NCBI RefSeq assembly: GCF_034424525.1
Contig: NZ_CP139979.1
Coordinates: 2,003,501-2,067,500 of the forward strand
Origin: Sphingobium yanoikuyae
Lineage (GTDB): Bacteria; Pseudomonadota; Alphaproteobacteria; Sphingomonadales; Sphingomonadaceae
Direction of reading: 5' to 3'
DNA: 64,000 nucleotides
Below are positions 1-64,000 of this stretch, piece by piece; positions within the stretch are counted from its first letter, which is position 1; every line of letters starts with the position of its first letter. Below the pieces are notes generated by a model. It had not been told where the DNA came from. It ran no database searches and saw only the letters and a list, made by a program, of their open reading frames with translations. The translations under genes were made by a program, and so were the position numbers.

Positions 1-131
1 GCGCGCTCGAACCCGTCATGCGAAAATGCGCAGATGGCAGCCGCCAGCAATTCCTGTCTGCCACCAACCATATCCTTCTGCCTGCGGCCTCGGGGCGACG
101 GGAGAGGATGAATGGCGACCTCTGTCGGCAT
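1..131 (-). CDS. TetR-family regulator, N-terminal part, runs off the left edge
   Basis: Reading the minus strand from ATG at 131 gives 43 open codons to the window edge. After a basic leader the sequence GRQELLAAAICAFSHDGFER matches the first helix of a TetR HTH domain (R..LL.AA...F...G). GGAG lies five bases before the ATG, and a perfect 20-bp palindrome starts 13 bases upstream of it, as expected for an autoregulated repressor. The helix-turn-helix proper and the ligand domain lie outside the window, so the ligand and targets are unknown. The assignment rests on one helix plus the operator, so it is moderately sure. Confidence 0.6.
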   Translation of the reverse strand, partial: MPTEVAIHPLPSPRGRRQKDMVGGRQELLAAAICAFSHDGFER

Positions 132-143
132 GTAGACTCCATG

Positions 144-163
144 ATATGTTCAATTGAACATAT
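144..163. promoter_or_regulatory. Perfect 20-bp palindrome, probable operator
   Basis: ATATGTTCAA followed by its exact reverse complement TTGAACATAT. The site is AT-rich in a GC-rich region and lies directly upstream of the partial TetR gene on the minus strand. It is probably that repressor's own operator. Confidence 0.6.
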
Positions 164-169
164 ATTATG

Positions 170-629
170 GGTTGCACTTGCACAATGCCTGTTCGGCCGA
201 AAAATCGAACGATCAGCAGAGGATGGGCGAAGCGCCTCTGAAAATACGGCAGTCCCGCTGGTGAGTGATCGCGACGCCTGGCGTCGATCAGACACCTTTA
301 CCACGCAGTGCTCGCTCCCATCACAACCGGGCCGCCGGGGCGACGAGTTCATAACCGAACTGCAGCGCCTCGCGGCTCCGCATTGAGCGCGATCTCAAGA
401 ATATGGAACAGAGTGGAGAGGCTGCGGAAGCTGAAGCCCGCACGCCCCGAGCTTCGCCTCGCTCGAAGAGGTAACGCAGCGGCCGAGGTCATCGGGCTAT
501 CCCTTCATCCTCGCGGCGACCGGGCGAACCCAAGCCCAGCGAAACTAGCCGACTCTCGTCCGTCTCGGGAGGCGCCACGGTCGCTGCTTCCCGCTGAGGA
601 TGTCGCACGGAAACCGAGTATCCATACTT
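170..629. other. Intergenic stretch, no gene recognised
   Basis: Short open frames exist on both strands, but none has a Shine-Dalgarno sequence, a recognisable domain or a convincing protein composition. Nothing further is seen apart from the flanking operators. Confidence 0.4.
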
Positions 630-641
630 GAACGATCGTTC
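630..641. promoter_or_regulatory. TetR operator GAACGATCGTTC
   Basis: A perfect 12-bp palindrome lies 21 bases upstream of the TetR gene at 663. A near copy (TGAACGATCATTCA) lies between that gene and the oxidoreductase at 1279. One repressor probably binds both, controlling itself and the two genes downstream. Confidence 0.65.
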
Positions 642-662
642 CCGAATCGCTATACATGACCT

Positions 663-1229
663 ATGGCAAGACCTCGGGAATTCGACACGGATGCTGCCCT
701 GGACGGTGCGATCACCGTGTTCAGCGAGCATGGATATGAGGGCAGTTCGGCGCAGATGCTCGTGGACGCCATGGGCATTGGGCGGCAGAGCCTCTACGCG
801 GCCTTCGGCGACAAGTGGCAGCTCTATTGCGCGGCGGTGCGGCGCTACGGCATGGGCGAATGCGCGGCGCATTTCGAGGCGCTTCGCAGCGGCGCGCGCG
901 CCATTGACGGGATCGGGGCCATGCTGCGGCGCGTCGTGGAGACAGCAGCCACGCCCTGTCTCGGCGTCGGCTCGACCTGCGAGTTCGGCGCATCGCGGCC
1001 GGACCTTGTCGATATCCATGCAGCACTGGGCAGGACATTGCACATGGCCATCGCCTCGCGCATGCGCGACGCGCAGCGTGAGGGCGATGTTGCAGCCAGC
1101 CTCGATCCCGAGGCTCTCGCGCAATTCCTGATCGCCAATATCGCCGGGATCCGCGTCGCCGGGCGTGGCGGCGCCGACCGATCAACCCTGGCTGCCCTGC
1201 AGGAGATGGTCATGCGCGCGCTGCGCTGA
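663..1229 (+). CDS. TetR/AcrR-family transcriptional regulator
   Basis: A 188-residue protein, the usual size for TetR repressors. Residues 8-55 form the N-terminal HTH domain (DTDAALDGAITVFSEHGYEG, then a recognition helix around GIGRQSLYAAFGDK). The rest is the variable ligand and dimerisation domain. It lies 49 bases upstream of a quinone oxidoreductase and SDR pair in the same orientation. Operator-like palindromes precede both this gene and the oxidoreductase, so it most likely represses itself and that pair. Regulators of this subfamily often sense electrophiles or xenobiotics; the ligand here is not known. Confidence 0.85.
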   Translation: MARPREFDTDAALDGAITVFSEHGYEGSSAQMLVDAMGIGRQSLYAAFGDKWQLYCAAVRRYGMGECAAHFEALRSGARAIDGIGAMLRRVVETAATPCLGVGSTCEFGASRPDLVDIHAALGRTLHMAIASRMRDAQREGDVAASLDPEALAQFLIANIAGIRVAGRGGADRSTLAALQEMVMRALR

Positions 1230-1249
1230 CCCCTTTTTTGACCAATTAC

Positions 1250-1263
1250 TGAACGATCATTCA
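1250..1263. promoter_or_regulatory. Second TetR operator copy before the oxidoreductase
   Basis: TGAACGATCATTCA is a one-mismatch palindrome nearly identical to the operator at 630-641. It sits 15 bases before the ATG at 1279, just ahead of the Shine-Dalgarno sequence AGGAGA, where a bound repressor would block transcription. Confidence 0.6.
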
Positions 1264-1278
1264 AGATAGGAGAAAGAC

Positions 1279-2247
1279 ATGCGAGCAGTGGTGATGACCG
1301 CGACCGGTGGCCGCGAGGTGCTGGAGCAGATCGAGCGACCGGAGCCTGTCGCCGGGCCGGGCGAGGCGCTGGTCGAGATCGCGGTTGCCGGGGTCAACTT
1401 CATGGATATCGGCGTGCGTCAGGGGATTGCCTGGACTGACATGCCCAATCCCAAGATCCTGGGCGTCGAAGGCGTCGGTCGAGTTCTGGCAGTCGGCGAA
1501 GGCGTCGAGGCTGTTCAGCCCGGCCAGCGTGTCGCCTGGGTCTATGCGCCCGGCAGTTATGCTGAGCGGGTCGCGATCCCGGCAACGTCGCTGGTGCCGG
1601 TTCCCGATGCGGTCGACGATCGAACGGCGGCCTCGATCATGATGCAGGGGCTGACCGCCAGCCATTTCGCGACCGACTTCTATCCGGTCCTGCCCGGTGA
1701 TATCGCCTTCGTTCACGCTGCGGCAGGAGGTCTTGGCCTGCTCCTGACCCAGATCATCAAGTTGCGCGGCGGCCAGGTGATCGGTCGGGTCTCATCTGAA
1801 GAAAAGGTCGCCACCGCCCGGGAGGCGGGCGCCGACCACGTCATTGTCGATACGGAAGGGCGATTTGCCGAAGAGGCCCTGCGCCTGACCGATGGAGAGG
1901 GCGTCCATGTCGTCTATGATGGATCGGGACCGACAACGTTTCAGGGTTCACTCGACGTCCTGCGCCGGTCGGGCACCTTCTGCTGGTATGGCCCGGTGCT
2001 GGGTGGGCCAGGGCCACTCGATATCATGAGCCTGCCCAGGAGCATCAAGATCGGCTACGCCGTCTTCTTCGACCATATCCATACCCCGGAACTGCTTCGC
2101 AAGCATGCCGCGCAGCTCTTCCAGTGGGTCGCGGACGGCAGGCTCAAGGTCCGGATCGGCGGCGAATATGCCCTTGCGGATGCGGCGAAGGCCCACGCGG
2201 ATATGGAGAGCCGCAGGACCACCGGAAAGTTGGTGCTGATCCCGTGA
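1279..2247 (+). CDS. NADPH:quinone oxidoreductase, zinc-independent MDR family
   Basis: A 322-residue medium-chain dehydrogenase/reductase of the quinone oxidoreductase (QOR) type. The N-terminal GroES-like domain carries the family motif AGVNFMDIGVRQG, and the Rossmann segment has AAAGGLGLLLTQ around residue 150. The structural and catalytic zinc ligands of alcohol dehydrogenases are absent. Such enzymes reduce quinones or enones with NADPH in the cytoplasm. AGGAGA precedes the ATG, and an operator copy lies upstream. The SDR gene overlaps its stop by four bases, so the two are probably co-translated. The substrate is not known; a detoxification role is an inference from the TetR control. 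Confidence 0.85.
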   Translation: MRAVVMTATGGREVLEQIERPEPVAGPGEALVEIAVAGVNFMDIGVRQGIAWTDMPNPKILGVEGVGRVLAVGEGVEAVQPGQRVAWVYAPGSYAERVAIPATSLVPVPDAVDDRTAASIMMQGLTASHFATDFYPVLPGDIAFVHAAAGGLGLLLTQIIKLRGGQVIGRVSSEEKVATAREAGADHVIVDTEGRFAEEALRLTDGEGVHVVYDGSGPTTFQGSLDVLRRSGTFCWYGPVLGGPGPLDIMSLPRSIKIGYAVFFDHIHTPELLRKHAAQLFQWVADGRLKVRIGGEYALADAAKAHADMESRRTTGKLVLIP

Positions 2248-2966
2248 GCGCTCGGGTCGCCATGGTGTTCGGGGGATCGCGTGGCATTGGCGCCGCCATC
2301 GCAAACCGGCTCGCCGGAGATGGTTTCGATCTGGCGCTGACCTATGTCTCGCAACCTGATCGCGCCGCTGAGGTTGTCCAAGCGATCAACGGCCTGGGAC
2401 GCAGCGCCATCGCGATTCAGGCTGATAGCGCCGATGCCGATGCTATCACCGCATCAGTGGCGCATGCGGTCGATCGGTTGGGCATGCTCGACGTCGTGGT
2501 TGTCAATGCCGGCGTCCTTCGCCGCGCGACAATCGAGGCGTTCACGCTCGAGGATCTCGACCTGATGCTCGACGTCAACGTGCGCGGCGTCTTCCTCGCC
2601 ATCCAGGCTTCGACCGCGCGGATGCGCGATGGCGGGCGCGTGATCACGATCGGCAGCAACACCGCTATTCGAACTGGCTCGCAGGAAAGCAGCGTCTACG
2701 CCATGACCAAGGCCGCCGTCGCGACCATGGTCAAGGGCGTCGCTCTCGACCTCGCGCCCCGGCGTATCACGGTCAACAACATCCAGCCGGGACCGATCGA
2801 AACCGATCTGACGGCTGCGATGGTTCCGCGCCTGCGCGACCTCATTCCACTTGGGCGGGTCGGCAAAGCGGAGGAGGTCGCGTCGCTCGTTTCCTATCTG
2901 ATTAGCCCGGCGGCTGGTTACATGACGGGTGCCAGTCTGACGATCGATGGCGGGTATGTGCTCTAG
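2244..2966 (+). CDS. Short-chain dehydrogenase/reductase (SDR)
   Basis: A 240-residue classical SDR. A GTG start at 2244 overlaps the stop of the quinone oxidoreductase (GTGA), which is a better start than an ATG 120 bases further up inside that gene. Visible motifs are the cofactor loop GGSRGIGAA near the N-terminus, VVNAG in the middle, the catalytic serine in TIGSN, and YAMTK (YxxxK). The C-terminus has the usual GYMTGASLTIDGGY ending. It catalyses an NAD(P)H-dependent carbonyl/alcohol conversion in the cytoplasm. It resembles 3-oxoacyl-ACP reductase-like SDRs, but the substrate cannot be told. Confidence 0.85.
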   Translation: MSARVAMVFGGSRGIGAAIANRLAGDGFDLALTYVSQPDRAAEVVQAINGLGRSAIAIQADSADADAITASVAHAVDRLGMLDVVVVNAGVLRRATIEAFTLEDLDLMLDVNVRGVFLAIQASTARMRDGGRVITIGSNTAIRTGSQESSVYAMTKAAVATMVKGVALDLAPRRITVNNIQPGPIETDLTAAMVPRLRDLIPLGRVGKAEEVASLVSYLISPAAGYMTGASLTIDGGYVL

Positions 2967-3117
2967 CGATCGCCACGAAATACTGCAGTTCGGTCGATGA
3001 CGACGAGAATTGCCGGGCGCCCTTCTCATGATTGACGTTCTGCGCATTCTCTCAATTCTATTGGACGTCGACTGGGTAAGGCATCGCCTTTAAAGGGGCG
3101 CGGAAGGGATCACATTG

Positions 3118-4530
3118 ATGTTTACGGACGAAGAGCGGATCAAAGGGTCGGCGAAGCTGCCCGCCCATAGCCGGCACTCCCATGCGCCGCTCAAACTTCT
3201 CGCGGAGATGGCTGCCGAACATGGCCGTGAACTCGTCGCTTTGTTCTACGATACGCTGCTTCGTGACCAGGAGGCTGCCCAGTTCCTGAACCACGCTGTG
3301 GTGCAGGAGAGGCTCAGCTCTTCCCTCATTGAGTGGCTCACGCAGTTGTTTTCCGGACAGGACATTCGCGACTCCCCCGAAAAGCAGGCCCGCCAGAAGA
3401 TCATTGGCGAAGTCCACGCTCGCATCAAGATTCCGGTCCATCTCGTAATGACAGGCGCGCTGGTGATCAAGACACGGCTCGCTGAATTGCTGCAGGGTCA
3501 GGCAGTCGATCCGTTGGTAGGCATTCGCGCGCTTCAACTTGCTGATGCGCGAATGGACACGGCCGTCATGCTCATCAGCCAGTCCTATGTAAAGGACACC
3601 ACGGCAAGAGCGAGACTAGATGAAGCCTATCGGCTCTTCTCTCTGGATCAGGACGCTGCAGTCGACAAAGAGACGCAGCGCGCCAGCCTGATGGAGTGGA
3701 GCCAGAACACACTGTTCGCGCTTCTGCAAGCTGGCCCTGGTGGCGGGTTGCTCCGCTTGGGCGACTCCGCCTTCGGACTTTGGCTTCGGCATCGGGCACA
3801 GTTCATGTTTGAGCAATCGGCGCAGTTCAGCACTGTGGTCCGACTTGTCGAGCGCATCGATGAGATGCTCCTGCCAGAGCTGGTCGCTCCCCGTAAGCGT
3901 CAGGATGGCTCATCCGCCTTGGCGGATTTGCGCGCCGCAGTTGACGAAATTTCCTTCCTGGTCGCTGATCTCTTCCAGACATTAAGCACCATGGAAGGAG
4001 GACGCGATCCGCTGACCCGTGCCCTTAACCGCCGTTTCCTGCCTGCCATACTTGGCCGCGAGGTCACATTCGCGAAGGAGAACGGGACAGCGCTCAGCGT
4101 CATGCTGGTCGATATCGACCACTTCAAGGCGATCAATGATCGGCACGGCCATCAGGTCGGTGATGAAGTCCTCCGGCAGGTGGCACAAGTGATCGTCGGG
4201 AATGTCCGGGCGACGGACTTCGTTTTCCGGTACGGGGGCGAGGAGTTCCTGATCGTCCTAGTCGAGACAGGCATCGAGGCTGCGGCCAACATAGCGGAGC
4301 GCATTCGGGCAGATATGGAGGGCCATATTTTCGAAACGGGAAGCTCGGGCGGCCTCAGTGTCACCGCGTCGATCGGCATTGCCCTGCATTCCGGCCATCC
4401 CGATCAGAAATTCCTGATCAAGGCCGCGGATGAGGCACTCTATCGGGCCAAGGCCGCAGGTCGCAACACGGTGGAACTCGCCCCGATTTATGGAGAAGGC
4501 GGGAAGGGGATTTGGCCGCTTGCCACATGA
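3118..4530 (+). CDS. Globin-coupled diguanylate cyclase (DosC-like)
   Basis: A 470-residue oxygen-sensor cyclase that makes cyclic di-GMP. ATG 3118 is chosen over TTG 3115 because GGAAGGGA lies eight bases upstream. Residues 20-160 form a globin sensor: GEVHARIKIPVHLV has the probable proximal haem histidine H100, and Y44 lies where DosC has its distal tyrosine. A helical linker domain follows. The GGDEF domain spans about residues 295-465: DPLTRALNRR, VDIDHFKAIN and the active-site GGEEF at 373-377. An RATD inhibitory I-site lies exactly five residues upstream (R364, D367), so product feedback is expected. It stands alone, with no phosphodiesterase beside it. Oxygen or NO as the signal is inferred from the globin. 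Confidence 0.88.
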   Translation: MFTDEERIKGSAKLPAHSRHSHAPLKLLAEMAAEHGRELVALFYDTLLRDQEAAQFLNHAVVQERLSSSLIEWLTQLFSGQDIRDSPEKQARQKIIGEVHARIKIPVHLVMTGALVIKTRLAELLQGQAVDPLVGIRALQLADARMDTAVMLISQSYVKDTTARARLDEAYRLFSLDQDAAVDKETQRASLMEWSQNTLFALLQAGPGGGLLRLGDSAFGLWLRHRAQFMFEQSAQFSTVVRLVERIDEMLLPELVAPRKRQDGSSALADLRAAVDEISFLVADLFQTLSTMEGGRDPLTRALNRRFLPAILGREVTFAKENGTALSVMLVDIDHFKAINDRHGHQVGDEVLRQVAQVIVGNVRATDFVFRYGGEEFLIVLVETGIEAAANIAERIRADMEGHIFETGSSGGLSVTASIGIALHSGHPDQKFLIKAADEALYRAKAAGRNTVELAPIYGEGGKGIWPLAT

Positions 4531-5062
4531 CGTTCTTTACACCCAGATGTTTACGGGCATCAGGCTCCAAGTTTCCTGGATTTATCGGTGGCGGTATCGC
4601 TCGAGACCGCCACTTGCGTGGCTTGCATAACCAATCTCCCATGCTGCCCGAACATGGGAGGCACGGTAGGGATTGGCGTGACGCGGCAAGCCGGCCTGTG
4701 CGGCCTTCAGACCCCATCGATATGCATGGTCGAATTGCACTGATGGGCTCCTTCCCGATCAACCGATTGCCCGGCGACGGCGGCGGAGCATAATCGCGCC
4801 GACTGCCAGAACGAACAGGCCAAGCGCTCCTTTGCATTCCAGTTCCGTGTTTTCGCTGAAATCAGGAGACGACATTGCGACGCAAGCTCGTCAATGCGAG
4901 TGTGGCGAGCCTCTTTTCGCCTACGCCATTGCCGGAAAACTTGCTCATGGCCAAATCTATGGTGCGGACAAGCGCGTCGTCAGTGCGATCTGCCGCTGTC
5001 GATTTGCGCGCGTAGTGCTGCCTTACTCGCCCCAAAACAAGCGAAAGGAGACGGGCATCTTT
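4531..5062. other. Intergenic stretch with two hairpins, no clear gene
   Basis: No convincing coding region was found. Two inverted repeats are visible: GTGGCGGT / ACCGCCAC (4588-4595 and 4606-4613), and CTCCCATG with CATGGGAG about nine bases apart near 4639-4663. Neither has a T-tract. A TTG-started 46-codon frame at 4874 has an AGGAG-like site but an unremarkable product and is not called. The stretch ends at the IS256 target duplication. Confidence 0.35.
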
Positions 5063-6421
5063 GGTCGTGTCCCACGGGGTGGTGTAGGAAGGTTTCCCTG
5101 AGAGGGTGGCCACCGTCGATCTTCTGGTAGGGTTCGGATGCGAACTCGAACCTGGAGAAGAAGACGATGACCGACGACAGAATGGCCCTTGTTGAGCTGA
5201 TTGAGCAAGGGGCTGACAGCGATTTGTTGCGCGAGATGCTGGCTTTTGCCGCTGAGCGCATGATGGATATGGAGATCGAGGCGAAGACCGGGGTTCCTGC
5301 CGGTGCTCGTAGTGCAGCCCGGCTCAACCACCGTAACGGCTATCGCGAGCGTGGTTGGGACACCCGCGCTGGCCGGATTGATCTGGCAATCCCGAAGCTG
5401 CGCAAGGGCAGTTACTTCCCGAGTTTCCTGGAGCCGCGCCGGACCGCCGAGAAGGCTTTGGCAGCGGTAATTCAGGAGGCCTATGTGCACGGGATCTCGA
5501 CTCGTTCGGTCGATGATCTGGTCAAGGCGATGGGCGCCAGCGGCGTATCGAAGAGCCAGGTCAGTCGTCTGGTTGCCGAGATCGACGAGCGGGTGAATGC
5601 CTTTCTGGCGCGGCCGATTGAGGGCGAGTGGCCCTACCTGTGGATCGACGCCACCTACCTCAAAGTCCGGGAAGGCGGGCGGATCGTCTCGACGGCGGCG
5701 ATAATCGCCGTGGGCGTCAATACCGATGGCCGCCGCGAAGTGCTCGGCGTCGCCACCGGTCCCTCGGAGGCGGAGCCCTTCTGGAAAGCCTTCCTGCGTT
5801 CGCTGGCAGATCGGGGCCTTCGCGGGGTGAAGCTGGTCATAGCCGACGATCACAAGGGACTGCGCGCCGCCGCCAGCAAGGTGTTCGCCGCGAGCCAGCA
5901 ACGCTGCCGGGTGCACTGGATGCGCAACGCGCTGGCCCATGCCGCGCCCAAGCAGCGGCCGGCCGTCATCGCCATGATCAAGACGATCTTCGCGCAGGAA
6001 ACGGCCGAGGCGGCGCACCAGCAGTGGGAGCAGGTTGCCGATGCCCTGCGCGAGAAGTTTCCAAAGCTGGCCGACATGATGGACGCATCACGCGAGGACG
6101 TGCTCGCCTACATGGCCTTCCCCAAAGATCATTGGGCGCAGATCGCGTCCACCAACCCGCTGGAAAGGGTCAACAAGGAGATCAAGCGAAGGTCCGACGT
6201 GATCGGTATCTTCCCCAATGATGCCGCTGTGGTTCGTCTCGTCGGAGCGCTTATGCTGGAGCAAAATGATGAGTGGGCCGTATCGCGCCGATACATGACG
6301 CTGGAAACGCTCGGCTCGGTGAGCCATAATCCTATTGTCAGCTTGCCAGCACTGGCCGCCTGACCTGAACCCGATCCTGCCGTAGATCGACGGTTCCTAC
6401 ACCACCCCGTGGGACACGACC
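5063..6421 (+). mobile_element. Complete IS256-family insertion sequence, copy 1
   Basis: The element is 1359 bp with perfect 28-bp terminal inverted repeats (5063-5090 and 6394-6421, beginning GGTCGTGTCCCACGGGG). It carries one transposase gene. A 9-bp direct repeat GGCATCTTT flanks it (5054-5062 and 6422-6430), in line with IS256-family transposition. The right-hand target copy ends one base before the left end of the next IS, so it landed at that element's edge. Confidence 0.95.
5167..6363 (+). CDS. IS256-family (mutator type) transposase
   Basis: A 398-residue DDE transposase, full length for the family. The catalytic acidic residues are visible in order: D in YLWIDATYLKVR, D in LVIADDHKGL, and E in TNPLERVNKEIKRR near the C-terminus. 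The start ATG at 5167 is 104 bases inside the left terminal repeat. The protein differs from the second copy at 40214 by roughly 16 residues, mostly in the first 90, whereas the ends of the two elements are nearly identical. It looks intact and potentially active. Confidence 0.95.
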   Translation: MTDDRMALVELIEQGADSDLLREMLAFAAERMMDMEIEAKTGVPAGARSAARLNHRNGYRERGWDTRAGRIDLAIPKLRKGSYFPSFLEPRRTAEKALAAVIQEAYVHGISTRSVDDLVKAMGASGVSKSQVSRLVAEIDERVNAFLARPIEGEWPYLWIDATYLKVREGGRIVSTAAIIAVGVNTDGRREVLGVATGPSEAEPFWKAFLRSLADRGLRGVKLVIADDHKGLRAAASKVFAASQQRCRVHWMRNALAHAAPKQRPAVIAMIKTIFAQETAEAAHQQWEQVADALREKFPKLADMMDASREDVLAYMAFPKDHWAQIASTNPLERVNKEIKRRSDVIGIFPNDAAVVRLVGALMLEQNDEWAVSRRYMTLETLGSVSHNPIVSLPALAA

Positions 6422-6431
6422 GGCATCTTTA

Positions 6432-8081
6432 GCCCGGCTTATTCATCGGGCTCAGTCAGCAGGGTTGGCGGGAGTGGTGTAAGCGATTGCTTGGATGTAG
6501 GAAAATGGGTGTCTAGACCAGTCCTGCAGCGAGGCAATTTATGCCACGGGCCACACCCGCCGGGAGCGATGATAGCGCGCCGGGATTTTCGTTTCCAGCG
6601 ATCGGGCGCCAGAACATCACAGCCGCGTTCGACGGAGGTCGGCTCACCTCGGATGGCGGTGTTCTGCTGCTGGCACAGGCCGAGCGCGCGATGGGGCTTT
6701 GCCGGCGGCTTGCGGCTTGCATTGCCGATCCGCGGGACCCTGTGCGGGTGATCCATCGCCTTGATGACATCCTGCGTGCCCGGGTGTTCGCGATCGCCTG
6801 CGGCTATGAAGACGCCGATGATCTCGACGCTCTGCGCGACGATCCGGGCTTCCGTCTGGCGCTGGGCAAGCTGCCGGGATCGGGCGCGGGGCTGGCCAGC
6901 CAACCGACGATGAGCCGGTGGGAAAATGCGCCGACCACACGCGAACTGGCCAGGATGATGGCCGCGATGATCGACATCTACTGCACCAGCTACCCCGCCG
7001 CGCCGGCGGCGGTGACGCTGGATATCGATGACACCTGTGACGTTGTTCATGGCTATCAGCAGCTCTCCTTCTGGAACGGGCATCATGGCGAGCGCTGCTT
7101 CCTGCCGATCCATGTCTACGACACTGCCACCGGCCGACCGGTGGCGATGCTGCTGCGCACCGGCAAGACACCGTCGGGCGCCGAAGCTGCCGGCCACATC
7201 CGGCGCCTGGTGCGCCATCTGCGCCGGCACTGGCCCGAAACGCACATCACAATCCGCGGCGACGGGCACTATGGCCGGCCCGAGGTCATGGCCTTCTGCG
7301 AGGCGGCCGGCGTCGACTACGTGTTCGGCCTGCCGACCAACGCCGCGCTGCGTGCTGATCCCGAAATCGTCGCTGCCGCCGATGCCTGCGCGGTTAAGCG
7401 GGCTCAGCGCCAATATCCGGTCCTGCGCAACTATGCCGAGACCCGCTACGGCGCGAAGAGCTGGAAGTGCCAGCGCCGCGTCGTCGCCCGGATCGAGGCC
7501 AGCACGCTGGGCATGGACATCCGCTATGTCGTCACCTCGCTGGCCGAAGGTTCGGCTGAGCATATCTACGACACCCTCTACTGCGCGCGCGGCAACGCCG
7601 AGAACCTGATCAAGCGCCACAAGACCCAGCTTGCCAGCGATCGTACCTCGTGCCGCTCAGCCAATGCCAACCAGATGCGCCTCATCCTGCACACCGCCGC
7701 CTACTGGCTCGTGTGGCGCATCCAGCAGGAAATCCCGAAGGCTGCCGCGCTCGCCACCGCCGAGTTCGCAACGCTGCGCCTGCGGTTGCTCAAGGTCGCC
7801 GCCCGCGTCATCGAAACCGCTACGCGCATCCGCGTCGCCTTCGCGTCAGCCTGTCCCGATGCCAGCCTGTTCAGAACCATTGCCACCGGCCTCCGGCCGG
7901 CACCCACATAACCAGCGCGGCAGTGCCGCCCAAAGCCCGAGCCCTCGTCCTTCAACCTCGAAAAGCCCATCGATCCTGACGCGGTGAAAAAAACCGCCGG
8001 AGGAGCTTGCTCTGATCACCCGACGACCGACAAACCATGCTCGCACGAACCCGGAGCGGAGGCCTCATGAATAGTGCGGGC
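6432..8081 (+). mobile_element. IS1380-family insertion sequence
   Basis: The element is about 1650 bp, the usual size for IS1380. Imperfect inverted repeats match at 15 of 20 positions: GCCCGGCTTATTCATCGGGC at 6432-6451 against the complement of 8062-8081. No clear target duplication is seen, perhaps because the left edge was disturbed when the IS256 element inserted beside it. It holds one full-length transposase gene. Confidence 0.85.
6541..7911 (+). CDS. IS1380-family transposase
   Basis: A 456-residue transposase of the DDE_Tnp_1 type used by IS1380 elements. Family features seen are the N-terminal FDGGRLTSDGGVLLLAQAER block, the first acidic motif TLDIDDTCD, the second IRGDGHYG, and RGNAENLIKRHK carrying the glutamate. 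The length is normal and the frame is uninterrupted. It lies 109 bases inside the left inverted repeat of its element. It is probably functional. Confidence 0.9.
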   Translation: MPRATPAGSDDSAPGFSFPAIGRQNITAAFDGGRLTSDGGVLLLAQAERAMGLCRRLAACIADPRDPVRVIHRLDDILRARVFAIACGYEDADDLDALRDDPGFRLALGKLPGSGAGLASQPTMSRWENAPTTRELARMMAAMIDIYCTSYPAAPAAVTLDIDDTCDVVHGYQQLSFWNGHHGERCFLPIHVYDTATGRPVAMLLRTGKTPSGAEAAGHIRRLVRHLRRHWPETHITIRGDGHYGRPEVMAFCEAAGVDYVFGLPTNAALRADPEIVAAADACAVKRAQRQYPVLRNYAETRYGAKSWKCQRRVVARIEASTLGMDIRYVVTSLAEGSAEHIYDTLYCARGNAENLIKRHKTQLASDRTSCRSANANQMRLILHTAAYWLVWRIQQEIPKAAALATAEFATLRLRLLKVAARVIETATRIRVAFASACPDASLFRTIATGLRPAPT

Positions 8082-8150
8082 TAGCAGGGAGGCTGGTAGG
8101 CATTACGTAAAGCGAAATTTGGCTAGTAGATGTGGGCTATATCGTCAAGT

Positions 8151-8280
8151 CCCATTGAGTATTGACAGAAAAACTCAATGAGTGTCGAAAACTCATTGAG
8201 TGTCGCCTTAGCCATTATTATTATTCCATAAAATAGCAAAAACTCATTGAGTGGCGGCGTGAGTGTCGCTGAGTGTTACA
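8151..8280. repeat. Iteron-like repeats of ACTCATTGAGTGTCG
   Basis: Clear copies lie at 8174-8187 (CTCAATGAGTGTCG), 8189-8205 and 8238-8256, with partial copies at 8151-8167 and 8258-8277. The spacing is irregular and all copies share orientation. An AT-rich segment follows. This arrangement recalls a plasmid origin with Rep-binding iterons. Confidence 0.55.
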
Positions 8281-8340
8281 TTTTAATTTTATCTAACACA
8301 TTGTAATAGAACAATAATCCTGCAACACCGTTGCGTAGGG

Positions 8341-8420
8341 TTTGCTAGATTAAGGTTTGCTAGATTAAGGTTTGCTAGATTAAGGTTTGCTAGATTAAGG
8401 TTTGCTAGATTAAGGTTTGC
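8341..8420. repeat. Five exact tandem copies of a 15-bp unit
   Basis: The unit TTTGCTAGATTAAGG is repeated without change at 8341, 8356, 8371, 8386 and 8401, then a five-base partial unit follows. Perfect identity implies recent slippage expansion or a conserved binding array. Confidence 0.95.
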
Positions 8421-8427
8421 AGCAAAT

Positions 8428-8471
8428 GTCGGTATCGGTGGTTGCGAGCCCCCGCAACCACCGATACCGAC
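8428..8471. repeat. Perfect 19-bp inverted repeat with six-base loop
   Basis: Arm 8428-8446 (GTCGGTATCGGTGGTTGCG) is the exact reverse complement of 8453-8471. Parts of the same words recur downstream (GTTTGTCGGT near 8500 and CGCAACCACATACCGAT near 8519), as a degraded second inverted repeat. No T-run follows directly, so a simple terminator is unlikely. It could be a recombination, replication or REP-like structure. Confidence 0.8.
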
Positions 8472-8540
8472 AAACCAGATTTTTCTGGCGTTTGTCGGTC
8501 ACGGTTGGATCGCCCTCCCGCAACCACATACCGATATCAC

Positions 8541-8574
8541 AAACCGTTTCGGATCATTCCGCGGCGGTTTTTTT
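8541..8574 (+). terminator. Weak hairpin followed by a T-tract
   Basis: AAACCG and CGGTTT flank a small internal pairing (CGGA/TCCG) and a seven-base T run follows. The stem is short, so terminator function is uncertain. Confidence 0.3.
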
Positions 8575-8710
8575 ATGCCTTTTTTGGCGGATTTGCGCCG
8601 TTTCTTGGGGACACAGCGTCTCCCATCGGATCGCGCCTGATGCCAGGACGTCGATTTGCTTTTGGGGGTGTTTTGGAGGGTAATGCCTGTGCCCAGCAGG
8701 AGATCCCCCA

Positions 8711-9465
8711 ATGCCGCTCAAGGAACTCGAGGTTCGCTACGCCAGTCGGCGATCAAAGGATTACAAGCTGGGCGATGGCGGTGGTCTCTATCTGCTCGTC
8801 CGTCCCACCGGCTCGCGCCTCTGGCGCATGAAATATCGGTTCGACGGCAAGGAGAAGCTGCTCTCGTTCGGGCGCTACCCGGAGGTTACCCTGGCTGAGG
8901 CGCGGCTGCGCCGCGCTGAGGCCAAGCTTGCCCTTGCGCGGGGCGAGGATCCTGGTCCCAGGGCCGCCGTGCTTTGAGGCAGCAGCGCGGGCCTGGCATG
9001 GCAATCGGGCGAGCGGGCTGGAGCCGGGGCATGCGGCACGCATATTGTCGCGTCTGGAGCGCGACGTGTTCCCGTCGCTCGGGCAGCGCGATCTCAAGGA
9101 CATCACTGCGGGCGACGTGCTGACGATGTTGCGGGCGGTCGAGGCGCGCGGTGCCCTCGATGTCAGCCGCCGGCTACGTCAGCATGTGAGCCAGGTCTAT
9201 CTCTTTGCCATCCCGCAGGGCTGGGCCACCCATGATCCGGCTGCCGGGCTTGCGACCCTGCTGCGGCCAAAGCCTCGGGTGCGGCATATGGCCCGGGTTG
9301 GGGCAGGGGAGTTGTCGGCGCTTGTACGGGCGATCGACGCCTATGATGGCGATGAGAATCCACGGCGGCGTGCGGTTACGCGCGATGCGCTCTTGTTCAC
9401 GCTGCTGACCTGGGCGCGGACCAATGAAATCCGCTATGCGACATGGGACGAGTTTGAGGGGCTGG
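8711..9465 (+). pseudogene. P4-type tyrosine recombinase (integrase), frameshifted and truncated
   Basis: Residues 1-75 from ATG 8711 match the N-terminal arm-binding domain of P4-like integrases (KDYKLGDGGGLYLLV, GRYPEVTLAEAR). The frame then ends at 8977. The rest continues in another frame from about 8950: the core-binding domain (RAWHGNRASGL, LKDITAGDVLTML) and the start of the catalytic domain with the first arginine in LLTWARTNEIRYATWDEF. The HxxR and tyrosine boxes are missing, because the sequence joins an IS3 transposase near 9465. The recombinase must be inactive. No tRNA attachment site was found nearby. Confidence 0.8.
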
Positions 9466-10304
9466 ATGGCCCATCCACCTACCATGAGCGTGTCGCGCAG
9501 CGGCGGGATTTGGGGCGGCTGTCAGATCGTGCCCGGCGCGATCAGGATCTGAAGCCAGAAGTCATGCGCGTCTTTGCCGAGAATTTCGGCGTTTACGGTG
9601 TGCGGAAGGTCTGGCGGCAGATGAACCGCGAGGGCTTTGCTGTGGCCCGATGCACCATCGAGCGGCTGATGCGCGATCTGGGTTTGCAGGGGGTAATCCG
9701 TGGCAAGCCTGTACGAACCACGATCAGCAACAAGGCTGCGCCTTGCCCGCTCGATCACGTCAACCGACAGTTCCATGCTCCGGCGCCCAACATGCTCTGG
9801 GTGTCGGACTTCACCTATGTCGCAACGTGGGCGGGCTTTGTCTATGTTGCCTTCGTGATCGACGTCTACGCCCGCTATATCGTGGGCTGGCGTGTTAGCA
9901 GGACTGCCCATGCCAGCTTCGTGCTGGATGCACTGGAGCAGGCTATCCACGAACGACGCCCTGCCCATCGGGGTGGTCTCATCCATCACAGCGACCGCGG
10001 ATCGCAATATGTGTCGATCCGATACTCGGAGCGGCTTGCCGAAGCCGGGATCGAGCCATCGGTTGGCAGCGTCGGCGACAGCTATGACAATGCTTTGGCT
10101 GAGACGATCAACGGCCTTTATAAGGCCGAGGTGATACATCGGCGAGGGCCATGGCGGTCCTTTGAAGCCGTGGAATATGCCACGCTGGAATGGGTGGACT
10201 GGTTTAACAAACGGCGTCTGCTCGAACCCATCGGCAATATCCCGCCGGCTGAAGCTGAGGAACTGTACTACGCCATGCTGGACGACGTCCCCATGGCTGC
10301 GTAA
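9466..10304 (+). pseudogene. IS3-family OrfB transposase, N-terminus missing, fused to integrase
   Basis: The reading frame enters from the integrase and continues as OrfB from STYHERVAQRRD. It holds the conserved NFGVYGVRKVWRQM helix region and the full DDE integrase core: D in WVSDFTYV, D in IHHSDRGSQY, and E in DNALAETING. About 40 N-terminal residues of a normal OrfB are absent, and there is no orfA for the frameshift product. With the integrase part the open frame is 458 codons, so a chimeric protein could be made, but there is no reason to expect transposition. Confidence 0.75.
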
Positions 10305-10343
10305 CTTAAACCAAATAGCCTCCGGCAAACCCGGGGCGGTTCA
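9466..10343 (+). mobile_element. IS3-family element, left part deleted
   Basis: Only the right portion remains: most of orfB and the right terminal repeat at about 10318-10343, which reads inward as TGAACCGCCCCGGGTTTGCC, the typical IS3-group end. The left repeat, orfA and the start of orfB are absent, replaced by integrase sequence. It cannot move by itself. Confidence 0.8.
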
Positions 10344-10364
10344 ACCTTTGTGGACGCTCTGCTT

Positions 10365-11429
10365 CTAATTTGTCATTCCGAACTGCTGACGGTCTCCTAT
10401 TAGAGCGGCAGTAGTTGACTGAGCGATCACTAATCGGAGTGGGGGCGGTGCTACCTGCGGCAAAGGTAGACCTTCGACAAGATCGATCAGTTGGTGGGTT
10501 GCGATCTCGGCCATTTCGCCAAATGGTCGCGCTACGGTGGTCAGGGCGGGGGTTAGCAATTCGGCAACCAGACTGCCGTCAAACCCGACGACGGAAAGCG
10601 GGCTTGGTACGGCGATGCGACGTTCCGATGCGACCTTCAGCACGCCCGCTGCCATGATGTCATTGGCGGCGAAAATGGCAGTCGGGAGCGGCGAAAGGGA
10701 CAGAAGCTGCTCGGCGGCTGCCACGCCGGAGACGAGGCTGTAATCCCCCTCGATTTCATGAAGCAAGGCAACTCTGTTCCGGTCGAGCGCTTCGATGAAA
10801 CCACGACGTCGTTCGATGGCGGATATCATCGACTGGGGGCCAGTGACCATCGCGATTCGCTGGTGGCCGAGTGCAACCAGATAATCCGCGACCGCACCGG
10901 CCGCATCGGCTTCGCGGGACAATATGACGCTGCCATAGCCATCGATCGGTACGGCTGAGAGCGCCACGGCGGCAACCTGTTCGGCTTGCAAGGCCTGGGG
11001 TAAGCCAATGATGCCGGATACGGGCGGCAGCACGATCAGGCCATCGATGCGAGACCTGCGGGCAAAGGCAAGCACGTCCTCGATCGCGCCTTCTTCTTCC
11101 AGCGGCGTGGAATGGCAGATGACCTCATAGCCGCGCCGTGTTGCTTCTCGTCCGACGCCGCGTTGCACGGTGTCCAGGACCAGAGCGTTGCGATCATTAT
11201 GGACGATGCCGATCAGGAAGGACCGGCCCTTCGCCAACGCCCGTGCGCGCAGGCTTGGCCTGAAGTTCAGCGCCGCAATAGCCTGTTCAATGCGTTCGCG
11301 GGTGTCGTCACTGACTCGTGGCGAATTGTTGAGGACGCGCGAAACCGTGCGGATCGAAACGCCGGCGCGATCCGCCACGTCAGAAATGGTCGGCTCATGG
11401 CCATTGTTGAACGAAGCATTGCTATTCAT
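10365..11429 (-). CDS. LacI-family transcriptional regulator
   Basis: A 354-residue repressor. Residues 14-60 form the LacI HTH and hinge (PTISDVADRAGVSIRTVSRV ... RARALAKG). The rest is the periplasmic-binding-protein-like sugar domain (IGIVHNDRN, PTAIFAANDIMAAG, VVGFDG). It is transcribed away from a TonB receptor at 11623 and probably controls the polysaccharide locus. A LacI-type palindrome (GATAGCGCTA) stands before that receptor, and a second before the GH43 gene. The inducer is likely a xylo- or galacturono-oligosaccharide, inferred from the enzymes. Its 3' end lies only 22 bases from the truncated IS3 element. Confidence 0.88.
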   Translation of the reverse strand: MNSNASFNNGHEPTISDVADRAGVSIRTVSRVLNNSPRVSDDTRERIEQAIAALNFRPSLRARALAKGRSFLIGIVHNDRNALVLDTVQRGVGREATRRGYEVICHSTPLEEEGAIEDVLAFARRSRIDGLIVLPPVSGIIGLPQALQAEQVAAVALSAVPIDGYGSVILSREADAAGAVADYLVALGHQRIAMVTGPQSMISAIERRRGFIEALDRNRVALLHEIEGDYSLVSGVAAAEQLLSLSPLPTAIFAANDIMAAGVLKVASERRIAVPSPLSVVGFDGSLVAELLTPALTTVARPFGEMAEIATHQLIDLVEGLPLPQVAPPPLRLVIAQSTTAALIGDRQQFGMTN

Positions 11430-11492
11430 GGTCGGAGGCTATGCTGCCAGATCGCTTCTGTCACGCGCTACCATCATGCCTATCTATTTGAC

Positions 11493-11521
11493 TTGACGCG
11501 CGGGTTGGAGAGGCATAATCC
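11493..11521 (+). promoter_or_regulatory. Candidate sigma70 promoter of the TonB receptor gene
   Basis: TTGACG at 11493-11498 and a CATAAT/TAATCC-like box at 11514-11521. The best -10 alignment is uncertain (spacing 15-17). The LacI-type operator at 11531-11545 lies just downstream, where a repressor would block initiation. Confidence 0.4.
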
Positions 11522-11530
11522 ACAGCCATC

Positions 11531-11545
11531 AATGATAGCGCTAAC
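11531..11545. promoter_or_regulatory. LacI-type operator, copy 1
   Basis: AATGATAGCGCTAAC has the symmetrical core TAGCGCTA (11536-11543). The copy before GH43 at 20798 shares GATAGCGCTA. It lies between the divergent lacI-type gene and the TonB receptor gene. Confidence 0.65.
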
Positions 11546-11622
11546 TAAGGCGTGTCGAGCAATTTACGGCGGAGCAGGTCAAGGCTCCAACTGGCCATTG
11601 CAAGAAAGAAGGGGAGGATCGA

Positions 11623-14600
11623 ATGAAGCAGATACAATCGTTGCGCGTGCGTTTCCTGACGGGAGCCGCGCTTATTTTTTGCCCGCCCGTGCCAGCGCTG
11701 GCACAGGCGCAAAATTCAGCCGAAGCGACGGCTGTCACTGCTGCCGAGCGGCCGCAGGGCGGCTCGGATAGCGCAACCGCAGACATCGTAGTCACCGGAT
11801 CGCGCATCGCGCGCAATGGCTTCGATGCCTCGACCCCGGTCAGCGTGGTCGGCTCCGAAGACATCAAGCTCTCGGGCAATGTGAACGTCGAAAAGACTCT
11901 GGCGCAGTTGCCACAGGTGGTCGGCTCGCAATTGGGTAGCGCGACCTCGAATACCGTTCCCGGCGGCTTTGCCGACGTCAACCTGCGCGGCTTTGGTTCG
12001 ACCCGCAACCTGGTGCTGGTCAATGGGCGGCGCTATGCCATTTACGGCCCTGAGCAGGTCACCGATCTCAACACGATCCCGTCGAGCCTAATTGCGCGCA
12101 CGGAAATCGTGACGGGTGGTTCGTCGGCCGTCTACGGCTCCGATGCCATCACCGGCGTCGTCAACTTCATCATGCGCGACGATTTCGAAGGCGTGGAAGC
12201 GCGCGCCCAGCTCAACATGGATCGTCCCACCGGGACGCCCGTCTATACCGTCGACCTGACGATGGGCGGCAATTTTGCCGACGGTCGCGGCAATCTGGTC
12301 GTGTCGGGCAATTATCTCAAGCGCAACTCGATCACGCGCGGGCAGCGCGGCAGCTTTGCCTATGACTCGCTCAACGACGGATGCATCGTGCCGGGCAGCG
12401 GCGGCCATGACCGGGCCGGCACGCCCTTCACGCCGGCCTCTGGCCTGGGCTGCGTCGCGGGTGGCGGTGAGCTTGGCTTCGTTGCCGGTGGCAGCGGTGA
12501 CATTCCCAATGGACGCTTTTCCGGTATTCCGGCGGCGGGGGGCTCCAATGCGGCGCTCAATGCCGCCTATGCCAATGCCGGCCTGTCGGCGATGACGTCG
12601 CGCGGCTTCACCTTCAACGATGAAGGTACGGTTGCCCGGCCACAGATCACGCCGCAGGATGATTTCAATCTAGGGCCCGACAATTATCTGATCCAGCCGC
12701 AGAAGCGCTGGATGATCAACAGCTTTGGCCATTATGATTTCACCGATGATATCACCGGCTATATGGAACTTCACTATAGCAGCAATGTGGTGAATGCCCG
12801 GCTGGCGCCGACCAATGTCGGGTCGCCCACCTTGTTCGACGTCAATAATCCCTATCTGACGCCGCAGTTGCAGGAAGTGCTCCGCCAGCTCGACCTGGCC
12901 GAAACCGGGACGACCACCGTCACCAGCGGTACCGCGACGCGGACGACGACCGCGGGGGACGGCCTCGCGGTTCTGACCGCCGGTCGCCGCTATCGGGAAG
13001 TGGGGCCACGATTGGCCAGCGAACGGCGTAATGTCTTCCGTGGCGCCTGGGGCTTCAAGGGCAATCTGGGGAGCGTGTCGGACAATGTCCTGACCGATCT
13101 CAAGTTTGACGCCTATTACACCTATGCCCGCAGCGAAGACACGCTGCTGCTGCAGAATGCGATTTCGCGCAGCCGGTTGCAGGCTGCTCTGTTGTCGGTC
13201 AATGGCGCTGATCCGGTCTGCAACATCTTTGGTCAGAATATTTCCGAAGCCTGCGCCAGCGCGATCCGTATCAACGCCACCAACTCGACCATCGCCACCC
13301 AGCAGGTCGCACAGGCGAGCGTCACCGGTACCCTGTTCCAGCTTCCCGCCGGCCCGGTCGGCTTCTCCAGCGGCTATGAATGGCGCAAGACCAGTGCAAC
13401 CTTCACGCCGGACTCCTTCCTGGCCTCGGGCGACGTCGCCGGTTTCAATCCCGGACTGCCGACGAAGGGCAGCGTGTCGGTGAACGAGATTTTCGGCGAA
13501 TTGCGCGTGCCGTTGATCCACGACACGCCGTTCATGGAGAGCCTAGTTGCCAATGGCGGATTCCGCTATTCCGACTATAGCCTGTCCGGCATTGGCGGCC
13601 AGTGGACCTATCTGGGCGGGCTCGACTGGCGGGTGAACCGCGATCTGGCCTTCCGCGGCCAGTATCAGCGGGCGATCCGCGCACCCAATGTGAACGAGCT
13701 TTACGGTGGCGTGACCCGCGTGGTCGGTGTTGCGACCGATCCTTGTTCCTCGCGCGCTTCGGCGGCGCAGCGGACCGATTCCGTCCGCGCGGTCTGCATC
13801 GCGACGGGCGTTCCAGCCGGCGCGGTCTTCACCGACGCGGTCCAGCCCAACAACATCATGCCGGCAGACTTTGGCGGCAACGTCAATCTGGGCGCGGAAA
13901 AGTCCGACACGTTCACTGTCGGTGCCGTGTTCACGCCCAGCTTCGCACCGAAACTCTATTTCAGCGTCGATTATTTCAACATCTCGCTGGACGGCGCGAT
14001 CTCGTCGCTGGGCGGTGGCCTGCAGAACACGCTCAACCTCTGCTATACCGTCATTCAGGACGCCAATAGCGAGTTCTGCCGGGCGATCGTGCGCAATCCC
14101 AATACGGGTGAGATCAACGATCCCTATGTGGCGCAAATCCGCAACGCCAATACCGGCAAGCTCAAGACGTCGGGCATCGACTTTGCGATGCGCTATTCCT
14201 TCGACGTCGGTTTCGGCTTTCCGGGTCTGGGCAGTAGCAGTTCGTTCGATATCAGCAGCAACCTGACCTATCTGGACGAATTCACGTCCACGCCGGTCGC
14301 GGCCCTGCCCGACATCAAGAATGAATGTGCCGGTGCCTATGGACCGACCTGCGGCCAGCCGTTGCCGCGCTGGCGGGCGACGTCGCGCATCACCTGGAAT
14401 GTCGAGGATCTGAGCCTTAGCCTGCGGCATCGCTATATCGGCAAGGTCACGACCGACCGCTATGTCGTGCCACATCGTCAGGGAGCGGCGAACGCACCCA
14501 GCCTCGACAGCTTTGCCTATCCGGTGCTGAACGATCAGAATTATTTCGACCTGTCGTTCAACTACAAGCTGCGCGAGGGGATGGAGATTTTCGGCGGTGC

Positions 14601-14721
14601 GAACAACATGTTCAACAACAAGCCGCCGGTCACCACCCAGGGACCGAACGCCAATACCTTCTCGGCGACCTATGACGTGTTGGGGACCGAGTTTTTCATC
14701 GGCGCATCGCTGAAATTCTGA
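11623..14721 (+). CDS. TonB-dependent outer-membrane receptor, oligosaccharide uptake
   Basis: A 1032-residue receptor. It has a Sec signal peptide ending near ALAQAQ, a TonB box ADIVVTGSRI at about residue 57, and a plug domain with NLRGFGSTRNLVLVNGRR and SSAVYGSDAITGVVNF. A 22-strand barrel ends in the aromatic C-terminus FFIGASLKF. GGGGAG precedes the ATG. It belongs to the large sphingomonad/Caulobacter receptor group tied to plant glycans, and it heads a GH28 gene. Uptake of pectin or xylan fragments across the outer membrane is inferred from neighbours. A LacI-type operator upstream suggests repression without substrate. Confidence 0.9.
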   Translation: MKQIQSLRVRFLTGAALIFCPPVPALAQAQNSAEATAVTAAERPQGGSDSATADIVVTGSRIARNGFDASTPVSVVGSEDIKLSGNVNVEKTLAQLPQVVGSQLGSATSNTVPGGFADVNLRGFGSTRNLVLVNGRRYAIYGPEQVTDLNTIPSSLIARTEIVTGGSSAVYGSDAITGVVNFIMRDDFEGVEARAQLNMDRPTGTPVYTVDLTMGGNFADGRGNLVVSGNYLKRNSITRGQRGSFAYDSLNDGCIVPGSGGHDRAGTPFTPASGLGCVAGGGELGFVAGGSGDIPNGRFSGIPAAGGSNAALNAAYANAGLSAMTSRGFTFNDEGTVARPQITPQDDFNLGPDNYLIQPQKRWMINSFGHYDFTDDITGYMELHYSSNVVNARLAPTNVGSPTLFDVNNPYLTPQLQEVLRQLDLAETGTTTVTSGTATRTTTAGDGLAVLTAGRRYREVGPRLASERRNVFRGAWGFKGNLGSVSDNVLTDLKFDAYYTYARSEDTLLLQNAISRSRLQAALLSVNGADPVCNIFGQNISEACASAIRINATNSTIATQQVAQASVTGTLFQLPAGPVGFSSGYEWRKTSATFTPDSFLASGDVAGFNPGLPTKGSVSVNEIFGELRVPLIHDTPFMESLVANGGFRYSDYSLSGIGGQWTYLGGLDWRVNRDLAFRGQYQRAIRAPNVNELYGGVTRVVGVATDPCSSRASAAQRTDSVRAVCIATGVPAGAVFTDAVQPNNIMPADFGGNVNLGAEKSDTFTVGAVFTPSFAPKLYFSVDYFNISLDGAISSLGGGLQNTLNLCYTVIQDANSEFCRAIVRNPNTGEINDPYVAQIRNANTGKLKTSGIDFAMRYSFDVGFGFPGLGSSSSFDISSNLTYLDEFTSTPVAALPDIKNECAGAYGPTCGQPLPRWRATSRITWNVEDLSLSLRHRYIGKVTTDRYVVPHRQGAANAPSLDSFAYPVLNDQNYFDLSFNYKLREGMEIFGGANNMFNNKPPVTTQGPNANTFSATYDVLGTEFFIGASLKF

Positions 14722-14783
14722 GACTGAGACAGTAAGGCGGGGGTGGCAAGGTCGCTCCCGCCTTCACGATGACAAGGGGATGG

Positions 14784-16376
14784 ATGATGGGTTTTGACCG
14801 GCGAAGCTTCCTGCAAGGCGGCGCATTGGCAGGCATGGCCGGGATCGCGCAACCGGCTTTTGCCGCGTCCGGTGCGGGCCTGGGATCGGCTGCCGGGTCG
14901 GTTGGCGGGATCGTCGATGTCCGCCAGTTCGGCGCCAAGGGCGACGGCACGGCGATCGATAGCGGCGCGATCAACAAGGCGATCGATCATGTCGCCGGAC
15001 TGGGCGGCGGCACCGTCTATTTCCCGGCCGGTTCCTATGCCAGCTATACGATCCGGATGAAAAGCCGGGTCACGCTGTTCCTGGCGGATGGCGCTGTCCT
15101 GCTGGCCGCCGCGCCGACCGACACGCAAGGCTATGATCATGCCGAGCCGATCGGGGAATGGGGCGCCTATCAGGATTTCGGGCATAGCCATTGGCGCAAC
15201 AGCCTGATCTGGGGCGAGGGGCTGAACGACATCGCCATCCTCGGTCCGGGGCTGATTTGGGGCAAGGGACTGGGCCGGGGTGACGGCAAGGATAATTGGC
15301 TCAAGGATCCGACCGGTCCCGGTACCGGCAACAAGGCGATCGCGCTCAAAAATTGTCGCAACGTCCTGTTGCGCGACATCAAGATATTGGAAGGCGGCTG
15401 GTTCGCACTGCTCGCCACCGGGGTCGATAATCTCACCATCGACAATGTGCTGGTGGACACCAACCGCGACGGCTTCGACATTGACTGCTGCCGCAATGTG
15501 CGGATCAGCAATTGCACCGTCAATTCGCCCTGGGACGACGGCATCTGCCCCAAGAGCAGCTATGCGCTGGGCCATCCTCGCATCACCGAAAATCTCACCA
15601 TTTCCGACTGTTTCGTCACTGGCAATTATGAAGTCGGGTCGGTGCTGGATGGTAGCTGGCGCAAGATGCCGCCATCCTTCGCGCCCAAGATTCACGGCCG
15701 GATCAAGTTCGGCACCGAATCCAATGGGGGTTTCCGCAACATCACGATCAGCAACTGCATCTTCGAGGATAGCCGGGGATTGGCGTTCGAGACGGTCGAT
15801 GGTGCGGTGGTCGAGGATGTGACGGTCAGCAACATCACCATGCGGGGCATCATAGACGCGCCGCTGTTCCTGCGGTTGGGCAAGCGGATGCGCGGGCCTG
15901 CGGGCGTGCCGATCGGCACGATGAAGCGCATCCTGATCCAGAATGTGGTGAGTTCGGGCGCCAATATGCTGCCATCGGTGATTGCGGGACTGATCGATCA
16001 CCCGATCGAGGATGTCTCGATTGCCGACTGCCATTTCCAGCATGTCGGTGGTGCGCCGGCGGCGATGGCCAAGGTGCGTCCGCCCGAGGCCGAACTGGCC
16101 TATCCCGAAGCGACGATGTTTGGCGATCTGCCCGCCACCGGTTTCTTCGTTCGCCACGCGCGCAATATCCGTTTCAGCAATGTCGAGGTGGCGGTGGCCG
16201 CGCCCGATCCGCGCGCGGCCTTCCGGCTGGAGGATGTGCAGGATGCGGATTTTGTCGGTTTGCGGGCGCCGCGTGGCACGACCTGGTCGCTTGACCGGGT
16301 CACCGGCTTCCGCAGTAGCGGTGCGCGCTGGATTGCGGACCGCCGGAGCGACAGCCCGCTATCCGGCGACTTTTAA
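14784..16376 (+). CDS. GH28-family glycoside hydrolase (polygalacturonase-like), Tat-exported
   Basis: About 530 residues. The start is set at ATG 14784 (14787 is also possible), since AAGGGGA lies just upstream and the next motif is a Tat signal, DRRSFLQGGALAGMAG. A right-handed beta-helix begins with VDVRQFGAKGDGTAIDSGAI, the usual GH28 opening. The catalytic region is recognisable: TNRDGFDID, then SPWDDGICPKSS with the paired aspartates, and HGRIKFGTES with the RIK-like motif. It would hydrolyse galacturonide or rhamnogalacturonide linkages in the periplasm. Its stop overlaps that of the convergent GH10 gene. Confidence 0.85.
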   Translation: MMGFDRRSFLQGGALAGMAGIAQPAFAASGAGLGSAAGSVGGIVDVRQFGAKGDGTAIDSGAINKAIDHVAGLGGGTVYFPAGSYASYTIRMKSRVTLFLADGAVLLAAAPTDTQGYDHAEPIGEWGAYQDFGHSHWRNSLIWGEGLNDIAILGPGLIWGKGLGRGDGKDNWLKDPTGPGTGNKAIALKNCRNVLLRDIKILEGGWFALLATGVDNLTIDNVLVDTNRDGFDIDCCRNVRISNCTVNSPWDDGICPKSSYALGHPRITENLTISDCFVTGNYEVGSVLDGSWRKMPPSFAPKIHGRIKFGTESNGGFRNITISNCIFEDSRGLAFETVDGAVVEDVTVSNITMRGIIDAPLFLRLGKRMRGPAGVPIGTMKRILIQNVVSSGANMLPSVIAGLIDHPIEDVSIADCHFQHVGGAPAAMAKVRPPEAELAYPEATMFGDLPATGFFVRHARNIRFSNVEVAVAAPDPRAAFRLEDVQDADFVGLRAPRGTTWSLDRVTGFRSSGARWIADRRSDSPLSGDF

Positions 16377-17494
16377 CTTCTGCGGTCTGGTGCGGCGGCG
16401 AAAGCCGCCGCGATCGCATCGCGGAAGGGCTTGGGACGGAAGTCGGCATCGAAGGGGCAGGGCCGCTTGGCCATGCCATCGGGCCGCAGCCGCATGCCGC
16501 TGAGCCAGCTATAGCGGTCGGACAGGCCCCAGCACATCACTGTCTTCGTCTGGGGATAGGATAGCATCAGGTCGAGATAGGCCTTGGCATGGGCGGCGAC
16601 CTGCGCGTCGCGCGGACCGATGGCGCCGGGCAGCGGATTATCATGCACGTCCATTTCCGTGACCAGCAGGTCAAGGCCCATGCCGGTGACCTGATCCAGG
16701 AAGCGACGGAAGGCGGGCTCATCCAACGATCCCAGGCCCGTCGGCGTGTCGCTGAACTTGCTGCCGAGATGGCTCTGTATGCCGAGGGCATCGACGGGCG
16801 TGCCACGCTTGCGCATCTGTTCCAGCAGGCGCAGCACCGCATCCCGGTGCAGCCCCTCGTCGGCGCGCCAGCCCATATAGTCATTATAGACCAGTTGGGC
16901 CTTGGGTGCTGCCGCGCGCGCGGTGCGAAAGGCGATATCGATGGTCTCGAACGCGCCGATATGCCGGGACAAAGCGGTGTCGCGCAGCGCCCCGGTTTCG
17001 GAATCGATCGCTTCGTTGACGACATCAAAACTGTCGATCCGGTCGGCATAGCGGCCGGCGACCGTGGCGACATGGTCGGTCAGCAGCCGTTCCGCTTCTG
17101 CTCTGGGATTGGGCCCATAATCATGCTCCGCCACCCATTGCGGCATCCATCGCTCGCTGTGCCACAACAATGTGTGGCCGCGCACGCCAAGGCCGTTGGC
17201 ACCCGCCCACTCGACGATCCGGTCGGCGGCGCGAAAGTCGAAATGCTGCGCATCGGGACGCGTGATCGACCATTTCATTTCATTTTCCGGTACGACCAGC
17301 GCGCATTGCGCGGCATTGAGCGCGCGATAGCCGGGGTCGGCGAAATTATCCTTCCCGACCGTGCTGCCGAAGCGGATGCCCTTGGCGGCGCCCAGCGTAG
17401 CGAGGGAGGTTGCCGATCGTGCTGATGCAGGAAGCGGCAGGGCCAGGGCGGCGGCGCCCGCGATCAGGCTGCGGCGATCAATCACCCGGTTCAC
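16373..17494 (-). CDS. GH10 endo-1,4-beta-xylanase
   Basis: A 373-residue retaining xylanase. An N-terminal Tat-like signal (DRRSLIAGAAALALPLPASA) exports it. The (beta/alpha)8 barrel carries the conserved GHTLLWH (about 106-112), the acid/base glutamate E161 in FDVVNEAI, and the nucleophile E280 in DLLVTEMDVHD. MCWGLSDRYSWL is the usual C-terminal GH10 motif. It cuts internal xylan bonds. Its start overlaps the end of the upstream hydrolase gene by four bases, so it is part of the minus-strand GH43 / hydrolase / GH10 operon. Its stop overlaps the GH28 stop tail to tail. Confidence 0.93.
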   Translation of the reverse strand: MNRVIDRRSLIAGAAALALPLPASARSATSLATLGAAKGIRFGSTVGKDNFADPGYRALNAAQCALVVPENEMKWSITRPDAQHFDFRAADRIVEWAGANGLGVRGHTLLWHSERWMPQWVAEHDYGPNPRAEAERLLTDHVATVAGRYADRIDSFDVVNEAIDSETGALRDTALSRHIGAFETIDIAFRTARAAAPKAQLVYNDYMGWRADEGLHRDAVLRLLEQMRKRGTPVDALGIQSHLGSKFSDTPTGLGSLDEPAFRRFLDQVTGMGLDLLVTEMDVHDNPLPGAIGPRDAQVAAHAKAYLDLMLSYPQTKTVMCWGLSDRYSWLSGMRLRPDGMAKRPCPFDADFRPKPFRDAIAAAFAAAPDRRS

Positions 17495-19059
17495 AGCGTC
17501 ACCCGTTCATTGGCGTGCAGGGTCAGTTGGCGGACGGGCTGTCCCGTCAGGCGCAGGCGAACCGTCTGGGCCTGCGGCTCGATGCCGATCAGATGGCGTG
17601 GTTTGCCCTGCTTGTCGGTGACGAGGCGCGCGTCCCCGCCCTCGATCCGGCCGATGGGTGCCCCTGCAAGGCTGAGGTCTGCGCCCCCGGCGCGATAGAC
17701 CATGGTGGCGCTGCGGCCCGCATCGGTCGGCATCGACAGATGGGTGGCCTGCGCGGCCTCATGGCCGGGACGGACATTCCAGTGCAGATCGTCGGCTTCC
17801 TCGCAGACGCCGACAAGCCGCCAGCTATAATCGATCATCACCAGCGCGGCGGGGGAGTAGCCGGCGGCCTCGGCATGGGTGAAGGCGCCGGTGCGCGGGT
17901 CCATCTGCTGACGGAAGGTCATGTCGCGGATCAGCGCTGCGCACCAGGGATTCATCATCTGGCTGAACTCGGCGGTGCGGCCATAATGGTCGAACCAGCG
18001 ACCAGCGCGCAATGCCGTCAGCGCCTGGGTGGCGCCGCCCCAGCTATTGGCGGGGATCGATCCGACAAAGGCAGGGTCGTCCATTGCCACCGACGTCAGC
18101 GGATAGGGTGCCCAGAAGGCGGCCGGATTATGCAGTTGCCGGGTCCAGAGCGTGTCGAACAGCGCCTGGTCGGGCACATGTTCGCCACAGACGCGCGAGA
18201 GAATGTCGGAGCGCACGCGCACGAAATCGCCCTTGGCATCCAGATCGTAGAAGGCCGCATCTTCCGGCACATAGAGTTTGGAGAGGATCAGGCCGCGAAT
18301 ATGCTCGGCCTGCGCGGCCCAGCGGTCGGACTCGTCCGTCTTGCCGAGCGCCTTTGCCATTTCGGCCAAGGCCCTGCGCCCGCCATAGACGGTTGCGGAC
18401 AGGTCCGGGCACAGACGGGGCAGGGTGGCGATCGGGTGATGGGTGCGGGCGTCCTTGTTCGGGCACTGGTTGGGCATGCCGGCCCAGCGCGGGCTATTGT
18501 CATGGCCGGTGTCATAGGTGCAAAATCCTTCGACCAGTCCGGTGCCGCGCGTATTGCGATAGCGCATCAGCCAGCCATCCCAGGCCGAACAGGCGCGGTA
18601 GCTGGCCTCCAGCAGCGCGCTGTCGCCAGTCGCCCGCGCCAGTTCCCAGGCGGTGGCAGCGATCGGCACGACCATCTGGATCTGGCCAAAACCGGTTTCG
18701 ACGATCTTGTTGTTGGCGGGCAACTGGCCGTCCGCCCGTTGCAACTCGAAGAAGGTCATATGGCTGTTACGGGCCACGTCCGGCCGGAACTTGCGATAGA
18801 CCAGTGCCTCATGCGGTCCGCATTCCTGCCAGATGCCCTGATAGACGGCGCCTTCGATCAGCACCGGCTTGCTGACATAGGGCATGACCTGGACGTTGGC
18901 GGCCAATACCGCCAGCGCCTTGTCATAGGCCGCCTGCCAAAGCCGGTTGGCGGTGTTGAAGCGCGGCGCATCGGCAGCCGCTTCGGCATATGCCATTCGA
19001 CTTGCGCCAGCGCTGGCAAGGCCGCTCGCGGCGGTGAGCAGGAAGGAACGTCGATCCAT
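17491..19059 (-). CDS. Tat-exported (alpha/alpha)6-barrel glycoside hydrolase, MGH1-like
   Basis: A 522-residue protein with a clear Tat signal (MDRRSFLLTAASGLASAGA). The body resembles six-hairpin glycosidases of the MGH1/trehalase-like fold: alternating helical hairpins, FGQIQMVVPIAATAWELARA, CTYDTGHDNSPRW, NSWGGATQALTALRAG, and a small C-terminal beta domain. The CAZy family cannot be named from motifs alone. It lies in an operon between GH43 and GH10, overlapping GH10 by four bases. A role in trimming xylan or pectin side chains in the periplasm is inferred. Intact and full length. Confidence 0.65.
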   Translation of the reverse strand: MDRRSFLLTAASGLASAGASRMAYAEAAADAPRFNTANRLWQAAYDKALAVLAANVQVMPYVSKPVLIEGAVYQGIWQECGPHEALVYRKFRPDVARNSHMTFFELQRADGQLPANNKIVETGFGQIQMVVPIAATAWELARATGDSALLEASYRACSAWDGWLMRYRNTRGTGLVEGFCTYDTGHDNSPRWAGMPNQCPNKDARTHHPIATLPRLCPDLSATVYGGRRALAEMAKALGKTDESDRWAAQAEHIRGLILSKLYVPEDAAFYDLDAKGDFVRVRSDILSRVCGEHVPDQALFDTLWTRQLHNPAAFWAPYPLTSVAMDDPAFVGSIPANSWGGATQALTALRAGRWFDHYGRTAEFSQMMNPWCAALIRDMTFRQQMDPRTGAFTHAEAAGYSPAALVMIDYSWRLVGVCEEADDLHWNVRPGHEAAQATHLSMPTDAGRSATMVYRAGGADLSLAGAPIGRIEGGDARLVTDKQGKPRHLIGIEPQAQTVRLRLTGQPVRQLTLHANERVTL

Positions 19060-19080
19060 TTATATCTCCTGAGAGCTGCT

Positions 19081-20703
19081 TTAAGGCGCGACCGGCGCGG
19101 GATGATCGACCCGGACCCAGTCCACGTCGATCGATCCACCCGCGCCGTCGCGGGTGAAGGTGAACAGGCCCGGTCGTGAGCCTTTCCACCAGGAGAAACG
19201 GGCAAGGCCAATAGCATCGCCGAACGGCAGGAAGGCGCGGCCGTCGAGACTATAACTGTAGCGGACCGTCTGGTCTGCGCCGACGTCCGCCCGCAAGTCG
19301 ACGGAGGAGCCGGTGAGGGCAGGGCCGGTGGTTTCCTCCCCGGCCGACGCCAGGGTCAGGTGTGTCTTGCCACTCTGCCGGACGATGCCGATCCAGCTAG
19401 GCTTCACGCCGAACAGGGTAAGCCCCGCCCGCTGGCCGTCGGTCATCCGGCCGATCTCGATCCGGGTCGTGATCCGGCTGCTCGGCCCCTGCAATATCTG
19501 GGTCAGCGTGTTGCGGGCAGTTACCAGATGGTCGGCGGGCAGGGCGTGGAGACGCAGGAAACCGGGGCGTGCGGTGAGGCTCCAGGCATCATCGTCCGGA
19601 TTATGGTTCCATTCCCATTGTGGCCCCAGTTTCGCGCTGCCGAAAGCATCCGTGTCCTGGAGCCGATCCTGCGTTGGGGGCGACCCGGTGTCCGGCATGG
19701 CATGATGCTCGACCGGCTGGCCGACCTCGGTGCCGGGGCGCAGGTCGCCGATCACCGGCCAGTCATCGACCCATTTGAGCGGCTCCAGATAGGTGATGCG
19801 GCCAAAGGCGCCGCTGCTGTTGAAATGGATGAACCAGCCCTGGCCCGACGGCGTTTCGATCCAGCCGCCCTGATGCGGCCCTTGCAGGGCGCTGCTGCCT
19901 TGGGCCAGCACGGTTTTCGCTTCATAGGGGCCACGAATGTCGCGCGCGCGGAGCGCGACCTGCGCGCCCTTCTCCACGCCGCCATAGGGCGCCAGAATAT
20001 AATAATAGCCGTTGCGCTTGTAGAATTTGGGGCCTTCGAGGATCGGCAGCTTCTGCTTGTCCTCGACGATCACCGTTCCGGCATCGAGCACGCTCTTGCC
20101 GTCCGCGCTCATGCGATGGAGGATCAGCGGGCCGGCGCTATGGCGGGAATGGACCAGCCAGGCCTGGCCATCATCGTCCCAGAAGGGGCAGGGGTCTTCC
20201 AGCATCGGCTGGTCGATCACTTTGACCGGCGCGCTCCAGGGGCCTTCCGCCTTGCTGGCGGTCGCCATGAAGATGCCCTCGTCCGGCGTCGCCCAATAGA
20301 CGTAGAACAGGCCGGCATGATGGCGGATCGACGGTGCCCAGACTCCGCCAGCATAGCGGGTGCCGCCGATCGGCTTGGAAATCGCGTCGGTCAGGCTGTG
20401 GGGGCCGGGCATGTCATATTCGGGCGCGAACGGCAGGCGCGGCAGCACATGGCCAAGGATCGACCAGTGGACCAGGTCGCGGGAATGGAGGATCGGGATG
20501 CCCGGCGAGAAATGAAAGCTCGACGCCACCATATAATAATCCTGTCCGACGCGGATGACGTCGGGGTCGGAATAATCGGCGTAGAGGATGGGGTTGCTGT
20601 AGGTAGATGCGGATGAAATCGTCTTCGCCGCGGCGCCATACCCGCAGATCAGAGAGGCAGCACACAACAGGCTTGTCAGCATTCCGCTTTGAAGCGGCAT
20701 CAC
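19081..20703 (-). CDS. GH43 beta-xylosidase / arabinofuranosidase with beta-sandwich domain
   Basis: A 540-residue exported enzyme; AGGAGG lies a few bases before its ATG. After a Sec signal, the five-bladed propeller shows the GH43 triad: base D46 in ADYSDPDVIR, the pKa-tuning aspartate in MLEDPCPFWDDDG, and the acid glutamate in PILEGPKFYKRNGYYY. The C-terminal 200 residues form a concanavalin-like sandwich (DDAWSLTARPGFLRL ... SWWKGSRPGLFTF) of the type attached to GH43 xylosidases. It removes xylose or arabinose from xylo-oligosaccharides. It is first in the minus-strand operon, with a LacI-type operator about 95 bases upstream. Confidence 0.9.
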   Translation of the reverse strand: MMPLQSGMLTSLLCAASLICGYGAAAKTISSASTYSNPILYADYSDPDVIRVGQDYYMVASSFHFSPGIPILHSRDLVHWSILGHVLPRLPFAPEYDMPGPHSLTDAISKPIGGTRYAGGVWAPSIRHHAGLFYVYWATPDEGIFMATASKAEGPWSAPVKVIDQPMLEDPCPFWDDDGQAWLVHSRHSAGPLILHRMSADGKSVLDAGTVIVEDKQKLPILEGPKFYKRNGYYYILAPYGGVEKGAQVALRARDIRGPYEAKTVLAQGSSALQGPHQGGWIETPSGQGWFIHFNSSGAFGRITYLEPLKWVDDWPVIGDLRPGTEVGQPVEHHAMPDTGSPPTQDRLQDTDAFGSAKLGPQWEWNHNPDDDAWSLTARPGFLRLHALPADHLVTARNTLTQILQGPSSRITTRIEIGRMTDGQRAGLTLFGVKPSWIGIVRQSGKTHLTLASAGEETTGPALTGSSVDLRADVGADQTVRYSYSLDGRAFLPFGDAIGLARFSWWKGSRPGLFTFTRDGAGGSIDVDWVRVDHPAPVAP

Positions 20704-20797
20704 ATATCCCTCCTATCGGCAAAGCCTTATAAAGGCGCGCTTTGCTCGTTGATGGACTGATTGTGCGTGGACGAGTGCGGTAATGCAACAAATTTTA

Positions 20798-20813
20798 GAT
20801 AGCGCTACCATTG
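20798..20813. promoter_or_regulatory. LacI-type operator, copy 2
   Basis: GATAGCGCTACCATTG shares GATAGCGCTA with the site at 11531-11545. It is placed upstream of the GH43 operon on the minus strand and also upstream of the plus-strand receptor gene. This links the operon to the LacI regulator at 10365. Confidence 0.65.
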
Positions 20814-21121
20814 TTTAGGTGCATTTTCACAACGACCATTGGTTCGATGTTGATATGCTGTCAATTTCAACCCTTACGAAGCGCTCTAACTTCGATTTCC
20901 ACTTCTCAGGAGTGGACCGTCCGATTTCGTCAGCCTTCCAACAACAGCGTAAGCCACCCTGGAATTAGGCCACGCCGACTAGAAGGCACCTGCGGACCGA
21001 AGGCCGCTGCCATGATTGTGGCGAATCATATCGCTCCAACATCCCCTTAGCCTGTGCGGCTGTCAGCATCGTGGCTCTCACAGGTGGCTCTAGAAAATAT
21101 GACCATCTACGCACATTTACG

Positions 21122-21150
21122 TTGACTTCAATCAACTGCGTTAATATCAA
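21122..21150 (+). promoter_or_regulatory. Candidate sigma70 promoter for the second TonB receptor
   Basis: TTGACT at 21122-21127 and TATCAA at 21145-21150, with 17-base spacing, about 50 bases before the start codon. The -35 lies inside a small inverted repeat, GTTGA-N6-TCAAC (21121-21136). Confidence 0.4.
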
Positions 21151-21198
21151 AATTGCACTATCGGATAAAAATAAACCGAGAGGATGGGGAGAAGTGCA

Positions 21199-24111
21199 AT
21201 GCGAGGACGAGCGTCTTCATTATTCCTGACGGGTACCGCCCTGTTCACGATGGCCAGCGCGGCCGCCGCCCAGGAGGCCACGCCGCCGGCGGACGCCCAG
21301 AGCGGACAGGCATCAGCCCAGGATATCGTCGTCACCGGAACCCGCATCGTGCGCGACGGCTATACCGCGCCGACGCCGGTGACCGTCGCATCGACCGAAG
21401 AGCTGGTGAAGGCGACCCCATCCAACATTCCCGACGCGCTCAACAAGTTGCCGCAGTTCCAGAACTCGTCCAGCCCGTCGCGCAGCTCGATGAATTTCGC
21501 CAACACCGCGGCGCACGGCAATGTGCTGAACCTGCGTGGCGTCGGGCCGTTGCGCACGCTGATCCTGTTCGATGGCCAGCGGGTGGCGCCGACCACCTAT
21601 CTCGGCACGGTCGATGTCAATGTCATTCCAAACCTGCTGATCCAGCGGGTGGACGTGGTAACGGGCGGCGCGTCGGCGGCCTATGGTTCCGATGCGGTGT
21701 CGGGCGTGGTCAATTTCGTACTCGACAAGAAATTCACCGGCCTGACCGGCGTTGCCCAGGGCTCGACGTCGCAGCGCGGCGACAATCAGGGCTATCGCTT
21801 CGGTATCGCTGGCGGTTTCGACTTCGGCGGCGATCGCGGCCACCTGTTGCTGAGCGCCGAGACTTTCAAGAATAACGGCATGCTGCGCAGCGATCGCAAA
21901 CTGGGACGTGGCGCCTATAGCTATGTCGGCAGCACGGTCGGCTGCACCAATCCCAATGCTGCGGCCGATCCAACCGCCTGCTCGCCGGGCGGCTCGCTCA
22001 ATCCCTATATGATCGCCTCCGGCGTGACGCTGAGCGCCGCATCGGAATATGGCAAGATAACGTCGGGGCCGTTCACCAATTACCGGTTCGACGCCAATGG
22101 CGCGCTGGTGCCGTTCAGCAACGGCACGGCAACCGGATCGCCGGGCTATTTTGTCGGGGGAGACGGGTATGCGATCTCGCCTGACACGCAGGCGGTCGCC
22201 CCGCTGCACACCTATCAGGCCTTTGGCCGGGCGAGCTGGGACTTCACGCCGGACGTGACCGGCTATGTCCAGGGCAGCTTCTCGCGCAGCGACCTGTCCT
22301 ACACCTCGCTCGCCAACAGCCTGGTGCCGCCGACGGCCGCCACGCTCTACAGCGGCAATCCCTATCTGCCGGCCGAACTTCAGGCCGCCTTCACCCCGAC
22401 CAGCCAGTCGATCACGCTCGCCCGCTATGGCGCCAATTCACCCCGGCCCCACACGACGGAACGCACCGATTACTGGATGGTCAATGCCGGGTTCGAAGGG
22501 ACGCTGGCGGACAAATGGAAATGGAATGTCGCCTTCAACCATGGCGACTCCAATTTCTCGGTCGCACAGGAAGGCGTCTGGGATTGGCAGCATTTCTATG
22601 CCGCGACCGATGCCGTGCGCAATGGCAGCGGCCAGATAGTCTGCCGGGCCAGCCTGAGCGCCGATCCGACAATCGCGGCCCGCTACGCCAATTGCCAGCC
22701 CTTCAATCTGCTGGCCACCGGCGACGCCTATGCCAGTCAGCCTGGCTATGACTATGTCGTGGGTACGTCGCGTTACCGCGCCCGCATCTGGCAGAACGCC
22801 ATGTCGGCCAGCATCCAGGGCGCCCTGTTCGACCTGCCCGCCGGTCCGGTCGACGTCGCGCTGGGTGCGGAATATCGCCGCCAGAGCCTGCGCCTGACCA
22901 GCAATGCCAACCCCGCCGATCTCGACACGACGGCGGAACGCAGCGCCTATTTCGCCGGCCTGCGCGGCGTGCCTTCGTCGGTTTATCATTATTGGCTGAC
23001 CAATGTCGGCGAGGCGTCGGGCGACCTGAGCGTCAAGGAAGTGTTCGGCGAACTGGCGGTGCCGCTGCTCAAGGACCAGCCCTTTGCGCAGGAACTGAGC
23101 CTGAACGCTGCGGGTCGCTACACCGACTACAGTACGTCGGGATCGGTCGAGACCTGGAAGCTGGGCGCCACCTGGAAGCCAATCCGCGACCTGCTGCTGC
23201 GCGGGTCGGTCTCGCGCGATATCCGCGCGCCCAATCTGTTCGAGCTGTTTGCCGGCGACCAGAGCGCGATCAGCCTGCTGGTCGATCCGGTCAGCGGCAT
23301 CACCGCCAATGTGCCGCAGGTGACGGGCGGCAACCCCGATCTGAAACCGGAAAAGGCCGACACGCTGACCTTCGGCGCGGTCATCACGCCGTCCTTCCTG
23401 CCGGGGCTCAGCCTGTCGGTCGATTATTACCGGATCAAGATCAAGGATGCGATCGGCACGTTGAGCCTGACCCAGATCGTCAACAATTGCAGCCAGAGCG
23501 GCGGCACCGCGCCCGAATGTGCGCTCGTCACCCGCGACACGCCGACATCCTTCCCCAGCCAGATCCGGGTGGCGCCCGCCAATATCGCCTTCCTGGAAAC
23601 CAGCGGGATAGATTTCGACGCGTCCTACCGGACCGAACTGGCCGGCGGCAATCTGGGCCTGCGCCTCTATGCCAGTTATCTCGACACATATCAGACCCAG
23701 CAGTCATCGACCGCGCCGGTGCTGGAATATGCCGGGATCAGCACGATCAGCAGCACACCGGAAGGCCGCCCGCGCTGGCGTGGCACGCTCAGCGTCAATT
23801 ATGAGGTCGGCCGGGTCGGCGTCTTCCTCAACCAGCAGCTGATCGGCAAGGTGAAGCTGGGCATCCCCGGCGGCCTGGAAAACGGCCTTGGCCAGACGAT
23901 CGGGGCGGTCGGCTATACCGACATGACGCTCAGCTACCGCTTGCCGGTGGCCAACGGTCATGTCGAATTCTTCGGCACCGTCAACAATCTGTCCGACAAG
24001 GATCCGCCGTTGATCCCCGGCACCATTCCGGGCGTCAACATCGCCACCAATTTCGCGCTTTACGACACGGTAGGCCGCGCCTTCACAGGTGGCATCCGCT
24101 TCAAGTTCTGA
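21199..24111 (+). CDS. TonB-dependent outer-membrane receptor
   Basis: A 970-residue receptor. ATG 21199 is preferred over ATG 21184 because GGGGAGA sits six bases before it and the protein then opens with a normal signal peptide ending AAAAQEA. Features are the TonB box QDIVVTGTRI, plug motifs LNLRGVGPLRTLILFDGQR and SAAYGSDAVSGVVNFV, and a barrel ending GRAFTGGIRFKF. It is in the same family as the receptor at 11623. A terminator and then a sulfatase gene follow, suggesting the pair handles a sulfated or decorated glycan. Substrate unknown. Confidence 0.9.
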   Translation: MRGRASSLFLTGTALFTMASAAAAQEATPPADAQSGQASAQDIVVTGTRIVRDGYTAPTPVTVASTEELVKATPSNIPDALNKLPQFQNSSSPSRSSMNFANTAAHGNVLNLRGVGPLRTLILFDGQRVAPTTYLGTVDVNVIPNLLIQRVDVVTGGASAAYGSDAVSGVVNFVLDKKFTGLTGVAQGSTSQRGDNQGYRFGIAGGFDFGGDRGHLLLSAETFKNNGMLRSDRKLGRGAYSYVGSTVGCTNPNAAADPTACSPGGSLNPYMIASGVTLSAASEYGKITSGPFTNYRFDANGALVPFSNGTATGSPGYFVGGDGYAISPDTQAVAPLHTYQAFGRASWDFTPDVTGYVQGSFSRSDLSYTSLANSLVPPTAATLYSGNPYLPAELQAAFTPTSQSITLARYGANSPRPHTTERTDYWMVNAGFEGTLADKWKWNVAFNHGDSNFSVAQEGVWDWQHFYAATDAVRNGSGQIVCRASLSADPTIAARYANCQPFNLLATGDAYASQPGYDYVVGTSRYRARIWQNAMSASIQGALFDLPAGPVDVALGAEYRRQSLRLTSNANPADLDTTAERSAYFAGLRGVPSSVYHYWLTNVGEASGDLSVKEVFGELAVPLLKDQPFAQELSLNAAGRYTDYSTSGSVETWKLGATWKPIRDLLLRGSVSRDIRAPNLFELFAGDQSAISLLVDPVSGITANVPQVTGGNPDLKPEKADTLTFGAVITPSFLPGLSLSVDYYRIKIKDAIGTLSLTQIVNNCSQSGGTAPECALVTRDTPTSFPSQIRVAPANIAFLETSGIDFDASYRTELAGGNLGLRLYASYLDTYQTQQSSTAPVLEYAGISTISSTPEGRPRWRGTLSVNYEVGRVGVFLNQQLIGKVKLGIPGGLENGLGQTIGAVGYTDMTLSYRLPVANGHVEFFGTVNNLSDKDPPLIPGTIPGVNIATNFALYDTVGRAFTGGIRFKF

Positions 24112-24153
24112 AAGCCGGACGGCGGCCTGGTGCCGCCGTATCTCTCTCCCTGG

Positions 24154-24189
24154 GCGCCGGCTGCCAATGCAACCGGCGTCTCTTTTTTT
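24154..24189 (+). terminator. Rho-independent terminator after the TonB receptor
   Basis: GCGCCGGCTGC and GCAACCGGCGT pair around a CAAT loop with one mismatch, and a seven-base T run follows. The sulfatase Shine-Dalgarno sequence begins at 24194, directly after it, so the sulfatase may depend on partial read-through. Confidence 0.7.
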
Positions 24190-24205
24190 GTCCAAGGAGG
24201 TCGCC

Positions 24206-26554
24206 TTGCCCCATGCTTCGCCCCGTCCCGTCCGTCGCCCGTCCAGCGGGGTCTTGAGCGCGATATCCTCCCTCGCGCTGCTCATGGCGCTCTCAGCGCC
24301 TGCCGTCGCCCAGACCTCCGATGCTTCGGCCGCAAAAATCTATGGCCGCACGCCGGCGGAATCCTCACCGCCCAGCTGGCCTCAGCCAGTCCGCGCGGCC
24401 AAGGGGGCTCCCAATATTCTGATCGTCATGACCGACGATGTCGGCTTTGGCGCCAGCAGCACCTTTGGCGGCCCGATCCCGACGCCGACCTTCGACGCGC
24501 TCGCGCAGGCCGGCCTGCGCTACAACCAGTTCAACACCACCGCCATCTGTTCGCCGACCCGCGCCTCGCTGCTGACCGGGCGCGATCCGCAGGCGGTGGG
24601 CATGGGCTATGTCGCCAACTGGGCGACCGGCTATGATGGCTATAACAGCGTCATCCCCAAAAGCGCCGGCACCATGGCCCAGATCCTGAAGGAAAATGGC
24701 TATAATACGGCGATGATCGGCAAGGGGCATGTCACCCCGGAATGGGAAATGAGCCGCGCCGGACCGTTCGATCGCTGGCCCACGGGCCTGGGCTTCGAAT
24801 ATTTCTACGGCTTCCTGGGGGCCGACAGCAGCATGGCCGAACCCAATCTGGTCGAAAATACCGAGCATGTGCAGGCCCCAGCCGATCCCGCCTATCATCT
24901 GGAACATGACCTGGCCGATCATGCTATCCGCTGGATCGACGAGCAGCATGCAGCCGCCCCGGACAAGCCCTTTCTCCTCTATTATGCGACCGGCACCGCC
25001 CATGCCCCCAACCAGCCGCCCGCCGACTGGATGGCGCGCTTTCGTGGCAAATTCGATGCCGGCTGGGACGCGATGCGGGCGGAAACGGTCGCCCGGCAAA
25101 AGCGGCTGGGCGTGATCCCGCAGGGGACGGACGATGCCCCCCGGCCCGACACATTGCCGCGCTGGGACAGCCTGACCACCGACCAGAAGCGTCTCTATGC
25201 CCGCTATATGGAGGCGTATGCCGCGTCGCTCGCTTATGCCGACGCGCAGATCGGCCGCGTCATCCAGCGGCTGCGCGACAATGGCGAGATCGACAACACG
25301 CTGGTCATCTATATCCAGGGTGACAATGGTGCGAGCGCGGAAGGCAGTTTCGACGGCAAGCTGTTCGAGCAGTCGGCGCTGAGCGGGGTGAAGGAAAATC
25401 CCGATTATGCCCTGGCCCATATCGACGATATCGGCACGCGACATGCCTATAATCTGATCCCCGGCGGATGGGGCTGGGCGCTCAACGCTCCCTTCCCCTG
25501 GGCCAAGCGCTATGGCTCTCATTTCGGCGGCACACGCAACGGCATGGTCATGTCCTGGCCGCGCCATATCCAGGATCCGGGCGGGCTGCGCAGCCAGTTC
25601 CACCATGTCAGCGACATCATGCCGACCGTGCTGGAGGCCGCCGGGGTCAATGCGCCCGAGATATTGGACGGTATTCCGCAGAAGCCGATCACCGGGATCA
25701 GCATGGGCTATAGCTTCACTGCAAAGGACGCGCCCTCGCACCGCACGACCCAGGTGTTCGCGATGGCGCAGAATCTGAGCGTCTACAAGGATGGCTGGGT
25801 GGCCGCGACCGCGCCGATGGTGACGCCGTGGGAACGCACGCCGCCGCCGCCCGTGCCGATCGACCAGCGCGTCTGGCAGCTATATGATACCCGTTCGGAC
25901 TTCAGCGAAGCGCATGACCTGGCCGCAGCCAATCCGCAAAAACTTGCCGCGCTCAAGGATCTGTTCTGGGCCGAAGCGGCGACCGCCGGCATCCTGCCGA
26001 TCCATGGCAGCGAAGGCGGGCAGAAGGGCCGGCCCGACCATAATGCCGGGCGCGCCCACTTCACCTATCATGGCCCGATCGGTCCTATTCCAGAGAGCGC
26101 AGCGCCGGGCCTGGTCGGCCATTCCTTCACCATCCGCGCGCAGGTGAGCGTGCCGGCCGATGGCGGCCAGGGTGTTATCGCCGTGCATGGTGGCCGCTTC
26201 GGCGGCTACAGCCTGTTCCTGGACAAGGGGCGACCCAGCTTCACCTATAATCTGACCCCGGCCCATATGAGCCGGATTGCCGGCACCGCGCCCCTGACTG
26301 CGGGGCGGCACGATATCGGCCTGCGCTTCGTCATGGACCAGGAAGCACCGACCAGTGGCGCCACCGCCACGCTGCTGGTGGATGGCAAAGAGGTCGCGCG
26401 CGGCCGGATCGACCGCGCCTTCGCGCTCGTCGTGTCGCACACCGAGGATTTCGAGGTCGGCCAGGACAGTATCAGCCCGGTCGATCCTGCCTATGATGTG
26501 GCCAGCGGCCACTTCACCGGGACGATCGAGCGAGTGGATATCAGCCTGCCCTAG
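24206..26554 (+). CDS. Arylsulfatase, alkaline-phosphatase superfamily, exported
   Basis: A TTG start at 24206 is chosen because AAGGAGG lies five bases before it and a Sec signal peptide (SSLALLMALSAPAVAQ) follows at once; an upstream ATG at 24089 would lie inside the receptor gene. This gives 782 residues. The sulfatase signature CSPTRASLLTGR places the formylglycine cysteine at about residue 115. Metal-binding aspartates lie in VMTDDVGFG, and IGKGH and QGDNGASAEG are further active-site motifs. A C-terminal beta domain of about 180 residues is typical of this long subgroup. It would remove sulfate esters in the periplasm. The maturation enzyme is not in the window. Convergent with a TetR gene. 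Confidence 0.88.
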   Translation: MPHASPRPVRRPSSGVLSAISSLALLMALSAPAVAQTSDASAAKIYGRTPAESSPPSWPQPVRAAKGAPNILIVMTDDVGFGASSTFGGPIPTPTFDALAQAGLRYNQFNTTAICSPTRASLLTGRDPQAVGMGYVANWATGYDGYNSVIPKSAGTMAQILKENGYNTAMIGKGHVTPEWEMSRAGPFDRWPTGLGFEYFYGFLGADSSMAEPNLVENTEHVQAPADPAYHLEHDLADHAIRWIDEQHAAAPDKPFLLYYATGTAHAPNQPPADWMARFRGKFDAGWDAMRAETVARQKRLGVIPQGTDDAPRPDTLPRWDSLTTDQKRLYARYMEAYAASLAYADAQIGRVIQRLRDNGEIDNTLVIYIQGDNGASAEGSFDGKLFEQSALSGVKENPDYALAHIDDIGTRHAYNLIPGGWGWALNAPFPWAKRYGSHFGGTRNGMVMSWPRHIQDPGGLRSQFHHVSDIMPTVLEAAGVNAPEILDGIPQKPITGISMGYSFTAKDAPSHRTTQVFAMAQNLSVYKDGWVAATAPMVTPWERTPPPPVPIDQRVWQLYDTRSDFSEAHDLAAANPQKLAALKDLFWAEAATAGILPIHGSEGGQKGRPDHNAGRAHFTYHGPIGPIPESAAPGLVGHSFTIRAQVSVPADGGQGVIAVHGGRFGGYSLFLDKGRPSFTYNLTPAHMSRIAGTAPLTAGRHDIGLRFVMDQEAPTSGATATLLVDGKEVARGRIDRAFALVVSHTEDFEVGQDSISPVDPAYDVASGHFTGTIERVDISLP

Positions 26555-26614
26555 GGTACCTTTGCTTTTCGCATTTTGCGAGCCGTCCGCTGTGCCAGCT
26601 GACTTCAAAATGCT

Positions 26615-27325
26615 CTAGCAATAGCGCGCCAGCCAGGCCTCCACCGACACCGGCAGTTCGGCTTCGCCCGGCGGGGCCAGCAGGCTGGCGCGCGCGCTCA
26701 TCATCACGTCGCGGACATGCGCCTCCAGCGGCACGGTGCGATCCTCGGACGGCATATGGTCCCAGCGGACCAGCAGGCTCTGCAGCATCATGTTGCATAG
26801 CAGGATGCGGTTGCGCGCGACGTCGGGATGCACCCCCTCCATCAGCGCGCGCAGATGGCCGATCACCCGGAAAAGGTTCTGCGCCCTGTCTTCGACTGCT
26901 GCGAACAGGCTGGAGGTCAGCGACCAATATTGGGTCGCGAAATGCAGCAGGAAATGGGCATAGGGATGGGCGCCTGATTCGTCCTTCAGGTCGAGCTGCG
27001 GCAACAGCAATATGCCCAGCAATGCCATCGGATCGCCCAGATGACCGCTCGCTTCCGCCTGTTCCAGCATCCGGCCGCGCACCGGATCCATCTGCTCCAC
27101 GCGAGCGCCGAAGACGGCGGCGAGCAGCCCGTCCTTCGATCCGAAATAATAGGTGACGGCATTGGTGTCACCACAGCGGGCGGCCGTGGCAATCTCGCGC
27201 ATCGACACGGCATCGATGCCGCGCGCCGCGAACAATGTTTCGGCAGCGCGGATAAGCCGCACCATCGGCGGCTCTGCATGGCGCACCCGCTTCCTGGCGG
27301 CGCTCAACTCTGGCAAGGCAATCAT
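26615..27325 (-). CDS. TetR/AcrR-family transcriptional regulator
   Basis: A 236-residue regulator. Residues 20-70 form the HTH (VRLIRAAETLFAARGIDAVS, then TNAVTYYFGSKDGLLAAVF). The longer-than-usual C-terminal ligand domain has HPYAHFLLHFATQYWS. It is convergent with the sulfatase (gap 60 bases). No partner gene lies upstream, because the decayed IS30 element starts 44 bases beyond its start codon and may have replaced the original divergent target. The ligand is unknown. Confidence 0.8.
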   Translation of the reverse strand: MIALPELSAARKRVRHAEPPMVRLIRAAETLFAARGIDAVSMREIATAARCGDTNAVTYYFGSKDGLLAAVFGARVEQMDPVRGRMLEQAEASGHLGDPMALLGILLLPQLDLKDESGAHPYAHFLLHFATQYWSLTSSLFAAVEDRAQNLFRVIGHLRALMEGVHPDVARNRILLCNMMLQSLLVRWDHMPSEDRTVPLEAHVRDVMMSARASLLAPPGEAELPVSVEAWLARYC

Positions 27326-27368
27326 CTCCCGGCAATTTTCTGAGCAAATTATTGATGGATGAAGCTGG

Positions 27369-28509
27369 TGGGATCAACGGGTGGCGGCAACACTTTAATC
27401 TTTTGAGGAAGATGGAGTGTCGCGATGAAGCAGCGTCGTCGGATCTATTACACGGTCAGCCAGCGAGCGGAGATATGGGATCGCTGGCAGCGCGGGGAAG
27501 CGATGAGTTCGATCGGGCGAAGCTTTGATCGAGAGTCATCGTCGGCATTTTCGGTGATTTCGCCGACCGGCGGCATCCGGCCCGCCGATCGCAAGCGTGG
27601 CAGTCGTGCGCTGAGCCTTGCCGAGCGGGACGAGATATCGCGGCGCCTGAGCGTCAGTGAACCCTTGCGTGCGATAGCACGGCGACTGGGTCGCTCGCCC
27701 TCGACGATCAGTCGCAAAGTCAGGCGTAATGGCGATGTTGCACGGTATCGGGCGACGGCGTCCGATCAGGCGGCATGGGATCGTGCCCTGCTGCCCAAGC
27801 CCCGCAAGCTGGCTTGCTCGCCTTCGCTGGCACAGGCAGTAACGGCCAAGCTGCGCCGCAAATGGTCACCGGAACAGATTGGGGGGTGGCTCAGGCGCAG
27901 CTTTCCCAAGGAGCCGCACAGGCAGGTGTCGCACGAGGCCATCTACAGAAGCCTGTACATACAGGCACGCGGGGATCTGAAGAAGGAACTGCTGGAGCAT
28001 CTGCGCGCCCGGCGCACCATCCGCAGGTCGAGGACCGCGCCATTCCCGGCCACTGGGAAGGCGACCTGATCGGAGGCACGAAGAACACTACATCGCCACG
28101 CTGGTCGAACGGCATTCGCGCTATGTGATGCTGGTCAAGGTCGCCAACAAGGATACGAGGGCGTCGTGTCGGCGCTGATCAGGCAGACGCAGCGGCTGCC
28201 GCGCGAACTCTACAAGTCGCTCACCTGGGACCGCGGCAAATAACTGGCCGATCATCCGCGCCTCTCACTGGCTACCGATGTCGAAGTCTATTTCCGCGAC
28301 CCGCAATCGCCTTGGCAGCGCGGCTCCAACGAAAACACCAACCGCCTGCTGCGACAATATTTCCCCAGAGGAACCGATCTGTCGCTATACAGCCAGGCCA
28401 AGCTGAGTGCCGTTGCACGGCAACTCAACGAACGGCCAAGGAAAACGCTCGAATATCAAACGCCCGCAGAGCGTTTCCAAGCATGTGTTACCGCCACCCG
28501 TTGATCCCA
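27369..28509 (+). mobile_element. IS30-family insertion sequence, defective
   Basis: The element is about 1141 bp. Terminal repeats of 25 bp match with one difference (27369-27393 starting TGGGATCAACGGGTGGCGG, and the complement of 28485-28509). The transposase inside is broken in several places. No convincing target duplication was seen. The intact ends mean it could still be mobilised by a related transposase in trans. Confidence 0.85.
27425..28503 (+). pseudogene. IS30-family transposase, frameshifted
   Basis: The first 200 codons read as an IS30 transposase: the HTH region with LSLAERDEISRRLS and LGRSPSTISRKVRRNG, then KWSPEQIGGWLRR and VSHEAIYRSLY. The frame breaks near 28040. The remaining domain is found in other frames: RAIPGHWEGDLIGG (first aspartate region), a further break near 28080, RLPRELYKSLTWDRGK ending in a stop near 28241, then DPQSPWQRGSNENTNRLLRQ (glutamate region) to 28503. 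At least two frameshifts or small deletions plus a stop make it non-functional. Confidence 0.85.
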
Positions 28510-28749
28510 TCCTAGAAACCAGACGCTTTCTGAATGAAAGGCAGAAGTATTTTCCACTAGCGACCCATTCGGGAGGCTCAACCACAGAACTTCGATTCTC
28601 AAGTGCAGCCTGCCTGCTTTTCCATGCTGGACGCATGAGGACAACAGGTTTTCGAGCAAATTTTAAAGAATAAGACCTCCTGCAATGCGGGCGGGCAGAT
28701 CATTCCTGCTATTTTTCCACATCAGAAAATAAGGAAATACAAATTTCCA

Positions 28750-29658
28750 TCAAAAAATCGGTGGCTTAGCGTCTAGCCGAATTCCATCTATGCTTTCGAC
28801 AAAGCATGCAAGCGCGGGGTTTTCATTATCGGGTCGCCAGATCAAGTTCAGCTTGGCTGGCCACTCTGTAATCGAAGGCATCGGCCGGAAGACAACGTTC
28901 GGAAAACGCAGGCGTGCCGCCACCTCCGGAACCAGAGCCATGCCGAAGCCCGCATCGACAAGGGCCAGCATCGAATGCATCTGGCCAACCTGATGCGCGA
29001 TGCGCGGCGCAATCTGGGCCTGATCGAAAAGAGCCGTCAGTATGTCGTGGAAATAGCGCGCGGCGTCGGGCGAATACATGATGAAAGGCTGCTCATCGAG
29101 GTCGGCCAGCGCAATGTCTGATTTCTCCAGGAGGCGGTGTCCTGCAGGCAGTGCCGCGATCAACGGTTCGGACAGATATTCCCGAAAGGCAAAGCGGCGT
29201 GTGTCGACTGGCGGGCGAATGAAGCCGATGTCGAGAATGCCGCTGTTCAGCGCTTCGATCTGCGCAGCCGACACCATTTCTCGCAGAACGATGTCCACGT
29301 CAGGCATGAGCGCCTTCAATTTCAGCATGAGGTCGGGTAGCATCCCATAGCCCGAAGCTGCGGTGAAACCAATCCGCAACGTGCCGGCTTCGCCGCGCCA
29401 GACCCGTTGCGTCCATCGCATCGCACTCTCGCTGAGACGAAGAATACGCTGCGCTTCGGGCAGGAAAACACGTCCGGCCGGGGTCAACCTGACCGCTCTG
29501 CTGTTTCGTTCGAGCAGCGGTACCCCCACCTCGCGCTCCAGCAATTGGATCTGCCGGCTGAGCGGTGGCTGGGTCATGTTCAGATGCTGCGCGGCCTGGC
29601 CAAAATGCAGATGTTCGGCGACCGCGACGAAGCACCGAAGCTGGCTCATCTCAAACAT
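28750..29658 (-). CDS. LysR-family regulator of the aldarate operon
   Basis: About 302 residues from ATG 29658; an in-frame ATG at 29706 would add 16 residues that fit the family less well. The N-terminal winged HTH is LRCFVAVAEHLHFGQAAQHLNMTQPPLSRQIQLLE. The rest is a substrate-binding-like effector domain (LRIGFTAASGYGMLPDL, DIGFIRPPVDTRRF). It is divergent from the kdgD operon with about 180 bases between them. By usual LysR logic it activates that operon with an aldarate or ketodeoxyaldarate effector. The specific role is an inference. Confidence 0.85.
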   Translation of the reverse strand: MFEMSQLRCFVAVAEHLHFGQAAQHLNMTQPPLSRQIQLLEREVGVPLLERNSRAVRLTPAGRVFLPEAQRILRLSESAMRWTQRVWRGEAGTLRIGFTAASGYGMLPDLMLKLKALMPDVDIVLREMVSAAQIEALNSGILDIGFIRPPVDTRRFAFREYLSEPLIAALPAGHRLLEKSDIALADLDEQPFIMYSPDAARYFHDILTALFDQAQIAPRIAHQVGQMHSMLALVDAGFGMALVPEVAARLRFPNVVFRPMPSITEWPAKLNLIWRPDNENPALACFVESIDGIRLDAKPPIF

Positions 29659-29841
29659 CAATTCAAAACCTGTATCGCTGACAACAATTTTTAGCTTAGC
29701 CAACATCGATGCCAGGCGCTAGCCCATGTCCCAAGCCAGACACGCAAGTCGGCAGCCGAACGGGACGAGGATCATGCGACATCCGTCTTCTTCGACTGCC
29801 GGGACCGACCAGACCTCGACCGAATGAAGAAGGATTTCCCG

Positions 29842-30786
29842 ATGAGCAAAATGACCCCGCAAGAAATGGCCCGGACGATCGGCGCTGGCCTGCTGACTTT
29901 CCCGGTAACCCATTTCGATGCCGAGAACCGGGTCGACGAAAAGGCTTTCCGCGATCATTGCGCCTGGATGCTCGACCATGAGGTCGCCGCCCTGTTCGCC
30001 GCTGGCGGCACCGGTGAATTCTTCTCGCTGACGCCATCCGAGGTCGATCAGGTCGTGCGTGCGTCCGTGGAAGAAACGGCCGGCAAGGTGCCCGTGATCG
30101 CTGGCGCCGGCTATGGCACGCAGACGGCCATCGAGTTGGCCCAGGCTGCCGAACGGGCGGGCGCCGACGGCATCCTGCTTCTGCCCCCCTATCTCACCGA
30201 GACGCCGCAGGAAGGCGTGGCTGCCCATATCGAGGCGGTCTGCAAGTCGGTTTCGATCGGCGTCATCCATTATAACCGCGCCAATGCGATCATCCGCGAG
30301 GATGCCCTGGCACGGGTTGCGGACCGTTGCCCCAATCTTGTCGGTTTCAAGGATGGCGTCGGCGATCTGGAACTGATGATGAAGGTCTATGCCAAGCTCG
30401 GCGATCGGCTCACTTATGTCGGCGGCCTGCCTACGGCCGAAACCTTCGCTATGCCCTATCTGGAAATGGGTGTGACGACCTATTCCTCGGCCATCTACAA
30501 TTTCATGCCGGAATGGGCGGTGGCCTTCTACAAGGCGGTCCGCGCGAAGGACAATGCGACGGCCGTCCGCATGCTCAATGAATTCGTCTTCCCCTATCTC
30601 AATATCCGCGACAAGCAGCGCGGCTATGCCGTCTCGATCGTCAAGGCGGGATTGAAGTCCGTCGGTCGGCCGGCCGGCCCGGTGCGACTGCCGCTGGTCG
30701 ATCTCAACGAAGCCGAACAGGCCGAACTGGATGCCCTGATCGCAAAGGCCAACGCCCCCTTCGTCGAGGCGCGCCGTGCTGCTTGA
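29842..30786 (+). CDS. kdgD: 5-dehydro-4-deoxyglucarate dehydratase (KdgD)
   Basis: A 314-residue DHDPS/NAL-family aldolase-fold enzyme. ATG 29842 is preferred to ATG 29824 because AAGGA lies upstream and the protein then starts near the usual [22 protein letters not shown]. Other motifs are [12 protein letters not shown], the conserved tyrosine in IHYNRANA, and the Schiff-base lysine in [12 protein letters not shown]. It converts 5-dehydro-4-deoxy-D-glucarate to 2-oxoglutarate semialdehyde with loss of water and CO2 (EC 4.2.1.41), in the cytoplasm. First gene of an operon; the dehydrogenase for its product overlaps its end by 11 bases. Confidence 0.93.
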
Positions 30787-32371
30787 AGCGAGACATCCGA
30801 CCGGTGAGATGATCATCGGCGCCGGCGCCTTCCATGGCACCGGTCCGATGATCCACGCCGTCAACCCGGCGACCGGCGAGAACATGGACCCCGGCTTTGC
30901 CGGGGCCACCCCGTCCGATGTCGCGCGTGCCTGCGCCCTCGCGGCAGAGGCGTTCCCCACTTATCGTGAGACGTCGCTGGAAGTGCGGGCGCGCTTCCTA
31001 GAGTCGATTGCCGATGAGATCTTGGCGCTCGGCGATGCGCTGATCGAACGGGTTATGGCCGAAAGCGGCCTGCCCCGAGCACGGCTTGAAGGCGAACGCG
31101 GCCGGACCTGTGGCCAGTTGCGCCTTTTCGCCCAGGTAGTGCGCGCCGGTGATTTCCTCGATGTCCGCATCGACCCGGCACAGCCCGATCGCCTGCCGAT
31201 GGCGCGGCCGGACCTGCGCCTGCGCAACATTGCCATCGGCCCGGTGGCCGTGTTTGGCGTCTCCAACTTCCCGCTCGCCTTTTCCGGCGCCGGCGGTGAC
31301 ACGGCATCCGCCCTGGCGGCCGGCTGCCCGGTAGTGGTCAAGGCCCATTCGGCCCATCCGGGCACCTCGGCGCTGGTCGCCTCGGCCATTCGCACTGCCA
31401 TCGAGGCATCCGGCCTGCCTGAAGGCGTTTTCTCGATGCTGTTCGGCACTGGCGGGGATGTCGGCGCCGCCCTGGTCGCCGATCCACGGATCAAGGCCGT
31501 GGGATTTACCGGATCGCGCGGCGGCGGTGTCGCCCTGATGCAGATCGCGGCCGCGCGGAAAGAGCCGATCCCCGTCTATGCCGAAATGTCGAGCATCAAT
31601 CCCGTCCTGCTTTTCCCCGGAGCGCTCGCTGCGCGGGGCGAGGAAATCGGCAAGAGCTTTGCGGGCGCGCTGCAACTGGGCGCTGGCCAGTTCTGCACCA
31701 ATCCGGGCTTTGTCATCGCAATCGATACGCCTGATGTCGCGAATTTCGTGAAGGGCGCCTGCGCAGCTATCGATGGTGGGGCCGCACAGACCATGCTGAC
31801 CCCGTCGATCCACGCCGCCTATGACAGGGGCGTGGAGGCTCTGGCAGGGCATGAGGATGTGACGACGCTGGTTCGCGGGGCGCAGCCGACCGGCCCCAAC
31901 CAGGCAAGGACCGGGCTGTTCGAGGTCAAGGCCGACAGCATCGGCTCAGAGCCTGGGCTGCTGCACGAGATTTTCGGCGCGACCTCGCTCATGACGCGCG
32001 TTCGCGATGTCGATCAGTTGCGCGACCTGCTTGTGGATATTGAAGGCCAACTGACCATTTCCATCCACATGGAGGAAAGCGATCATGATGCGGTCGCAAC
32101 CCTGCTGCCGGTGATGGAGGAAAAGGCAGGACGCATCCTCGTCAATGGTTTCGGCACCGGTGTCGAAGTGAGCCATGCGATGGTGCATGGCGGCCCCTTC
32201 CCGGCGACGTCCGACAGTCGAACCACATCGGTCGGCACGCTGGCGATCCGGCGTTTCCTGCGTCCGGTCTGTTATCAAGACATGCCGCAATCCCTGCTTC
32301 CAGAAGCGCTGCGCGCCGACAATCCGCTCGGACTGTGGCGGATGTCGGACGGAATGATGGGCCGGGACTGA
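30776..32371 (+). CDS. 2-oxoglutarate semialdehyde (2,5-dioxovalerate) dehydrogenase
   Basis: A 531-residue NADP-dependent aldehyde dehydrogenase of the KGSADH group, EC 1.2.1.26. A GTG start at 30776 overlaps kdgD by 11 bases and keeps the characteristic TGEMIIG opening; ATG 30809 is the alternative. Motifs: [20 protein letters not shown] (family-specific form of the SNFP motif), the catalytic glutamate in [12 protein letters not shown], the catalytic cysteine in [10 protein letters not shown], and the C-terminal [18 protein letters not shown] typical of this group. It oxidises the KdgD product to 2-oxoglutarate, delivering the carbon to the TCA cycle. Confidence 0.92.
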
Positions 32372-32417
32372 ACGCCCGCGACAAGGACGGGCGCATAGAG
32401 GCATAATGGAGAGGCAA

Positions 32418-33794
32418 ATGGAAAAGAGTTCACGTCCCACACGGCCTGGCAACAGCCATGTCCGCTACTGGATCGTCGCCATGCTGTTTCTGCTGACGAC
32501 AATCAACTTCGCGGATCGATCGGCCATGTCGATTGCGGGTCCGGCCCTGAAGGGTGAGCTGGGCATCACCTCGACGGAGCTGGGCTATATCTTCTCCGCC
32601 TTTGCCTGGAGCTATGTGGTCGCACAAATCCCCGGCGGCGCGCTGCTCGATCGCTTCGGATCTCGCAAAATGTATATATTCGCGATCCTGGGCTGGTCGA
32701 CCTGCACCTTCGCTTCTGGTTTCGCTTCCTATCTCGCCCCCGGCTCCGCCGTGATCGCGCTCTTCATCCTGCGCCTTGCCCTTGGTGCGGCCGAGGCTCC
32801 CTCTTTCCCCGCCAACGCCCGCCTTGTTGCCGCCTGGTTCCCCGACCGCGAGCGCGGCACGGCAAGCGCGATCTTCAACACAGCCCAATATGCAGCCCTG
32901 ATCTTCTTCGCACCACTAATGGGCTGGATCGTCGACACCTATAGCTGGCACTATGTCTTCTTCGTGATGGGCAGCGTGGGTTTCGTAGGCGCGCTGATCT
33001 TTGCAACCGTCGTCCATGCGCCGGCACGCCATCCGCGCATTACCAGGACGGAGTTCGACTTTATCGAAGCCAATGGTGCGCAGGTTCAGCTCGATGCCGC
33101 CGCCACGGCGCCCAAACAGCCTTTCAGCTGGAACATCGTCGGCCAGTTGCTGACCAACCGCATGCTCATGGGCATCTATATCGGCCAATATTGCATCACG
33201 GCGCTGACCTTCTTCTTCTCGACCTGGTTCCCGGTCTATCTTGTGCAGGGGCGTGGCCTCTCCTACACAGCGGCCGGTTTCGGTGCAGCCATCCCCGCCA
33301 TTGCCGGCGTTGTCGGCGGCGTGATCGGCGGCGTGCTGTCCGACCGGCTCATCGCCAGCGGCAAGAGCGTGACCTTTGCACGCAAGCTGCCGGTTGTTCT
33401 GGGCATGGCCTGCGCCACGTCGATCGTCCTGTGCAACTTCACCGACAACCTGACCCTCGTCATCGGTCTCATGGCCCTGTCCTTCTTCGGCAAGGGCGTC
33501 GGCGCACTGGGCTGGGCGATCATGTCGGACGCAGCGCCGCGGGCCGTCACGGGGCTGGCCGCAGGCATCTTCAACATGTTCGGCAATATCGCCGGCATCA
33601 CCACGCCGATCGTCATCGGTTATATTCTCGACGCCACCGGGTCTTTTGACCTGGCCCTTGTTTTCGTCGCCGCGCATTCGATCATGGCGATCGTGAGCTA
33701 TCTGTTCATCGTCGGACCGATCAAGCGCTTCACCGTAACCCTGCCGGAACAGAAGGCGAGCGACGCTTCCCTTCCCTCTGCAAAGCACGCCTGA
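32418..33794 (+). CDS. MFS anion:cation symporter, GudP-like aldarate transporter
   Basis: About 458 residues; ATG 32418 follows GGAGAGG, with ATG 32406 as an alternative. Twelve membrane segments of the ACS family are visible, with the opening RYWIVAMLFLLTTINFADRSAMSIAGP that is characteristic of D-glucarate/galactarate permeases. LLDRFGSRKMY after TM2 is the MFS loop motif. It sits between the KGSADH and glucarate dehydratase genes, so it most likely imports glucarate and galactarate by proton symport across the inner membrane. Confidence 0.88.
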   Translation: MEKSSRPTRPGNSHVRYWIVAMLFLLTTINFADRSAMSIAGPALKGELGITSTELGYIFSAFAWSYVVAQIPGGALLDRFGSRKMYIFAILGWSTCTFASGFASYLAPGSAVIALFILRLALGAAEAPSFPANARLVAAWFPDRERGTASAIFNTAQYAALIFFAPLMGWIVDTYSWHYVFFVMGSVGFVGALIFATVVHAPARHPRITRTEFDFIEANGAQVQLDAAATAPKQPFSWNIVGQLLTNRMLMGIYIGQYCITALTFFFSTWFPVYLVQGRGLSYTAAGFGAAIPAIAGVVGGVIGGVLSDRLIASGKSVTFARKLPVVLGMACATSIVLCNFTDNLTLVIGLMALSFFGKGVGALGWAIMSDAAPRAVTGLAAGIFNMFGNIAGITTPIVIGYILDATGSFDLALVFVAAHSIMAIVSYLFIVGPIKRFTVTLPEQKASDASLPSAKHA

Positions 33795-33797
33795 GAG

Positions 33798-35162
33798 ATG
33801 ACCATGCTTGACACAATTTTCCCCGCTCACACCTTCAGCGGCGCCCCTGTCGTCACCGACATGAAGGTGATCCCCGTCGCCGGGCGCGACAGCATGCTGC
33901 TGAACCTTTCCGGCGCCCATGCCCCCTTCTTCACCCGCAACATCGTGATCCTGACCGACAATGCCGGCAATAGCGGCGTTGGCGAAGTTCCGGGCGGCGA
34001 GAAAATTCGCCAGACGCTGGAGGATGCCCGCGAACTGATCGTGGGCAAGGGTATCGGCACCTATGCCAATATACTCAACGTCATGCGCACGACCTTTGCC
34101 GACCGGGATTCAGGCGGCCGTGGCCTGCAAACCTTTGACCTGCGCACGACCATTCATGCCGTGACCGCCGTCGAAAGCGCGATGCTCGACCTTCTTGGCC
34201 AGCATCTGGGCGTCCCGGTTGCCGCCCTGCTCGGCGAAGGGCAACAGCGCGACAAGGTCGAGATGCTGGGCTATCTCTTCTTCGTGGGCGATCGCAACAA
34301 GACCGATCTGCCCTATGGCGACGGATCAGGCGCCACTGACGACTGGACGCGACTGCGCCATGAAGAGGCCCTGACCCCCGAGAGCATCCGTCGCTTCGCT
34401 GAGGCCGCCTATGAGCGCTATGGCTTCAAGGATTTCAAGCTGAAGGGCGGCGTCCTGTCCGGCGACGAGGAAATCGAAGCAGTGACCGCCATCGCTCGCC
34501 GGTTCCCCGATGCCCGGGTGACGCTGGATCCCAACGGCGCCTGGAGCCTGGAAGAGGCAGTCCGCCTTTGCAAGGGACGCGGCGATGTGCTGGCCTATGC
34601 GGAAGACCCTTGCGGCGCCGAAAATGGCTATTCGGGTCGCGAAATCATGGCCGAATTCCGCCGCGCAACCGGCCTGCCCACGGCAACCAACATGATCGCG
34701 ACCGATTGGCGGCAGATGGCGCATGCTCTGGCGCTCCAGTCTGTCGACATTCCACTTGCCGATCCACACTTCTGGACGATGCAGGGCTCGGTCCGGGTCG
34801 CACAGACCTGCCGCGACTGGGGCCTGACCTGGGGGTCGCACTCCAACAATCATTTCGACATTTCGCTCGCCATGTTCACCCATGTCGGCGCAGCAGCGCC
34901 CGGCAAGGTGACGGCGATCGACACGCACTGGATCTGGCAGGACGGCCAGAACCTGACCCGAGAGCCCCTCAAGATCGAGGGTGGCCTGGTTGCGGTTCCT
35001 GAACGACCGGGCCTCGGGATCGAACTCGACATGGATGCGGTCGAGGCAGCCCATCAACTCTACAAAAAATATGGCCTGGGCGCGCGCGACGACGCGATGG
35101 CGATGCAATATCTGGTCCCGAACTGGACCTTTGACAACAAGAAGCCCTGCCTGGTCCGCTAA
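33798..35162 (+). CDS. gudD: Glucarate dehydratase, enolase superfamily
   Basis: 454 residues, close to the E. coli GudD length. The N-terminal capping domain has [23 protein letters not shown], a GudD hallmark. The barrel shows FKLKGG (KxK catalytic lysine), VTLDPNGAW and the following metal-binding acids in YAEDPCG, NMIATDW, and the catalytic histidine in [10 protein letters not shown]. It dehydrates D-glucarate (and L-idarate) to 5-dehydro-4-deoxyglucarate, the KdgD substrate. It begins three bases after the transporter stop, so it is firmly in the operon. Confidence 0.94.
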
Positions 35163-35270
35163 GGCGGGTCCAGCCAGCAGCCTCCACAAGAAAGACAATC
35201 CCGCGCCCGGATCCAATGCGATCCGGGTGGACGGGGATGCATGGCCGCAAGAGGCGCGGCGGAGAGGTTT

Positions 35271-36638
35271 ATGAGCATTTCCCTTATCCCCCTGCTCCTG
35301 ATGGGCGCAGGCGCGGCGGAAGCCGCCACTGAAGCGAAGGATGTCCCGCCGCAACCCGCCGCAACTTCCTCCCCCACATTGCCGGCGCCGCCCGAAAAGC
35401 CGCGAGCGGCGAGTGAAGGCGGTGGCGAGGACGGCGGCGGTCGCGGCCGGCTATTGGGCGACTGGGGTGGCCTGCGCAGCACGCTTGTCGATGCCGGCAT
35501 CATACCGAGCCTGGTCTACACCGCCCACACCGTCACCAATGTCCGCGGCGGCACCCAATCAAAGTTCATGAACGCGGGGCAGTTCGTCGCAGGCCTGCGC
35601 TTCGACCTCGACAAGATCGCCGACCTGCCGGGGACATTCCAACTGGGCATCGTCAAGCGCTATGGTGAGAGCTTCAACCAGAAAAGCGGCATCAATGCCC
35701 TGGTCAATCCCATGTCGATCCAGGGGCGCGGCGAAACCTTTCGCATCAGCCAGCTCTGGTATCGCACGAAGATCGGCAAGCTCGACGTGAAACTTGGCCG
35801 CATGTTCCTCAACGAGGATTTCAATCCGGGCCGCTGCGACTTCATCAGCGGCTATTTCTGCCTTGGCGAGAACACACGTTCCAACTCGACCATCTGGCCC
35901 ACCAGCCCGGTCAGCATGTGGGCCGCAAGGTTGCAATATGCCGTGCGCAAGGACGTGACGGTCAAGGGCGCGGTCTACCAATATAATCCCAAGAATCTCA
36001 ATATGGAGCGCAACTTCTATATCGGCTGGAAAGGCGCGACGGGCATCGTTGCGCCGTTCGAGATCAATTATACCCCGCGCTTCGACGGCAAGGCCGGCAA
36101 CTATGCCATTGGTCTATTCTACTCCAACGCCGACATGAATGACCCTATCCTCAACAGCGATCATCAGCTTCGAGCCGTCTATGGCGGCACGCCGCTGATC
36201 CGCCACAATGAATGGGGCGCCTATTTCAATGCCCGACAGACCGTCCGCAAGGCAGCCGCCGACGGATCGGGGCGGCTCGACATCTTCCTCAACGGTTCCT
36301 TCCTGTCTGAACAATCCACGCCCAACAACAGCGCGATCGCAATGGGCCTAAGCTATACCGGCCTCATACCCGGCCGCCCGCGTGACGAGCTTGGCCTGGC
36401 ATTCGGCCGCGGCCGCGTGAACGACCGGATCACCGATGCGGCCCGATATATCAACGATAACGGCCTTGGCCATCAGCCCGTCCGCACCGCCGAATATGTG
36501 GCTGAAGCCTATTATGGCATCGGCGTTCTGCCAGGTTTCACGATCCAACCCGACATCCAGTTCATCTTCCAGCCGCGGGGCGATCCGGGTGAACGCAATG
36601 CCATATTGCTGGGCGCCAGAACCCAAGTCAGCTTCTGA
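35271..36638 (+). CDS. OprB-family carbohydrate porin
   Basis: 455 residues from ATG 35271, preceded by GAGAGG; an in-frame ATG at 35241 lacks a ribosome site and would spoil the signal peptide (MSISLIPLLLMGAGAAEAA). A proline/alanine/glycine-rich linker precedes the barrel, which opens with LLGDWGGLRSTLVDAGI, the OprB signature, and ends in the aromatic outer-membrane sorting signal QVSF. It would let aldarates or sugars diffuse through the outer membrane, matching its place between the GudD and hydroxyacid dehydrogenase genes. Confidence 0.88.
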   Translation: MSISLIPLLLMGAGAAEAATEAKDVPPQPAATSSPTLPAPPEKPRAASEGGGEDGGGRGRLLGDWGGLRSTLVDAGIIPSLVYTAHTVTNVRGGTQSKFMNAGQFVAGLRFDLDKIADLPGTFQLGIVKRYGESFNQKSGINALVNPMSIQGRGETFRISQLWYRTKIGKLDVKLGRMFLNEDFNPGRCDFISGYFCLGENTRSNSTIWPTSPVSMWAARLQYAVRKDVTVKGAVYQYNPKNLNMERNFYIGWKGATGIVAPFEINYTPRFDGKAGNYAIGLFYSNADMNDPILNSDHQLRAVYGGTPLIRHNEWGAYFNARQTVRKAAADGSGRLDIFLNGSFLSEQSTPNNSAIAMGLSYTGLIPGRPRDELGLAFGRGRVNDRITDAARYINDNGLGHQPVRTAEYVAEAYYGIGVLPGFTIQPDIQFIFQPRGDPGERNAILLGARTQVSF

Positions 36639-36654
36639 GAAAGGAATGGCCGCC

Positions 36655-37554
36655 ATGGTCCCTGTCGTCACCAATGGTTCGCTGTCACCCTGGCTGCATG
36701 AGGGGCTGTCGGCGCGCCATGCTATCCACAGGCTAGACGAGCTTCCACACGCGATCCGCATGGAAGCCCCCATATTGGTGACCACCGGCGTCGCAGGGGC
36801 CGACGCATCGATCATGGATGCATTACCGGCCTTGCGCCTGATTGCCGTCCACGGCGTGGGAGTGGACGCCGTCGACCTCGACCATGCCCGCCGGCGCGGC
36901 ATAGCTGTCACGAACACGCCAGACGTGCTGACAGACGATGTCGCGGACATGGCGGTCCTGCTGCTGCTGTCGACGGCCCGGCGGGCGATGCTCAATGATG
37001 CAACGGTGCGCCGGGGCGGCTGGACCAGCCCATCGGGCCGGCGCGTCAGCGGCATGCGAATAGGTATATTGGGCCTGGGCAGGATCGGTGGCGCAATCGC
37101 ACGCAGGCTGGAAGGCTTTGGCTGCGATATTTCCTATCACAACCGCCGGTCGCTGCCCGATTGTCCCTATGCCTATCGTGACAGCCCAGCTGATCTGGCC
37201 CGAGAATGCGACGCCATGATCATCGCAGCGTCTGGCGGAGGCGAGTGCCTGGTCGACGGCGCGGTGCTGGATGCGCTGGGCCCGGATGGCTTTCTCATCA
37301 ATATCGGGCGCGGTTCAACCGTCGACGAGACCGCACTGATCGACGCCCTCGAACAGGGCCGGATTGCCGGCGCTGGCCTCGATGTTTTTGCAAGCGAACC
37401 TCATGTGCCCACGCGCCTCATCGCCCTCGATACCGTTGTTCTGCAGCCCCATCAGGCCAGCGCGACGATCGAAACACGCGTGGCGATGGCCGATCTGGTC
37501 CTGCGCAATATCGCCAATTTTCTCGCAAACGCCCCCCTGGACACGCCCGTCTGA
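36655..37554 (+). CDS. D-isomer-specific 2-hydroxyacid dehydrogenase
   Basis: 299 residues from ATG 36655; GAGAAAGGA ends nine bases upstream, whereas ATG 36646 lies too close to it. The catalytic domain begins VPVVTNGSLSPWLHEGL, similar to glyoxylate/hydroxypyruvate reductases. The Rossmann motif is GILGLGRIGGAIA. The catalytic arginine lies in NIGRGSTVDE, the glutamate in VFASEPHVP, and the histidine in LQPHQAS. It probably reduces hydroxypyruvate or a keto-aldonate with NAD(P)H in the cytoplasm. It is the last recognised enzyme of the aldarate operon, 16 bases after the porin gene. Confidence 0.87.
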   Translation: MVPVVTNGSLSPWLHEGLSARHAIHRLDELPHAIRMEAPILVTTGVAGADASIMDALPALRLIAVHGVGVDAVDLDHARRRGIAVTNTPDVLTDDVADMAVLLLLSTARRAMLNDATVRRGGWTSPSGRRVSGMRIGILGLGRIGGAIARRLEGFGCDISYHNRRSLPDCPYAYRDSPADLARECDAMIIAASGGGECLVDGAVLDALGPDGFLINIGRGSTVDETALIDALEQGRIAGAGLDVFASEPHVPTRLIALDTVVLQPHQASATIETRVAMADLVLRNIANFLANAPLDTPV

Positions 37555-37671
37555 AAAGACATGGTTGCGCCCGCCGCAACCGGCGGAACCTTGTTCGCAG
37601 TTGCGAAAGCGGCCACCAGGTCTAGATGCACGCTCCGTGAAGCGGCTTGTCGCCGTCCAAGGAGTTTCATC

Positions 37672-37737
37672 ATGCTTGCCGCCATCATCAAGGCCCTTCA
37701 GCTTGTCGCTGCCCCCCTGTGGCTGCCGACGGCCTGA
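37672..37737 (+). CDS. Possible 21-residue hydrophobic small protein
   Basis: ATG 37672 follows a strong AAGGAG with seven-base spacing, and opens a 21-codon frame: MLAAIIKALQ then LVAAPLWLPTA. It is one short hydrophobic helix with a single lysine. It lies 117 bases after the hydroxyacid dehydrogenase and 17 bases before a strong terminator, so it would be the last cistron of the aldarate operon. The family is not known. It could be a membrane micropeptide, a leader-like peptide or chance. Confidence 0.35.
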   Translation: MLAAIIKALQLVAAPLWLPTA

Positions 37738-37754
37738 TTGAGAAATGCCTGTGT

Positions 37755-37790
37755 AAAAGGGGCTGGCTTTACACGAAGCCAGCCCCTTTT
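37755..37790. terminator. Strong bidirectional rho-independent terminator
   Basis: Perfect 15-bp stem AAAAGGGGCTGGCTT (37755-37769) with its complement at 37776-37790 and a six-base loop. A or T runs lie on both sides, so it can serve both the plus-strand aldarate operon and the minus-strand dehydratase gene that ends at 37795. Confidence 0.92.
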
Positions 37791-37794
37791 GCGT

Positions 37795-38976
37795 TCAGGC
37801 GGTGATGGTTTCGCTCGACACCGTCCAGGCATGGGCCTGATCGCTCAGCGAAATGCCGATACCCGGACGCGGCGGCACGACCATGCGCCCATCCTTGAGT
37901 TCCAGCCGCTCGTTGAAAAGCGGCTCCAGCCAGTCGAAATGCTCGACCCAGCTATCATGCGGATAGGCCGCCGCAAGGTGGATATGCAGTTCCATGAAGA
38001 AATGCGGCGCAAGCTTCATATGCTTCTGCTCAGCCATCGTCATGATCTTGAGGAACTGGGTGATGCCGCCCACGCGGGGCGCGTCGGGCTGGATGAAATC
38101 GACCGCATCGAGCTGCACCAGTTCGAGATGCTCCTGCGCTGATGACAGCATCTCCCCGGACGCGATCGGCGTATCCAGGGCTGCGGCAAGCTGGGCATGG
38201 CCCTGCGCATCATAGGCGTCGAGCGGCTCTTCAATCCAGACGAGGTTGAACTGTTCCATGATGCGCCCGATGCGCAGCGCAGTCGGGCGGTCCCATTGCT
38301 GGTTCGCATCCACCATGAGCGGAAAATCGCCCAGTTGCTCGCGAACCGCGGCAACCCGGCGAAGATCCTCCATCGGGTCGGGCTGGCCGACCTTGAGCTT
38401 GATGCCGCCAATGCCGGAAGCAACCGAAGCCTGGCAGTTTTCCAGGACCTCCTCGATCGGTGAGGACAGGAAACCGCCCGATGTGTTGTAGCAGCGGACC
38501 GTATCCTTGTGGGCGCCGATCAGCTTGGCCAGCGGCAGTCCGGCGCGCTTCGCCTTCATGTCCCACAGCGCGATGTCGAACGCTGCGATCGCTTGGGTGG
38601 CCAGACCGCTACGGCCGACCGACGCCCCGGCCCAGGCCAGTTTTGTCCAAAGCCGGGCGATGTCGCTGGGATCCTCGCCAATCAGATTTCCAGCAATTTC
38701 ACGCGCATGGGCGTAAAGGCCAGGGCCACCTGCTCGCTTGGAATAGCTGATGCCAAGCCCCGAATATCCGCCTTCGGTTTCGATTTCGGCGAACAGGAAC
38801 GCAACCTCGGTCAGCGGCTTCTGGCGGCCGGTCAGCACCTTGGCATCGCTGATCGGGCGCTTGAGCGGCAAGAACGCCAGGCTGACCTTTACCGACTTTA
38901 TCCGGTCCAGCGTGGCTGCATCAGCAGGAAATCCTGCCTGTAGGGGGTTGGCGGGAATGATGCGCTTTTCAAACAT
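37795..38976 (-). CDS. L-talarate/galactarate dehydratase, enolase superfamily
   Basis: 393 residues from ATG 38976, which has AGGAGA seven bases upstream; the longer frame to 39006 has none. It matches the Salmonella TalrD/GalrD type closely in remembered motifs: YNTSGGFLSSP, GIGGIKLKVGQPDP (KxK), PLMVDANQQWDR, FNLVWIEEPLDAYDAQGHAQ, TPIASGEML, VQPDAPRVGGI-like FIQPDAPRVGGI, and the catalytic histidine in LAPHFFMELHIHLAAAYP. It dehydrates galactarate and/or talarate to the same ketodeoxyaldarate used by KdgD. It is preceded by a LysR gene in the same orientation and ends at a shared terminator. Confidence 0.88.
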   Translation of the reverse strand: MFEKRIIPANPLQAGFPADAATLDRIKSVKVSLAFLPLKRPISDAKVLTGRQKPLTEVAFLFAEIETEGGYSGLGISYSKRAGGPGLYAHAREIAGNLIGEDPSDIARLWTKLAWAGASVGRSGLATQAIAAFDIALWDMKAKRAGLPLAKLIGAHKDTVRCYNTSGGFLSSPIEEVLENCQASVASGIGGIKLKVGQPDPMEDLRRVAAVREQLGDFPLMVDANQQWDRPTALRIGRIMEQFNLVWIEEPLDAYDAQGHAQLAAALDTPIASGEMLSSAQEHLELVQLDAVDFIQPDAPRVGGITQFLKIMTMAEQKHMKLAPHFFMELHIHLAAAYPHDSWVEHFDWLEPLFNERLELKDGRMVVPPRPGIGISLSDQAHAWTVSSETITA

Positions 38977-39086
38977 GCAAGGCTCTCCTGTGATCGAATG
39001 ATCCAAGAGCTAAAGCGCACAAAGCAGCCGGTCCAAACGCGAATTTTCATCGGATCGATGCAATAATTGCATCGGATTTCAGGCAC

Positions 39087-39956
39087 TCAGGTCCCCAGAA
39101 GTTCGATTAAGGGCTGCGTGAGCGCGTTGGTCGGACGGACATGGCGGCAGGCATGCCATTCCGCCCGCTCATCGAGGGACAAGGACTTGAAGACGATATT
39201 GTCAAACGACGCGCTGGCGCTGCCGGCGGGCACGATCGCCACCCCCATTCCGGTACTGACGAGCGCCAGAATGGAATGCGTTCTCTTCATGCTCTGGATG
39301 ACCCGCGGCACTGCGCCTGCACGATCCAATATCCCGGCGATCAGGTCCCGCAAGTAGAGGCCGGCCTCGGAATATCCGACAAACGCCTCATCGTCCAAAT
39401 CGGCGATTTTCAATTTGCGCTTGACGGCCAGTCGGTGACCAGCAGGCACGGCAAGGGCCAGCGGTTCGCTGAATATGCATTGATTGACGATGTCCGCTTC
39501 GTGCGGGAGCGGCCGCACGAAGCCAATATCCAGTCGGTGGAACGCCACCTCTCGCATTTGCTCCGAAGAACTCAGCTCGACAAATTTGAAGGCTACTCCA
39601 GGCCAGTCCCGGATCGTCCGTTGAATGAGGCGCGGAATGAGCGTGTAGGATGCGGCCCCGTCGAAACCCACGGTGATCGTACCTGCCAATGTCCCGGCAG
39701 CCTTTTGCGCCGACCGTCTCGCCTCTTCCATGTCGGCCAACAGTAACTGCACCTTGGGAAGAAATGCGATGCCTGCGGCCGTCAGGGTGATCCTCCGGCC
39801 TTCGCGGTGGAACAACGGGACGCCGACATCGCTTTCTAACTGTTGGATCCGGCGGGTCAGCGCCGGTTGGGTAATCAGCAATTCGCGCGCCGCTTGCCCG
39901 AAATGCCTTAGCTGCCCCAGGATCAGGAATGAACGGAGTTGAGCATGGTCGAACAT
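39087..39956 (-). CDS. LysR-family regulator upstream of the galactarate dehydratase
   Basis: 289 residues from ATG 39956 (TTG 39962 is a weak alternative). The N-terminal HTH is LRSFLILGQLRHFGQAARELLITQPALTRRIQQLE, and the effector domain follows (TITVGFDGAASYTLIPRL, DIGFVRPLPHEADI). It is related in layout to the LysR protein at 28750. It is transcribed toward the dehydratase with 110 bases between them and probably controls that gene. The second IS256 element lies about 150 bases upstream of its start, so its natural promoter or a divergent partner may have been displaced. Confidence 0.85.
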   Translation of the reverse strand: MFDHAQLRSFLILGQLRHFGQAARELLITQPALTRRIQQLESDVGVPLFHREGRRITLTAAGIAFLPKVQLLLADMEEARRSAQKAAGTLAGTITVGFDGAASYTLIPRLIQRTIRDWPGVAFKFVELSSSEQMREVAFHRLDIGFVRPLPHEADIVNQCIFSEPLALAVPAGHRLAVKRKLKIADLDDEAFVGYSEAGLYLRDLIAGILDRAGAVPRVIQSMKRTHSILALVSTGMGVAIVPAGSASASFDNIVFKSLSLDERAEWHACRHVRPTNALTQPLIELLGT

Positions 39957-40109
39957 CGGCAATGCTTATGACATGTGCACCGCTCTCATCAACAAGCTGG
40001 GCGCCACTCGGGATCGGCATTGCAAAATCAACGCTGTGGCCGAGCTGAACGAGAACCTATGTATCCGACTTTCGGGGAGGGAGATTCCGACCCTTATGAA
40101 ACACTCAGC

Positions 40110-41468
40110 GGTCGTGTCCCACGGGGTGGTGTAGGAAGGTTTCTCTGAGAGGGTGGCCACCGTCGATCTTCTGGTAGGGTTCGGATGCGAACTCGAACCT
40201 GGAGAAGAAGACGATGACCGACGACAGAATGGCCCTTGTTGAGCTGATTGAGCAAGGGGCAGACAGCGATTTGGTGCGCGATATGCTGGCATTTGCCGCC
40301 GAGCGCATGATGGATCTGGAGATTGAGGCCAGAACGGGTGCGGCTGCGGGCAGTCGCAGCCCGGCGCGGCTCAACCACCGCAACGGCTATCGCGAACGGG
40401 GCTGGGACACTCGGGCCGGCCGGATCGAGCTGGCGATCCCCAAGCTCAGGAAGGGCAGTTACTTCCCGAGCTTCCTTGAGCCACGCCGCACGGCTGAGAA
40501 GGCGTTGGCGGCGGTGATCCAGGAAGCCTACGTCCACGGTGTCTCGACTCGCTCGGTCGACGATCTGGTCAAGGCGATGGGCGCCAGCGGCGTCTCGAAG
40601 AGCCAGGTGAGCCGTCTGGTGGCCGAGATCGACGAACGGGTGAACGCCTTCCTGCAGCGGCCGATCGAGGGCGAGTGGCCCTACCTGTGGATCGACGCCA
40701 CCTACCTCAAGGTCCGCGAGGGCGGGCGGATCGTCTCGACGGCGGCGATAATCGCCGTCGGCGTCAACACCGATGGTCGGCGCGAGGTTCTGGGCGTTGC
40801 CACCGGCCCTTCAGAAGCGGAACCCTTCTGGAAAGCCTTCCTGCGCTCGCTCGCCGACCGGGGACTTCGCGGGGTAAAGCTGGTCATCGCGGACGACCAC
40901 AAGGGGTTGCGCGCCGCCGCCAGCAAGGTGTTCGCCGCGAGCCAGCAACGCTGCCGGGTCCACTGGATGCGCAATGCGCTGGCACATGCCGCGCCCAAGC
41001 AGCGACCGGCAGTCATCGCCATGATCAAGACGATCTTTGCGCAGGAAACGGCTGAAGCGGCTCACCAGCAATGGGAACAGGTCGCCGATGCCCTGCGCGA
41101 GAAGTTCCCGAAGCTGGCCGACATGATGGCCGGATCGCGCGAGGACGTGCTTGCCTACATGACCTTCCCGAAGGAGCACTGGGCGCAGATCGCGTCGACC
41201 AACCCGCTGGAAAGGGTGAACAAGGAGATCAAGCGAAGGGCCGATGTCATCGGCATCTTTCCGAATGACGCCGCCGTCGTCCGCCTCGTCGGAGCACTCA
41301 TGCTGGAACAGAATGATGAGTGGGCGGTGTCACGCCGTTACATGACGCTGGAAACCCTCGGCTCGGTAAGCCATAACCCCATTGTCAGCCTGCCAGCTCT
41401 GGCTGCCTGACCCGAACCTGATCCTACTGCGGATCGACGGTTCCTACACCACCCCGTGGGACACGACC
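40110..41468 (+). mobile_element. Complete IS256-family insertion sequence, copy 2
   Basis: 1359 bp, exactly the length of copy 1. It has the same 28-bp ends (40110-40137 and 41441-41468) and an 8-bp target duplication CACTCAGC (40102-40109 and 41469-41476). It separates the aldarate locus from the aromatic-glycoside locus. Confidence 0.95.
40214..41410 (+). CDS. IS256-family transposase, second copy
   Basis: 398 residues, full length, with the same DDE motifs as the copy at 5167 (YLWIDATYLKVR, LVIADDHKGL, LERVNKEIKRR). By eye it differs at about 16 residues, concentrated in residues 20-75 (for example PAARLNHR-type changes in the region after MMDLEIEARTG). The DNA shows many more silent differences, so the two copies are not a recent duplication. 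The terminal regions are almost unchanged. Probably active. Confidence 0.95.
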   Translation: MTDDRMALVELIEQGADSDLVRDMLAFAAERMMDLEIEARTGAAAGSRSPARLNHRNGYRERGWDTRAGRIELAIPKLRKGSYFPSFLEPRRTAEKALAAVIQEAYVHGVSTRSVDDLVKAMGASGVSKSQVSRLVAEIDERVNAFLQRPIEGEWPYLWIDATYLKVREGGRIVSTAAIIAVGVNTDGRREVLGVATGPSEAEPFWKAFLRSLADRGLRGVKLVIADDHKGLRAAASKVFAASQQRCRVHWMRNALAHAAPKQRPAVIAMIKTIFAQETAEAAHQQWEQVADALREKFPKLADMMAGSREDVLAYMTFPKEHWAQIASTNPLERVNKEIKRRADVIGIFPNDAAVVRLVGALMLEQNDEWAVSRRYMTLETLGSVSHNPIVSLPALAA

Positions 41469-41620
41469 CACTCAGCCGTCAACTTTCGTTGACCAGTTCC
41501 GGACGTTCCGGTTCAACAGCTCTCGACCAACGTTGGCCATTCAAGTCATCTCCCGTCAACGCCCGATCCTGACAAAATTGGTTCGATCAAAGAAACCCGG
41601 ATCGCATGAAAATTGGGGAA

Positions 41621-42589
41621 TCAGAAATTGGCGGCGACGATCTGTTGGCTGATGCTGCCGAAAGGGGATTTCTTGTTTCCAGATGCGACAAGCGAAACGC
41701 GATCGCCGAATCTGAGGAAAGATGTTTGGGGTTTACCTTGCTCGATCATCTCGATCGCGCGGCGTTCGGAGATGCAGCAGGAGCCGAGCGTTGCATAATC
41801 GGCATTGGACACGGTGCCCGACCCGATGATGGTGCCTGCAACCAGATCGCGCGTGCGGGCGGCATGGGCGACAAGCTCGTGAAAGCCGAATGCCATTTCG
41901 CCGCCATGGGGATTTCCGAACCAGGCGCCGTTGACATGAACCTCCAGCGGAAGGTGGACGCGGCCGTCCTGCCAGGCCTCGCCCAGTTCATCGGGCGTGA
42001 CCGCAAAGGGCGCCACTGAACAAGCCGGCTTGGCCTGAACCCAGCCGAACCCGGTCTTCATCTCGATCGGCGCGATCGCGCGCAGCGACCAGTCGTTGAT
42101 GAGCAGGACCAGCTTGATATGCGATAGCGCGTCCTGTGCGCTGGTGCCCATCGGCACGGCATCGGTAATGACGCCGAACTCGCCCTCGAAATCGATCCCG
42201 TCAGCTTCGCTGGGAAGTCGCACATCCTGCGTTCCGGACAGGAAGCGATCGGACAGGCCCTGATACATGAGCGGCCGGTCGGTCTCGATCGGCGGCAGGT
42301 TGAACGCCTTCTGCATCAGCTCGCCATGCTGCGGGAAAGCGGAACCGTCGAGCCATTGCCAGGCGCGGGGCAGGGGGGCGAGCAGCCGGCTTTCGTCCAG
42401 CACATCGCCTTCCCCCTGTTCCAGCCGGTCGGCCAGCCGGCGCAGCGCCGGTTCGACGCTGTCCCATCGCTCGATCGCCTGCTGCAGCGTGTCAGCAATG
42501 CCGTCCGCAGGCAGGCAGCGACGCGCATCGCGGGAGACGACGATCAGGCAGCCGTCCGGCTGGCCGTTGCTGAGGGTGGCAAGGCTCAT
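41621..42589 (-). CDS. Fumarylacetoacetate hydrolase (FAH) family protein
   Basis: 322 residues. ATG 42589 has GAGGA upstream and starts two bases after the cyclase stop; a longer open frame to 43078 is only a shadow of that gene. The C-terminal FAH fold shows IDFEGEFGVITD (metal-binding ExE), LLINDWSLRAI, SVAPFAVTPDELG and the GSGTVSNAD ending typical of the family. FAH enzymes hydrolyse C-C bonds or decarboxylate/hydrate diketo acids from aromatic ring cleavage. It is the last gene of the seven-gene operon, so it probably acts late on the ring-cleavage product. Confidence 0.87.
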   Translation of the reverse strand: MSLATLSNGQPDGCLIVVSRDARRCLPADGIADTLQQAIERWDSVEPALRRLADRLEQGEGDVLDESRLLAPLPRAWQWLDGSAFPQHGELMQKAFNLPPIETDRPLMYQGLSDRFLSGTQDVRLPSEADGIDFEGEFGVITDAVPMGTSAQDALSHIKLVLLINDWSLRAIAPIEMKTGFGWVQAKPACSVAPFAVTPDELGEAWQDGRVHLPLEVHVNGAWFGNPHGGEMAFGFHELVAHAARTRDLVAGTIIGSGTVSNADYATLGSCCISERRAIEMIEQGKPQTSFLRFGDRVSLVASGNKKSPFGSISQQIVAANF

Positions 42590-42591
42590 CT

Positions 42592-43383
42592 CTATTCCTC
42601 GAAGATTGCGACCGCGCGGGTCCAGCCGGCCGACGCGCCCTTGATCTTGTGCGGGAAGCAACTGACCATGAAGCCATGGCCGGGCAGGCTTTCCAGATTG
42701 TGCAGCTTTTCCAGGTGGCAATAGCCGATGTCGCGGCCGGCCTTGTGCCCTTCCCAGATCAGCGAGGTGTCGCCGGTTTCCTTCACCTTCTGCGCGGTAT
42801 AGCTGAACGGCGCATCCCAGGACCAGGCATCGGTGCCGGTGACGCGCACGCCCCGCTCGGTCAGGTAGATGGTCGCCTCGTATCCCATGCCGCAGCCGCG
42901 ATTGACATAATCGGGCTGGCCCAGCGCCGTGCCGGCCGCGGTGTTGACCAGCACGATGTCGAGCGGCTGGAGGCTGTGGCCGATGCGGCCCAGTTCCGCT
43001 TCGACATCGGTGGCGGTGACGACATAGCCATCGGGGAAATGGCGGAAGTCGAGCTTCACGCCGGGCTGGAAACACCATTCCAGCGGCACCTCGTCGATCG
43101 TGATCGATCGCTGCGGTTCGCCGTCGCGGCCGTCCATGGTCGGATGGAAATGATAGGGCGCGTCTAGATGCGTGCCGCTATGGGTGGTCAGCTTCACCCA
43201 TTCGGATGCCGCGAAACCGGCGCCGTCGGGCGTGTCCTGCGCCGTGACGCCGGGGAAGAACATCGCCAGCTCATGCGCGGTGTCGGCATGGGTCTGATAG
43301 GTGATTTCGGGCTTCAGAAACGGCGGGTCGCTGACCACATCGTTGCACAGCATGATCGACAGATCGACGAAGCGGCGGGTCAT
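42592..43383 (-). CDS. Cyclase / kynurenine formamidase-like hydrolase
   Basis: 263 residues of the cyclase (PF04199) superfamily. The metal-binding signature is intact: VKLTTHSGTHLDAPYHF (HxGTHxDxPxH). A further active-site block is GTDAWSWDAPF, and the C-terminus holds GFMVSCFPHKIKGASAGWTRA. Members hydrolyse cyclic amides or lactones, or formamides. Its start overlaps the upstream alpha/beta-hydrolase gene by four bases, and the FAH gene follows two bases later. In this setting opening of a lactone formed after ring cleavage is plausible, but the substrate is not known. Confidence 0.85.
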   Translation of the reverse strand: MTRRFVDLSIMLCNDVVSDPPFLKPEITYQTHADTAHELAMFFPGVTAQDTPDGAGFAASEWVKLTTHSGTHLDAPYHFHPTMDGRDGEPQRSITIDEVPLEWCFQPGVKLDFRHFPDGYVVTATDVEAELGRIGHSLQPLDIVLVNTAAGTALGQPDYVNRGCGMGYEATIYLTERGVRVTGTDAWSWDAPFSYTAQKVKETGDTSLIWEGHKAGRDIGYCHLEKLHNLESLPGHGFMVSCFPHKIKGASAGWTRAVAIFEE

Positions 43384-44537
43384 GCGGTCTCGCCTCCCAG
43401 CGTTTCGGCGAACCAGTCGGCGATGCAGTCGCGGCCATAGGCCATATTGTCCGCGCCGACATGTTCGACACCGCCTTCGCGCGGCGTGAAGATCCTCTTT
43501 TCGCGGCGGGGGGAATTGATGAGCTGATCATAGAGATCGTCGGCATAATCGACACTGATCTGGCGATCCTGCGCGCCATGGGTGACCAGGAAGGGCACCT
43601 TGATGCGATCCATATGGCCATTGAGGTTCATCGCTTCGGATTTGGCCAGGAAGTCCGCCTGATCCTTCGCCCCGAACGCCCAATGGACATGCGCCCAATA
43701 ATGGGGGACGGGGTTTTCGCCCTCGCGCGCCATGCGCTTGTCCTGCACTTCGCGCCAATTATGGTTGGCGCCCCAGACCGCGCCGCTGGCAAAGCGCGGT
43801 TCATAGGCGACGGCGCGCGGCGCGAAATGTCCGCCCAGCGAAATGCCGGTCAGGCCGATCGCCCGGCCATCGACATCGGGTTGCTGTTCCAGCCAGTCGA
43901 CCGCCTTGCTGGCCCAGCTTTCGCTGTGCGGATCGACGGGCAGATTCTGGAGCCGCAATGCTTCGCCTGAGCCGGGCTGGTCGACGCAGAGCGTGGAAAT
44001 GCCACGCCGCGCCAGTTCCTGCGGCAGGCGCGTCCAGTAGAGCAGTTCCTTGCAGCTATCGAGCCCGTTGCAGAAGACCACGACCGGCTTTCTTCCCTCG
44101 CCCTGCGCGCGGGTTAAGAGGGCGGGCATTGTTCCCGTCGCCAGCGGTATCTCGACCCGCTCGCGATTGATCCGGCCCAATACCGTCGACCGGTCAAAGG
44201 CTGCGCGTGCCTTGGCATAAGTCGCCTCCCGGCCCGGCGCGCCATGGCCCTGCATCCGCTCGGCGGTGATCAGATAGAGCGCGGCGCGTTCCATCTTGTT
44301 GGAGGCGGAGAAGAGCCGGCCCTGCGCCTCATCCTGCGCCGCCAGTTCCAGCAGCTTGTCGCCCATCGCAGCCCAGGCCTTCATGAACATGGGCGTGCCC
44401 GCATCGGCGCCGCTGTCGGCGGCGTCGCGGATCGGCTTGCACATGTCGATGATCTCGCCGAGCTGCGCGCCCGATTCCATCGCGATCGCGACCGACAGGT
44501 TCCAGATATAGTTGGGGAAATATTCGAACAGTGCCAC
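43380..44537 (-). CDS. Alpha/beta hydrolase, probable C-C bond hydrolase
   Basis: 385 residues: a helical N-terminal lid domain of about 140 residues, then an alpha/beta-hydrolase core. The nucleophile is S233 in GLTGISLGGHF, the acid lies in VTHGAQDRQI, and the histidine in GGVEHVGADN. FCNGLDSCKE forms the oxyanion region. This architecture recalls 2,6-dihydroxypseudooxynicotine hydrolase, which cleaves a C-C bond between an aromatic ring and an acyl chain. Such a reaction fits an aryl ketone aglycone. Overlaps the cyclase gene by four bases; the VOC dioxygenase ends 17 bases upstream. Confidence 0.8.
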   Translation of the reverse strand: MALFEYFPNYIWNLSVAIAMESGAQLGEIIDMCKPIRDAADSGADAGTPMFMKAWAAMGDKLLELAAQDEAQGRLFSASNKMERAALYLITAERMQGHGAPGREATYAKARAAFDRSTVLGRINRERVEIPLATGTMPALLTRAQGEGRKPVVVFCNGLDSCKELLYWTRLPQELARRGISTLCVDQPGSGEALRLQNLPVDPHSESWASKAVDWLEQQPDVDGRAIGLTGISLGGHFAPRAVAYEPRFASGAVWGANHNWREVQDKRMAREGENPVPHYWAHVHWAFGAKDQADFLAKSEAMNLNGHMDRIKVPFLVTHGAQDRQISVDYADDLYDQLINSPRREKRIFTPREGGVEHVGADNMAYGRDCIADWFAETLGGETA

Positions 44538-44554
44538 GGCTTATGCCTCCCCCC

Positions 44555-45457
44555 TCAAACTTCTGCAGCCTGGAACAGGCCCTTGTCGGGCTCGGGATGG
44601 GGCATGGTCTGGGGGCCGCCGACGCCGATGCCCCACTGGTCCATCACCTTGGGGCCGGGCACATGGACCTTGGGTTCATGGCGCTCGAAATCCACATATT
44701 CCAGCTCGGACGTATATTCGACCGCAAAGCCTGCCGGCGTGGTGAAGTAGCTGAACGTATTGTTCCCGGCCGTGTGGCGCCCCGGTCCCCAGCGAATGTC
44801 GGTGCCCTTCTGCCGCAGCCGGTTGATGCCGACCATCATGTCATCGACGCTCGGCATGTCATAGGCGACATGGTTGAGGCAGGGCGGTCCGGGCAGGATG
44901 GCGAGGCGGTGGTGCGCGCCGTTGCAGCGCAGGAAGCACATGAAATCGCCCAGCCAGTCCGACACCTTGAAGCCCAGCACGTCGCAGAACCACTGCACCA
45001 GAGCCTGATGGTTCGGCGAGTGCAGCACGATATGGCTGATCCGCTGCGGCACGCCTTCCCATTGCGCGATGGCGCGGGGCGCGCGCCGGGCGACATCGCT
45101 CGAAATCTCGAACGGCAGGCCGTCGGGCGAGAAGAAGCGGAAGCCATAGCCGCCGCCCAGCGTGTCGAGATCGTGCGGGGCGGATATGATCCGCGCGCCC
45201 GATGCCGCGATCCGATCATGCAGGGCGTCGACATCGGCCCGGCTGTCGGCCGCCAGCGCGATCACGTCGATGCGCTTGTCGGCCGCGGCACGCAGCCGCA
45301 CGACATAGGCTTCCTCGCCGCCATCGGCTGCGAAATGGACCATGCCATCCTTTTCGCCTGCCGCGACCAGCTTCCACTGGTCGGCATAAAAGGCGCGTTC
45401 GGCCTCCAGATCGGGCACGGCATAGCCGACATAGCGGATTTCGGTGACGCGGCTCAT
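44555..45457 (-). CDS. Two-domain VOC extradiol-type dioxygenase
   Basis: 300 residues with two tandem VOC modules, as in catechol 2,3-dioxygenase and BphC. The three metal ligands expected in the C-terminal module are present: H142 in RISHIVLHSPNH, H196 in CLNHVAYDM, and E247 in GFAVEYTSELEY. The H..H..E spacing fits an Fe(II) or Mn(II) extradiol enzyme. It would open a dihydroxylated ring with O2 in the cytoplasm. Its start overlaps the GH3 stop by four bases. The ring substrate is unknown; the gene context suggests a polyphenol aglycone. Confidence 0.86.
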   Translation of the reverse strand: MSRVTEIRYVGYAVPDLEAERAFYADQWKLVAAGEKDGMVHFAADGGEEAYVVRLRAAADKRIDVIALAADSRADVDALHDRIAASGARIISAPHDLDTLGGGYGFRFFSPDGLPFEISSDVARRAPRAIAQWEGVPQRISHIVLHSPNHQALVQWFCDVLGFKVSDWLGDFMCFLRCNGAHHRLAILPGPPCLNHVAYDMPSVDDMMVGINRLRQKGTDIRWGPGRHTAGNNTFSYFTTPAGFAVEYTSELEYVDFERHEPKVHVPGPKVMDQWGIGVGGPQTMPHPEPDKGLFQAAEV

Positions 45458-47838
45458 TCTGTCTGCTCCGGAACGGGTAGGGAAAGGTCAAAGGCGACGT
45501 CCGCGGCCGATCGGCCGGCGAACAGGCGGGGGGCGGCGATGTCGCGCCAGCCATCGCACCAATATTGCAGGCGGCGGCGCAGGATCGGGATGGCCAGTTG
45601 TCGCCGCTCGCCCGGTTCCAGATGGACCTTGGCAAAGGCGACCAGCGCCAGTTCGGGCTCGCGCCGATAGATCTGGATGACATCGCTGCCGGCGCGATCG
45701 GACTGGTTGTGCATCTGGGCACGGACGATGAGGCCACCGTCATGGCCGGCGACGATATCGACATCGTCCAGCGCGATGTCCGCATAGCCGAAACCGGCGC
45801 CCAGCGTGTGGCGCGGATCGGCCATGCCGCGATAGCCGATCCGCCGGCCCTCGTCATAGCGCAGGTCGCCCTTCTCGTCGGGCGTCAGGGCCAGGGCGGG
45901 ATAGTCGGCATCGGTGCGTGCGATCGAGACCGGCATGCGCCCGCCCGGCTCCCGGTCGCCGGCCAGAACCTGCGCGATCGCGGTGCCGAACGCCTCGCCG
46001 GGATACCAGGCGATCAGCAGCGCTGCCGCTTTCTCCTCCCAACTCGTGTCGAAGGCATGGCCGACATTGGCGACGATGATGGTGCGCGGATTGGCGGCGG
46101 TCACGGCATCGATCAGCGCCAGTTGATTGTCCGGCAGGCTGGTGTGGCTGCGGTCCTTGCTCTCGACGCTCGCGTCGGACGTTTCGCCGACCATCAGGAT
46201 GACGGCATCGGCCTGCTGCGCCAGTGCGACGGCACGGTCCAGCATCGCCTCGGGCGTGTCGGGGCGGCGTATGCCATACCATAGGCCGTGGACGCGGGCG
46301 GGCTGGTAGAGGAACTCGACCTCGATCGCATAGCTCTGCGCGGCCTTGAGGGATGCGCGGGCATCACGGGCATCGCCGCTCTTGAGCTTACCCATCACGT
46401 CCGACGAGGGAATGGCCTCGTCCAGCACCAGCAGGTCGACGCCATCGATACGCATCCGCACCGGCCCGGTGGCGCCCAGATGGAAGCTGTGATCGCCATC
46501 ATGCTCGGCCCGGAACAGCCCGCGCGCGACGATCCGGGCAGGGCGGTCGAGTGCGGCGATGTCGTCATGCACGCCGGCGAACCAGACCAGCGAGTTGGTG
46601 TCGCGCGTCTCGCTGTGGATCAGGCGGGCGTCGTCCGCCGGACCATCATAATAGTCGATCGTCATGCCATGGGCATAACCGTCGCCCAGATCGCGGGCAG
46701 GCGTGACCGGCATTGACGGCAGGCGCGGCTGAGGATCGACACCGGGTTCATAATCGACCCGCGCCTTGCCGGCATAGCGCGCCTGGATCGCCTCCAGCGG
46801 GCGCGCCGCATCCGGCGTCACGGCGATCTTGGCGAAGGTGCCACCCTGGTAACAGGGGGCGGCCGCATTGGGGCCGATGATGGCGATATGGCGGTCCCGA
46901 CCGGGCTCAAGCGGCAGGATCGCCTGTTCGTTGCGCAGCATCACGAAGCCAGCGGCTGCGGCCTCCACCAGCAGCGCCTGGGCATCTGCGCCCTGGATCG
47001 GAACATGCTTGTCACCCTTGAAGCGGCGGGCGGCGGTGGCGACCCGCGATGCGGCGTCCGTCACCCGCTGCCCGCTGATCAGCCCGTCGGCCAGCGCGGC
47101 GGCCGCCTTCGCGCCCAGGAAGCGGGCCGGCCCCGGCATTTCCAGATCCAGGCCGGCGGTCAGCGTTGCAACGGTCGAATGGGTGCCGAACCAGTCGCTC
47201 ATCATCACGCCGGGAAAGCGCCACTCGCTTTTGACGATGGTCGTGATGACATGATGATGCTCGGCGCACCATTGGCCGTTCAGCCGGTTATAGGCGGTCA
47301 GCATGCCGCCGACGCCGGCCTCGGCGCACAGTTCGAAGGGAAGGAGATAGATTTCGCGCAGCGTGCGTTCGCTCACCACCGCGTTCATCCGATCGCGATC
47401 GGTCTCGCTGTCGTTGCAGACCAGATGTTTGGCGACCGATGCGGTGCCGGTGCTTTGCAGGCCGCTGGCCCAGGCGGCACCCAACAGGCCGGCGAGCAGC
47501 GGCTCCTCCGAATAATATTCGAACGCCCGGCCGGCGAGCGGGCTGCGCGCCAGATTGACATTGGGGGCAAGGACCATGTCGACGCCCATGCGGATCGCCT
47601 CGCCACCGACCAGCGTGCCGACGCGCATGTTGAGGTCGATGTCCCAGCTGGCGCCCAGCGCGGTCGGGCAGGGGGTGAGCAGGGCAATGTCACGTTCGTC
47701 CACGCGTCCGCTGGCAATGCCCATCGGCCCGTCTGCCATCGCCAGCGACGGGATGCCCGCTTCAGCATAGCCGACCGTGGTCCACATGGTGGCGCCGGCA
47801 CTCATCGCCAGTTGCTGGTCGATCGTCAGGCCGGACAT
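45454..47838 (-). CDS. GH3 beta-glycosidase with PA14 insertion
   Basis: 794 residues. The N-terminal barrel has DGPMGIA, APNVNLARSPLAGRAFEYYSEEP, KHLVCNDSETDR and the nucleophile D215 in GVMMSDWFGTHS. The second domain follows (GFVMLRNEQAILPL), with a PA14-like insertion around 380-500 (GLFRAEHDGDHSFHLGATGPVRM). A fibronectin-like C-terminal domain ends the protein. There is no signal peptide, so it works in the cytoplasm on imported glycosides. Its place inside a ring-cleavage operon suggests it frees a phenolic aglycone from an O-glucoside. It overlaps the FMN reductase gene by 13 bases and the VOC gene by four. Confidence 0.9.
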   Translation of the reverse strand: MSGLTIDQQLAMSAGATMWTTVGYAEAGIPSLAMADGPMGIASGRVDERDIALLTPCPTALGASWDIDLNMRVGTLVGGEAIRMGVDMVLAPNVNLARSPLAGRAFEYYSEEPLLAGLLGAAWASGLQSTGTASVAKHLVCNDSETDRDRMNAVVSERTLREIYLLPFELCAEAGVGGMLTAYNRLNGQWCAEHHHVITTIVKSEWRFPGVMMSDWFGTHSTVATLTAGLDLEMPGPARFLGAKAAAALADGLISGQRVTDAASRVATAARRFKGDKHVPIQGADAQALLVEAAAAGFVMLRNEQAILPLEPGRDRHIAIIGPNAAAPCYQGGTFAKIAVTPDAARPLEAIQARYAGKARVDYEPGVDPQPRLPSMPVTPARDLGDGYAHGMTIDYYDGPADDARLIHSETRDTNSLVWFAGVHDDIAALDRPARIVARGLFRAEHDGDHSFHLGATGPVRMRIDGVDLLVLDEAIPSSDVMGKLKSGDARDARASLKAAQSYAIEVEFLYQPARVHGLWYGIRRPDTPEAMLDRAVALAQQADAVILMVGETSDASVESKDRSHTSLPDNQLALIDAVTAANPRTIIVANVGHAFDTSWEEKAAALLIAWYPGEAFGTAIAQVLAGDREPGGRMPVSIARTDADYPALALTPDEKGDLRYDEGRRIGYRGMADPRHTLGAGFGYADIALDDVDIVAGHDGGLIVRAQMHNQSDRAGSDVIQIYRREPELALVAFAKVHLEPGERRQLAIPILRRRLQYWCDGWRDIAAPRLFAGRSAADVAFDLSLPVPEQTE

Positions 47839-48428
47839 GCGGCACCCTCCATGGCGAAGTGCATGATCTGCCGCGCCTGTGCGCGGACCGCATTGGCGAC
47901 GCCTTCATCGCACAGCGTGCCGTCGGCATCGAAGGGGCGCTGCTCGACCGAGTTGACCGCGACCCCAACCGGCGTCGGCCAGCCGCGCATGGCATGGATG
48001 ACATCGCGCAGCGCCGACAGGGTGGTGCCGCAGGCCTGCCAGCCGGCCGCCGTGACGATCAGGCCGACCGGACGACCGTCGAAATAGACCCGGCTGTCGC
48101 CGCGCAGATCTTCCAGCAGGTCGATCGCATTCTTCACCAGCCCGGAATAGCCGCCATGATAGCCCGGACTGCCGATGACGATGCCATCGGCGGAACGGAT
48201 GGCATGGACCAGCGCGCGTTCCTCGGCCGTGCGGTCGGGATGCTCGGGATTGAAATGAGGCAGGCGGGCGAGGGCCGGGCCGTCGAACATCGTCGTCTCG
48301 GCGCCCAGATGCTCGCATTCCTTCAGGACCGCACGCACGATCCGTTCGCTGGAAGATGCCTGGCGGAACGTGCCGCCTAGGCCGACGATCCGCTTCGGGC
48401 GGGCGCCAAGATGACCGGACATGTCCAT
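47826..48428 (-). CDS. NAD(P)H-dependent FMN reductase
   Basis: 200 residues with a flavodoxin-like fold. KRIVGLGGTFRQASSSER matches the phosphate loop of the FMN_red family, and IVIGSPGYHGGYSGLVKNAIDLL is its second FMN motif. It would supply reduced flavin to a flavin-dependent monooxygenase. The luciferase-like gene directly upstream (55 bases) is the obvious partner, together forming a two-component monooxygenase. Overlap with the GH3 gene shows they share one transcript. Confidence 0.87.
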   Translation of the reverse strand: MDMSGHLGARPKRIVGLGGTFRQASSSERIVRAVLKECEHLGAETTMFDGPALARLPHFNPEHPDRTAEERALVHAIRSADGIVIGSPGYHGGYSGLVKNAIDLLEDLRGDSRVYFDGRPVGLIVTAAGWQACGTTLSALRDVIHAMRGWPTPVGVAVNSVEQRPFDADGTLCDEGVANAVRAQARQIMHFAMEGAACPA

Positions 48429-48483
48429 ACTCCTCGAAATGGCGCGGCCTTCTTGCGGGCCGCGCTCATCAGTGCATTGGGGT

Positions 48484-49596
48484 TCAGGCGTCGACCTTCG
48501 CCTTGAAGGCAGGCATGACCTTGTCTGACAGCAGGCGCAGCGTCTGGTTGCCCAGGCGCAGCCGCTCCTCGGTCAGCGGACCGGTGGTGGTGCCGCACAG
48601 GATGTTGCCGATGCCCAGTTCCTCATAGGGTTTGAGATGCTCGATGACGGTCTCGGGCGAGCCATGGAGGCACCATGTGCCGATCCAGTCCTCGGTCAGT
48701 GCATTGGGGGTGCGATCGGTCTTCTTGTTGGCCGAATCCGATTCCGCGCGGGCGTTGAAAGCGGCCTCGCGCTCGATCGCGTCCTGATAGGAGCGCAGGA
48801 TAATTTCCAGTTCCTCGCGCGCCTGCTCGTCGGTTTCGGCGACATGCACGACCTGATAGGTGTGGGTGGTCCAATCCAGCGCCCGGGCGATGGCTTCCTG
48901 CGAATGGCCGGCCTCGTCCAGCATCTGGCGATAGACGCCGAAATATTTGGCGACATGCTTCATCGGTTCGGTGCCGCCGATCTGCGGCGGGGTGAAGGCG
49001 GGAATGAAGGCGGGCCAGGCATTTTCGGCTGCCCGGCGGGCGCTCGTTTCCTTCATCGCGACCGGCATCAGCCGGGCGTGGCCGGACGAATATTGCGCCG
49101 GCGCGATCCGCTGCAGCACGCGGCCCTTGTGCGGACCATTGTCGATCTCGACCGCCGGGTCTTCCATCTGCTTGGCCCAGAGCTGCTCGGCGATGGCGAG
49201 GTTCGCCTCGGAGATGGCGCCGGCTTCCTTGTAGTTGACGCCGAAGCCGATCATTTCCTCGGGCGTGGTGCCGCTGCCCACGCCGACCAGCAGCTTGCCG
49301 TCGGTCAGCTGGTCCAGGATATTGATGCGCTCGACAAAGCGGACCGGGTGATGGAGCGGGACCGAAACGACGGAAAAGCCGAAATGCATCTGCGGCAGCT
49401 TCGCCGCCAGATAGGAGGCGAACATGAAGCTGTCGGACGCGACCGGCATGTAACCGTTGAAATGATGGTCGGGCAGGAAGATCGCATCGAAGCCCAGATC
49501 GGCCGCCTGGGTTGCGTGCGCGGTCAGGTCGTGGATCAGTTTGCGATCCTCGTCGGGCGCCATCGAACGAGCGTTCAGAAACACAGAAAAGCGCAT
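48484..49596 (-). CDS. LLM-class flavin-dependent monooxygenase
   Basis: 370 residues from ATG 49596, preceded by GGAGGGG; the longer frame to 49689 would run into the operator. It has the luciferase-like TIM barrel: MRFSVFLNARS, LGFDAIFLPDHHF, ASYLAAKLPQMHFGFSVVSVPLHHPVRFVE (family block), DGKLLVGVGSGTTPEEM. With the FMN reductase it would hydroxylate or oxidatively cleave the aromatic aglycone. It is the first gene of the seven-gene operon (48484 back to 41621) and divergent from a TetR gene. The shared operator lies between them. Confidence 0.87.
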   Translation of the reverse strand: MRFSVFLNARSMAPDEDRKLIHDLTAHATQAADLGFDAIFLPDHHFNGYMPVASDSFMFASYLAAKLPQMHFGFSVVSVPLHHPVRFVERINILDQLTDGKLLVGVGSGTTPEEMIGFGVNYKEAGAISEANLAIAEQLWAKQMEDPAVEIDNGPHKGRVLQRIAPAQYSSGHARLMPVAMKETSARRAAENAWPAFIPAFTPPQIGGTEPMKHVAKYFGVYRQMLDEAGHSQEAIARALDWTTHTYQVVHVAETDEQAREELEIILRSYQDAIEREAAFNARAESDSANKKTDRTPNALTEDWIGTWCLHGSPETVIEHLKPYEELGIGNILCGTTTGPLTEERLRLGNQTLRLLSDKVMPAFKAKVDA

Positions 49597-49681
49597 TTTT
49601 CCCCTCCATGGCTGCCCTTTGGGCGCGCATATGACGACTTGTTTACATTGGCGGCCAAAGCCGTCAGAATGAATCTCAATT

Positions 49682-49696
49682 AGAACCAATGTTCTT
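49682..49696. promoter_or_regulatory. Regulon operator, site 1
   Basis: TTAGAAC-CAAT-GTTCTTA: AGAAC (49682-49686) and GTTCT (49691-49695) are exact complements four bases apart. It lies 19 bases before the TetR gene and 85 bases before the monooxygenase gene. Closely related repeats occur at 53685, 54921, 55017 and 56603. Confidence 0.75.
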
Positions 49697-49714
49697 ATTA
49701 TCGATAGGGTCTTT

Positions 49715-50398
49715 ATGTCTTCAGTGTCAACCGAGAAATCGAAGGATGATTCTATTTCTGGTTCGGGGGAGGCCAGTCGCGTGCCTCAGCAGGGCCGCAG
49801 CCGGGCCTCTTACGAGCGCATGCTGGCGGCCGCCGAGAAGCTGATGGTGAAGCGCGGCAATGACGATTTCACGCTCACCGAAGTGGCCAAGGCCGGCAAG
49901 GTGTCGATCGGCTCCATCTATCTGCGCTTCGACAGCAAGGATGACCTGATCCGCGCGGTCCATGGCCGCGTCCTCGGCCGGATCGGCGAGGAACAGGATA
50001 ACATGATGCAGGCGATCGGCGACAAGGCGACCAGCCTCGACGATTTTGCGCGTCTGTTCGTGGAGGCCTATGCCGAACTGCTCAAGAGCTACAGCCCGGT
50101 GCTGCGCCCGATCATGTTCCGCGCCATCTATGACGAGACGATCTCGTCGCTCGGACGGACCTCGGCGGAAAAGCTGACGCAGGAGGCGGAGGCGCAGATG
50201 ATGCGCTATGCATCCGAGTTCGGCCGGCCCGATCATGCCCGGCTGGTCGGCAATGCCTTTCGCATGATCTATTATACGCTCGCCCGTTTCCTTGGCCTCG
50301 GCTCCTCGCCGGAAGCGGCCAATCAGGGCAATTGGGAGGAACTGAAGGAAGATCTCGCGATCATGTGCGCGGCCTTCCTGCGCGCGACGGGCAAATAG
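49715..50398 (+). CDS. TetR-family regulator of the glycoside/aromatic regulon
   Basis: 227 residues. After a polar 30-residue leader comes the HTH (YERMLAAAEKLMVKRGNDDF, then TEVAKAGKVSIGSIYLRFDSKDDL), followed by an all-helical ligand domain. It is divergent from the seven-gene aromatic operon and convergent, 12 bases away, with the deglycosidase operon. An AGAAC-N4-GTTCT palindrome lies just upstream, and four more copies precede other local transcription units, so it is the best candidate for the local repressor. The inducer is presumably the glycoside or a keto-derivative; that is inference. Confidence 0.87.
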   Translation: MSSVSTEKSKDDSISGSGEASRVPQQGRSRASYERMLAAAEKLMVKRGNDDFTLTEVAKAGKVSIGSIYLRFDSKDDLIRAVHGRVLGRIGEEQDNMMQAIGDKATSLDDFARLFVEAYAELLKSYSPVLRPIMFRAIYDETISSLGRTSAEKLTQEAEAQMMRYASEFGRPDHARLVGNAFRMIYYTLARFLGLGSSPEAANQGNWEELKEDLAIMCAAFLRATGK

Positions 50399-50410
50399 GC
50401 GCCCGCCACC

Positions 50411-50923
50411 TCAGGCGTCGGGGTTGGCGAGCCGCAGCCCCGCGCCATAGAAGCGGACGATGCCGGGGCCATCCGCCTGCACGCACAGCTGGAAACCGAA
50501 GCGGGTGGTGATCGCCGGACTGATCGGCAGGTCGGTGCGCAGTCGGTTGCACGCCGGATAATAATGCCGCCATAGCTCGGGCGGATCGAACGGCTCGGGT
50601 GTGCCGACGAGTGGCTGGTTGGGCGCGCACAGATGCTGGCGCTCCATCCCGCCATGATGGACGCAGACCCAACTGAGGATCGCGCCTTCTTCGGCCTCCC
50701 ACAGCAGCGACACCTGATCGATCAGGCTGCCGGCAGGAAGCTGGAAGGGGAAATGGAACCAGATCTTGCGGTCCGGTCGGATGCGGAAGCTCGACGAGAA
50801 GCCGCGATGGGAGCCGCGCCCCTGCGACCAGGGCTGGTCATCCACGACATCGATCCAGTCGGCGCCGCTTTCCTGCAATTGCACGGCGGCCGGGGCCAGC
50901 CATAGTTCCTGGGGCAAGCTCAT
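50411..50923 (-). CDS. Conserved-looking protein of unknown function in the deglycosidase operon
   Basis: 170 residues, family not recognised. It is rich in tryptophan and aromatic residues (ELWLAP, ADWIDVVDDQPWSQGRG, KIWFHFPFQLP, WEAEEGAILSWVCVHHGG), suggesting a beta-sandwich. Histidine and cysteine pairs are present but no known catalytic motif. There is no signal peptide or membrane segment. It is the fourth gene after MFS, deglycosidase alpha and beta, 69 bases behind beta. A lectin-like or accessory role in glycoside recognition is possible, without direct evidence. Unlikely to be a chance frame given its position and composition. Confidence 0.6.
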   Translation of the reverse strand: MSLPQELWLAPAAVQLQESGADWIDVVDDQPWSQGRGSHRGFSSSFRIRPDRKIWFHFPFQLPAGSLIDQVSLLWEAEEGAILSWVCVHHGGMERQHLCAPNQPLVGTPEPFDPPELWRHYYPACNRLRTDLPISPAITTRFGFQLCVQADGPGIVRFYGAGLRLANPDA

Positions 50924-50992
50924 GCCGCTTCCTTTTCAGGGATGGGGGTGTTCCGGCATGGCGGCGTGGTTCGCCGCCATGCCGGTCCCCCG

Positions 50993-51385
50993 TCAGGCTG
51001 CGAGTTGCAGCTCGCGCCCGGTCTTCGTTGTGGGAACGAAGGGCAGATAGGATACGCGCATGCGCACAGCGATATCGACCTTGTGCGCGCCGGGCGTCAG
51101 CCCGCCCGGACGCAGCACCGTCACGGTCGCCTTCTCGCCGAAATTCCAGCGATCGTCATAGACCGTCTCCATCTCGTCCAGCGTCCAGCTGCGGCCGCGG
51201 ACGGAGAAGCGGACATCCTCGCGCGCCACTGGCTCCCCGTCGATGGTCAGGCCAATGTCCTCGATCATCGAGAGGCCAAGGCCCCGATAATAGGGCAGGC
51301 GGGCGAGCAGCGAGAAGCCGATCGTCTCGCCATTGTCGACGACGTTCGCAAAGCCTTCGTCGCACAGCATCATCTTGTCGAACAT
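50993..51385 (-). CDS. C-glycoside deglycosidase beta subunit (DUF6379/CGDB family)
   Basis: 130 residues, all-beta in character. It opens MFDKMMLCDEGFANVVDNGE and continues with LPYYRGLGLSMIEDIGLTID, REDVRFSVRGRSWTLDEM and VDIAVRMRVSYLPF, which I recognise as the DUF6379 domain. That domain is known as the beta subunit of bacterial C-deglycosidases (DgpC, CarB, DfgB type), which supports the active site of the TIM-barrel alpha subunit. The alpha gene lies 12 bases upstream, the expected pair. No signal peptide, so it acts in the cytoplasm. The exact substrate cannot be read from sequence. Confidence 0.8.
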   Translation of the reverse strand: MFDKMMLCDEGFANVVDNGETIGFSLLARLPYYRGLGLSMIEDIGLTIDGEPVAREDVRFSVRGRSWTLDEMETVYDDRWNFGEKATVTVLRPGGLTPGAHKVDIAVRMRVSYLPFVPTTKTGRELQLAA

Positions 51386-51397
51386 GGGTGCGGCTCC

Positions 51398-52408
51398 TTA
51401 GGCGGCGAGGGCAGAGGGGGTGGGTTCGCCGATCAGCGACTTGAGCATTTCCTGCTGGCGGCGAACCTGCTCGACGGAATCGACCTCATGGGCATCCTCG
51501 ATCCAGCGATTGCCCTCATATTCCGAGCAGATATAGCCCTTGTAGCCGCCCTGCTTGAGCACCCTGACGATCTCGTCATAGGGGATGGAAGGCTCGACCA
51601 GATTTTCGTCCATCTGGTAGAATTTGCCATGGACGTTGTGGATGCGGTGCATGAAGTCGAGCATCCGCTTGGGTTCATAGGCGGCATTGTGGCGCAGCGT
51701 TTCCGCCATGCCCAGCGCCGGCCCTTCGCCGCCCATCTCGCGCACGTTCAGGATCACATATTCGGACAGGACACGGTCCTCATAGGCGGTCTCGATATAA
51801 TCGGCGATCTTCTGCGGCACGCCGTTGCGGATGAAGCGCTCCTTCCAGACCGGCGGGAACTTGAACAGGAACATGCCCATGTCGGGCAGGAAGCCCAGCG
51901 CGTCCGACCCCGATTTCTCGAAGGCTTCGGCATGGCGGATGATCCAGGGATGGTCGAAATGCAGCGGGGCATGCACTTCGATCAGGATCTTGATGTTCTT
52001 TTCCTCGGCATAGGGCGCTGCGGCAACCAGCACTTCGGGGGCGATCGAAACGAGCGCGCGGATATATTTCATGCCCAGCCGCGCGCCGAAGTCGATATCC
52101 TTCTTCACGCTGGCGACCTGCTCCTCGAAGGGCATCATGCGACCCTTGTAGCGCTTGTAATCGAGCATGAAGTCGTGGCTGACGGCGGTGGCGTCATATT
52201 TTTTGATGAGCGCATGCCACTCGTCGATCTTTGCCTCATCGACGCTGGCTTCGGGCCAGCCCCAGAAGGTCTGCTCGCCGATGATCTCGATGCCCAGTGC
52301 GCCCATGTTGGCACAGGTCTTGAAGCAATCCTCCAGGCTCATCTTCCCTTGGAAGGTCTCGTGCTGGAAACTGTAGAGGCTCACGCCCCGCTTGATGTCG
52401 CTTGTCAT
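51398..52408 (-). CDS. C-glycoside deglycosidase alpha subunit (sugar isomerase-like TIM barrel)
   Basis: 336 residues of the xylose isomerase-like TIM-barrel superfamily. It starts with RGVSLYSFQHETFQGKMSLEDC. Metal-binding residues of the family are in place: E144 and H146 in ILIEVHAPLH, D176 in FLPDMGMFLF, H260 in NVHGKFYQMDEN, and E296/E298 in CSEYEGNRW. Length and motifs fit the alpha subunits DgpB/CarC/DfgA, which break the C-C bond between a 3-keto sugar and an aromatic ring using Mn2+. It is paired with the CGDB gene and with an MFS gene three bases upstream. A plain sugar epimerase is the alternative; the beta partner argues against it. Confidence 0.8.
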   Translation of the reverse strand: MTSDIKRGVSLYSFQHETFQGKMSLEDCFKTCANMGALGIEIIGEQTFWGWPEASVDEAKIDEWHALIKKYDATAVSHDFMLDYKRYKGRMMPFEEQVASVKKDIDFGARLGMKYIRALVSIAPEVLVAAAPYAEEKNIKILIEVHAPLHFDHPWIIRHAEAFEKSGSDALGFLPDMGMFLFKFPPVWKERFIRNGVPQKIADYIETAYEDRVLSEYVILNVREMGGEGPALGMAETLRHNAAYEPKRMLDFMHRIHNVHGKFYQMDENLVEPSIPYDEIVRVLKQGGYKGYICSEYEGNRWIEDAHEVDSVEQVRRQQEMLKSLIGEPTPSALAA

Positions 52409-52411
52409 ATA

Positions 52412-53638
52412 TTACTCCGCAGGAGCGATGGTGGGGGTCGGGGTGCGCGGCGCGCGGACCAGACCGATCACGATGGCGGCGATGACGCCTACCAGACCCG
52501 CTGCAAGGAACGCGCCCTGCATGGTTCCGACGAGGTTTTCGGCCTGATGCACTGCCCAGGGGCTGGAGAATTGGCCGAAGAAGAAACAGGCGGTCCACAC
52601 GCCCATGCCGCGGCCGCGATGCTCGAACGGCAGCTTGCTCTGCGCCCAGGAAATGATGGTGGGCACCGCCATGCCGGCACCGGTCTGCTGGACGATCAGC
52701 GCTGCGACCAGCCAGCGCCAGTCGGGCGCCAGACCGATGCCGGCGAGGCCGATGCCGAGCAGGCCGAAGAAGGTGGCGAGCTGCACGGTCTGCGGGCGAT
52801 TGCCCATCAGGCGGAAGATCAGCGCCCCCAGCATCACGAACAGGCTGGGAATGGCGGTCAACTGGCCGATCCGCGCCGGGTCCATCACCCCAACCTCGCG
52901 CCAGGCGAGCGAGCCGCTGATGATGAAGACATAATAGAGGGCCGACGCGACCAGCGTCACGCCACCGATCAGCGCGACCGATGCGGTCGGGAAGGGCGTG
53001 CGCGGGGCCTTCTCGCCCTGGGCGATGTCGGCGATGGTGGCGCCGTCGGCGCGGCGTGGCTCGAATAGCCAGAGCAGCATCGCGATGAAGATCGGGAAGG
53101 CGACGGCATAGACCATGAAGATGCCGTTCCAGCGCACCGACGAGGCTGCGCCCGACAGCAGGATCACGCCCGATGCGAAGAAGGGGCCGCAAATGCCCTG
53201 CAGGAACAGCCAGTCCTTGCGCCCGCGATCGTCCCAATAGTCGGCGATCAGCGTGTTGACGATGGTCAGGATGGCCGCTTCCGCCACCCCCAGCAACAGC
53301 CGGCAGGCGATCAGCGCGTTCAGGCTGTCGAGAAAGAAGGGGGCGGTGCCAACGATGCCATAGAGCAGGGTGGCGCCGATCAGCAGGGGGCGGCGACCGA
53401 AACGGTCGACGAAGAAACCGGCGAAGGGCGCGATCAGCGCGATCGTCAGGCCCGGCGCCGACACCATCATCGGCACTTTCCAGCGCGCGTCGGGATCGGT
53501 GGCAAAATGATCGATGATCGCCGGGATGGCCGGGAACATCGACACGATCGCGAAGATCGGCAGAAATCCGGCGACGACGATGGTGATGCCCTGGGGGACC
53601 AGCGACAGGCGCCGGAAAAAATCTAAGACGGAACGCAC
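52412..53638 (-). CDS. MFS transporter, likely glycoside or keto-glycoside importer
   Basis: 408 residues from GTG 53638; the open frame reaches back to 53725, but that would place the operator at 53685 inside the gene. AGAGGAG and GAGG lie just upstream of the GTG. Twelve membrane segments, with FVDRFGRRPLLIGA as the MFS loop-2/3 motif and WAQSKLPFEHRGRGMG in the second half. It is first in the operon with the deglycosidase subunits, so it probably brings the oxidised or intact glycoside across the inner membrane. Direction and substrate are inferred. Confidence 0.83.
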   Translation of the reverse strand: MRSVLDFFRRLSLVPQGITIVVAGFLPIFAIVSMFPAIPAIIDHFATDPDARWKVPMMVSAPGLTIALIAPFAGFFVDRFGRRPLLIGATLLYGIVGTAPFFLDSLNALIACRLLLGVAEAAILTIVNTLIADYWDDRGRKDWLFLQGICGPFFASGVILLSGAASSVRWNGIFMVYAVAFPIFIAMLLWLFEPRRADGATIADIAQGEKAPRTPFPTASVALIGGVTLVASALYYVFIISGSLAWREVGVMDPARIGQLTAIPSLFVMLGALIFRLMGNRPQTVQLATFFGLLGIGLAGIGLAPDWRWLVAALIVQQTGAGMAVPTIISWAQSKLPFEHRGRGMGVWTACFFFGQFSSPWAVHQAENLVGTMQGAFLAAGLVGVIAAIVIGLVRAPRTPTPTIAPAE

Positions 53639-53684
53639 CGACCTCAGGCTCCTCTGATCGGGCGACTCATGGCCGCCTCTAATT

Positions 53685-53698
53685 AGAACTAGTATTCG
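53685..53698. promoter_or_regulatory. Regulon operator, site 2
   Basis: TTAGAAC-TAGT-ATTCG: the left half is perfect and the right half is degenerate by one base. It lies 46 bases upstream of the GTG of the MFS/deglycosidase operon. Confidence 0.6.
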
Positions 53699-53798
53699 TC
53701 TATTGGTTGTGGCGGGGCCTGTCAATCCGCCGTCGGGCGCCCGGCAATACGCAATGCTCCGTAGCCCGGCGACCGCTGAAGCCGCCGGGCATAAGGCT

Positions 53799-54746
53799 TC
53801 ATTGCTGCATATATTCCTTGGCTTCGTCGAGCACTGGCAGGGTCACCTTGCCGGTCGCGGCCCATTCGCTGCCGCGCAGGATCAGGGTCTGCAGCCCTGC
53901 GAAATGGAGCGATACCTCGTCATGGCCGAGCGTCATGGAAAAGACTCGGCCCTTGCCATAGTCGGCGGTCCAGACCTGTGGATGATCGGCATCCATGCCC
54001 TTCATCGCCTTGAGCTTTTCGGGCGTGTAGGCTGCGGCAGGATATTTGTGGCCGGCGAGCTTCGCGTCATAGCTCGCCGCACTGTCATGCGCGGTTGCCA
54101 GCACCCTTATCCTGGCATCCGGGTCCATCCGCATGTTGGTGTACATGTCGTCATTATAGGTCCAGACATATTCGCGCATGCCCGCCGTGATCGGATGGGT
54201 GCGATCGACGATATGGACCGGGAAGGCGCCCGGCGGCGAGCGGCGGCTCGATCCCGGCTCCATCACCGCGCCGATCAGGCGCTGATACTCCGGCCAGTTC
54301 GCGCCGAAGGTGAAGGAGGAATGATAGGCGACCAGCCCGCCGCCCTGGCGGACATAGTCGAACAATGCCTGTTCCGCCGTTTTCGACCAGCGATGCTCGG
54401 TCGGGTCGGCATAGTTCCAGCGGCTCGAATAGTTGAGCAGGACGACATCGTAATTCTTCAGTGTCGCCAGGTCGCCATGGTCGAAATCCTCGGTGACGCG
54501 CACGTCGAACCGGCCGCTATCCTGCATCATGGTGCGCAACATGTTGTTCACGCCGGTCCAGTCATGTTCATAGCTGTTCTGGCCGCTGATGATCAGCAAT
54601 CTGATCCGTTTTTCGGTCGGATCGACCGGGATGCCCACCCGCTGCACCGTCTCGGGCGGGCGGTATTTGACGTTGACGATGACCTGCGCGGCGGCCGGGG
54701 CGGCAAGCAGGGCAATGCTGGCGATCGCAAGGTTGAGACGCTTCAT
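53799..54746 (-). CDS. Exported ThuA-domain protein
   Basis: 315 residues from ATG 54746, giving a clean Sec signal peptide (MKRLNLAIASIALLAAPAAAQ). The ThuA fold (class I glutamine-amidotransferase-like) is seen in RIRLLIISGQNSYEHDW, YDVVLLNYSSRW, FDYVRQGGGLVAYHSSF, VHIVDRTHPITAGM, and the closing KGRVFSMTLGHDEVSLHFAGLQTLILRGSEWAA. ThuA proteins accompany glucoside 3-oxidation (3-keto-trehalose and similar), though their chemistry is unclear. It is divergent from an MFS gene, with two regulon operators in the shared region. Periplasmic location matches the dehydrogenase complex encoded nearby. Confidence 0.83.
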   Translation of the reverse strand: MKRLNLAIASIALLAAPAAAQVIVNVKYRPPETVQRVGIPVDPTEKRIRLLIISGQNSYEHDWTGVNNMLRTMMQDSGRFDVRVTEDFDHGDLATLKNYDVVLLNYSSRWNYADPTEHRWSKTAEQALFDYVRQGGGLVAYHSSFTFGANWPEYQRLIGAVMEPGSSRRSPPGAFPVHIVDRTHPITAGMREYVWTYNDDMYTNMRMDPDARIRVLATAHDSAASYDAKLAGHKYPAAAYTPEKLKAMKGMDADHPQVWTADYGKGRVFSMTLGHDEVSLHFAGLQTLILRGSEWAATGKVTLPVLDEAKEYMQQ

Positions 54747-54920
54747 GGACAGGATCCCTCTCTTCGCTTTCTGATTTTGGCCGGACCGGGGCACGTCGGT
54801 CGACAGCCGTCGCGCGCGCGCAGGCGCAGGACGCGGCACGCGATGGCACGCTCGTGGCAATGTCTGGAAATATCAGTCCGGTGATTCGCACGGCATAACA
54901 AAGCCGGCGACGGAATTATT

Positions 54921-54934
54921 AGAATAAAAATTCT
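54921..54934. promoter_or_regulatory. Regulon operator, site 3
   Basis: AGAAT-AAAA-ATTCT is a perfect five-base inverted repeat with a four-base spacer, placed 175 bases before the ThuA gene on the minus strand. Confidence 0.7.
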
Positions 54935-55016
54935 GGTTGTCGAGCGGATTATGCGCAAGGGAGGAAATGCGGCTGTCAGGCACCTTGACGAATCCGCGAT
55001 CTTCGATATCTATTAC

Positions 55017-55032
55017 TAGAATAATAATTCTA
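55017..55032. promoter_or_regulatory. Regulon operator, site 4 (most symmetrical)
   Basis: TAGAAT-AATA-ATTCTA is a perfect six-base inverted repeat, 16 bases before the ATG of the DHA2 transporter. It would overlap that gene's promoter or leader. Confidence 0.75.
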
Positions 55033-55048
55033 TAAATGTGAGCGGGCG

Positions 55049-56548
55049 ATGCTGGCAGTCGAAGGGGAAGGGGTGAAGGCTGGAGCAAAGCCCAATGCGG
55101 TGCGCAGCGCGATCGATCATGCGCTGGCGCTCAGCAAGCGGCAACGGACGGTGGCACTGGCCATCGTCGCGACCGCGATGGTGCTCGACCTGGTCGACAT
55201 GACGATCATCAATGTCGCGGTGCCCACGCTCCAGGCACAACTGGGGGCGAGCGACGCCGAAGTGCAATGGATGGTCGCGGGCTATTCGACCATCTTCGCC
55301 CTGCTGCTCATCACCGGCGGGCGGCTGGGCGATATTCTCGGCTACAGGCGCGCCTTCCTGATCGGCGTGGCCGGCTTTACCCTGACCTCCTTGCTGTGCG
55401 GAATGGCGCAGACACCCGGCCAGCTGGTCGCCGCGCGCCTGCTTCAGGGCGGGGCGGCCGCGATCATGCTGCCGCAGGTCATGTCGCTGACGCAGATCAT
55501 GTATCCGCCGCATGAGCGCATGGCCGCGCTCGGCCTGTTCGGCATATTGGGCGGTCTGGCGGCGGTGCTGGGGCCGGTGATCGGCGGGCTGCTGCTCAGC
55601 GCCAACCTGATGGGTCTTGGCTGGCGTTCGATCTTCCTCGTCAATCTGCCGATCGGTCTGGTCGCGCTGATATTGGCGGCGCTCATCCTGCCCGGCGGGC
55701 GATCGGCGCACAGCCCTCGGCTCGACATGACCGGCACCCTGCTCGTCATGCTGCTCCTTTTCCTGCTGATCTTTCCGCTGATCCAGGGGCGGGACTATGG
55801 CTGGCCGCTCTGGGGCTTCGGCCTGATGGCGGCCAGCCTGCCGATCGGACTGCTGTTGGTCCGGCACAGCCGCGCCCGCATGGCGCGGGACGGGTCGGCG
55901 CTGATCGTGCCGGAGCTGTTTTACGCACGCGGCTTTTCCTTCGGCCTGCTGACGACGCTCGCCTTCCAGGTCGCGACCGGCGGCCTGCTCTTCACCCTGA
56001 CGCTGGCGCTCCAGCGCGGGCTGCATTTCACCGCAGCACAGGTCGGCATCGCTCATGTCCCCTATGCCTTCGGCGCCTCCTTCGCGATCGGCATGTTGTC
56101 GCGCAAGGCGTTGCCGCGCTTCGGGCCGATCATCATCAGCTGGGGCGCGCTGCTGATGATCGCCGGGCTGATCGCGCTGACCCTGCTGCTCAATGCGGCT
56201 GATCTGATCGCGGCGCGCCCGCTGCTGATCGCGCCGCCTTTGCTTGCCATGGGGCTGGGCATGGGGCTGGTCGGCGGCCCGCTGCCGCCCTGCACCTTGT
56301 CGGAAGTCGATGTCGGCCATGCCGGTTCGGCCTCGGGCCTGCTCAAGGCGACCCAGCAACTGGGCGCCGCGATCGGCGCGGCGGCGATCGGCACGCTGTT
56401 CTTCCTGATCCAGCCGGACGAGCGCATGGGCAGGGCGGAGGCGATTGCGGCCTTCACCCTGTCTGCCTCCGTCGTGTGCGCAATGCTGGTGGTGGTGGCG
56501 CTGCTCGCGCTCGCCATTCCGCGCCAGCTGCGTATCCGTGGGCAATGA
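55049..56548 (+). CDS. MFS transporter, DHA2 (14-segment) family
   Basis: 499 residues with 14 predicted membrane segments. TM1 shows LDLVDMTIINVAVPTLQAQLG, the DHA2 motif with the conserved aspartate, followed by VQWMVAGYSTIFALLLITGGRLGDILGYRR and the antiporter motif GGLAAVLGPVIGGLL. DHA2 members usually export drugs or organic anions, so this one may pump out a toxic phenolic product or aglycone; uptake cannot be excluded. It is controlled with the locus, since operator site 4 lies just upstream. The dehydrogenase genes start about 105 bases after it, with their own operator. Confidence 0.85.
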   Translation: MLAVEGEGVKAGAKPNAVRSAIDHALALSKRQRTVALAIVATAMVLDLVDMTIINVAVPTLQAQLGASDAEVQWMVAGYSTIFALLLITGGRLGDILGYRRAFLIGVAGFTLTSLLCGMAQTPGQLVAARLLQGGAAAIMLPQVMSLTQIMYPPHERMAALGLFGILGGLAAVLGPVIGGLLLSANLMGLGWRSIFLVNLPIGLVALILAALILPGGRSAHSPRLDMTGTLLVMLLLFLLIFPLIQGRDYGWPLWGFGLMAASLPIGLLLVRHSRARMARDGSALIVPELFYARGFSFGLLTTLAFQVATGGLLFTLTLALQRGLHFTAAQVGIAHVPYAFGASFAIGMLSRKALPRFGPIIISWGALLMIAGLIALTLLLNAADLIAARPLLIAPPLLAMGLGMGLVGGPLPPCTLSEVDVGHAGSASGLLKATQQLGAAIGAAAIGTLFFLIQPDERMGRAEAIAAFTLSASVVCAMLVVVALLALAIPRQLRIRGQ

Positions 56549-56602
56549 TTATATCGCAGCACAAACTGGCGCTTGCCGATCGCGTGATGGCTCGATAGAA
56601 AC

Positions 56603-56617
56603 TAGAATTATAATTCA
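56603..56617. promoter_or_regulatory. Regulon operator, site 5, containing a TATAAT box
   Basis: TAGAAT-TATA-ATTCA is the same inverted repeat with one degenerate end. The central bases spell TATAAT (56609-56614), so repressor binding would cover a -10 box. No good -35 is seen. It lies 36 bases before the dehydrogenase small-subunit ATG. Confidence 0.65.
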
Positions 56618-56653
56618 TTTATGGGGTCACAAAGACCCATGGAGAGGCAGAAT

Positions 56654-57304
56654 ATGGGACGTGACAGCCCCCCACAGATACCGCCAACCGAAAGCTGGCT
56701 GCCCGGCAAGGCGGAGCGCCGCCAGGTGCTCGGCGGGGCGCTGCTGCTCGGCGCCTTGGTCGGCGTCCCGCTGCGCGCCTGGCATCAGCAGGTCGAGGGC
56801 CAGGCCGGCGGCGCCAGCGATTCGGAAAGGCTGCTGCTCGCCCGTCTGTCTGACCTGGTGATCCCGGATAGCGATACGCCCGGTGCCGTTGCCGTCGGCG
56901 TTCCCGCCTTTGTCGAACGCGCGCTGCTGCACGGACTGGACGATACCGCGCCCGAACCGGCCGGAAAGGTGCGGATGGGCGATGATCGCGGCGGCCTGCC
57001 CGTGCTGGATCAGGTCATGCGGGATCTCAACGGTCGTGCCGCCATGCCCTTCCTCGGGCTCAAGCCGGACCGGCAACGCGGCGTTCTGGAAGCCTATGAT
57101 GCCGATGCCTTTGGCGGCGAGCAGGGCGATCATCCCTGGAAGAAGATCAAGGCGCTGATCCTGACCGGCTATTACACGTCGGAAGTCGGGGCGAGCCGCG
57201 AACTGCAATATGAACTGGTGCCCGGCCGCTGGGATCCGAACCTCCCTCTGCCGGCCCATAATCGATCCTGGTCGAGCGACTGGACAGCGGTGGATTTCGG
57301 ATGA
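56654..57304 (+). CDS. Small (gluconate 2-dehydrogenase subunit 3-like) subunit of a GMC dehydrogenase, Tat-exported
   Basis: 216 residues from ATG 56654, which follows GGAGAGG by six bases. A twin-arginine signal is visible (KAERRQVLGGALLLGALVG). The mature part has SERLLLARLSDLVIPDSDTPGAVAVGVPAFVE, the hallmark of subunit 3, and ends HNRSWSSDWTAVDFG. In this family the small subunit carries the Tat signal for the complex and stabilises the flavoprotein. Its stop overlaps the GMC start by four bases. A cytochrome c subunit, usual in such complexes, is not present in the window. Confidence 0.87.
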   Translation: MGRDSPPQIPPTESWLPGKAERRQVLGGALLLGALVGVPLRAWHQQVEGQAGGASDSERLLLARLSDLVIPDSDTPGAVAVGVPAFVERALLHGLDDTAPEPAGKVRMGDDRGGLPVLDQVMRDLNGRAAMPFLGLKPDRQRGVLEAYDADAFGGEQGDHPWKKIKALILTGYYTSEVGASRELQYELVPGRWDPNLPLPAHNRSWSSDWTAVDFG

Positions 57305-58983
57305 GCATGGATTTTGACGCGATCGTCGTGGGGTCGGGCATCACCGGCGGGTGGGCCGCAAAGGAACTCACGCAAAAAGGTCTAAAGGTGCTGATGATCG
57401 AGCGGGGACGCATGATCGAGCATGGCACCGATTATGTGACCGAGACCAAGGCGCCGTGGGAAATGGAGTTTCGCGGCGAGGGCGATGCAAAGCTCTATGC
57501 CGAGGAATATGCGGTGCAGCGCCTCAACCGGCACTTCACCGAATTTACCCAGAATCATTTCGTCAACGACAAGGACAATCCTTACGCCGTTGCCGAAGGG
57601 ACCAAGTTCAACTGGTGGCGCAGCTATCAGATGGGTGGCCGATCGCTGACCTGGGGACGGCAAAGCTATCGCTGGTCCGACTATGATTTCGGCGCCAACA
57701 AGGCTGATGGCCATGGCACTGATTGGCCGATCCGCTATGCCGACCTTGCCCCTTGGTATGATTATGTCGAGGATTTCATCGGCGTGTCCGGCGCGGCGGA
57801 GGGGCTTGCCTCGCTGCCCGATGGCAAGTTCCTGCCACCCATGGCGCTCAATGTGGTCGAACAGCATGTGCGCGAGGCGATCGCCGAGCGCTGGCCCGAC
57901 CGCTGCCTGACCGTCGGTCGCACCGCCAATCTGACAGCGCCCAAGGAAGGGCGGGCGCCCTGCCAGTTCCGTTCCATCTGTGCGCGCGGCTGCTCCTATG
58001 GCGCCTATTTCAGCACGCAAAGCTCCACCCTGCCGGCGGCACAGGCGACCGGACGGCTGACGGTCGTGACCGATGCGCTGGTGGAAGCGGTCGATTATGA
58101 TCCCGCCACGAAGAAGGCGACCGGCGTGCGCGTCCTTGACGTCAAGACCGGCGCGCGGACGCGCCATACCGCGCGGCTGGTCTTCCTCAACGCCAGCGCC
58201 TTCAACAGCGTCCACATCCTGCTCCGTTCCCGGTCGGAGGCGCATCCCAATGGCCTTGCCAACAGCAGCGGCGTGCTTGGCACCCATGTGATGGACCATG
58301 CTTCGACCCTGTCGACCATGGCGATCATGCCGGGCTTCGACGGTCGCACGACCTTCGGCAATCGGCCGACCGGCGTCGTCATCCCTCGATTCCGCAATCT
58401 CGACCGGCAGGAAGGTGATTTCGTGCGCGGCTATAGTTTCCAGGGTGGGGCGCTGCAGAGCGGCTGGACTGCGGCCAAGCGGGCGGCCGGCATCGGCGCC
58501 GATTACAAGGCAAAGACCCGCGAAGTCGGTCCCTGGCGCATGGTGTTCGTCGGCTTTGCCGAAAGCCTGCCGCGCGTCACCAACCGGTTGACGCTCGATC
58601 CGGTCAAGCTCGACCCGCAGGGCCTGCCGATGCTCAACATCCATTTCGAGCATGGCGACAATGAACGCCGCGCGCTGGCGGACGCCAAGAAGGAAGCTGC
58701 CGCGATGATGGAGGCTGCCGGCGGCCATGTCATCATGGGCTTTGACGAGCCCGGCGCGGGCGGTTCGGCGATCCATGAAATGGGCGGCGCCCGCATGGGT
58801 CATGACCCGGCCAGTTCGGTCCTCAACCGCTGGAGCCAGGCGCATGACGTGTCCAACCTGTTCGTGACGGATGGTGCGCAGATGAGTTCGTCTGCCTGCC
58901 AGAACCCGTCGCTCACCTATATGGCGCTGACGGCGCGGGCCTGTGACCATGCGGTATCGCTGATGAAGGAGGGCGCACTGTGA
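57301..58983 (+). CDS. GMC-family FAD dehydrogenase, probable glycoside 3-dehydrogenase
   Basis: 560 residues. The dinucleotide fold is FDAIVVGSGITGGWAAKEL. A Cx5Cx3C motif (C221, C227, C231 in CQFRSICARGC) matches the 3Fe-4S site of bacterial FAD glucose dehydrogenases. Catalytic residues are the histidine in IHEMGGARMG and the asparagine in CQNPSLTYMALT. It has no signal of its own and would travel with the Tat-bearing small subunit. Known relatives oxidise C3 of glucosides, giving 3-keto-glycosides, the substrates of C-deglycosidases encoded upstream. The SnoaL gene overlaps its stop. Gluconate/2-keto activity is the main alternative. Confidence 0.85.
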   Translation: MSMDFDAIVVGSGITGGWAAKELTQKGLKVLMIERGRMIEHGTDYVTETKAPWEMEFRGEGDAKLYAEEYAVQRLNRHFTEFTQNHFVNDKDNPYAVAEGTKFNWWRSYQMGGRSLTWGRQSYRWSDYDFGANKADGHGTDWPIRYADLAPWYDYVEDFIGVSGAAEGLASLPDGKFLPPMALNVVEQHVREAIAERWPDRCLTVGRTANLTAPKEGRAPCQFRSICARGCSYGAYFSTQSSTLPAAQATGRLTVVTDALVEAVDYDPATKKATGVRVLDVKTGARTRHTARLVFLNASAFNSVHILLRSRSEAHPNGLANSSGVLGTHVMDHASTLSTMAIMPGFDGRTTFGNRPTGVVIPRFRNLDRQEGDFVRGYSFQGGALQSGWTAAKRAAGIGADYKAKTREVGPWRMVFVGFAESLPRVTNRLTLDPVKLDPQGLPMLNIHFEHGDNERRALADAKKEAAAMMEAAGGHVIMGFDEPGAGGSAIHEMGGARMGHDPASSVLNRWSQAHDVSNLFVTDGAQMSSSACQNPSLTYMALTARACDHAVSLMKEGAL

Positions 58984-59810
58984 GGCATCTCGCGCCCATC
59001 CTTGGTCTTGCGCTGGTGGCGCTGGCGCCCATGGCCGTCGCAAAGTCGGCTGACAATCGCACGATCGTCGATGATTTCGTCGATCGCTTCTATCGGCAGC
59101 GTGACGTTGCGGGCGCCTTCGCGGCCCATGTCGCGCCCGGTTATGTCCAGCATAATCCCGGCCTGCCCGATGGCCCGGACGCGGCTGTGGCGGCGCTGGC
59201 GCCGATGTTCGCCCGGCCCGATGCCCGGTTCGAGGTGAAGCATCTGCTGGTCGACGGCGATCTCGCGCTCGTCCATCTCTTCGGACAGGGCAAGCCGGGC
59301 ACGGCCGGGGCGGCGGTCGCCGATCTCTATCGGCTGAAGGACGGCAAGGTGGTCGAGCATTGGGATGTGCTGCAACCGATCGCGGAGGGCAGCAACCCGC
59401 TGGCGATGGCGGATGCGCCGCCCAGTGATCGCAGCCACACCGCCACCAATCGCCGGGCCTTCTCCCAGTTCATCGACCTGCTGTTCGCCAGGGGCGATGT
59501 GGAACAGGCCTATCGGCGCTTCGCCGCGCCGGATCTGATCCAGCATAACAGCCGCATGGGGCAGGGTCGCGATCAGGCGATCGCGGCAATCCGGGCGCTT
59601 CATGCGATGCCGGGCGCCAGCTTCACCGTGCAGCGCATCCTGGTCGATGGCGATTTCGCCGCCGTCCATTATCGCGGCAAGCTGGCAGCGGATGACAAGG
59701 GCGCGGCGGTCGTCGAGATATTCCGCTTCGACAAGGGACGGATCGTCGAACATTGGGACATGCTGCAGGGCGTGCCGGAAACGTCGCGCAACGCCCATCC
59801 GATGTTCTGA
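58980..59810 (+). CDS. Exported protein with two tandem SnoaL/NTF2-like domains
   Basis: 276 residues from GTG 58980, which overlaps the GMC stop (GTGA). A signal peptide (MRHLAPILGLALVALAPMAVA) is followed by two similar halves, about residues 25-135 and 155-270. Matching motifs are VAPGYVQHNPGLPDGPDA / FAAPDLIQHNSRMGQGRDQ, LLVDGDLALVHL / ILVDGDFAAVHY and GKVVEHWDVLQP / GRIVEHWDMLQG. SnoaL-like proteins include cyclases, hydrolases and binding proteins. Here it is co-translated with the dehydrogenase and placed in the periplasm, so it may act on or bind the keto-glycoside. The function is unknown. Confidence 0.83.
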   Translation: MRHLAPILGLALVALAPMAVAKSADNRTIVDDFVDRFYRQRDVAGAFAAHVAPGYVQHNPGLPDGPDAAVAALAPMFARPDARFEVKHLLVDGDLALVHLFGQGKPGTAGAAVADLYRLKDGKVVEHWDVLQPIAEGSNPLAMADAPPSDRSHTATNRRAFSQFIDLLFARGDVEQAYRRFAAPDLIQHNSRMGQGRDQAIAAIRALHAMPGASFTVQRILVDGDFAAVHYRGKLAADDKGAAVVEIFRFDKGRIVEHWDMLQGVPETSRNAHPMF

Positions 59811-59831
59811 CAGCACCAACCGGTCAGGCAA

Positions 59832-59870
59832 CAAAAAGGGCCGCTACAGTCGCTGTAGCGGCCCTTTTTG
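59832..59870. terminator. Strong bidirectional terminator
   Basis: CAAAAAGGGCCGCTACAG (59832-59849) pairs perfectly with 59853-59870 around a three-base TCG loop. Five-base A and T runs flank the stem. It separates the convergent SnoaL and GPH-transporter genes. Confidence 0.93.
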
Positions 59871-59872
59871 TG

Positions 59873-61258
59873 TCAGCCGTTGCGGGCGGCGATGTCCCGC
59901 CGGATCGCTTCATGGCGACCGTCCATTGGCCAGAAGGCAATGATGATGATCTGGACGATCATGATCGCGATCGGCCAGCCATAATAGGACCAGCGTATCG
60001 CCGCGCGGGCGCCGTCGCTGACCGCCTTGGGATCATAGCCGGCGCCGGCCAGCACATAGGCGATGATCGCCGTGCCGATCGCCATCCCGACCTTGGTTGA
60101 CAGGCTGATGCCCGACGACAGCAACCCCTCGTTGCGGGTGCCAAAGCGCCATTCATGATAGTCCACCGCATCGGCGGCCATGGTGAAGATCGCCGTCATG
60201 GTCAGGCTGATCAGAATCGCGGCGAAGAGGAACAGGCTTAGGAAAAGTCCATGCTGTGCCTCGATGAAGGGCAGCAGCATATGCACGCCGATCGCGACCA
60301 GCAGCGCCGCGATGCAGCCCCTGCGGATGCCGGTCCGCTTGAAGAGGAAAGGCGCGATAAAGGCGCTCAGCAGCAGGGTGCCCGATACCGCCGGCAGCAG
60401 GATACCGATCATCCAGGGCGCTTTCATCACCTCGATCGCGAAGAAGGCGGTGACGGAGATCACGCAGCCGAAGCGCAGGAAATTGAGCGTGCAGAAGAGG
60501 AAGGTGACCAGCCAGGCCCGGTTGCGCACCATCGCGCCGACATGCGGCCAGATCGCGCCGCCGGCCGGCGCCTCGTCATGATGCCGCTCCCTGCAACTGA
60601 CGAACAGGTTGAACAGCGCCGCCAATGTCAGCACCGCAAAGAGCAGTGCGACCAGCGCAAAGCCAAGCCGTTCATTGCCGCCCCCCAGCACGCCCACCAG
60701 CGGCATGGTCGCGGCCGTCGCCAGAATGACGGAGACCGACGTGCCGATCGCGCGCGCGCTCCCCAATTGCATGCGGCTGCCATGGTCGCTGGTCATCATC
60801 GGCATCAGCGCGGAAAAGGGCACGGCCAGGAAGCTGTAGAGAATGCCCAGCAGCGAGAAGGTGACATAGGCATAGGCCAGCTTCGCCCCGGTCGATCCGT
60901 CGATGGTGGTGAAGGTCAGCACCAGCAGGATCGAGAAGGGCAGGGCGGTGAACAGGAAATAGGGCCGGGTCCGCCCCCACCGCGTCCGCGTCCGGTCGAC
61001 CAGGATGCCCACGCCCAGGTCGATGCCCGCATCGAACAGCCGTGACAGCAGGAACAGCGTGCCGACCGCCGCCGCCGGCAATAGCGCCACATTGGTGTAG
61101 AAATAGAGCAGGAAGGCGCCGACCGCATTCCAGCTGAGGCCGCAGGCGAAATCGCCCAGCCCATAGCTGATCTTTTCCCAGGGGCGCAGATGGCTGTCAT
61201 CTTCGCTGTCAACGATCCGGGGGCTGCGCATCGGCTGTTGTGCAACGGCTGTCGTCAT
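59873..61258 (-). CDS. GPH-family (MelB-like) glycoside:cation symporter
   Basis: 461 residues with 12 membrane segments. It has the GPH opening WEKISYGLGDFACGLSWNAVGAFLLYFYTN and LFDAGIDLGVGILVDRTRTRWGRTRPY, the family's second signature. TMAADAVDYHEWRFGTRNEGLLSSG matches the MelB C-terminal motif. These symporters import glycosides, pentosides or hexuronides with Na+ or H+. It lies downstream of a sugar isomerase gene and a TonB receptor in the same direction, an outer-to-inner-membrane import set. The stop is immediately beside the shared terminator. Confidence 0.88.
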   Translation of the reverse strand: MTTAVAQQPMRSPRIVDSEDDSHLRPWEKISYGLGDFACGLSWNAVGAFLLYFYTNVALLPAAAVGTLFLLSRLFDAGIDLGVGILVDRTRTRWGRTRPYFLFTALPFSILLVLTFTTIDGSTGAKLAYAYVTFSLLGILYSFLAVPFSALMPMMTSDHGSRMQLGSARAIGTSVSVILATAATMPLVGVLGGGNERLGFALVALLFAVLTLAALFNLFVSCRERHHDEAPAGGAIWPHVGAMVRNRAWLVTFLFCTLNFLRFGCVISVTAFFAIEVMKAPWMIGILLPAVSGTLLLSAFIAPFLFKRTGIRRGCIAALLVAIGVHMLLPFIEAQHGLFLSLFLFAAILISLTMTAIFTMAADAVDYHEWRFGTRNEGLLSSGISLSTKVGMAIGTAIIAYVLAGAGYDPKAVSDGARAAIRWSYYGWPIAIMIVQIIIIAFWPMDGRHEAIRRDIAARNG

Positions 61259-61322
61259 CGGACTGTCCTCGCCAATATCTTTGGGCGGGGCGATCGGTCG
61301 ACCGCCCCGCCTTCGTCATCTG

Positions 61323-62090
61323 TCAGAGGCCCGTGGCCGCGCGTGCCTGCGCGATCGATTGATCGGAGGGAAGGGTAGGTTGATATTCCAGCCCGATCCC
61401 GCCGTCATAGCCGAGCGCGCGGAGCTGCGCGACCACGGCCGGCCAGTCGATCGTGCCGGTGCCCGGCTCGTTGCGGCCGGGATTGTCGGCAAACTGGACA
61501 TGCTGGACCAGATGGATACGGCCCTTGAGCACCGCTTCCATATCCTCGCCCATCACGTTGGAGTGGAAGACGTCATAGAGCAGGCGCAGATGGTCGCTGC
61601 CCACTTCCTCGATGATGTCGAGCGCCAGCGTGGTGCTCGACAGGAACATGCCGGGATGGGAGACGATGGTGTTGAGCGGTTCCAGCACCAGCACGACGCC
61701 GGCTTCTTCCGCCAGGGCGGCGGCCTGCTTCAGCGCCTTGACCGCCTCGGCCCTCTGCTCCTCCAGGCTCACCCCTTCCCGGGTGAAGCCCGATGCCACC
61801 ACCAGCGGGGGGCGGCCCAGTGTCTTGGCGGTTTCCAGCGTTGCGGCGACGGCTTCCAGAAATTCGCCATGCTGGGCGGGGTCGACCAGGCTGCGGCGCG
61901 GACCGATGCAGAAGCTGGTGAGTTTGACGCCCGTCTCGTCGAGCGCAGCCCTGATCAAATCGATCGGCTTGTCGTCCCACAGGTGAAATTCCACGGCCGA
62001 AAGCCCGGCATTCTTCGCCGCGTGGATGCGGTCGGCGAAATCGGGCGCGCTGTCCTTGAAAAGCCATTCGATACAGGCGGACAGATACAT
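61323..62090 (-). CDS. Hydroxypyruvate isomerase-like TIM-barrel sugar isomerase/epimerase
   Basis: 255 residues from ATG 62090 (AAGGAG seven bases upstream). It is in the xylose isomerase-like superfamily, closer to Hyi/IolE than to the deglycosidase alpha subunit. Motifs: NAGLSAVEFHLWDD, LVLEPLNT (metal-binding glutamate), RLLYDVFHSNVMGED (aspartate and histidine), HVQFADNPGRNEPGTG (histidine), and GLEYQP (glutamate). It probably isomerises a keto sugar released in the pathway, for example 3-keto-glucose. That step is inferred. Lies between a TonB receptor and a GPH symporter gene. Confidence 0.8.
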   Translation of the reverse strand: MYLSACIEWLFKDSAPDFADRIHAAKNAGLSAVEFHLWDDKPIDLIRAALDETGVKLTSFCIGPRRSLVDPAQHGEFLEAVAATLETAKTLGRPPLVVASGFTREGVSLEEQRAEAVKALKQAAALAEEAGVVLVLEPLNTIVSHPGMFLSSTTLALDIIEEVGSDHLRLLYDVFHSNVMGEDMEAVLKGRIHLVQHVQFADNPGRNEPGTGTIDWPAVVAQLRALGYDGGIGLEYQPTLPSDQSIAQARAATGL

Positions 62091-62208
62091 TCCTCTTCTC
62101 CTTGGTCGCCCCCTTGTTGTCGGGGACTGGGTCCGGTCGAAGAAGAAGAGGCGGCCCCGCCGGCCTAGCCGGGGCCGCCTCATTTTCACGAAGCTTAGAG
62201 GCGTCCGA

Positions 62209-64000
62209 TCAGAAGCGATAGGTGCCCCGGACGCCATAGGTGCGCGGCGTGCCGTATATATAGTTGATCAGCATGGTCCCGCCGGCATCGACATAGTTGA
62301 CGAAGCTGTAGGGCCGGTAATTCTCCAGGTTGCGGACATAGGCCTGCACGCTCAGCTTGTTGCCCGGCGCGCTATATTCGAGGCTCAGGTCCGTCTGGGT
62401 GAACGCCTCCTGCAATTCGGCGCGATTGTTGAACGGCTGCAGATAATAATCCGACTTGAAGCGGCTGAAGACGCTCGCGGTGATCTTGTGATCGCCAATG
62501 TGGAAATCATGGTCATAGCCAAGCGCGATCGTCCATTTGGGTGACTGCACCGGGCGATTGCCGCTGAGGTCGAAGGGCTGGTTGCCGGGCGTCGACGGAT
62601 CGCTGTCGTTGATCGAACCGGTCAGGCCCAGCAGCGATGTCTGGAACGCCGTCAGTTCGGCGTTCAGATAGTTGACGGTCGCCGTGAAGCGATCGTTGCG
62701 CGACAGCAGGACCGTGGTGTCGGTCTCGATGCCCCAGACCCGCGACTTGCCGGCATTGACCACCTGGCTGCCGACATTGGTGTCCAGGAACACCGGGATC
62801 TGCTGGTCGCGATAGTCATAATAGAAGGCCGAGGCGTTGAACTGGATCGTGCGGTCGGCAAAGCTGTTCTTCGATCCGATTTCATAGGCGGTCAGCTTTT
62901 CCGAACCGAAGGAGCCGACATTGTCGAAGCCGCCGGCCTTGTAGCCGGTGCTGACCTTGCCGTAGATCAGATGGTCGCGCGACGGATTATAGTCGATGCC
63001 CAGCGTCCAGGTAGGCTGGCTTTCCTTGAAGCGCGGATGCAGTTCGGTCCGGGCGATGCTGGTGTCGTCGATTGCCGGCGGATTGGGGCCGCGCCCGAAT
63101 TGCGGGCCGTAATTATAATAGAGGCCCTTCTTCTTGTCGTGGGTGTAGCGGATGCCGCCGGTGACGCTCAGCTTGTCGACGACGATTGGCACCGTCGCCT
63201 GGGCAAAGCCGGCGATCGAGTCATTCTTCACATAGGGGCGATAGAAATAGTTGAGATAGCTGCCGCCCGCCGCCAGCGGCAGGAACAGGCCCTGCGCCAT
63301 ATACTGGTTCTCATGGAAGTAGAAGGCGCCGACCTGATAGATGATGCCGCCATTCTCGCCGCCTGACAGGCGCAGTTCATGGCTTTGCGTCTTCGAATTC
63401 TTCTCGTAATTCTGGATGAAGATGGTCGGCACATAGCCGTTGAGCGGCTGGCTGATATCCGACTTCACGTCGCGATAGCCGCCAATATAGCTCAGCGTGC
63501 CGATCGAGCCGACGTCGATGTCGAGCCGACCACGGATCGCATATTGCCTGATCTTGGTCGAACCCAGATCGCCCAGCGGGAAGGATTTGCGCGGCGGATT
63601 GAAGTCGAGATTTTGCGGCACGCCGCCATTTTCAAATTCCGGTGTCGAGGGGATGACGTCAACGATGCCGGAGGCATAGCCAGGGTTGGCAAGGACGCCA
63701 TTTGTCGCGATCACCTGGCCATATTGCGCCACGCCCGTGGTGTTCACGTCGACAAATTCGCCGGCGACATAGGCGCGGATGCCCTCGGCCGGTTCGGCAT
63801 AGAAGGACAGGCGCGCGGCATCGGTATTGCCGGCACTGCCACGGCCTGCCGGGCCATTGTTGAAATAGCCGTCATGCTCGTTGTGCATGCCGCTGGCGCG
63901 AATGGCGAATTTCTCGCCCAGCGGAATATTGACCGCGACTTCGCCGGTGATCGTGTCGTAATTGCCGTAGCTGCCGGTGGCATAGCCGGAAAATTCCCCG
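62209..64000 (-). CDS. TonB-dependent outer-membrane receptor, N-terminus beyond the right edge
   Basis: At least 597 residues are present; the frame is open to the window edge (GEFSGYATGSYGNYDTITGE reads through it), so an internal ATG at 63888 is not the start. Barrel features: GSIGTLSYIGGYRDVKSDIS, LRLSGGENGGIIYQVGAFY, the TonB receptor block HLIYGKVSTGYKAGGFDNVG, and the C-terminal GVRGTYRF. This subtype differs from the two DIVVTG receptors and resembles the iron-complex/small-molecule group common in sphingomonads. It would take the glycoside through the outer membrane for the isomerase and symporter genes downstream. Signal peptide and plug lie outside the window. Confidence 0.9.
   Translation of the reverse strand, partial: GEFSGYATGSYGNYDTITGEVAVNIPLGEKFAIRASGMHNEHDGYFNNGPAGRGSAGNTDAARLSFYAEPAEGIRAYVAGEFVDVNTTGVAQYGQVIATNGVLANPGYASGIVDVIPSTPEFENGGVPQNLDFNPPRKSFPLGDLGSTKIRQYAIRGRLDIDVGSIGTLSYIGGYRDVKSDISQPLNGYVPTIFIQNYEKNSKTQSHELRLSGGENGGIIYQVGAFYFHENQYMAQGLFLPLAAGGSYLNYFYRPYVKNDSIAGFAQATVPIVVDKLSVTGGIRYTHDKKKGLYYNYGPQFGRGPNPPAIDDTSIARTELHPRFKESQPTWTLGIDYNPSRDHLIYGKVSTGYKAGGFDNVGSFGSEKLTAYEIGSKNSFADRTIQFNASAFYYDYRDQQIPVFLDTNVGSQVVNAGKSRVWGIETDTTVLLSRNDRFTATVNYLNAELTAFQTSLLGLTGSINDSDPSTPGNQPFDLSGNRPVQSPKWTIALGYDHDFHIGDHKITASVFSRFKSDYYLQPFNNRAELQEAFTQTDLSLEYSAPGNKLSVQAYVRNLENYRPYSFVNYVDAGGTMLINYIYGTPRTYGVRGTYRF

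Follow-up and report, generated by a model that had tools for sequence, protein, structure and literature searches.

A C-glycoside deglycosidase pair beside a ring-cleavage operon in Sphingobium yanoikuyae: a probable locus for feeding on aryl C-glucosides

Introduction

C-glycosyl flavones are common and chemically tough plant products whose sugar is attached through a carbon-carbon bond, and to our knowledge little is understood of what becomes of them in soil. A stretch of 64,000 nucleotides from Sphingobium yanoikuyae (contig NZ_CP139979.1, positions 2,003,501 to 2,067,500; here called the window) raises the question whether one locus could feed a sphingomonad on such compounds. A sequence-only reading had proposed a complete catabolic system for an aromatic C-glycoside or aryl glycoside, and all genes that it named are present, each scoring over a Pfam cut-off: a C-glycoside deglycosidase (CGD) pair, a GMC dehydrogenase with its small subunit, GH3, ThuA, a Hyi-like isomerase, three MFS/GPH transporters and a TonB receptor. 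The locus probably serves feeding on aryl C-glucosides, most likely of the flavonoid type, by way of TonB-dependent uptake, the GMC dehydrogenase, import, the CGD and a ring-cleavage operon.

The C-Glycoside Deglycosidase Pair

The identity of the CGD and its catalytic residues are shown by the sequence, as are the gene families, operon structure and co-occurrence described below. The CGD genes and their neighbours are:

50993..51385, minus strand: CGD beta (PF19906, CGDB; 144 bits against a cut-off of 27.6)
51398..52408, minus strand: CGD alpha (377 bits to 8qvc_A; seven published residues kept)
50411..50923, minus strand: ORF of 170 aa (cluster c30), which recurs in some relatives in the interval from CGD to TetR
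49715..50398, plus strand: TetR-type regulator (NCBIfam TetR-family models, scores under their cut-offs), transcribed divergently from the LLM operon

Judged by family, best matches and catalytic residues, 50993-52408 encodes a genuine CGD. The best solved relative of the pair is 8qvc (377 bits for alpha, 79 bits for beta against 8qvc_B), and DgpBC (7bvr) scored 140 bits with alpha and 70 bits with beta (7bvr_B). Of the nine different solved sequences that alpha matched, eight scored 110.7-377.3 bits and were taken as CGD complexes from the partner-chain matches of beta and the entry codes in the available text of PMC10628242; the ninth, 4ovx, scored 21.6 bits. Alpha thus resembles characterised CGDs more closely than sugar epimerases, and the possibility that it is a plain epimerase accompanied by a beta protein outside the CGDB family is excluded by the family and structure matches. 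In AgCGD2, the metal ligands are E147, D179, H269, K271 and E305, accompanied by H149 and E307 (PMC8563793, available text); all seven have counterparts in the window (E144, H146, D176, H260, K262, E296 and E298), and the +2 spacings match. They are kept across 67 relatives with the sole exception of one Q at 260, the comparison drawing on ORFs called for the alpha cluster in 73 loci, some of which contributed none because alpha was not called there; one ORF outside 300-480 aa was dropped.

The alpha relatives lie in 73 named loci with recurring neighbour genes, so the grouping around the CGD genes is more than chance. A TetR match is found in 56 of them. The 170-aa ORF gave no family match in Pfam and NCBIfam; its cluster occurs in eight loci, with 45-49% in L174, L177, L178 and L180. 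The CGD itself is a known kind of cutting enzyme, and it is the combination with the other steps that appears to be new.

The Candidate Sugar Oxidase

Known CGDs act on oxidised sugars, and the candidate oxidase is encoded by an operon on the opposite strand:

56621..57304, plus strand: dehydrogenase small subunit (Gluconate_2-dh3; PF13618, 82 bits) with a twin-arginine-like signal
57301..58983, plus strand: GMC flavoprotein dehydrogenase large subunit (PF05199/PF00732), proposed C3 oxidase
58980..59810, plus strand: two-domain SnoaL protein with a signal-like start (PF12680, 101 bits, two stretches)

The genes of the two subunits overlap by 4 bp, which gives the layout of the GlycDH and Lac types, a GMC subunit and a small Tat-type partner in one operon; the SnoaL-type gene, unnamed in the earlier reading, overlaps the GMC gene by a further 4 bp and belongs to the same operon. 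RR followed by a hydrophobic stretch, scored as a motif only, is found in 19 of 26 called members of the small-subunit family. The GMC protein aligned with fructose/glucose dehydrogenases at 132-137 bits over nearly its full length, whereas 8qve and 7qf8, which we take to be oxidases of the CarA kind, reached 34-38 bits over residues 420-555 only. The PurABC/CarABC oxidases belong to the pyranose-oxidase-like GMC group, and assignment of the window's protein to this CarA/PurA kind was rejected on these low, partial scores. According to the available text of PMC10628242, GlycDH of Rhizobium with its TAT partner oxidises puerarin and nothofagin in vitro, the latter selectively at C3.

The co-occurrence of these genes with CGDB was followed in 94 genomes of the genus, 14 of which have a strong CGDB, and in 298 genomes of the family. 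GMC relatives of at least 72% identity are present in 12 of the 94 genus genomes, all 12 among those with strong CGDB (p=1.9e-13, a value which, like the others given here, overstates independence because the genomes are related). In the family, relatives of at least 68% occur in 14 of 298 genomes from 11 genera, and all 14 carry CGDB. GMC paralogues at 48-59% showed no link to CGDB in the genus (p=0.2), and CGDB was found in none of the six family genomes whose best GMC match reached only 54-59%. In four genus genomes the two genes are unlinked: GMC lies 74, 293 or 435 kb away from CGDB, or the two are on different contigs.

An alternative is that a cytoplasmic Gfo/Idh/MocA enzyme of the DgpA type oxidises the CGD substrate, with the GMC pair acting on free sugars or O-glycosides. 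Close relatives do carry a Gfo/Idh gene after the ring-cleavage operon, the genome itself has one at C1:4.54 Mb, and the close GMC clade is absent from two strong-CGDB genus genomes (G301 and G380) and from three family genomes with CGDB. We nevertheless regard this alternative as rather doubtful: the close GMC clade was found only together with CGDB, even when unlinked, and the available text of PMC10628242 and PMC7676230 describes in vitro oxidation of C-glycosides by a GMC/TAT pair and comparable pathways in which 3-keto-glucose is reduced by Gfo-type enzymes. The GMC pair is kept as the proposed C3 oxidase.

The Ring-Cleavage Operon

The seven-gene ring-cleavage operon of the sequence-only reading was recovered from LLM to FAH, all on the minus strand and in this order:

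48484..49596, minus strand: luciferase-like flavin monooxygenase (LLM; PF00296, 134 bits), candidate aglycone hydroxylase
47826..48428, minus strand: NAD(P)H:FMN reductase (PF03358, 91 bits)
45454..47838, minus strand: GH3 glycosidase with PA14 insert (PF00933, PF01915, PF07691)
44555..45457, minus strand: two-domain extradiol dioxygenase (EDO; PF00903; 489 bits to 3b59)
43380..44537, minus strand: alpha/beta hydrolase (ABH), C-C hydrolase-like
42592..43383, minus strand: putative cyclase/metal hydrolase (PF04199, 120 bits)
41621..42589, minus strand: FAA hydrolase (FAH), 322 aa (PF01557, 112 bits; PF18288)

The gaps are +55, -13, -4, +17, -4 and -1 bp with the FAH start taken at 42592; the likely start codon at 42589 turns the last gap into +2. 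Likely starts inside the listed ORFs were also placed for LLM (49596), ThuA (54746) and the Hyi-like protein (62090). FAH is of full length when set against its relatives. The predicted fold of LLM is nearest to bacterial luciferase and RslO1. EDO scored 74-80 bits with TIGR03211, TIGR02295 and TIGR03213, all under their cut-offs, and the best solved relative of the alpha/beta hydrolase is 2jbw (57 bits), a 2,6-dihydroxypseudooxynicotine hydrolase.

A new observation is that, of 30 dioxygenase loci, 23 have an FAD hydroxylase (c17) upstream of EDO, while the LLM/FMN-reductase/GH3 block takes its place in the window and three relatives. The window contains no such FdeE/IfcA-like FAD monooxygenase, and a search of the whole genome with c17 of L091 gave a best match of only 25%; c17 of L162 (41% to that of L091) gave 29% on that same stretch. 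In G310 (L163), a small-subunit/GMC pair precedes a c17-EDO-ABH-cyclase-FAH operon on the same strand, with two MFS genes between them.

Sugar removal and ring cleavage could also belong to two unrelated catabolic islands that happen to adjoin: a sugar locus with CGD and GMC at 49.7-64.5 kb, and at 41.6-49.6 kb an operon for cleaving flavonoid rings in general. All 14 strong-CGDB genus genomes have an EDO relative of at least 66%, but so do 17 of the 80 others, and the ring module is hence not limited to C-glycosides; EDO lies within 16 kb of CGDB in eight of the 14, and within the stretch examined per locus it was matched in only 15 of 73 alpha loci. LLM, the first gene of the operon, is in contrast confined to genomes with CGDB (10 of 10 in the genus, 8 of 8 in the family) and lies at most 4 kb from it in nine of the ten genus genomes; LLM, FMN reductase and GH3 form one uninterrupted run with EDO and ABH in the window and likewise in G315, G364, G367 and G369, and relatives of LLM and GH3 accompany CGD in loci of Nitrospirillum, Azospirillum, Pseudomonas and Pantoea. 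Two separate islands are thus very unlikely. One genome (G325) has a GMC/LLM locus without the CGD pair, its one CGDB match lying 422-435 kb off beside a diverged (42%) alpha.

At the left edge of the locus lies one element:

40110..41468, plus strand: IS256/Mutator-type insertion element (PF00872, 423 bits), with transposase at 40214-41410 and terminal inverted repeats near 40110-40137 and 41441-41468

It occupies the place where near relatives carry, after the ring operon, genes for a Gfo/Idh/MocA oxidoreductase (c13, no match within the window) and a hydratase-like AP_endonuc_2 protein. Homologues lie 2.5 Mb away in the same genome. The proposal of one joined module held in that the GMC is tied to the CGD by genome-wide co-occurrence and the ring operon is linked in several genomes; the word complete was too strong, because relatives carry these two further genes and the FAD hydroxylase is absent as well.

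Uptake, Sugar Processing and the Proposed Route

The remaining genes encode transporters and putative sugar-processing proteins:

62209..64000, minus strand, continuing to about 64509 past the window: TonB-dependent receptor (PF00593 barrel)
52412..53725, minus strand: MFS transporter 1 (PF07690, 143 bits), 3 bp from alpha
55049..56548, plus strand: MFS transporter 2, EmrB/DHA2 type (PF07690; TIGR00711, 195 bits, under the cut-off of 230)
59873..61258, minus strand: GPH-type sugar:cation symporter (TIGR00792, 315 bits, above cut-off)
53799..54746, minus strand: ThuA-like protein (PF06283, 134 bits), signal-peptide-like start by eye
61323..62090, minus strand: Hyi-like TIM-barrel sugar isomerase/epimerase (PF01261, 145 bits)

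The whole TonB receptor gene, as found in L028, is an ORF of 766 aa with a signal-like start. The Hyi-like protein matched 32 different solved sequences (E<=0.01), including 3ngf (72 bits) and the 3-keto-D-glucoside 4-epimerase 6wn6 (54 bits); AtOGE (8bvk) is not among the matches listed.

The GH3 gene inside the ring operon points to O-glucosides, and the locus might serve O-aryl glucosides, oxidised by the GMC, with the CGD as an O-glycoside beta-eliminase, GH3 hydrolysing the rest and C-glycosides at most a side substrate. PuCGE cuts 3-keto-phlorizin, a 3-keto O-glucoside, besides C-glucosides (PMC10628242), and salicin is a substrate of LacABC-type dehydrogenases (PMC9007349), as far as the available texts report. 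However, the His/Glu pair of alpha is kept and beta is present, as in characterised CGDs, AtOGE is missing from the listed Hyi-like matches, and a separate locus of the same genome combines Gfo/Idh, two isomerase-like genes and a GMC, as the Agrobacterium GlycDH/OGE system does. A locus for O-glucosides is therefore considered unlikely.

In the route that we infer for aryl C-glucosides, from activities and substrate to compartment and order of steps, the compound would pass the outer membrane through the TonB receptor, and the dehydrogenase, presumably exported by Tat, would oxidise C3 of the glucosyl residue at the outer face of the inner membrane. The 3-keto-glycoside may then be imported by the MFS/GPH carriers and cleaved by the metal enzyme CGD alpha/beta through beta-elimination, thereby freeing the aglycone and leaving 2-hydroxy-3-keto-glucal, which could be hydrated and reduced to glucose, probably with the help of genes elsewhere in the genome. 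GH3 would take off any O-linked glucose, the LLM/FMN reductase pair might prepare the aglycone ring, and EDO, the alpha/beta hydrolase, the cyclase and FAH would open and shorten the polyphenol ring. More tentatively, it is possible that sphingomonads degrade C-glycosides by a different cell plan, with a Tat-exported dehydrogenase forming the 3-keto-C-glycoside before it enters the cytoplasm for cleavage by the CGD, and in which a two-component LLM unrelated to FdeE has displaced the usual ring hydroxylase before EDO and is dedicated to aglycones of C-glycosides.

If true, this locus, together with related ones in sphingomonads, Azospirillum, Nitrospirillum and other proteobacteria, would unite the cleavage of the C-C bond to the sugar and that of the ring within a single genetic unit. 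A proteobacterial CGD would thereby gain a native oxidase open to testing, and there would also be a luciferase-like monooxygenase which, by gene context, acts on the aglycone.

Comparison with Known Systems

Paenarthrobacter No. 37 and Microbacterium 5-2b, soil Actinomycetota that use C-glycosides as carbon source, possess the PurABC/CarABC systems, in which a flavoprotein oxidises C3 before CGD cleavage, as proposed for the window, and whose CGD alpha/beta is homologous to the window's (PMC12724307, PMC8563793, available text). Their oxidase uses O2, whereas the window's GMC has a Tat-type partner and resembles fructose/glucose dehydrogenases most closely (132-137 bits, compared with 38 bits for 8qve); the available text of both papers describes neither TonB uptake nor a ring operon, features predicted for the window. 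DgpABC/Dfg of gut Bacillota also share CGD alpha/beta (7bvr, 140 and 70 bits), but oxidation is carried out by an NAD-dependent Gfo/Idh/MocA enzyme, for which the window holds no match.

As described in the accessible parts of PMC10628242, the GlycDH/TAT system of Rhizobium GIN611 likewise combines a flavoenzyme with a TAT partner and also oxidises C-glycosides in vitro, and the Agrobacterium operon of GlycDH, AtOGE, AtHYD and Gfo follows a logic of elimination, hydration and reduction like that of the proposed route; its native eliminase OGE, however, is O-glycoside-specific and unrelated in sequence to CGD, which the window has instead. The A-ring cleavage systems fde (naringenin, Herbaspirillum) and ifc (isoflavone, Variovorax) use a glyoxalase-type dioxygenase and a DHPON-like alpha/beta hydrolase, as in the window, but place an FAD hydroxylase before the dioxygenase, as do the operons of most relatives, where the window has LLM, FMN reductase and GH3 (PMC11069340, available text). 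A cupin gene of the IfcD kind was not seen among the locus genes. Finally, LacABC, a periplasmic 3-dehydrogenase of Caulobacter, follows the logic of an exported glycoside 3-dehydrogenase that is proposed for the window; in the available text of PMC9007349 it serves lactose together with DUF1080 proteins.

The deglycosidase pair

The genes on which the argument rests are the following:

44555-45457, minus strand, extradiol dioxygenase (EDO)
48484-49596, minus strand, luciferase-like monooxygenase (LLM)
50993-51385, minus strand, C-glycoside deglycosidase (CGD) beta subunit
51398-52408, minus strand, CGD alpha subunit
56621-57304, plus strand, small subunit of the GMC dehydrogenase
57301-58983, plus strand, GMC flavoprotein dehydrogenase, the proposed C3 oxidase

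Each of the genes named in the sequence-only reading has a Pfam assignment, and the CGD pair proposed there is genuine. The beta subunit reaches 144 bits to the Pfam family CGDB (PF19906; cut-off 27.6 bits) and the alpha subunit 377 bits to 8qvc; when the region 50993-52408 was compared with solved CGDs, both subunits matched the CGD complexes, beta aligning with the chains paired there with the alpha matches. Alpha scores 140, 111 and 111 bits to the solved entries of PuCGD, EuCGD and AgCGD2 (codes taken from an excerpt of PMC10628242), and its sole solved match outside the range of 111-377 bits is 4ovx with 21.6 bits. AgCGD2 binds its metal via E147, D179, H269, K271 and E305 and uses the catalytic pair H149/E307 (Mori et al., PMC8563793, in excerpt). 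The equivalents in the window are E144, D176, H260, K262, E296, H146 and E298, and these seven residues are invariant across the window and 67 relatives, save one Q at position 260. The matches to CGD complexes and the retained catalytic residues rule out that alpha is a plain sugar epimerase. The spacing of active-site residues was abandoned as an indicator of C6 or C8 preference: the C6-type MiCGD is longer than AgCGD2 there, as derived from numbering in the excerpt of PMC8563793, and the window alpha is shorter.

A second, diverged alpha with 30% identity to the window alpha was found at L097:16240-17688 and at 18 further loci of the set L078-L150, with all seven catalytic residues retained in 19 of 19. 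It is accompanied by a diverged beta (29%) in 16 loci, that of L097 scoring 53 bits to CGDB, and at 11 loci by another GMC protein (c26) within the stretch. This second alpha is possibly a second C-glycoside or an O-glycoside eliminase.

Layout of the locus

The window spans G000:C1:2003501-2067500 in a host genome with a size of 5.5 Mb. Operon spacings in the window are tight, with several 4-bp overlaps. The TonB receptor gene extends past the window edge to about position 64509 and is followed by an MFS-like gene and by genes whose N-termini, recognised by eye, are housekeeping-like. An antisense open frame of 708 amino acids (50942-53068, plus strand) lies opposite both CGD genes and a portion of MFS1. 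A simple gene caller chose comparable frames in L078, L087, L107 and L111 at the expense of the CGD; high G+C is the most likely origin of the frame. Presence and absence were counted by tblastn, since the caller prefers the long antisense frame over CGD in some loci, the window included. Elsewhere in the window, 21184-26554 holds a TonB receptor gene and, after it, the overlapping gene of a sulfatase (PF00884, 205 bits), apparently an uptake and desulfation unit unrelated to the C-glycoside locus. The stretch 32406-39006 has the appearance of a cluster for sugar-acid catabolism: it encodes an MFS carrier, two enolase-superfamily proteins, an OprB porin and a D-2-hydroxyacid dehydrogenase.

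Recurrence and co-occurrence

A pattern scan of named genomes yielded 73 loci with an alpha relative, distributed over Sphingobium, Novosphingobium, Sphingomonas, Blastomonas, Erythrobacter, Nitrospirillum, Niveispirillum, Azospirillum, Ideonella, Pseudomonas, Pantoea and Paraburkholderia. Stretches of 6-21 kb around alpha were searched by tblastn at 1e-10. CGDB was present in 72 of 73 loci, followed by TetR (56), GPH and Hyi (54 each), MFS1 (52), TonB (44), GH3 and GMC (39 each), LLM (37), small subunit (36), MFS2 (31), FMN reductase (26), ThuA (22), SnoaL (18), EDO (15), alpha/beta hydrolase (13), FAH (10) and cyclase (9); these counts are rough, as contig ends cut some stretches short and distant matches are included, such as GMC at 35-36% in three loci. 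L078, L079 and L081 are probably the same genomes as G369, G330 and G367 and thus not independent of those. One locus (L160, G325:C1:326000-345900) without a CGD match carries SnoaL-GMC-small subunit-MFS2, TonB, Hyi, GPH, MFS1, TetR and LLM-FMN reductase-GH3; the single CGDB match of that genome lies more than 420 kb away, beside a 42% alpha.

Within the genus Sphingobium, CGDB exceeded the cut-off in 16 of 94 genomes, strongly in 14 and weakly, with 34 and 39 bits, in the other two. GMC and LLM are tied to CGD by co-occurrence. GMC of at least 72% identity was found in 12 of the 94 genomes, all among the 14 with strong CGDB (p=1.9e-13; 3.8e-12 against all 16), and each of the 10 genomes with an LLM relative also has CGDB (p=1.1e-10), in Fisher tests that assume independent genomes, although the genomes are related and the cluster may be passed on as one unit. 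EDO with 66% identity or more occurred in 31 genus genomes, namely every one of the 14 with strong CGDB plus 17 of the rest (p=1.5e-8; against all 16, p=1.2e-6), in a survey of 198 genomes, 114 without a match, taken to include all 94 of the genus. GMC paralogues of 48-59% were not associated with CGDB in the genus (p=0.2), and four genus genomes have GMC and CGDB on different contigs or separated by 74, 293 or 435 kb; the paralogue control and the unlinked cases argue against pure hitch-hiking. Among 298 genomes of the Sphingomonadaceae (six from the genus), 17 carry CGDB, 14 a GMC with 68% identity or more, and 8 an LLM, with up to four GMC and six LLM candidates scored per genome. CGDB was present in all 14 GMC carriers (11 genera) and all 8 LLM carriers (8 genera), and in none of six further family genomes with a best GMC match of 54-59%. 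One LLM relative, in a fragmented genome (G025:C108:7645-8745), carries an in-frame TGA.

Proposed oxidation at C3

Among solved structures, the GMC protein aligns over almost its whole length with dehydrogenases of fructose and glucose, its nearest relatives there (132-137 bits). A CarA/PurA-type oxidase was rejected: similarity to the pyranose-oxidase group is weak and C-terminal only (8qve, 38 bits, residues 425-555). The small subunit has a Gluconate_2-dh3 domain and a twin-arginine-like start; its three matches among solved structures (E 0.03-0.06) were all designed ankyrin proteins. Source names of the 120 relatives listed for each of GMC and LLM were generic only. The proposed C3 oxidation of C-glycosides has an in-vitro precedent (Bitter et al., in excerpt).

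Proposed ring cleavage and the LLM block

The EDO is of the two-domain extradiol type (489 bits to 3b59, an entry listed without specific function). Its best match was inspected in each of the 30 best genomes, including the window's own and two from other genera. A FAD_binding_3 monooxygenase with a FAD-monooxygenase domain (c17, FAD hydroxylase-like) directly precedes EDO on the same strand in 23 of 30 loci, with gaps of 15-47 bp in 21 and of 309 and 927 bp in two. GH3 takes this place in four (window, G364, G369 and G367), and neither matched there in three; the alpha/beta hydrolase follows EDO in all 30. In the window's genome, c17 had no match above 25-29%. In longer stretches of G315, G364, G367 and G369, LLM-FMN reductase-GH3-EDO-hydrolase-(cyclase)-FAH adjoins CGD, and a separate c17-EDO-hydrolase operon is additionally kept in G315, G364 and G369.

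An LLM structure was predicted from 14 sequences (mean pLDDT 77). Its first Foldseek matches in the PDB share 15-21% identity with it and are flavin monooxygenases, among them bacterial luciferases and the Streptomyces protein RslO1 (7bip), whose substrates are polyphenolic polyketides. The modelled bacterial luciferase-type fold fits flavin-dependent oxygenation and does not name the substrate. That LLM and FMN reductase hydroxylate the aglycone is a tentative assignment, somewhat less probable than even. Two genomes, G310 and G340, have their c17-EDO operon apart from the LLM-FMN reductase-GH3-CGD cluster, so the role of LLM may differ from ring hydroxylation.

Proposed fate of the sugar

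Elimination by CGD would release the sugar as 2-hydroxy-3-keto-glucal, which would be hydrated by a sugar-isomerase-like protein and then reduced by a Gfo/Idh/MocA enzyme. Hydration followed by such a reduction was reported for levoglucosan (PMC7676230, in excerpt), and an excerpt of PMC10628242 describes the same logic in Agrobacterium on preliminary evidence. The Hyi-like protein was rejected as an AtOGE-type eliminase, as 8bvk is absent among the solved matches listed. A Gfo/Idh/MocA oxidoreductase (c13) and an AP_endonuc_2 protein (c7) follow FAH in G315, G364 and G367 and GH3 in G330; the G369 stretch ends before this position and is uninformative. Neither matched in the window, where their position is occupied by an IS256-type element about 150 bp beyond the full-length FAH; its inverted repeats lie at about 40110-40137 and 41441-41468. 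The pair was likely lost at the border of this element. Relatives of c13 and c7 (54-56% and 69-70% identity, respectively) are encoded at 4.54 Mb of the same contig (L171, G000:C1:4542324-4551272), close to genes for a Hyi-like protein (29%) and a GMC protein (49-50%). In gene content, this second 3-keto-glycoside-like locus resembles the Agrobacterium GlycDH/OGE operon, and its genes could finish the breakdown of the sugar.

Comparison with known systems

Literature searches returned no work joining C-glycosides with a glucoside 3-dehydrogenase, no native pairing of a GMC-type enzyme with CGD and, for sphingomonads, C-glycosides and oxidoreductases, only unrelated work. A sphingomonad C-glycoside pathway is absent among the matches listed; subscription literature lay largely outside the search, and an earlier notice is possible. 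As an enzyme pair the CGD is established; its proteobacterial context is widespread and well supported, and we found no description of that context. Two elements appear to be new: the native partnership of CGD with a GlycDH-like dehydrogenase, and an LLM block that would replace the usual ring hydroxylase before EDO. The function of the locus as a whole is inferred.

The closest solved relative of the alpha/beta hydrolase, 2,6-dihydroxypseudooxynicotine hydrolase (57 bits), is also the relative named for gene 59470 of the Variovorax isoflavone locus, the disruption of which left daidzein degradation unaffected (PMC11069340, in excerpt). PurABC homologues exist in Pseudomonadota (Kumano et al., PMC12724307, in excerpt); PurA, however, is an O2-using oxidase, whereas the window locus carries a GMC dehydrogenase.
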